A stretch of DNA of 20,882 nt, from positions 1 to 20,882 of the IMG/VR virus record IMGVR_UViG_3300025099_000186. One strand, 5' to 3'. The first letter of the stretch is position 1, and each line of letters opens with the position of its first letter. Under the pieces are notes generated by a model that did not search any database, had not been told where the DNA came from, and saw only the letters and a list, made by a program, of their open reading frames with translations. A program made the translations under genes and the position numbers. This stretch comes from a virus. Positions 1-20,882 of the stretch are shown here, one piece after another.

Positions 1-71
1 TTATCAAGATCTTTCAAATCGTTTTGCATTAATTGAATTGCTTGACTTATTGTTTTTTCTACTACTGCCAT
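1..71 (-). CDS. Partial gene, unknown late protein (N-terminus only)
   Basis: The start of a further late gene runs off the left edge. The ATG at 71-69 overlaps the stop of the upstream spike-like gene in a TAATG arrangement, and 23 codons are open to the edge, beginning MAVVEKTISQ. This overlap is the same coupling seen between other genes in the block, which supports a real start. By position it would be another baseplate or tail protein, but too little is present to identify it. Confidence 0.6.
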   Translation of the reverse strand, partial: MAVVEKTISQAIQLMQNDLKDLD

Positions 72-619
72 TACTCTGAATATAAGTTTTCTATGTCTTG
101 ATCAATATCATCGATCGATTCATTAAAAGCATCCAATGAATCATCGAATTGCGTTTTGTTAATTGGTTCTGGACTGGTAGGCCCATAAGGGTGTTTAAAA
201 GTTGCCAGCATAATTGAGTCGTATAAACTTTTTGCAAACACCTTTAATGCTTCATTCCTTTTTTTCTCTATCTGCTTTTGACTAGAGATTAAAACCCCTT
301 CTGAATCACTTGAAGCTATTTTGTGTTTTTCCGTAACATTAATTTGGCTTATAAAGGCCTTCTGAGTGTTTAAAAAAGAAACAATGACCGTTGACCCCTC
401 TTTTGGTATTCGAATGTTGTCAGAGTTCTTCGTTGGGCTCAGCAACACTCCTGTATAACTTGCCCCACCGATATTATCGATTGGCTCGCAATCACACTTG
501 TTGTTTTCCGAGTCTACGTTATAAGCTTTACACAATCTTGAAAATCCAGAGTCTTGTTTAGTGATCTGGTTCATCAATTCTGCTATACGTTTACTGTTTA
601 CGCCTTTCTCTATCATCAT
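71..619 (-). CDS. Baseplate spike / OB-fold-like tail protein
   Basis: A 182-residue protein encoded directly after the baseplate hub, sharing 1 nt with it (TAATG). Residues about 55-95 contain a pattern IPKEGSTVIVSFLN followed by AFISQ, which resembles the OB-fold of gpV/gp45-type central spike proteins, where a short beta barrel sits on the hub and leads into the piercing tip. A CDCEP stretch lies at about residues 42-46. The C-terminal third is polar and acidic, and no beta-helical tip repeat is visible, so the tip may be encoded by another gene. Membrane puncture is inferred from position and the OB-like core. A different baseplate wedge protein remains possible. Confidence 0.5.
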   Translation of the reverse strand: MMIEKGVNSKRIAELMNQITKQDSGFSRLCKAYNVDSENNKCDCEPIDNIGGASYTGVLLSPTKNSDNIRIPKEGSTVIVSFLNTQKAFISQINVTEKHKIASSDSEGVLISSQKQIEKKRNEALKVFAKSLYDSIMLATFKHPYGPTSPEPINKTQFDDSLDAFNESIDDIDQDIENLYSE

Positions 620-2331
620 TAAATTTTTAACTCAGTAACTATTATTTCACCATTCTTAGTTAGACGCCTTTCGAAGTCACGTGTAATCGTTGATTCAACA
701 GTTGCAAACAAACGAGGTACCGTCATATCATAAATATTGTTTAATTTATTGTTATCCTCTTCCTCTACTACATTCGATGAAATTAAATTTCCGATAAAAA
801 CATTTGTCTTAAAACCAGAATTCCCATTGAAGGTTTTTGTTATTTTGTTTATGGTGAACTTCTGTGCAATGATTTGGAATTTACTAAACATGCTAATGTC
901 TTTTTCCACATAGTTTCTAAATTCTTCTGCAGTAAATTCATTAAGAACATCAAGAACAAATAAGTTATCGAACAAACGAAGATTTGTCAAGTATGTTTGA
1001 ATCATCGAACCTGGCCTATAACCTGTATATTTCTTTTTGTTTAGGCGATTCTTTGCCATTTCCTCAAGCACATCTTTTTTTATGTTTCCGAATTGCACAT
1101 ACGAAAGTGTTTCACCACCTGTACCGAACTTGAACTCGGTTATTTTGTTGTTGTCTCCAATTATTTTAAAATGTGCGTTTACTTGTACATCTGATTCCTT
1201 TTGCCAACGTAAATCTCTATTGGTTACCAATCCTAGTCTTGTTTTATCAGAAGATGAAGCACTTGCTATATTAGGATCTATAGATTCCAATTTTTTCCTT
1301 ATTTTTTCCTTGGTAACAACTTCCTCTCCATTTTTCACAAATTGATTTTCGTATCTTAGGTCATAATTTTTTAAGATTAAATTACCAGCAAAAGAATCAG
1401 ACTCAAAAGATTGTGTCGTTAGAAACCCAGCAAATAAAACATTAAGAATGAATGTTTTGTCCTTTGCTTTTGTAAACTGTATATCTAGTGATGGACTTTT
1501 TTGTTCATTAGGAAACCCTTCTGGGTATTCAACAACAATCTCTTTTGTGAAACTTATAAAAGAAGTTATATTGAAATCAACCAAGTAGTTTTTATGCATG
1601 TGCTTTATTATTTCTAAAGCAGTTGACTGATCAGCTCGAAAGTCAATCATATCAAACTCTGTATTCACAGTTGAGTCAGATCTCATTGCATTTTTCTCTA
1701 GGGATTCTTCACTGATTTTTACAGCATCCAACAAATCAACATTTAATAAATCGGAGAATATAGGACTGGTTCCATATCTATCACCGATAACTTTATTATA
1801 GTCATGGCCTAATCTACGAACCATCTCTTGGAAGGAAATGTCATCAGAGTCAGAGTTTAATTGAATCTTCCTTGTTTTCATTTCTTCTTTGATGGCTTTC
1901 CCCGTTGCATTGTATTTCATCTTCCCTAAGTGGTACGCTGCGTTCTGGACAGTAATTGAGTTGTTGCCTTTCGAATCTATTTTGATCTCAGAAATAAACC
2001 CTATAAAAACAAAAGACTCTTCAATAGAATTACTTGTAAACTGATCAACGTTAATCCAGAAAATATCACCTAATTGAAGGAATGCTGAAATGTTGTGATT
2101 GTAATCACTTAAAGTATATGCCAAATGGTTTTTGTTCGCCAATGTAGGTGCATCTGTACTCGAAAGTTTTAACATACCACTAGCAAAACTAAGTTTCATC
2201 TCCTCATTTATATTGCCTCTGATTTGAGTGTGGTCCAAGCTTTTTAACCACCCTTCACCATCCTCAAACTCAGAAAGAGAATCCGATTTCTGATTGTAAA
2301 TACCAAATCTTGTGTTGTATGAAATTATCAT
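619..2331 (-). CDS. Baseplate hub / tail protein (gp27/gpD-like position)
   Basis: A 570-residue protein between the distal tail protein and the spike-like protein, the usual place for the hub that closes the tube and carries the spike. The N-terminal half is beta-rich (for example FWINVDQF and FVFIGFISEIKI), as in hub proteins. The middle includes YKEIVVEYPEGFP-like strand-rich text and a Lys-rich region at about 335-350. No enzymatic motif is seen. The start is the ATG at 2331, six bases after the previous stop. The role is inferred mainly from gene order and size; sequence resemblance alone is weak. Confidence 0.5.
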   Translation of the reverse strand: MIISYNTRFGIYNQKSDSLSEFEDGEGWLKSLDHTQIRGNINEEMKLSFASGMLKLSSTDAPTLANKNHLAYTLSDYNHNISAFLQLGDIFWINVDQFTSNSIEESFVFIGFISEIKIDSKGNNSITVQNAAYHLGKMKYNATGKAIKEEMKTRKIQLNSDSDDISFQEMVRRLGHDYNKVIGDRYGTSPIFSDLLNVDLLDAVKISEESLEKNAMRSDSTVNTEFDMIDFRADQSTALEIIKHMHKNYLVDFNITSFISFTKEIVVEYPEGFPNEQKSPSLDIQFTKAKDKTFILNVLFAGFLTTQSFESDSFAGNLILKNYDLRYENQFVKNGEEVVTKEKIRKKLESIDPNIASASSSDKTRLGLVTNRDLRWQKESDVQVNAHFKIIGDNNKITEFKFGTGGETLSYVQFGNIKKDVLEEMAKNRLNKKKYTGYRPGSMIQTYLTNLRLFDNLFVLDVLNEFTAEEFRNYVEKDISMFSKFQIIAQKFTINKITKTFNGNSGFKTNVFIGNLISSNVVEEEDNNKLNNIYDMTVPRLFATVESTITRDFERRLTKNGEIIVTELKI

Positions 2332-2337
2332 TCGTTT

Positions 2338-3078
2338 TTAAATTAAGGATTCAAACAAAGTATTTGTGTTTGTAACAAAAGACCTCTTTGCTTTTATAAT
2401 GAATGGTTGAACATTTTTCAGTTCTTTTGGTTCTGGTAACTCAAAACTTTCAACAACTAAACCATTAAGGTCAATTGCTGTTTTCTGGTTTTCTCCCCAA
2501 TAGCCGTTCGTCAAATCAAATTCCATTATGTCATAACACATTTCATTTAACCTTAAAACATCTGGCCTAGAAGCCCATGGTGTCTCACCGTCTTCATGAA
2601 TCATCGTGTTAACCAAAAGCCCCTCGATCGTAATATCCATTGAAGGGGATCCTAAATATTCCATTACTTCTGAATTTGCACCTAATGGTAATGTTTTAAT
2701 GAACTTGTTCTTCATTTTCACATCAATACTGCAAATAGGAACATTAAAAGATTTTAAATCATCTAAATCTAAAGGATTTTTATATTCGAACTGGCAATTG
2801 GATATAACCGTTTTGCTTCCAGCTGCAAGCTGAGAGAAAACAAATTCTTGCGAACCACCTAATTCAAAGTTTTCTATATTTGTTCTTGTTGGCCCAGTGA
2901 ATAGTGCTCCAGTACCAACAGACAAAGCTAAACCACGGAAAAAATTTGGGTTATTTAATGTTGCCCTAATGTTTCCTGCTGTTGCTTCAGTGTTTTCATA
3001 TACATACTTCAATTCGTTTCGAACTAAACTTTCTAACGCTGAAGCTGGACCTTCTAGTCCTTGAAAATAATTTGCCAT
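2338..3078 (-). CDS. Distal tail / baseplate protein, DUF6046-like
   Basis: A 246-residue protein directly downstream of the tape measure gene. The sequence is mostly beta-type with few charged clusters. The part from about residue 90 (TVISNCQFEYKNP) through SMDITIEGLL to VESFELPEP resembles a tail protein family common in Bacteroidetes phages, which I recall as DUF6046; this is from memory. Proteins at this place usually join the tail tube end to the hub, often with a LysM-like fold. A tail-tip role is likely from context. There is no signal peptide, membrane segment or catalytic motif. Confidence 0.5.
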   Translation of the reverse strand: MANYFQGLEGPASALESLVRNELKYVYENTEATAGNIRATLNNPNFFRGLALSVGTGALFTGPTRTNIENFELGGSQEFVFSQLAAGSKTVISNCQFEYKNPLDLDDLKSFNVPICSIDVKMKNKFIKTLPLGANSEVMEYLGSPSMDITIEGLLVNTMIHEDGETPWASRPDVLRLNEMCYDIMEFDLTNGYWGENQKTAIDLNGLVVESFELPEPKELKNVQPFIIKAKRSFVTNTNTLFESLI

Positions 3079-3082
3079 AATT

Positions 3083-4726
3083 TTACTTTTGAGCTATATC
3101 CAATGTTATTCTTGCCATTAATTCTTCAAGTTGAACACCTAAAGATTCAATATCATCACCAGAATTTATGTTTTGTGTATCTATTTTTTGTACCGAATCT
3201 ACGTTAACGGTAATGTTTTTGACTTGGCCTGAAACTCCTCGAACGCTATTTGCCATACTGTCAGCAATAGGGTTTTTATCATCAGTTTTGTCTTTGTCTG
3301 TCACCTTGCTTTTTACTGGAGCTAACGTTTTCTCCACTTTTATTGTAGTGTCGTCTATTTCAGAGCTTAATTTATCTCTTTTCCCCTCTAAATCTGAAAT
3401 TTGTTTTTGTAAATCTTGCTGTGATTTTAAATTAGAAGCCTTGTTTTTATTTACAGCCCTTTCTCTTTGTCGAAGCCTCAACGCTTCTTTTTTATCAAGA
3501 TCTTTAACATTTTTTTGAGCCATTATTCCTTGATGCTCCATTTCTAAGCTTATTCCTTTCTGCAAAACAAGCTCTTCTTCAACCAATTTGTTTTTTAATT
3601 CTATAAGTTTTAACTTTTTAGCTTCATTCTTTGCAGCTAACTCGGTAACATTTGGTATCTCTTTTAATGTTTTCAGAGCTTCTTTTTGAGATTTAGGTAG
3701 CTCATTTAATATTGGTGCTAAATCACCAAACTTCTTCCCTAATAATTGAACCCTGGCTGCAAACTCCTCGTTGGTAAAAACTCCTTCTTTTGATTTTTTT
3801 ATTAAGTGAGAAACTTGAGATCCCATATCTTTGTATCTAACTGATGTTCTAGCTATTAATTGCTCAGGGGTCATACCAGCCATCGCTTCCCCCATATCTG
3901 CCATTAAAGAAACAAAAGGAGCTAATTTTTTCCCCATAGAAGCTAACGAAGTGGTCCACACATTACTTAAACGTGTAATTGAATCAGTCATCTTTTTGGT
4001 GATTTCTCCACCAAACGTTTCTTCTAGTTGTTCAGCGAAAGGTTCTAAAAAGTCTTTTGCTAACAACTTTCCTTCCCCTACCATTTTTATGAATTCTTGC
4101 GTAGTCATATTGGCTGACTTTGCTGCTAAATCCATAGATCCAACACCCCTTTCAAAGAGTTGGTATAATTCTTCACTACTTACTTTCCCCTTATTTTGAA
4201 TTTGCGAAAGTGCCAAAAATGCACCTTTTGTTGTTTCAGCAGTTAATCCCAGCTTTTTTGTTGCCTTTGAAAACGTTTTAAATATTTTAAATCCTTTCAT
4301 CCCTTCTAGGCTAGTGTTTTTTATAGATGCACTCCATAACTTAAACCCTTCTTTAGCTGATACAGTGTCTAGACTTAATTCTGCTATTGTATTTTCTAGC
4401 TGTCTTAATTGAAATTGGCCTCTTGTTCCGCCAATAAATTTTATCGCAGTGTCAAGAGATTCGACTTTAGCAGCTGTTTGAATTGCTTGAGACCCTAAAG
4501 CAAGCATCGATGACCCTAAGCCAGCCAGTGCAGCTACACCAATCAAAGAAGATGTTTTTAGGTTGCTACCAACGTTTGAAACACCTTCTCCAGATTTCAA
4601 AGGCCCTACAGTTTTTGTACCTTTTATCTTTTTACTTGTTTTATCTAAAGCACGATTTATTTTTTCCAAGCTAGAAATTGCTTGCTTGCTATCAATAATG
4701 TAGCTATATTTGATATTTTTACCCAT
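3083..4726 (-). CDS. Tail tape measure protein
   Basis: A 547-residue tape measure protein, which sets tail length and occupies the tube lumen before DNA ejection. Residues about 165-240 match the conserved phage tape-measure region (an ALSQI segment, then KGKVSSEELYQLFERGV, then a LAAKSANMTTQEF stretch and a GKLLAKDF segment). Hydrophobic, Gly/Ala-rich segments occur near 60-80, as is usual for these proteins, and residues about 365-465 are highly charged with coiled-coil character. The gene overlaps the frameshifted chaperone reading frame by 8 nt. At about 1.5 angstrom per residue the length suggests a tail of roughly 80 nm, short for a myovirus; that estimate is inference. Confidence 0.88.
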   Translation of the reverse strand: MGKNIKYSYIIDSKQAISSLEKINRALDKTSKKIKGTKTVGPLKSGEGVSNVGSNLKTSSLIGVAALAGLGSSMLALGSQAIQTAAKVESLDTAIKFIGGTRGQFQLRQLENTIAELSLDTVSAKEGFKLWSASIKNTSLEGMKGFKIFKTFSKATKKLGLTAETTKGAFLALSQIQNKGKVSSEELYQLFERGVGSMDLAAKSANMTTQEFIKMVGEGKLLAKDFLEPFAEQLEETFGGEITKKMTDSITRLSNVWTTSLASMGKKLAPFVSLMADMGEAMAGMTPEQLIARTSVRYKDMGSQVSHLIKKSKEGVFTNEEFAARVQLLGKKFGDLAPILNELPKSQKEALKTLKEIPNVTELAAKNEAKKLKLIELKNKLVEEELVLQKGISLEMEHQGIMAQKNVKDLDKKEALRLRQRERAVNKNKASNLKSQQDLQKQISDLEGKRDKLSSEIDDTTIKVEKTLAPVKSKVTDKDKTDDKNPIADSMANSVRGVSGQVKNITVNVDSVQKIDTQNINSGDDIESLGVQLEELMARITLDIAQK

Positions 4727-4922
4727 TTTTCTTTATTTCGTTCTCAACGTTTATAGTAGCTTTTTTCTTGAGTTCCATTACATATTGATATTTTCCAAAT
4801 TCAACAGCTAAGTCTTCATCGCTAATTATCTTTGAATCACCAAAACTAAGACCCATTTTATATTGAAGGATTGCTTTTATTTGGTTTCTCCAATCACCCT
4901 CCGACAACTCATATTCTAAGAC
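4719..4922 (-). CDS. Tail assembly chaperone, frameshift (T-like) extension
   Basis: This reading frame has no ATG; its only nearby start is a TTG at 4907. It is open upstream, however, as far as the A_AAA_AAG heptamer that ends the preceding chaperone gene. A -1 slip there would continue translation with VLEYELSEGDW and add 67 residues, ending 8 nt inside the tape measure gene. This is the lambda gpG/gpGT arrangement, where the rare fusion recruits the tape measure protein to the tube. The downstream part is acidic and helical. I therefore treat it as an extension rather than an independent gene. Confidence 0.75.
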   Translation of the reverse strand, partial: VLEYELSEGDWRNQIKAILQYKMGLSFGDSKIISDEDLAVEFGKYQYVMELKKKATINVENEIKKNG

Positions 4923-5563
4923 TTTTTTTTTATAATTGATTCTTTAATATCAAACATAGTTTGCATAAAAAAAGCACCAGCAATAGGATATAATTCGTAA
5001 CCTTTTATCCCTAAGAAATTCGAACTCTCTTTGCAATTTAAGTCAGGTACAAAGCTTTCTGTAAAAACTTTAACAAACTCGGTAATTATAACATCAAATC
5101 CTTTGTCTAATGAAAACATGAGCTTTATTTTTTGTTCATTAGTAATAGAACTAACGAAACAAGAAACACCTTCAATAGAAATTTTATACTCAACCTTTCT
5201 TTTATTTCTCGGGTTAACCTTTTCCCTTTCGTCTTCAGTCATGTCTTCTAGTTCTATTACTGGAACTTCTGTCGCTATTGACGTGAAAAGTTGAAATGAA
5301 GGTATAATATTATTCTCTTCATCTATCACACATTTATCTCCACCAACAAACAACTCATTTAATAATTCAACTCCTAGTTTATACTTATCCTCTTTACTTA
5401 AATTATCGCAACTGGCAACATAAGCTATTCGCTTCCTTTCAGGTTTTTTAAAATAAGCCGTTTTATCACCTATTGAGATTTCATATTCATAGTCAGGTAA
5501 AACCGTTTTGTTTTTTGCTTCTTCTATTTTTTCTTCTTGTTCCTTTAATTTTAAATTTTTCAT
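4916..5563 (-). CDS. Tail assembly chaperone (gpG-like), frame 0
   Basis: A 215-residue protein between tail tube and tape measure, where tail assembly chaperones are encoded. It begins with a charged helix (KLKEQEEKIEEAKNK) and has alternating strands and helices without catalytic motifs. The last codons read AAA AAA AAG TCT TAG, a poly-A slippery stretch ending the frame, which fits programmed frameshifting into the next frame. It is longer than lambda gpG (140 residues), so an additional domain is possible. A terminator-like hairpin separates it from the tube gene, consistent with lower expression than tube or capsid. Confidence 0.72.
   Translation of the reverse strand: MKNLKLKEQEEKIEEAKNKTVLPDYEYEISIGDKTAYFKKPERKRIAYVASCDNLSKEDKYKLGVELLNELFVGGDKCVIDEENNIIPSFQLFTSIATEVPVIELEDMTEDEREKVNPRNKRKVEYKISIEGVSCFVSSITNEQKIKLMFSLDKGFDVIITEFVKVFTESFVPDLNCKESSNFLGIKGYELYPIAGAFFMQTMFDIKESIIKKKS
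4922..4928 (-). promoter_or_regulatory. Programmed -1 ribosomal frameshift site
   Basis: On the minus strand the heptamer A AAA AAG lies in the reading frame of the chaperone gene, one codon before its TAG stop. This is the classical efficient bacterial -1 slippery sequence. Slipping leads into the open frame that runs to 4719. The site, its phase and its place between tube and tape measure genes all agree. I did not find a strong downstream stem. Confidence 0.75.
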
Positions 5564-5611
5564 TTCTCTTTTTCTTTTATTCTAAATAGTAGTAAATTTA
5601 AGACACAAAAT

Positions 5612-5647
5612 AAAAAAGTCCCTGCAGAAATATATCCACAGAGACTT
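5612..5647 (-). terminator. Intrinsic terminator after tail tube gene
   Basis: Arms at 5616-5624 and 5639-5647 (AAGTCCCTG and CAGAGACTT on the plus strand) form a 9-bp stem. The single imperfect pair is G-U when read on the minus strand but C-A on the plus strand, so the hairpin suits the late transcript. A U-rich run follows on that strand. Confidence 0.7.
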
Positions 5648-5671
5648 AAAATCAAAAAAAAAGAAAGCTTT

Positions 5672-6136
5672 TTATCTCTCTCCCCAAGAACAATGAGAAA
5701 AAACAAATGGTATAACAACTTCGATTGAAGTATCACCTGCAGACATGTCTCGCATGTTTACAAGGAACTCTAAGTTTTCCAATGTATCTACTCCTGGAAG
5801 ACCTTGACCTTCAGTTGGAACATAGGCTATGATCATTGTAGATAAACCAGTAGAAGTTGGATCTCCATCAACTCGGCCAGAAGCTCGAGCTGCATCTTGC
5901 AATGCAATAACATCAGAAGCAAACAACGTAATTGATCCTTCGTATTCATAATTGGCATATCCCCTAGCGATTGGCTGACGAGAAGAACCTCCGTAAAGGT
6001 TTTCTTTTGTCGCAGTCTCCGAGTAAGATAAGTTTGTCCAACCTAAAATTGGCAAACCATTAAGCAACACTTGCGTGTTACTTGGAGAGAATTCAGCACC
6101 TTTAATAAATGGCGTTGATAATATATTTTTAGACAT
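5672..6136 (-). CDS. Tail tube protein
   Basis: A 154-residue protein immediately downstream of the sheath gene, the conserved sheath-tube order of contractile tails. Features typical of tube proteins are visible: a compact size, a loop segment (WTNLSYSETATKENLYGGSSRQPIA) and an alternating-hydrophobic region (YEYEGSITLF), then a C-terminal strand IEVVIPFVFSHCSW. The start at 6136 follows an A-rich leader without Shine-Dalgarno. A hairpin terminator lies just after the stop, which would keep its expression separate from the chaperones. The structural role rests on position plus general character; I see no enzyme motif. Confidence 0.75.
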   Translation of the reverse strand: MSKNILSTPFIKGAEFSPSNTQVLLNGLPILGWTNLSYSETATKENLYGGSSRQPIARGYANYEYEGSITLFASDVIALQDAARASGRVDGDPTSTGLSTMIIAYVPTEGQGLPGVDTLENLEFLVNMRDMSAGDTSIEVVIPFVFSHCSWGER

Positions 6137-6149
6137 AATTTTTTATTTT

Positions 6150-7298
6150 TTAAAGTTTAGTTGAAAAACCAAGTTTAACATCTATTTCCTTAGCAGTCCC
6201 AACAGGAATGATTTTTGCAACAACGTTTATTGTTGAAGTTTCTAAAACCTTTTGAGTTGGATCAATGCTCACAACAAAATCAGAAATCTCTTCTGCATTT
6301 TTCATAAATTGTAACTGCTTGCCTGCAAGTGATTCCAAATTTTTAACAAATCCGAAATTTAAATTTCCGTTAGAGTCAACCAACGCAGGAGCACAAACTT
6401 TCTTTAAAAGAGCAACACGTAAAGCTCTATAAGCCTTATCATATGTTCTGTTAAGATCGATTGTATTGAAATCTGATTGTGCATCATTTACTGCTGTGTA
6501 AGCGAAGTTAAAGTAACTACCACCTAAATCAACAAACTTTCGAACGAAGATGTAATGATAAGTATCTAACGTATCCAATAAAACACTAGACTTATCCTTC
6601 AATAAACTACCATCAATAAACCCTGGGTTAGAGTAACCGAAAGAAGCTAAATTAACCTCTTCTACGTATGCAATTGAAGTTGACACCTTAACAGATGAAA
6701 CAGCTCCTAAAACAGCACCAATGGACCCTACAAATGAAGCACCGTTGTCTCTCAACTCTTTTGCTTTTGACTCATCAGATAAATCTTCAGAAATAACAAA
6801 AGAAACTCTTGGAGCAGATTCTGCTTGAAGGGATGCTAATGATTCAACAGTTCCTGAAATATCTGCAGAATAAACAATTTGACCTGGAGCTTTTTCAGCT
6901 TCCAATTTATCTGCTTGGCCTTGGAGCAAATTTAATCGACCAGAAGAGTAATTGTCTTCAAGATCTAAAACTCCATATTGTCTTGGCTCACCTTCTGCAA
7001 AATCCTTCAATGTAACAACATCGTCAAATGTAGAAGTAGAAGCACCAACAATCTTCACATACAAAGATTCAACACTTCGGTTGTAATACTCTGCAACGTG
7101 GTATTTTATGACTTCCTCAGATTCAGTTGACCCTGTCAACAAATCCTTAGCATCTTGCTCAGAGAAAAACTTATAGTTTCCAGCGTAACCAGATAATGAT
7201 GCAGAATAAACAACTAATGCTGAAATCCCATCCTTAGATTCTGATTGTCTAAATAAACCTCCGTCTTGTCTGTTAATATTTACGTTTGCTAATGACAT
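6150..7298 (-). CDS. Contractile tail sheath protein
   Basis: A 382-residue sheath protein forming the contractile outer tail. The N-terminus (GISALVVYSASLSGYAG, with a FFSEQDAKDLL segment at about 45-55) and the C-terminal strand-rich end (STINVVAKIIPVGTAKEIDVKLGF) match the pattern of sheath proteins, where the terminal strands are exchanged between subunits. It resembles the DUF2586-type sheaths I recall from Bacteroidetes; that family name is from memory. It is shorter than T4 gp18 and similar to small sheaths of simple contractile systems. A terminator-like hairpin lies between the capsid gene and this gene, yet no clear host promoter is seen in front of it. Confidence 0.8.
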   Translation of the reverse strand: MSLANVNINRQDGGLFRQSESKDGISALVVYSASLSGYAGNYKFFSEQDAKDLLTGSTESEEVIKYHVAEYYNRSVESLYVKIVGASTSTFDDVVTLKDFAEGEPRQYGVLDLEDNYSSGRLNLLQGQADKLEAEKAPGQIVYSADISGTVESLASLQAESAPRVSFVISEDLSDESKAKELRDNGASFVGSIGAVLGAVSSVKVSTSIAYVEEVNLASFGYSNPGFIDGSLLKDKSSVLLDTLDTYHYIFVRKFVDLGGSYFNFAYTAVNDAQSDFNTIDLNRTYDKAYRALRVALLKKVCAPALVDSNGNLNFGFVKNLESLAGKQLQFMKNAEEISDFVVSIDPTQKVLETSTINVVAKIIPVGTAKEIDVKLGFSTKL

Positions 7299-7312
7299 AT
7301 TTTAATTTGATT

Positions 7313-7353
7313 TAAAAAAAAAAGGGTGGATGACATTTCACCAACCCTTTTTT
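7313..7353 (-). terminator. Bidirectional-looking terminator after major capsid gene
   Basis: AGGGTGG (7323-7329) pairs with CCAACCCT (7341-7348) with one bulged base, flanked by an A-run on one side and a T-run on the other. On the minus strand it lies between the capsid stop and the sheath start, and could trim the abundant capsid transcript. Confidence 0.7.
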
Positions 7354-7371
7354 ATTATTAATTTATTTATT

Positions 7372-8262
7372 TTAACCTTGTTTCAATATGATAACACCTG
7401 CTTTGTCAGCTCTTGGAATGTGAACACCCATAGCTAAACGGAAAGAGAATAAATCAGCTTGTTTGTAAACGTCAGCCTTGTGAGGATAAGTTTGAACAGG
7501 TTGGTGTGCAGTTAAAATAGAATTTGAAACAAACCCTAATCCTAAACGCTCAGCTCCTGCAGAACCTACTTCAACAGTCTTACGCTTGATGATATTGATT
7601 CCCATTAACTTGGCAACCATACCAGTTACAGTGACACCTTCAGCATTAGAACCGAATTCCATGTGCTTTTGTATTCCAGGGATAGCTAAGATCTCTTTGT
7701 ACATAGTGTTGTCGATAAGCAAGAAACGCTCACCTTTTACTAAAGATTCGTTGAATTGGTAATCTAACTCAATGAAGTCATCTAAAGTAATTTTCTTGAA
7801 AGATCCAGAATTTCCTAAACCATTGTTTGTTCCAGCTGCACCAGTTGTTAAAACCTCAACACCTGCAGTACGAATACCAGTAGTGTCAGCGTGATCAGCT
7901 ATAATGTCAGCAATCATTACATCTTCAACGTTCTCTTTAAACTCAAGAATAGAATTTCTAAATACAGTATCCATCTTTGCGTATGAAGTTTGTAATTCAT
8001 CAATATCTTGGACATGGATAGGCTGAGGCGCACGATAGTCATCGATATTAAAAGTAACCTCAGTCTCTGTGTGACCACTAGAGAAGTTGTTTTGGATAAC
8101 AGCACCATTCTTTACGATTCCTTGTCCTAAAGCATTGTAGTGAGGCAAATGTACAGTTTTAGCGTTTAAGTATTCTGTAACATTAGCTAACCTTGAGATA
8201 AAACCTTCTTTGTATAAAGGTTCTACCAAATTCTTTTCGTAGTATTGCGTTAATACACTCAT
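7372..8262 (-). CDS. Major capsid protein (HK97-fold, inferred)
   Basis: A 296-residue protein directly after the protease-scaffold gene, the standard place for the major capsid protein. The N-terminus (SVLTQYYEKNLVEPLYKEGFISRLANVTEYLNAKTVHLPHY, read in two parts) and the central helix-rich stretch with QDIDELQTSYAKMDTV look like the N-arm and E-loop/P-domain of short HK97-type capsid proteins. The C-terminal part (VYKQADLFSFRLAMGVHIPRADKAGVIIL) also fits. Codon use and amino-acid balance are even. The start is the ATG at 8262 after an A-rich leader. The fold is inferred from context and general resemblance, not from a search. Confidence 0.82.
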   Translation of the reverse strand: MSVLTQYYEKNLVEPLYKEGFISRLANVTEYLNAKTVHLPHYNALGQGIVKNGAVIQNNFSSGHTETEVTFNIDDYRAPQPIHVQDIDELQTSYAKMDTVFRNSILEFKENVEDVMIADIIADHADTTGIRTAGVEVLTTGAAGTNNGLGNSGSFKKITLDDFIELDYQFNESLVKGERFLLIDNTMYKEILAIPGIQKHMEFGSNAEGVTVTGMVAKLMGINIIKRKTVEVGSAGAERLGLGFVSNSILTAHQPVQTYPHKADVYKQADLFSFRLAMGVHIPRADKAGVIILKQG

Positions 8263-8294
8263 AATTGTTTTTTGTTGTTTTTGTTTTGTTTTAC

Positions 8295-8918
8295 TTATTT
8301 ATTTTCGAAAAATATCTTCGAATACAATTCTGGATTACTCTTGTTTAATTCAATCCTTTCTTCTGTACTCAAGTCAGACATTTTTAATTCTTTTTCTTTG
8401 CCAAAATCAACCTCTGGAGATTTTGCATTTACTGTTTTAGTTAACTCTTCAATTATCGATAAATCTAAGTTTAACCATGTATCAGTAACAGTTATATTCT
8501 TTGATTCTAAATAGTCGACTTTTTTCGCTTTTTCTTTTTCAGCGTCCATTTCTGCTATTTTATTCTCCAATTCTGTTACTTTACCAGATAATATATTGTT
8601 TGTTTCTGTTAATTCAACATTTAATGCTGTTAACTCAACAATGTTCTTTGCTTCAATTTCAGTCTTTGCTTCGACCTCTTCTAAAGTTTCTGTCTCTACT
8701 TTTGGAGTTTCTACTTCTACTTCCGCCTCCACTTCTTCTTTTTCTTTTTCTATTGAAGGAGTTTCCTCTTTAGTCTCTTTAGCAGTTTCTTCTACAGTTT
8801 CTTCTACAGTTTCTTCTACAGTTGCCTCAACGTTTTCTTCGTTGACAGTCTCTTTTTCTTTTTCGTCTACTGTTTCTACAACAGCTTCGTCAACGATTTC
8901 TTCGTTTTTAGTTTCCAT
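8295..8918 (-). CDS. Possible nested scaffold protein (internal start)
   Basis: The ATG at 8918-8916, in frame inside the protease gene, begins METKNEEIVDE exactly where the protease domain ends and the acidic scaffold begins. It is preceded by an A-rich stretch like other starts in this window. Translation from here would give 207 residues of scaffold alone. Such nested scaffolds are known in lambda-type head genes. There is no direct proof in the sequence that this start is used. Confidence 0.35.
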   Translation of the reverse strand: METKNEEIVDEAVVETVDEKEKETVNEENVEATVEETVEETVEETAKETKEETPSIEKEKEEVEAEVEVETPKVETETLEEVEAKTEIEAKNIVELTALNVELTETNNILSGKVTELENKIAEMDAEKEKAKKVDYLESKNITVTDTWLNLDLSIIEELTKTVNAKSPEVDFGKEKELKMSDLSTEERIELNKSNPELYSKIFFENK

Positions 8919-9470
8919 ATTCTTGTATTTTTCTAAATTTAATTTATTACAAACCTCATAAAGGTCTTCAATACTCGCCTGCACTTCGACAGCTTCTCCT
9001 CGGGATACTTCAATTTCATAATCCAATATCTCCCTTTTTTTCATCTGTTCAACATTCAACCAAGTTTCCCTGCTTAATTCTGCCGATGTAAAACCTTCAC
9101 CATCCAAAATTGTCATCAAAGAATCTTTTATCTTTTTTAAAATCTTCTGAGAACCTCCGCTTGGATTATGTGCCATAAATAAAGAATGTGAATAAGCTTT
9201 CCTTATTTTACCAGACATAAAGATAATCCCAGCTATCGATGCAGCTACACCGTCTATAACTGTCGTAACAGTTTTTGAACTGCGAATCAATGCAGAGTAA
9301 ATCGAATAACCAGCAACAACAGATCCTCCTGGAGAATTAATTATTACTTCGATATTTTCTACTTCTTCGTAGTTTTCTAAAGACTCTATAATTTCAACTA
9401 AATAGGAAGCTAAATCAACAGTAACTTCTGTATTTATTAACATCCTAGCTGTATTTCCAATTATATTCAT
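8295..9470 (-). CDS. ClpP-like prohead protease with C-terminal scaffold domain
   Basis: A 391-residue fusion. Residues about 1-150 are a ClpP/S14-like serine protease: INSPGGSVVAG at 44-54, the nucleophile Ser78 in DGVAASIAG, and the general base His101 in FMAHNPSGG. Residues about 185-270 are extremely rich in Glu, Val and Thr, and 275-320 form a coiled coil (TALNVELTETNNILSGKVTELENKIAEMDAEK, split here only by me). This is the pattern of a scaffold that is cleaved during head maturation. A Met at about residue 185 (8918) could start a free scaffold from within the gene, as lambda Nu3 does within gpC. A 12-bp tandem repeat lies inside the acidic linker. Confidence 0.82.
   Translation of the reverse strand: MNIIGNTARMLINTEVTVDLASYLVEIIESLENYEEVENIEVIINSPGGSVVAGYSIYSALIRSSKTVTTVIDGVAASIAGIIFMSGKIRKAYSHSLFMAHNPSGGSQKILKKIKDSLMTILDGEGFTSAELSRETWLNVEQMKKREILDYEIEVSRGEAVEVQASIEDLYEVCNKLNLEKYKNMETKNEEIVDEAVVETVDEKEKETVNEENVEATVEETVEETVEETAKETKEETPSIEKEKEEVEAEVEVETPKVETETLEEVEAKTEIEAKNIVELTALNVELTETNNILSGKVTELENKIAEMDAEKEKAKKVDYLESKNITVTDTWLNLDLSIIEELTKTVNAKSPEVDFGKEKELKMSDLSTEERIELNKSNPELYSKIFFENK
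8783..8830. repeat. 12-bp tandem repeat in scaffold linker
   Basis: The unit CAGTTTCTTCTA occurs three times exactly (8783, 8795, 8807) and then once degenerate (CAGTTGCCTCAA, 8819). On the coding strand it encodes repeated EETV residues of the acidic linker. It keeps the reading frame, so slippage would change linker length only. Confidence 0.85.
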
Positions 9471-9507
9471 ACTTTTAAATAGTTATTTTTTTTAAGATGT
9501 ATATTCT

Positions 9508-10683
9508 TTAAAACAATCGTTTAACTGTACCTCGTTTAAAACTGTTTCTTACTTTGTAAAAATTAAACATTCCTTGGTAACCGATCCAAATCCTACTACC
9601 TACTTCTAAATGCTTTTGTCTAAGATCAATCTCAGTGGGGCTATCTTGTAAACCATTTTCTCCACCGCCTCCTGTACGACCTTCAACAGTAGCATCAGCA
9701 ATGTTGTGGTGATGACCACCTGGTTCAGTTGTTGTGTGCAAAGTTGTGCTTGGGTCACTTGGGACATGTATAGATTTACTAGAACTACCAGGTTCATAAA
9801 AAATAGTTTGTCTAGGTAAAAACAAATTAGTTTGAACTGTTACATTGCCTGTTGTTCTATCTGGCCCATCAACGTCTAAAGTCCCTCCATTACTCCTTGA
9901 TTCGTGGTGATGCCTTGGAATATGACCTCTATTTAATTGTACTGAATCTTGACCACCACTTGGGTTCGAATTAAAATCTCCTGCACCAACATTCATTAAC
10001 ACTTTTTTGTCTGAATGTAGCTTGCCCCAATCCATATAACCAAAAGCACCATATTTGTGAAAGTTATCTACACTAGTTACCAATCCTATCGTACCGCCTA
10101 CAATTGTTTTATTTGTGTCTGTTAGGGTTGTTTGATAAGCTCTCATATCAGAACTCATCCAAGTTTGACTGATCTCATTTCTTGTTCTTCCTAAACCAAG
10201 AATAACACTTTCTGCTCTTTGGTCAGTAAATGGTCGAAACAGGATTTCATCATATCTCAAATCTGTTGGATACCCATAATCATTGGTGTCAGCAAAAGAA
10301 GTTCTTATTGCATGAGTATAATTCTCACCGATGTTTTTTACGGATCCATCTTTAAATGGTCTGTCATCTGCAATTATACTCCCTGGAATTATAGAGAAAG
10401 GATAAACACCTTCGTATCCTGGGAAATTATAACAAATATCACCTTCGTCTGTAGCTAATTGTACAATACCTGGTGTTACCTTTACTGTCTTTGTTGAAAC
10501 ATTAATCTCATCAACCAAACAACCACTTAAAACAACACTCCAACCTTCCAACATTGCATTAATGTTGTAGTTCAAAGCATTGGATTGAAATGCCACTAAA
10601 TCTTCGGTATACAAAGGAACACCACCAGTTTCAAAGCCGATCGGTAAACCATTTACATCCGTGTTATATTTTTTTTGACTCAT
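9508..10683 (-). CDS. Tail fibre / collar-domain receptor-binding protein
   Basis: A 391-residue fibre protein. The N-terminal part (to about residue 110) should attach to the baseplate. Residues 252-262 contain RGHIPRHHHES, the proline-histidine signature of phage collar and short-tail-fibre tips, and a second His cluster GGHHHN lies at 322-327. In T4 gp12 such histidines coordinate a metal in the trimer. A Gly-rich stretch (GRTGGGGENG) follows and the C-terminus is basic. The gene follows the baseplate J and gpI-position genes, the P2/Mu order for fibres, but unusually it precedes the head genes. Host surface binding is inferred. Confidence 0.72.
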   Translation of the reverse strand: MSQKKYNTDVNGLPIGFETGGVPLYTEDLVAFQSNALNYNINAMLEGWSVVLSGCLVDEINVSTKTVKVTPGIVQLATDEGDICYNFPGYEGVYPFSIIPGSIIADDRPFKDGSVKNIGENYTHAIRTSFADTNDYGYPTDLRYDEILFRPFTDQRAESVILGLGRTRNEISQTWMSSDMRAYQTTLTDTNKTIVGGTIGLVTSVDNFHKYGAFGYMDWGKLHSDKKVLMNVGAGDFNSNPSGGQDSVQLNRGHIPRHHHESRSNGGTLDVDGPDRTTGNVTVQTNLFLPRQTIFYEPGSSSKSIHVPSDPSTTLHTTTEPGGHHHNIADATVEGRTGGGGENGLQDSPTEIDLRQKHLEVGSRIWIGYQGMFNFYKVRNSFKRGTVKRLF

Positions 10684-10688
10684 ATCTT

Positions 10689-11240
10689 TTAATAGAATTT
10701 TATTTTGTAAGTTACATAAGCAAATCTATACTTGTCGACCAAAGCTTTTAATGCATTGATGTTGATTACACTAGCCAAAGAATTAGGAATGTTTATGATG
10801 AAGTTTGTTGTTGAACTCACTTCATTCTTTGTAAACACATAAGGTTTATCTCCTCCAAAAGCAGCAGGGTTTTCACCTCTCTGATATATCGAGTTGTCAT
10901 CAGTACCAGTATCCTCACCTCTATTGAAGGCTATCAGTGTATTAATCTCTAAGAGTTGATTTGTTATGTAAATCTCATCACCGTTGTTATTAAATAGTAC
11001 ATTTAAAAGCTTTTCTAGTTTGATTGTGCTACCATCAGCACTTGTTAAAAATAAATACTCACACCTCTCTTCTAAAAACTTATTGTACATTGTTTCCAAT
11101 TCCTTAAAAACAACACCAATGAAAGCTAGTTGCTTAATCTTTTTATATCTCGTTGGCCACAAATCTAATAAATAAGCACCCCAATTGAAGGGATATCTTA
11201 AATTAGACCTGTTGCTTTTAGTATCACAAACAAATGCCAT
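10689..11240 (-). CDS. Baseplate protein at the gpI/gp48 position
   Basis: A 183-residue protein that overlaps the end of the baseplate J-like gene by 1 nt (TAATG) and is followed by the tail fibre. In P2- and Mu-type phages this slot holds the protein connecting wedge and fibre (gpI or gp48). The sequence is N-terminally helical (WPTRYKKIKQLAFIGVVFKELETMYNKFLEERCEYLFL) and then polar. I do not recognise a family signature, so the call depends on order and size. Confidence 0.5.
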   Translation of the reverse strand: MAFVCDTKSNRSNLRYPFNWGAYLLDLWPTRYKKIKQLAFIGVVFKELETMYNKFLEERCEYLFLTSADGSTIKLEKLLNVLFNNNGDEIYITNQLLEINTLIAFNRGEDTGTDDNSIYQRGENPAAFGGDKPYVFTKNEVSSTTNFIINIPNSLASVININALKALVDKYRFAYVTYKIKFY

Positions 11241-12070
11241 TATACAACTGTTAAATTTATGTTTGAATTATCTTCATCAAATACAGCATAACCTGCTTTT
11301 GTATCGATTGACCTAGTGAATTCTAATTCATTCCCTCCATCAGGAGTTATGGAAGCATAAGTAATTTCCAAATCATCAAGTGTTTCGACTTTATTTTGAA
11401 TATAATCAATCAATGTTAATATCTTTATTTTACCATCGAATGTCAAAGCTTGTTCTAAATATTCATTTATCGCAGAAACAACTTCTTCTCGAACAACAGT
11501 CTCCACTCCATCTCCATTGTAAAACAAATCTAAATCAATCTTCAATTTATCCCCTGGGAAACTAACCAATGTCAAAAGCAACCCTGCTCCCTGTAACTTA
11601 TTGGCAAACCCACGAGCAGCACTCAACTCATCTTCGTCTAATTGCTCGGGTGCTCCCTGTGAATTACTCTTAGCAACTTTTATCGTGGCACTTGCCCTAC
11701 CATCTGTGTTTGTGGTAGAAGCGAAGTCAATTATTTTTTTCGAATCATCAACAACATCATATGAGATTACAAAGTTGTCATCGATCTTCAATATTCCTTT
11801 ATCTGGTTCGGTTGGAGCATATTGAAAAAAATTTTTCATTTTATCATTCCACCACGACTCATTATAAATTTGTGAGTTATCACGAATGAATTCCAAATCT
11901 TTCTTAAAAGCATCCTGCAATTGCTCGAACGTAGCAATACCAATCGCTGCTACTCGATAAAAAGCCCTCCAAATAGCTGTGTTAGATGTGCTTGTAGCAC
12001 CACTTAACTCTGGAGTTGCTTCTACTGACTCAAGAAAACCTTGATATATTTGATCTATAGTTCTTGCCAT
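11240..12070 (-). CDS. Baseplate J-like wedge protein
   Basis: A 276-residue protein resembling baseplate J/gp47 wedge proteins. The N-terminus has a helical segment with AIWRAFYRVAAIGIATFEQL, the middle is beta-rich with DGRASATIKVAKSN at about 118-131, and residues about 195-245 (VVREEVVSAINEYLEQALTFDGKIKILTLIDYIQNKVE, shown as a run of helices) match the conserved C-terminal half in which an IDYIQ segment precedes a strand. Wedges of this family surround the hub and trigger sheath contraction. The start at 12070 follows an A-rich leader. Confidence 0.78.
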   Translation of the reverse strand: MARTIDQIYQGFLESVEATPELSGATSTSNTAIWRAFYRVAAIGIATFEQLQDAFKKDLEFIRDNSQIYNESWWNDKMKNFFQYAPTEPDKGILKIDDNFVISYDVVDDSKKIIDFASTTNTDGRASATIKVAKSNSQGAPEQLDEDELSAARGFANKLQGAGLLLTLVSFPGDKLKIDLDLFYNGDGVETVVREEVVSAINEYLEQALTFDGKIKILTLIDYIQNKVETLDDLEITYASITPDGGNELEFTRSIDTKAGYAVFDEDNSNINLTVV

Positions 12071-12102
12071 TTTATTCTTTAACTTAAATATTAATTATTT
12101 TT

Positions 12103-12300
12103 TTAGAATGATAAATCTGGAAAGATTACAGTAGACGTGCAACCTGTTGTAACGTTATCCTCCGATTCTTCACCAGCAACCAAACATGTATCAGTGGAGC
12201 ATTCACAGCTCTCACATTCTTCTTCTTGTGAAATTGTAACAACAGTACCACCAGTGGTGCCACTCCAATTAACAAACTCCATCTCATCAAATAGACTCAT
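12103..12300 (-). CDS. Small Cys-rich acidic protein, unknown
   Basis: A 65-residue protein that begins 14 nt inside the tail-terminator-like gene, suggesting translational coupling. Residues 27-38 read EECESCECSTDTC, giving four cysteines in a cluster (CxxCxC and one more) plus a fifth near the C-terminus, within a very acidic sequence. This could bind a metal or form disulfides in the virion. There is no signal peptide. I do not recognise the family. Its place next to baseplate genes suggests a structural or assembly role, but this is inference. Confidence 0.55.
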   Translation of the reverse strand: MSLFDEMEFVNWSGTTGGTVVTISQEEECESCECSTDTCLVAGEESEDNVTTGCTSTVIFPDLSF

Positions 12301-12979
12301 CTTCTATTATGTTTAAACTTTCAATACTAACATCGATATCCAAATTGATATCCTGCTCATTTATAAACGCCACATCATCAGCTTTGCTTGGAAAACGAAT
12401 AGCTGGTAACCATACATTATGATCTTCTATATAAACTTCCCATAACGTAACATCAGACCAGTCACCGTCATTTACCGCACGGAAAATTCTACCATCTTCT
12501 GGTATGTCATGTCCATGTCGAACAACAGCTTGTCTTAAATCTAAAGCATAATTAACACCACAAACCTCTTGTGTCTTAAGTGTTTGTGGGCATTCTCGTA
12601 AGCTCATTTCAAACATGAGCTCCCAAGAAATAAAATTATCAAAATTGGAATCTGAAAAAGATTCAGTATTCTTTAATCCAATAAAGCCTTGTAAACACCA
12701 TTTTACTTTATCAATTAACTCATGGTATGAGAGCATGTTTAAAGTGTATCCCTGGTCAACAACACGTATAGAGATTTCGAAATTTGCTTGCTGGCTATCG
12801 TAGTTGCTGGAAGAATATTCTATGGAGGCAAACTCTACGAATAAAGATGGGGTGTTAAAGGCCGCTTTCTCATTCGGAACTAATTCCTGCTGATTATATA
12901 TTCTTACATCTTTGATTTCAGGGATCTCTTCTGAAATCTTCTCTCTTATTTTGAGAAATATGTTTGTGAAATGGTTCAT
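12287..12979 (-). CDS. Tail-terminator-like protein with C-terminal GDWSD module
   Basis: A 230-residue protein with two parts. Residues about 1-125 look like tail terminator/completion proteins (Mu gp37 or lambda gpU type): an N-terminal helix, TPSLFVEFASIEY at 43-55, a strand FEISIRVVDQGY and a helix ending KWCLQGFIGL. Residues about 165-230 carry DGDWSDVTLW and later PSKADDVAF, then NLDIDVSIESLNI, a pattern known from the W-rich repeat modules of Bacteroidetes surface proteins. Terminators are usually near 130-150 residues, so this is a fusion. The module stops before its usual last strands. The start overlaps the previous stop as ATGA. Confidence 0.6.
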   Translation of the reverse strand: MNHFTNIFLKIREKISEEIPEIKDVRIYNQQELVPNEKAAFNTPSLFVEFASIEYSSSNYDSQQANFEISIRVVDQGYTLNMLSYHELIDKVKWCLQGFIGLKNTESFSDSNFDNFISWELMFEMSLRECPQTLKTQEVCGVNYALDLRQAVVRHGHDIPEDGRIFRAVNDGDWSDVTLWEVYIEDHNVWLPAIRFPSKADDVAFINEQDINLDIDVSIESLNIIEDESI

Positions 12980-13281
12980 TTGTTATGGTAACTTTTTAAC
13001 CAATTATAAATTTTTTGATAATTAAAAGCTTCAATAAACTCTTCGTCTTCTACACTTAGCAACATATTGACTTTTAAATTAAATATCAATTCTTGCTTTA
13101 CACAGAAATATTGAATGCTTTGCTCTAACAAAGGAATCATAGAGTAAACTAAATTGTCGAATGTTTTCTTGCCAAACTTAAGACCTGGCTTTGGAAAACG
13201 TTCATGAATAACATCAATGCAATCATCTACAATTTGATTATCAATCTGATTTCCAATTTTACGTTCTCTAAAACATCCCAT
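12976..13281 (-). CDS. Unknown small late protein
   Basis: A 101-residue protein starting MGCFRERKIGN and rich in helix-forming hydrophobic and charged residues (FDNLVYSMIPLLEQSIQYF). It overlaps the next gene as ATGA. It has three cysteines, none in a clear motif, and no membrane segment. The position just ahead of the terminator-like gene suggests a head-tail joining role, but I recognise no family. Confidence 0.6.
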   Translation of the reverse strand: MGCFRERKIGNQIDNQIVDDCIDVIHERFPKPGLKFGKKTFDNLVYSMIPLLEQSIQYFCVKQELIFNLKVNMLLSVEDEEFIEAFNYQKIYNWLKSYHNK

Positions 13282-13304
13282 AGCTCCTTAATTTAAATAG
13301 TCTC

Positions 13305-13670
13305 TTATTCCTCTTTGTCCTTGCTCGTGAAAACAATATTGAAATTACCTTCGTCATCACCAACTATTTTCATCCCTGCAACCTTATCTACACTCGTGTT
13401 ATTTAATTGCTGCATCTTCATACTCTTTTCATGACGATCAGCCGAAGACAGCTTTTTCCAATAATTCTTAAATGACTGAGATTTGTAGTTGCTATTTATT
13501 AGACCTTGTGTTATGTTCAGCGTTTCCATGAAGCTGTCTTCGAACTTCTTGCTTATGTCATCAAACAGCTGCTCTGCATTCGTGGCCCAGTTCGTTCCAG
13601 AGGGGTTTAATACTTTTCCCTTCTGAGCATTTTTTGGTTTTGGTTCTTTCTTTTTGTTTGTTTCCGCCAT
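13305..13670 (-). CDS. Unknown small late protein, basic N-terminus
   Basis: A 121-residue protein with a very basic, Pro/Asn/Lys-rich start (AETNKKKEPKPKNAQKGK) that looks disordered, then mostly helical text (QLFDDISKKFEDSFMETL, then a KNYWKKLSSADRHEKSMKM segment). The basic tail could contact DNA or an acidic partner. It lies between holin and head-tail genes in the late block. No family is recognised, and a small terminase-like or assembly role is only a guess. Confidence 0.6.
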   Translation of the reverse strand: MAETNKKKEPKPKNAQKGKVLNPSGTNWATNAEQLFDDISKKFEDSFMETLNITQGLINSNYKSQSFKNYWKKLSSADRHEKSMKMQQLNNTSVDKVAGMKIVGDDEGNFNIVFTSKDKEE

Positions 13671-13738
13671 ATAAACAGTGATTTTAGTTTAATTAGCTAT
13701 AAAATTACAGCTAACTTCTCATTTAAGATAAATAGTGC

Positions 13739-14176
13739 TTATTTTTGTTTCCACTTCTCCACAGTTCTACCACTAAAGTAACCACCTAGAGCAACCATGA
13801 ATGCATATTTAAATAAATCAATCCAAATATCTCTTACAACCCAATTATTTGCGTATGCATCGAGGAAGCAAAAGAAAATGATTGCACACAAGAGTGATAC
13901 CAACATCATTGGTCTAACGTTTTTTGCCAGGAATGAATCTATTTTAGAATCTATTTCCCACCTCTTCGTTATATTGGCCATCTCTTCAATATCGATTTCC
14001 AGCTCTTTTAAGGCTAGTTCTTTGTTTTCTGGAGTAATGTTATTGTCTCCTTTAATTAGTTCCTTGACGGTACTGAATGCACCACCAGTGAAGGCGTCAG
14101 CTGCTTTTTCTATTAGTGTTGAGTTGGCTACTTTAGATAGGATCGATCCTACCTTTGTGTCTTTAAATTTTTTCAT
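13739..14176 (-). CDS. Holin, 3TM/GTA-type
   Basis: A 145-residue membrane protein next to the endolysin. Residues about 1-60 are amphipathic and charged; a conserved-looking NVRPMMLVSLL segment leads into a hydrophobic helix at about 89-107, and a second follows at about 120-136 ending in GRTVEKWKQK. This short pattern of RPxx, hydrophobic helices and GRxxEK at the C-terminus is typical of the phage holin family I know as GTA_holin_3TM. It would permeabilise the inner membrane for lysis. The ATG lies inside one of the ATTGAAGG motifs. The start is 11 nt after the endolysin stop. Confidence 0.72.
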   Translation of the reverse strand: MKKFKDTKVGSILSKVANSTLIEKAADAFTGGAFSTVKELIKGDNNITPENKELALKELEIDIEEMANITKRWEIDSKIDSFLAKNVRPMMLVSLLCAIIFFCFLDAYANNWVVRDIWIDLFKYAFMVALGGYFSGRTVEKWKQK

Positions 14177-14186
14177 TGAAGGGATT

Positions 14187-14711
14187 TTATAATGTTTTTT
14201 CTTTTATTTGGAAGTGAGGATAATCTTTCCAAGAAACCCAATCACCTCCCCATTCAATTACCAAGTCGAATTCCATCCAAGCAATCTCTTGTATGTGGTA
14301 AGCAACTGCTTGTAATTTATGGACATCCCAGTTAGCTCTTCCGTTTTCATAAATGTAGATATCGAATGCGTTGCCTGATTGGTGGTAAGATTTATTTTTA
14401 TACCCATCGCATTTTGAAGCACCTTTCTTAAATAGTATGAATTGGTCTGCTGCAGATCGATATCCTCCACTCTGGGGTATACCGAAGTCATAGGGAGAAC
14501 TAACTATTGCTTTTTGTAGTATTTGTATGAGAATCGGTTTAACTCCTTCTAATCGATTTAAACTTCTATCTGATAATTTGTACATAGGTGTTTCTTTTAA
14601 ATATATTTTTTTATTGAAGGGATGTTTTAATGTTGGGTATGGATCTATTGGCTTAATATTTCTCCAATTAATATCCATAAATGCTTTTTGTATTTCTGTG
14701 GATGCTGTCAT
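14187..14711 (-). CDS. M15-family endolysin (L-Ala-D-Glu peptidase-like)
   Basis: A 174-residue peptidoglycan peptidase of the M15/VanY type. The zinc ligands and catalytic residues are visible: His110 and Asp117 in SYHQSGNAFDI, Glu153 in VIEWGGDW, and His166 in YPHFQI. GGYRSAADQ (82-90) is the conserved substrate-side segment. No signal peptide is present, so release depends on the adjacent holin. The N-terminal 45 residues are less typical and carry an ATTGAAGG motif on the opposite strand. It is the first gene of the leftward block, next to the control region. Confidence 0.85.
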   Translation of the reverse strand: MTASTEIQKAFMDINWRNIKPIDPYPTLKHPFNKKIYLKETPMYKLSDRSLNRLEGVKPILIQILQKAIVSSPYDFGIPQSGGYRSAADQFILFKKGASKCDGYKNKSYHQSGNAFDIYIYENGRANWDVHKLQAVAYHIQEIAWMEFDLVIEWGGDWVSWKDYPHFQIKEKTL

Positions 14712-14946
14712 AACTTGCTGCTGATTAATGTTTTGTATAAATAGCTTAAGTATATGTGTTTATCCTATAGGGTTAATTTAGTTATATGCCTGTTTAATTT
14801 CAATCTTTTTTATTGAAGGGGATTGTTGGTGTTGGGTGTTTGTTTTTATTTATGCAGATCGCTTCGAAATGACAATAGCTGTCTTTGATTATTAAATGCG
14901 GAACTTTGACAAAAGGTTTTCTTTCTTTTTCTTATTTTCTTTGGTT

Positions 14947-15225
14947 TGGGTGCAATGAGCTGGGATTCTCTTCATCTCTCTTATACATCATAATGAAGTA
15001 TATAAGGTAAGTAGATTGGATATTGGTAGTATTTAATTAGAAGTAATATAAAGATGTATTTAAATAAATAATGATTGATCAATGGAAATTAAGTTAGATA
15101 TTAATGATTGATTTTTATGGTGGGGGGAAAAGGGCAAGAAATTATTTGGTTAAACAGTAATTTTGTGGGAATGGGTGCAATGGGCTGAGGTTTTCTCTTT
15201 TTGGTTTATACAAGATAATGAAAGA
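14947..15225. repeat. Pair of ~54-bp imperfect direct repeats
   Basis: Copy one (14947-15000) and copy two (15172-15225) both begin TGGGTGCAATG, continue with GCTG and a pyrimidine-rich tract, then reach TTATACA and ATAATGAA at the same spacing. They are 225 bp apart. Both could be promoters or operators controlling the divergent blocks. I cannot assign a direction with confidence. Confidence 0.65.
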
Positions 15226-15319
15226 AGTGAAGAGGTGGAAAGTAAATTGAGGTGCTTATTAATTAAGTAAAAAGAAGAAATAAGAAAAAAAATTAAGCAG
15301 ATGTACTTGGAAATTAACA

Positions 15320-15367
15320 GGTGGTATCATTCCATATATAAAACTCAATGCAACGTGTGATACCGCC
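15320..15367. repeat. Inverted repeat with GATACC cores
   Basis: GGTGGTATCA (15320-15329) is complementary to TGATACCGCC (15358-15367) with one mismatch. The left arm continues TTCCATATA and so is an inverted copy of the iteron unit. It stands about 120 bp upstream of the array and may be an operator or half-site pair for the same protein. Confidence 0.6.
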
Positions 15368-15482
15368 TTCAGTTTCATTTAAACAGGGTTCTTTTTGTTT
15401 TTGTTTTTAAGCAACACTAACCAAAATAAGAGAAACCTTCAATAAAAATTTATTGCAAACGCATATTGTTTATTTGATTAAT

Positions 15483-15617
15483 GATACCAGTTAATGATAC
15501 CAGTTAATGATACCAGTTAATGATACCACGTATATGGAATGATACCAGTTAATGATACCACGTATATGGAATGATACCAGTTAATGATACCACGTATATG
15601 GAATGATACCAGTTAAT
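15483..15617. repeat. Iteron-like array, 9 GATACCA units
   Basis: GATACCA starts at 15483, 15496, 15509, 15522, 15541, 15554, 15573, 15586 and 15605, giving steps of 13, 13, 13, 19, 13, 19, 13 and 19. Two unit types alternate: GATACCAGTTAAT (13 bp) and GATACCACGTATATGGAAT (19 bp). Three exact 32-bp composites occur (15509, 15541, 15573), close to three helical turns. The array stands upstream of a PriCT/HTH protein gene, so a replication origin or operator array is likely. It has no unique spacers and is not a CRISPR array. Confidence 0.88.
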
Positions 15618-15803
15618 AAAAAACATTTAAAACAAACCTTCAATAAAAAACGTTTAATTAAATAAGGGAAATCTTCAATTAATTGTACTATTCCAAGAAC
15701 TTGTTGTGTTTTTCTAATTAATTTGTATTTAGGAAAAGTTATTTCTTGTTTTTGCTTTTTTTTATATATATATTAATGTAAGCAATCAAACAAAAGGTTT
15801 GGT

Positions 15804-15880
15804 CGAGCATCCTGGGGAAGTAATTAGCCCCAGGTCCTTGTGCTCGTTAAATAATCAAGGGAGCCACATAAAACAAGGAT
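15804..15880 (+). promoter_or_regulatory. Structured 5' leader of the putative initiator gene
   Basis: CGAGCA (15804-15809) pairs with TGCTCG (15841-15846) and inside it CCTGGGG (15811-15817) pairs with CCCCAGG (15828-15834). The remaining loop TCCTTG (15835-15840) is perfectly complementary to CAAGGA (15874-15879), which contains a Shine-Dalgarno-like AAGGA 5 nt before the ATG. A pseudoknot hiding the ribosome site is possible. I do not recognise a known RNA family. Confidence 0.6.
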
Positions 15881-15884
15881 AAAA

Positions 15885-16910
15885 ATGAAAAAGAAAAAAA
15901 ACAAAATAGTTTTAAACGAACAACAAGAAACAACCCCTTCAATTGAGTCATCCGACATATTTGAAATAGAAGAATTTAAAGGCGAAGAGTTGCTAAACAC
16001 TTTAGATAAAGAGCACTCAAACAAAACAAGGAGAATTTCCGACTTAGACACATTTAAATTCGAAGGTGATTTTCACCGATTCGAAACAAAGAAAGAATTT
16101 GTATTTGCAGTTTTTTACACAGGGCAAATAATGAAAGACGAATCTAGATCTAAAGCTTTATGGATTCTTGGCATAAACGGACTCTATTTAAACAACCACT
16201 GGGATTTAAGTGCTTTAACTAATGTTTTATCCATGGAGAATGAATGGCATTGCGAACCACCGTTACCAGAGGATAAAATAAAAACTTTAGCTGAAGAAGC
16301 GTATGAAGTAAAAATAAAAGGCGAATTGGAAAGCAAAATAATTAAAACAAAACGTAGATTCATATTTAAAAAAGGAATGACAATGGAAGAAAAAAGACAG
16401 ATTATTGGAAAAGACACAGGTCCATTAGTAGCTAATGCAAGGAAAGAAAATACTAAAAACACTTTAGAGGAAACTATTAACAACTGGCCGAAAGAAGAAG
16501 GATTGATTAGCCAAAGTAAAATTGCTAATAAAAGCGGTTTAGGTATTGCAACCGTAAAAAGACATTGGGCAAGTGTCAAAGATTTAGTGCAAGCAACAAA
16601 TAACACCTTCAATAAAAAAAAGATAAATGAAGACACTAAGTTTTTCAACGGGCCTCATACAGGGAGTACAGCTATAGAAGTAGTGAAAGTAGACCCAGAA
16701 TACATAAAAGGCCTGGAAAATAAAGGGAAAGAGGTCTCTCAGTCATTAAAAGATGTTATTGAAGGTGGTGTTAAAGAAAAGGTATATAATTTTGATTATA
16801 GTTCAGAAGGAAACCCTATAACAAAAAGGACTGCAAAAGAGTCAATTGAGTATTATGGGAGAAAAAATATAACAATTTGTCCATTTGAGGTTTGGGAAAG
16901 CCTTTCTTAA
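15885..16910 (+). CDS. Putative replication initiator/regulator: PriCT-like plus HTH
   Basis: A 341-residue protein, the first gene of the rightward block. Residues about 88-142 (from SRSKALWILGINGLYL to NEWHCEPPLPEDKIKTLAEEAYE) follow the PriCT pattern found after primase domains and in replication proteins: helices, then N-x-PPL and an acidic helix. Residues about 205-235 (ISQSKIANKSGLGIATVKRHW) look like a helix-turn-helix. No primase catalytic domain or helicase Walker motifs are visible. The iteron array lies 270 bp upstream, which supports DNA-binding at that array. The C-terminal 100 residues are unassigned. A transcriptional regulator is the alternative. Confidence 0.6.
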   Translation: MKKKKNKIVLNEQQETTPSIESSDIFEIEEFKGEELLNTLDKEHSNKTRRISDLDTFKFEGDFHRFETKKEFVFAVFYTGQIMKDESRSKALWILGINGLYLNNHWDLSALTNVLSMENEWHCEPPLPEDKIKTLAEEAYEVKIKGELESKIIKTKRRFIFKKGMTMEEKRQIIGKDTGPLVANARKENTKNTLEETINNWPKEEGLISQSKIANKSGLGIATVKRHWASVKDLVQATNNTFNKKKINEDTKFFNGPHTGSTAIEVVKVDPEYIKGLENKGKEVSQSLKDVIEGGVKEKVYNFDYSSEGNPITKRTAKESIEYYGRKNITICPFEVWESLS

Positions 16911-16921
16911 ATAAAAGATAT

Positions 16922-17221
16922 ATGAAAAAAGAAAACAGAAGAAGGATAAATGGGCTAATGGCTGGCCCTATATCTGCTAACATTAGAAAAGAAAAAAGTA
17001 TATCCTTAATTCGTAATGAAATCATTAATTGGGATAGCATTGATGGTCTTATTAGGCAAATAAAGCTTGCCAATAAAACTTCTTTGTCAGTTAAAACAAT
17101 AAAAAGGCACTGGCATTTCTTTAAATCGACTGTAGCAGAAATTAACTTGTCAATTAAAAAAGAATTAGGCCCTGATTATTTGGCATGGATAAATAAAATC
17201 GACAAAGGAAATTTGCAATAA
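16922..17221 (+). CDS. HTH protein, paralogue of the preceding C-terminal region
   Basis: A 99-residue protein starting at the ATG at 16922 (an in-frame TTG at 16892 would overlap the previous gene and is less likely). It aligns with residues about 170-240 of the preceding protein: GPISANIRKEK against GPLVANARKEN, EIINW against ETINNW, and IKLANKTSLSVKTIKRHW against the HTH segment. It therefore carries the DNA-binding part but not the PriCT-like part. It may compete with or modulate its larger neighbour at the same sites. An intrinsic terminator follows within 20 nt of its stop. Confidence 0.75.
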   Translation: MKKENRRRINGLMAGPISANIRKEKSISLIRNEIINWDSIDGLIRQIKLANKTSLSVKTIKRHWHFFKSTVAEINLSIKKELGPDYLAWINKIDKGNLQ

Positions 17222-17237
17222 GCGAATCACGAATTCC

Positions 17238-17277
17238 CTGCACGGTAACGCTAAGTTTGTTACCATGCAGTTTTTTT
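17238..17277 (+). terminator. Intrinsic terminator after the HTH paralogue
   Basis: Arms CTGCACGGTAAC (17238-17249) and GTTACCATGCAG (17259-17270) form a 12-bp stem with one mismatch, followed by seven Ts. It ends the two-gene initiator unit. Confidence 0.85.
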
Positions 17278-17324
17278 GATACACACTAAATAAAAGTAGG
17301 GTTTATTTGAATTCTGCTTTTTTT

Positions 17325-17338
17325 TTACTATTTATAAT
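17325..17338 (+). promoter_or_regulatory. Promoter-like element TTACTATTTATAA (class 2)
   Basis: TTACTATTTATAA is shared with 20283-20295. Here it ends 20 nt before the ATG of the lipoprotein candidate. The TATAA part could act as -10. The element is AT-rich, so chance similarity cannot be excluded. Confidence 0.4.
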
Positions 17339-17357
17339 AAACAAACAAATAAGAATT

Positions 17358-17516
17358 ATGAAATTATTAATCATCGCCTTAGCTTGGATCTTTTTTTGTA
17401 TGACATCATTTCCGAGCTGCAAACCAAGGCACCAACAAGAAAGTAAACATGTCCAGATTCAAGCAAAAGTTGAACAATTAGTCAAAATAAGAACAACCTT
17501 CAATAAAAACAAATAA
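17358..17516 (+). CDS. Small lipoprotein candidate
   Basis: A 52-residue protein from the ATG at 17358, preceded by AAGAATT. It starts with a lysine, then a hydrophobic stretch LLIIALAWIFFCMTSF and a Cys at residue 19 in SFPSCK, an imperfect lipobox, followed by a short polar tail. This fits an envelope lipoprotein such as a superinfection exclusion or spanin-like peptide, but none can be named. The stop directly abuts the next ATG. A CCTTCAAT motif overlaps the last codons. A longer in-frame start (TTG at 17307) overlaps the promoter-like site and is unlikely. Confidence 0.6.
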   Translation: MKLLIIALAWIFFCMTSFPSCKPRHQQESKHVQIQAKVEQLVKIRTTFNKNK

Positions 17517-17936
17517 ATGAAAAATTTTAAAGAAAGGAGAGAAATAAGTACAGGAATAACAAACTGCTTAGTAAAATTACCTAAGAAGAAAATGTTTAAC
17601 CAAAAAAAAGTTTGGTTTGAAAGTAAGGAATCAGGCTTTGATTACACTTGGGAGATGAAGTTAAAGTGTGAAACCGAAATGGAAGCAGAACAATTAATTT
17701 CACAAATGATAAAAGAGGACGAATTTAAAATTATAATTTCGCTAGAAGTGAGAATTGAAACTCGTCATAAACATTTGTTTTTCCCAAACAAATGGGAAGA
17801 GGATAAACCAGAATTGTGTAAAATAGAGGTAGCTGCTGTAAATGGTCATACTAAAATTGAGAGAAAAGGTAAAACGGTGAAGTTGAAATATAAAAGTAAT
17901 GGTGGTTATGGTGAAACAAAAAAGAGATGGAAGTAA
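17517..17936 (+). CDS. Unknown early protein
   Basis: A 139-residue protein whose ATG abuts the stop of the lipoprotein candidate (TAAATG). It is basic at both ends and carries strand-forming segments (VWFESKESGFDYTWEMKLKCE, then FKIIISLEVRIETR). The C-terminus is very Lys/Gly-rich (KGKTVKLKYKSNGGYGETKKRWK). Four or so aromatic and acidic clusters suggest a compact folded protein. No family or catalytic motif is recognised; by location it is an early accessory protein. Confidence 0.6.
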   Translation: MKNFKERREISTGITNCLVKLPKKKMFNQKKVWFESKESGFDYTWEMKLKCETEMEAEQLISQMIKEDEFKIIISLEVRIETRHKHLFFPNKWEEDKPELCKIEVAAVNGHTKIERKGKTVKLKYKSNGGYGETKKRWK

Positions 17937-18115
17937 TCTACACAGAAGAATGGATAACTGCTAATGCAGATCGGATTAACTGGGGTACCATCAACCTCCA
18001 CAAGATTTCTTTATTCAGCATAAAATTTAAATTAGCCTTCAGTAGATACATTAAACAGAGACAAGAAGAAATAGATAGGATTTATGCGAAGATAATTCGA
18101 GGTTTTGCTGCCTAA
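17927..18115 (+). CDS. Unknown small early protein
   Basis: A 62-residue protein that overlaps the preceding gene by 10 nt, suggesting coupled translation. It begins EVIYTEEWITANADRINW, followed by a basic amphipathic part (FKLAFSRYIKQRQEEIDRIYAK). There is no membrane segment or Cys motif. I do not recognise it. Confidence 0.5.
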   Translation: MEVIYTEEWITANADRINWGTINLHKISLFSIKFKLAFSRYIKQRQEEIDRIYAKIIRGFAA

Positions 18116-18135
18116 ATGAAACTTTATTGAAGAAA

Positions 18136-18156
18136 TTGCGTTTAATAGGTTATAAC
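18136..18156 (+). promoter_or_regulatory. Repeated promoter-like element, copy 1
   Basis: TTGCGTTTAAT followed 12 nt after its CG by TATAAC (18151). The same layout recurs at 18260 and 20462. The ATG follows the TATAAC start by 22 nt, leaving a very short leader. Confidence 0.55.
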
Positions 18157-18172
18157 TAAAAACAAATCTATT

Positions 18173-18238
18173 ATGACACTATTATTTATTGCAGCACTAT
18201 TTATCCAATTAAGAAAAATAAAAAAGAAAACAGCGTAA
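18173..18238 (+). CDS. 21-residue membrane microprotein
   Basis: ATG at 18173 opens a 21-codon frame: a hydrophobic helix (LLFIAALFI) and then a basic tail (RKIKKKTA), the shape of a single-pass micropeptide. It is supported by the repeated promoter-like element at the same distance from its start as in the next gene and by an AAATCTATT leader resembling those of neighbouring genes. It is too short for family assignment; the start context is the main evidence. Confidence 0.4.
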   Translation: MTLLFIAALFIQLRKIKKKTA

Positions 18239-18259
18239 AGTGAAACCTTTTTTACCCAA

Positions 18260-18280
18260 TTACGTTTAATATAATATAAC
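18260..18280 (+). promoter_or_regulatory. Repeated promoter-like element, copy 2
   Basis: TTACGTTTAAT with TATAAC at 18275, again 12 nt after the CG and 22 nt before the next ATG (18297). Confidence 0.55.
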
Positions 18281-18296
18281 TAAAAAATCAACTATT

Positions 18297-18602
18297 ATGG
18301 AAATTTTAAAACACAAAGAAAATTACATTAAAGTAAAATTAGCAAACGGAAATATTGTTGTTATCGATAACACAAAAGATGTAGAAGGAGGGGAGCTGGG
18401 TCACATTGCTCTTTATGCATCTGAACATGAAGATGACACTCACACTCCAACTGCTTATATAAGCGAAGATGTAAAACATGGGTTTAAATCTGAAGTCTTC
18501 CCTGAAGAACATCGTATGAGTATGTTTCCAGGGGATCAAGTTAACTTAACCACAGAAGAATATTTTGCTAAAGTTAAAGAAGCAACAAAAACCCGATCGT
18601 AG
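18297..18602 (+). CDS. Unknown early protein
   Basis: A 101-residue protein with its own promoter-like element. The N-terminus forms strands (YIKVKLANGNIVVIDN), the middle is acidic and His-rich (ASEHEDDTHTPTAY), and a C-terminal helix ends the protein. No signal peptide or membrane segment is present. A strong terminator stem begins within its last codons, so it is probably a single-gene transcript. No family recognised. Confidence 0.6.
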   Translation: MEILKHKENYIKVKLANGNIVVIDNTKDVEGGELGHIALYASEHEDDTHTPTAYISEDVKHGFKSEVFPEEHRMSMFPGDQVNLTTEEYFAKVKEATKTRS

Positions 18603-18622
18603 CGAATGATCGGGTTTTTTTG
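18591..18622 (+). terminator. Intrinsic terminator overlapping a stop codon
   Basis: ACCCGATC (18591-18598) pairs with GATCGGGT (18608-18615), followed by a T-run. The left arm is coding sequence and the TAG stop is in the loop. Confidence 0.88.
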
Positions 18623-18651
18623 TGGCTATAACTATAAACGTCCTAAGTTGC

Positions 18652-18700
18652 CCTAATGAAAGGGCCAAAAATATTTTTAAAAAGGGCCAGAAACATTAGG
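18652..18700. repeat. Inverted repeat CCTAATG / CATTAGG
   Basis: CCTAATG (18652-18658) and CATTAGG (18694-18700) flank two copies of AGGGCC and a palindromic AAAAATATTTTT. It sits immediately upstream of a host-type promoter and may be an operator or looped regulatory site. Confidence 0.5.
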
Positions 18701-18719
18701 CGATCCCAAATTAATTCCG

Positions 18720-18727
18720 TAACTTTG
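18720..18727 (+). promoter_or_regulatory. Bacteroidetes-type -7 promoter element
   Basis: TAACTTTG matches the TAnnTTTG consensus of the Bacteroidetes primary sigma factor exactly. Transcription would start near 18734, just before a structured leader. A convincing upstream TTG element at the right distance is not clear. Confidence 0.6.
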
Positions 18728-18734
18728 TAATAAG

Positions 18735-18866
18735 AAACAGAGGGAGGCACTTCAAACATATTATGGTATAATTTTCATAACAAACGTCTCCCTCAATCTT
18801 GCCTTTTCTGGATAACTACCAGACAGGTCTTTAAAATAAATATAAAACAAATCTAAATCTATTATC
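18735..18866 (+). promoter_or_regulatory. Structured ~130-nt 5' leader
   Basis: GAGGGAGGC (18740-18748) pairs with GTCTCCCTC (18786-18794), 9 bp with one G-U; inside it TTATG (18761) pairs with CATAA (18776). TCTGG (18807-18811) and CCAGA (18819-18823) form a second hairpin. The leader lies between the promoter and the ATG at 18867 and has no ORF of note. No known riboswitch was recognised. Confidence 0.55.
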
Positions 18867-19328
18867 ATGGAAGTTAAAATTCACAACAACAACATTCTGG
18901 TCCTTTTGCCAAACGAAGAAGTAGACCAAAAACAATGGGCATTTAGAGCAATGCCAGCACAATACAAGAACGCCACTGGTTGGGACTGTGATTGGGTTCA
19001 GAAAGCCAAAGTTAGCTCATTTCCGAGCACTTCAACACCAAATCATACAATCATATCAATTCCGCTTAAAGGTGACGGATTCTATCGCTTTGGGATTGGA
19101 GAGCAGAAGCAGTGGGTAAAGGTTGTTGGTTCAACTTTAACCTTAATTCAAGAGTTTCAAATTGAAGGGATATTTAAAGAAACACGATTAGAGAAAATTG
19201 TTATTGAAGGGGGTTCTGGGTTTTGTACAACAATTGTTGGAACCACCGAAGAACTAAACGAAAAAATAAAGGCATTGTTCGAATTGCATCGACAATCATT
19301 GATCACTGAGGGGTTACTAAAAAAATGA
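18867..19328 (+). CDS. Unknown early protein under a structured leader
   Basis: A 153-residue protein starting EVKIHNNNILVLLP. It contains a beta-rich middle (HTIISIPLKGDGFYRFGIGEQKQWVKVVG) and a C-terminal helix (EELNEKIKALFELHRQS). Two of the ATTGAAGG motifs fall in its coding sequence. The stop overlaps the HNH gene start (ATGA), so the two are probably co-transcribed and coupled. The long structured leader suggests regulation at RNA level. I recognise no family. Confidence 0.6.
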   Translation: MEVKIHNNNILVLLPNEEVDQKQWAFRAMPAQYKNATGWDCDWVQKAKVSSFPSTSTPNHTIISIPLKGDGFYRFGIGEQKQWVKVVGSTLTLIQEFQIEGIFKETRLEKIVIEGGSGFCTTIVGTTEELNEKIKALFELHRQSLITEGLLKK

Positions 19329-20254
19329 AAGAAACAAAAAAATGCTCTAAGTGCGGAGAAGTAAAGAGCTTCTCCGAATTCAACAAACAAACAGGTAGAA
19401 AATTTAACTTAAGAAGCAATTGTAAATCTTGTATGAAGTCCTATAGGATATCCAACAAAGAAAAAGAGAAGGAAAGACATAGACTATATTACGAAGAAAA
19501 CAAAGAAAAGATACAAGAATATAATGACAAAAGAAAAGGTGTTAAAAAAGAATATAATAAAAAATATAATGAAGAAAATAAAGAAAGAATAAGTAAACAA
19601 AATAAAGTCTATTCAGAAAAAAACAAAGAAAAATTAAGCAAACAAAAAAAAGAGTATTACATAGAAAACAAAGAAAGAATAAGCAAACAAAAAAAAGTCT
19701 ATAGAAATGAAAACCCAGAAAAAATAAAAGAGAAAAGTAGGCTTTATTATATGGGTAATAAAGAAAAAATTTCAGATTACAAAAAAACTTATTCAGAAAA
19801 AAACAAAGAGAAATTAAGCAAACAAAGAAAAGAGTATTACATAGAAAACAAAGAAACAATAAGGTCTTATCAAAGAGATAGAGAGAGAAAGAAAGTTAAA
19901 GAAGATGCTTTATTCAAATTAAAAAAAAATATAAGATCATTAATAAGGAATTCAATTAACAACAAAGGTTTTAAAAAGACCTCTAAAACTGCAAATATAC
20001 TAGGTTGTAGTTTTAAGGAATTTGAAAAGCATCTTAATAATAACTCTTATGGGTTTATTTATGGTGATAGCAATCTTGATTTGGATCATATTATCCCTTT
20101 GGCCACAGCAACCACTGAGGAAGAAGTGTTAAACCTTAATTACTACACAAATTTTCAACTGCTCCCAAGAGAATACAATCGTTATGTAAAAAAAGATAAT
20201 CCGTGGGATCAAGCTCATTTTAAAAAATGGATGAAAACGCAATTGAAAAAATAA
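19325..20254 (+). CDS. HNH endonuclease with zinc ribbon and 15-residue repeats
   Basis: A 309-residue protein in three parts. Residues about 7-37 form a zinc ribbon (CSKCGEVK, later CKSCMKSY). Residues about 50-185 hold roughly eight 15-residue units of the type YYxENKExISKQKKx, strongly charged and likely helical. Residues about 240-300 carry the HNH-like core DLDHIIPLATA followed by NLNYYTNFQLLPREYNRY. This architecture is seen in free-standing phage HNH proteins that nick or cut DNA. A 180-bp internal duplication is visible at DNA level. It may be a homing endonuclease or a nuclease acting in replication or packaging. Confidence 0.82.
   Translation: MKETKKCSKCGEVKSFSEFNKQTGRKFNLRSNCKSCMKSYRISNKEKEKERHRLYYEENKEKIQEYNDKRKGVKKEYNKKYNEENKERISKQNKVYSEKNKEKLSKQKKEYYIENKERISKQKKVYRNENPEKIKEKSRLYYMGNKEKISDYKKTYSEKNKEKLSKQRKEYYIENKETIRSYQRDRERKKVKEDALFKLKKNIRSLIRNSINNKGFKKTSKTANILGCSFKEFEKHLNNNSYGFIYGDSNLDLDHIIPLATATTEEEVLNLNYYTNFQLLPREYNRYVKKDNPWDQAHFKKWMKTQLKK
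19611..19860. repeat. Internal duplication in the HNH repeat region
   Basis: The 70 bp at 19611-19680 recur at 19791-19860 with about three differences, 180 bp (four 15-residue units) apart. The close identity suggests recent duplication or gene conversion within the repeat. Confidence 0.8.
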
Positions 20255-20282
20255 TCGAAATAAGTAAATCTTAAATTATTTC

Positions 20283-20296
20283 TTACTATTTATAAA
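20283..20296 (+). promoter_or_regulatory. Promoter-like element TTACTATTTATAA (class 2), copy 2
   Basis: Same 13-mer as 17325-17337, here only 9 nt before the ATG of a 46-residue ORF. Confidence 0.35.
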
Positions 20297-20303
20297 CAAA
20301 AAA

Positions 20304-20444
20304 ATGATTTTCTGGATTGAGGAACGAATTAAAGAATACGCAAAAAAAGCAGGCACTAGAAAAAGATTTCGCCTTCTTTATCCAACAGCGGTCCGAACTT
20401 GGAATGCAATGGGTAATTCAATTAAAGATTTGTTCCCAGAGTGA
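20304..20444 (+). CDS. Small basic protein, unknown
   Basis: An open frame of 46 codons from the ATG at 20304, beginning IFWIEERIKEYAKK and continuing with basic residues (GTRKRFRLLYPTAVRTW). It follows the HNH gene after a short gap and is preceded by a promoter-like element and an A-rich leader. The repeated Arg/Lys and aromatic residues suggest a nucleic-acid-binding peptide, but that is inference. Confidence 0.5.
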   Translation: MIFWIEERIKEYAKKAGTRKRFRLLYPTAVRTWNAMGNSIKDLFPE

Positions 20445-20460
20445 AACAAATAAACAAAAA

Positions 20461-20482
20461 TTACGTTAAATAAAGTATAAAC
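20461..20482 (+). promoter_or_regulatory. Repeated promoter-like element, copy 3
   Basis: TTACGTTAAAT with TATAAAC at 20476, 12 nt after the CG as in copies 1 and 2, and 24 nt before the ATG at 20500. Confidence 0.55.
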
Positions 20483-20499
20483 ATTAAAAATTAAAAGTT

Positions 20500-20682
20500 A
20501 TGGCAGGATTACCAGCAGGATTAGTATTAATATTATCTTTTTTCATAGGTCTATTTATGTTGTGGTTCATCATTAGATGCATCACTTTCATTAATGTCGG
20601 TGTCGATTTTTATCGAATGTCTATTAAAAAAATGGAAGATGAAAGAAAAGAGAAGACTAAAAAGAAAGTTATAGAGAATTAA
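20500..20682 (+). CDS. Small single-pass membrane protein
   Basis: A 60-residue protein with a long hydrophobic helix (about residues 4-31, LPAGLVLILSFFIGLFMLWF) and a charged C-terminal tail ending KEKTKKKVIEN. No signal-peptidase site is apparent, so it should be anchored with its tail in the cytoplasm or periplasm. It has its own promoter-like element. Function unknown; inner-membrane proteins of this size in early regions often affect host or superinfecting phage, which is inference. Confidence 0.65.
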   Translation: MAGLPAGLVLILSFFIGLFMLWFIIRCITFINVGVDFYRMSIKKMEDERKEKTKKKVIEN

Positions 20683-20759
20683 TGTGGTTTAATAGTCCAT
20701 GTGATAGATAGGGGAAATTAGTTACTTCCATCAGTTAAGTCTGAAACCTTGATTTGTTT

Positions 20760-20792
20760 AACCCAATTATTAATTTAATTGGGTTTTTTTTG
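20760..20792 (+). terminator. Intrinsic terminator
   Basis: AACCCAATTA (20760-20769) pairs perfectly with TAATTGGGTT (20776-20785), a 10-bp stem with a 6-nt loop followed by T-rich sequence. It ends the transcript of the membrane protein. Confidence 0.9.
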
Positions 20793-20865
20793 TTTTTTTT
20801 TATTTTATCCCTTCCTTTTCTTTTTTTTTGACTATATATTAATATATAACTAAAACAAACAGAAC

Positions 20866-20882
20866 ATGGATTCAAGATTTAA
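20866..20882 (+). CDS. Partial gene start at right edge
   Basis: ATG at 20866 begins MDSRF and runs off the window. It is preceded by TATAAC at 20845, 21 nt upstream of the ATG, similar to the repeated early elements, and by the terminator of the previous unit. Too short for any assignment. Confidence 0.4.

Follow-up and report, generated by a model that had tools for sequence, protein, structure and literature searches.

The window analyzed here comprises all 20882 bases of IMG/VR record IMGVR_UViG_3300025099_000186, which is probably a fragment. Its predicted genes mark it as a 20.9-kb fragment of a Winoviridae-like Bacteroidota phage: a DUF2586 sheath, TMP_3 tape measure, ClpP-type protease, capsid, holin, and M15 peptidase characterize it as a Winoviridae-type myovirus, and the sheath (PF10758, 2e-32) occurs together with the Mu-like structural module of that family. 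A leftward operon (71-14711) carries the structural and lysis genes, rightward early genes occupy 15885-20682, and a divergent non-coding region separates the two; GC skew switches sign at 14-15 kb.

The best named relatives by sheath identity are the Flavobacterium phages lotta8/pippi8 (34% identity over 99% by tblastn), followed by FPSV-S1 (30%). Exact peptides of the capsid, the sheath, and a 341-amino-acid early protein identify no close relative in IMG/VR, nor do the sheath peptides in genome contigs. Genome loci with related sheaths all belong to Bacteroidota, many of them within long chromosomal contigs, which makes it probable that some relatives are temperate. Because the named relatives have genomes of about 35 kb, some 14 kb of the phage genome, perhaps including a regulator, appears to be missing. 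No integrase or repressor-like gene is apparent in the 20.9-kb fragment; a temperate life and a repressor are therefore only assumed below.

Table 1. Copies of the 8-mer and associated features in the window
Feature	Position	Strand	Flank or orientation	Location or basis
ATTGAAGG copy	826..833	+	strong downstream flank	in ORF 619-2331(-)
ATTGAAGG copy	2073..2080	+	weak flank	in ORF 619-2331(-)
ATTGAAGG copy	2639..2646	+		in ORF 2338-3078(-)
ATTGAAGG copy	4862..4869	+	strong flank	in ORF 4719-4907(-)
ATTGAAGG copy	5169..5176	-	sense orientation, strong flank	in ORF 4916-5563(-)
ATTGAAGG copy	6596..6603	-	sense orientation, weak flank	in sheath ORF 6150-7298(-)
ATTGAAGG copy	7004..7011	-	sense, weak flank; could be chance	in sheath ORF 6150-7298(-)
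ATTGAAGG copy	8752..8759	+	strong flank	in ClpP-type protease ORF 8295-9470(-)
ATTGAAGG copy	10923..10930	+	weak flank	in ORF 10689-11240(-)
ATTGAAGG copy	11184..11191	+		in ORF 10689-11240(-)
ATTGAAGG copy	14175..14182	+	strong flank	spans start codon of holin ORF 13739-14176(-)
ATTGAAGG copy	14613..14620	+	strongest flank	in M15 peptidase ORF 14187-14711(-)
ATTGAAGG copy	14812..14819	+	strong flank	divergent intergenic region
ATTGAAGG copy	15436..15443	-	strong flank	divergent intergenic region
ATTGAAGG copy	15637..15644	-	strong flank	divergent intergenic region, right after tandem array
ATTGAAGG copy	15936..15943	-	strong downstream flank	in ORF 15885-16910(+)
ATTGAAGG copy	16606..16613	-	strong flank	in ORF 15885-16910(+)
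ATTGAAGG copy	16758..16765	+	sense, weak flank; could be chance	in ORF 15885-16910(+)
ATTGAAGG copy	17497..17504	-	strong flank	end of ORF 17307-17516, 13 bp before start of ORF 17517-17936
ATTGAAGG copy	19161..19168	+	sense, weak flank; could be chance	in ORF 18867-19328(+)
ATTGAAGG copy	19203..19210	+	sense, fairly strong flank	in ORF 18867-19328(+)
Best example of extended element, TTTTTTATTGAAGGGATGTTTTAATGTTGG	14607..14636	+		flank alignment and scoring
Divergent non-coding region	14712..15884	.		between leftward structural/lysis operon and rightward early genes

An 8-mer maintained independently of the encoded proteins

A word search of the window finds the 8-mer ATTGAAGG/CCTTCAAT in 21 exact copies, 13 as ATTGAAGG and 8 as CCTTCAAT, or about 1 per kb, distributed over structural, lysis, and early genes as well as the divergent region (Table 1). 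These are precisely the positions listed in the initial annotation, with no further ones. The strong over-representation claimed there is borne out: a trinucleotide model predicts 1.09 copies (z = 19), and 100 dinucleotide shuffles yield 1.27 +/- 0.97, with a maximum of 4. The annotation had proposed a count of all 8-mers against a Markov model as a check, and named as refuting a k-mer count in which the word is no more frequent than other AT-rich 8-mers after correction for codon and dinucleotide bias. Counted in this way the word still ranks first, with the highest z of any 8-mer in the window (19.0, about 19 times chance), and the remaining high scorers either overlap this word or stem from a tandem array at 15478-15617.

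Seventeen of the 21 copies lie wholly within predicted ORFs, one falls on a start codon, and three are intergenic. Genic copies occur in all three frames and in both orientations (encoding TFNG, FLQL, PSMD, IEGV, LLKD, PFNK, and others), which agrees with the initial description of copies in intergenic DNA and in different coding frames. Synonymous-codon shuffling of all 28 ORFs, which preserves every protein and the codon usage, gives 2.3 copies in genes (1.8 sense and 0.5 antisense; maximum of 7 in 1000 trials) against the 17 observed (6 sense and 11 antisense). Protein sequence is therefore not the cause, as the annotation had argued, and the word is kept independently of the encoded protein. 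When all words are subjected to the same test, ATTGAAGG is the strongest (z of 9.2), and the next unrelated word reaches 4.6.

Chance or a compositional artifact of codon usage or AT-richness accounts for a part of the set at best. ATT GAA GG in frame is a plausible I-E-G codon run, and synonymous shuffling predicts that roughly two of the six sense copies would arise by chance, but for the set as a whole the Markov and shuffle tests reject an artifact, leaving this explanation with a negligible probability. The poorly flanked copies at 7004, 16758, and 19161 may be the chance ones. The core is strictly held, since words with one mismatch are mostly found at the expected frequency, barring an excess of ATTGAAGA (8 versus 2.3 expected) and ACTGAAGG (3 versus 0.5).

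Aligned with one another, the copies reveal a longer, asymmetric DNA element of about 30 bp, in which the 8-mer forms the invariant core and T-rich sequence flanks it on either side. The consensus is roughly (Y)TTTT-ATTGAAGG-KKTTTYTTAWTKTT. T prevails at -5 to -1, +10 to +15, and +18 to +21, and a loosely conserved second box, TTAWTKTT, lies at about +14 to +21; core and flanks together have no dyad symmetry. The T-runs noted ahead of the word are real, with 3.7 of 6 upstream bases being T compared with 2.1 at nearby positions on the same strand, and T is likewise elevated at +10 to +23 (7.5 of 14 versus 5.0); neither value is reached in any of 5000 resamplings. The GG or GAT reported to follow the word holds only in part, G being directly next in 8 of 21 copies. 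In a leave-one-out model of the flanks, the sites have a mean score of +4.8, compared with -10.0 +/- 6.8 for positions chosen at random, and 13 of the 21 rank within the top 1%.

Two further explanations were weighed. Some copies are alike over 30 bp (those at 14164 and 14602 share 88% over 33 nucleotides), as would be expected of a dispersed mini-repeat that spread recently and has no function. Its core, however, is the same in all 21 copies and decayed versions are few, the flanks vary, and most copies sit inside genes that remain unbroken, so that we see only a slim chance of this being the answer. An RNA-level element, in which an RNA-binding protein or a small RNA recognizes CCUUCAAU in an A-rich setting within phage messages, would agree with the presence of CCTTCAAT on the transcribed-sense strand, in A-rich context, at 15 of 21 copies. 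We consider it very improbable: the flanks are present on sense and antisense copies alike, with equal upstream T-richness; of eight single-strand folds, six do not exceed shuffled sequences in stability; the other two, weak stem-loops (z of about -3.3), differ in geometry and are not shared; and the Rfam search of the window, like the tRNA search, gives no match.

Two conventional transcription signals were also considered and set aside. The word is not associated with the Bacteroidota promoter motif TTG-N17-23-TANNTTTG, and no terminators were found.

Occurrence in related phages and Bacteroidota genomes

In scans that may have left out the closest kin of the window, the word belongs to this phage and not to its relatives or to the Bacteroidota genomes sampled. 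The comparison with related phages suggested in the initial annotation reveals no enrichment: about 180 related phage and prophage loci together contain 197 copies where 145 are expected, with no single locus approaching the level of the window. Ten genomes with related prophages carry the word at background, and in an even sample of 395 genomes from across the phylum the highest frequency of TATTGAAGG is about 37 per Mb, compared with 620 per Mb in the window (13 in 20.9 kb). A stringent form of the element, which would catch only about one site in seven, has three matches in the window and none in any other IMG/VR contig. A two-site probe matched 36 contigs, but the word-rich ones are considered unrelated because their short, one-strand spacings, mostly multiples of 3, look like repeats inside protein genes. 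One of the 395 genomes encodes a distant relative of the 341-amino-acid protein (15885-16910), and the surrounding 40 kb contains only 4 copies of the word.

Another candidate is a Chi-like hotspot of the host, a word at which RecBCD/AddAB stops degrading phage DNA and recombines it. Like E. coli Chi (GCTGGTGG), the word is a strict, asymmetric, mismatch-intolerant octamer, over-represented in both genic and intergenic phage DNA regardless of the genes; conserved T-rich flanks, however, are not to our knowledge a feature of Chi. Phages without their own recombinases do over-represent Chi, but at observed-to-expected ratios of about 2 to 5 (median of 2.3-4.8, 0.2 per kb, in lambdoid phages) (PMC3784561), far below the ratio of about 19 and the density of 1 per kb seen here. 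Neither the 395 genomes nor the 10 with related prophages, a sample outside which the actual host may lie, show enrichment, and related phages lack it as well. The missing host signal in the sampled genomes, together with a density and ratio above those reported for phages, makes a Chi-like role distinctly unlikely.

In Haemophilus uptake signal sequences, T/A-rich segments spaced by one turn of the helix follow a short, rigid core. The element resembles them in its rigid core and in the helical-turn spacing of its T-rich segments, but such a signal would need to be enriched in the host chromosome, and the word is not enriched in any sampled genome.

Strong dispersed words of other kinds are present in some of the related loci. 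Among the roughly 180, only L110, which has visible dispersed repeats, exceeds the window in the strength of its top word. At 838-13372 this locus contains 20 copies of CAATGACG, all on one strand, and 12 of GTTCAGAC, mostly on the opposite strand, many of these repeats having longer shared contexts. In FPSV-S1, GGCTGTTA/TAACAGCC occurs 15 times against 0.93 expected, scattered over both strands; as a like element it was rejected, as its copies share no flanks and codon-context effects are general in that phage. Another locus, L016, carries TTTGTGCC nine times, several copies forming inverted pairs of the TTTGTGCC..TTAGCACAAA type, and this set looks like a group of operators.

Placement, orientation, and the divergent region

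The intervals between sites are as if random (gap coefficient of variation of 0.90, random mean of 0.93). The strongest elements nevertheless crowd near the divergent region: three copies lie inside it and six more within about 1.6 kb, making nine at 14.1-17.5 kb, of which eight point toward the region. At 15 of 21 sites the transcribed-sense strand carries CCTTCAAT; the count is 14 of 21 when the divergence point is set at 14711 (p = 0.19). Among the 13 sites with strong flanks, a subset chosen after seeing the data, it is 11. Since 14 of 21 is not significant and the 13-site subset is post hoc, an orientation rule is suggestive only.

This distribution could also suit a phage DNA signal that acts outside transcription, whether in DNA organization, in partition, in KOPS-like packaging orientation, or in replication as primase or replisome loading sites. 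Random-looking spacing and free crossing of genes would be natural for such a signal, and eight of the nine at 14.1-17.5 kb converge on the divergent region, where tandem repeats and the skew change are located. Orientation is mixed outside 14.1-17.5 kb, however, the fragment shows no gene for segregation or partition, and no phage system known to us employs a word of this sort at 1 per kb; we regard this alternative as unlikely.

The divergent region has repeats of its own. The tandem array at 15478-15617 consists of 13-bp (TTAATGATACCAG) and 32-bp units, with a single TGATACCA also at 15322, and is likely an iteron-type replication origin; the product of the adjoining gene is distantly like a 523-amino-acid VirE-N/primase-like protein. 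A probe built on the array matched one contig, which is unrelated. Two imperfect 65-nucleotide direct repeats (71%), 225 bp apart, lie at 14933-15222.

A candidate protein-binding site and its likeness to stoperators

A rigid core with a soft flank about one helical turn away suggests the imprint of a DNA-binding protein. Of the three readings offered in the initial annotation, a scattered protein-binding site fits best, because the element is asymmetric, has an invariant core with flanks at helical-turn distance, occurs in genic and intergenic DNA alike, and is specific to this phage; the Chi-like reading is weakened and the RNA element unsupported. On these sequence features, we put the chance that the element is recognized by a sequence-specific DNA-binding protein from the phage, perhaps in an operator- or stoperator-like network, at just under even.

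A phage-encoded protein of this kind would contact the core through one major groove and the T-rich box one turn of the helix further downstream. Because strong copies cluster around the divergent control region and orientation leans one way, we infer a regulatory role. With less certainty, the sites may act mainly on transcription: copies near the divergent region would serve as operators, and copies on either arm, most of which have CCTTCAAT on the coding strand, as roadblocks. Such roadblocks could silence the genome from many points simultaneously, as the mycobacteriophage L5 repressor does at stoperators.

The search for a matching phage protein proposed in the initial annotation was negative within the fragment, which lacks about 14 kb: neither Pfam nor PHROGs recognizes a cognate repressor (HTH plus Stoperator-domain) or other binding protein there. 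The gene probably lies in the absent portion. A stand-alone protein of 109 amino acids (16892-17221) is 36% identical to residues 157-262, the HTH-like part, of the neighboring 341-amino-acid protein, and the two are possibly a DNA-binding pair. AlphaFold models of the two HTH-like early proteins (pLDDT of 29 and 59) are too poor to use.

Cluster A mycobacteriophages such as L5 and TipsytheTRex carry 20-30 asymmetric operators or stoperators with a nearly invariant core, scattered over the genome and mostly in one orientation to transcription; the motif is specific to a phage or small group, and each two-part site can be occupied by a repressor monomer that has two DNA-binding domains (PMC6550527, PMC9283540). 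The sites described here are likewise asymmetric, without a dyad, and similar in number, with 21 copies in a 20.9-kb fragment. They differ in having an 8-bp core with T-rich flanks rather than a 13-bp consensus, in a density about twice as high, and in the host phylum. L5-type stoperators are found in promoters and short intergenic spaces, whereas 17 of 21 sites here are wholly inside ORFs; because intergenic placement is a defining feature and most of these sites lack it, we do not call them stoperators.

If the sites do bind a phage repressor, they would constitute a distributed silencing system outside actinobacterial phages, with its sites written into coding DNA, and the word itself provides a ready probe for the binding protein. 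Scattered words of this strength in a single phage are rare. More tentatively, and with the balance tilting against it, a Bacteroidota phage may have a genome-wide network of about 30-bp sites of its own, mostly double coding, for a phage-encoded silencer or organizer; the stoperator-like principle would then have evolved independently of actinobacterial phages and would not be confined to intergenic DNA.

One further repeat in the window is of a different type. At 19487-19863, a 45-bp in-frame tandem repeat rich in lysine and glutamate lies within the HNH/endonuclease-VII-like ORF 19325-20254.
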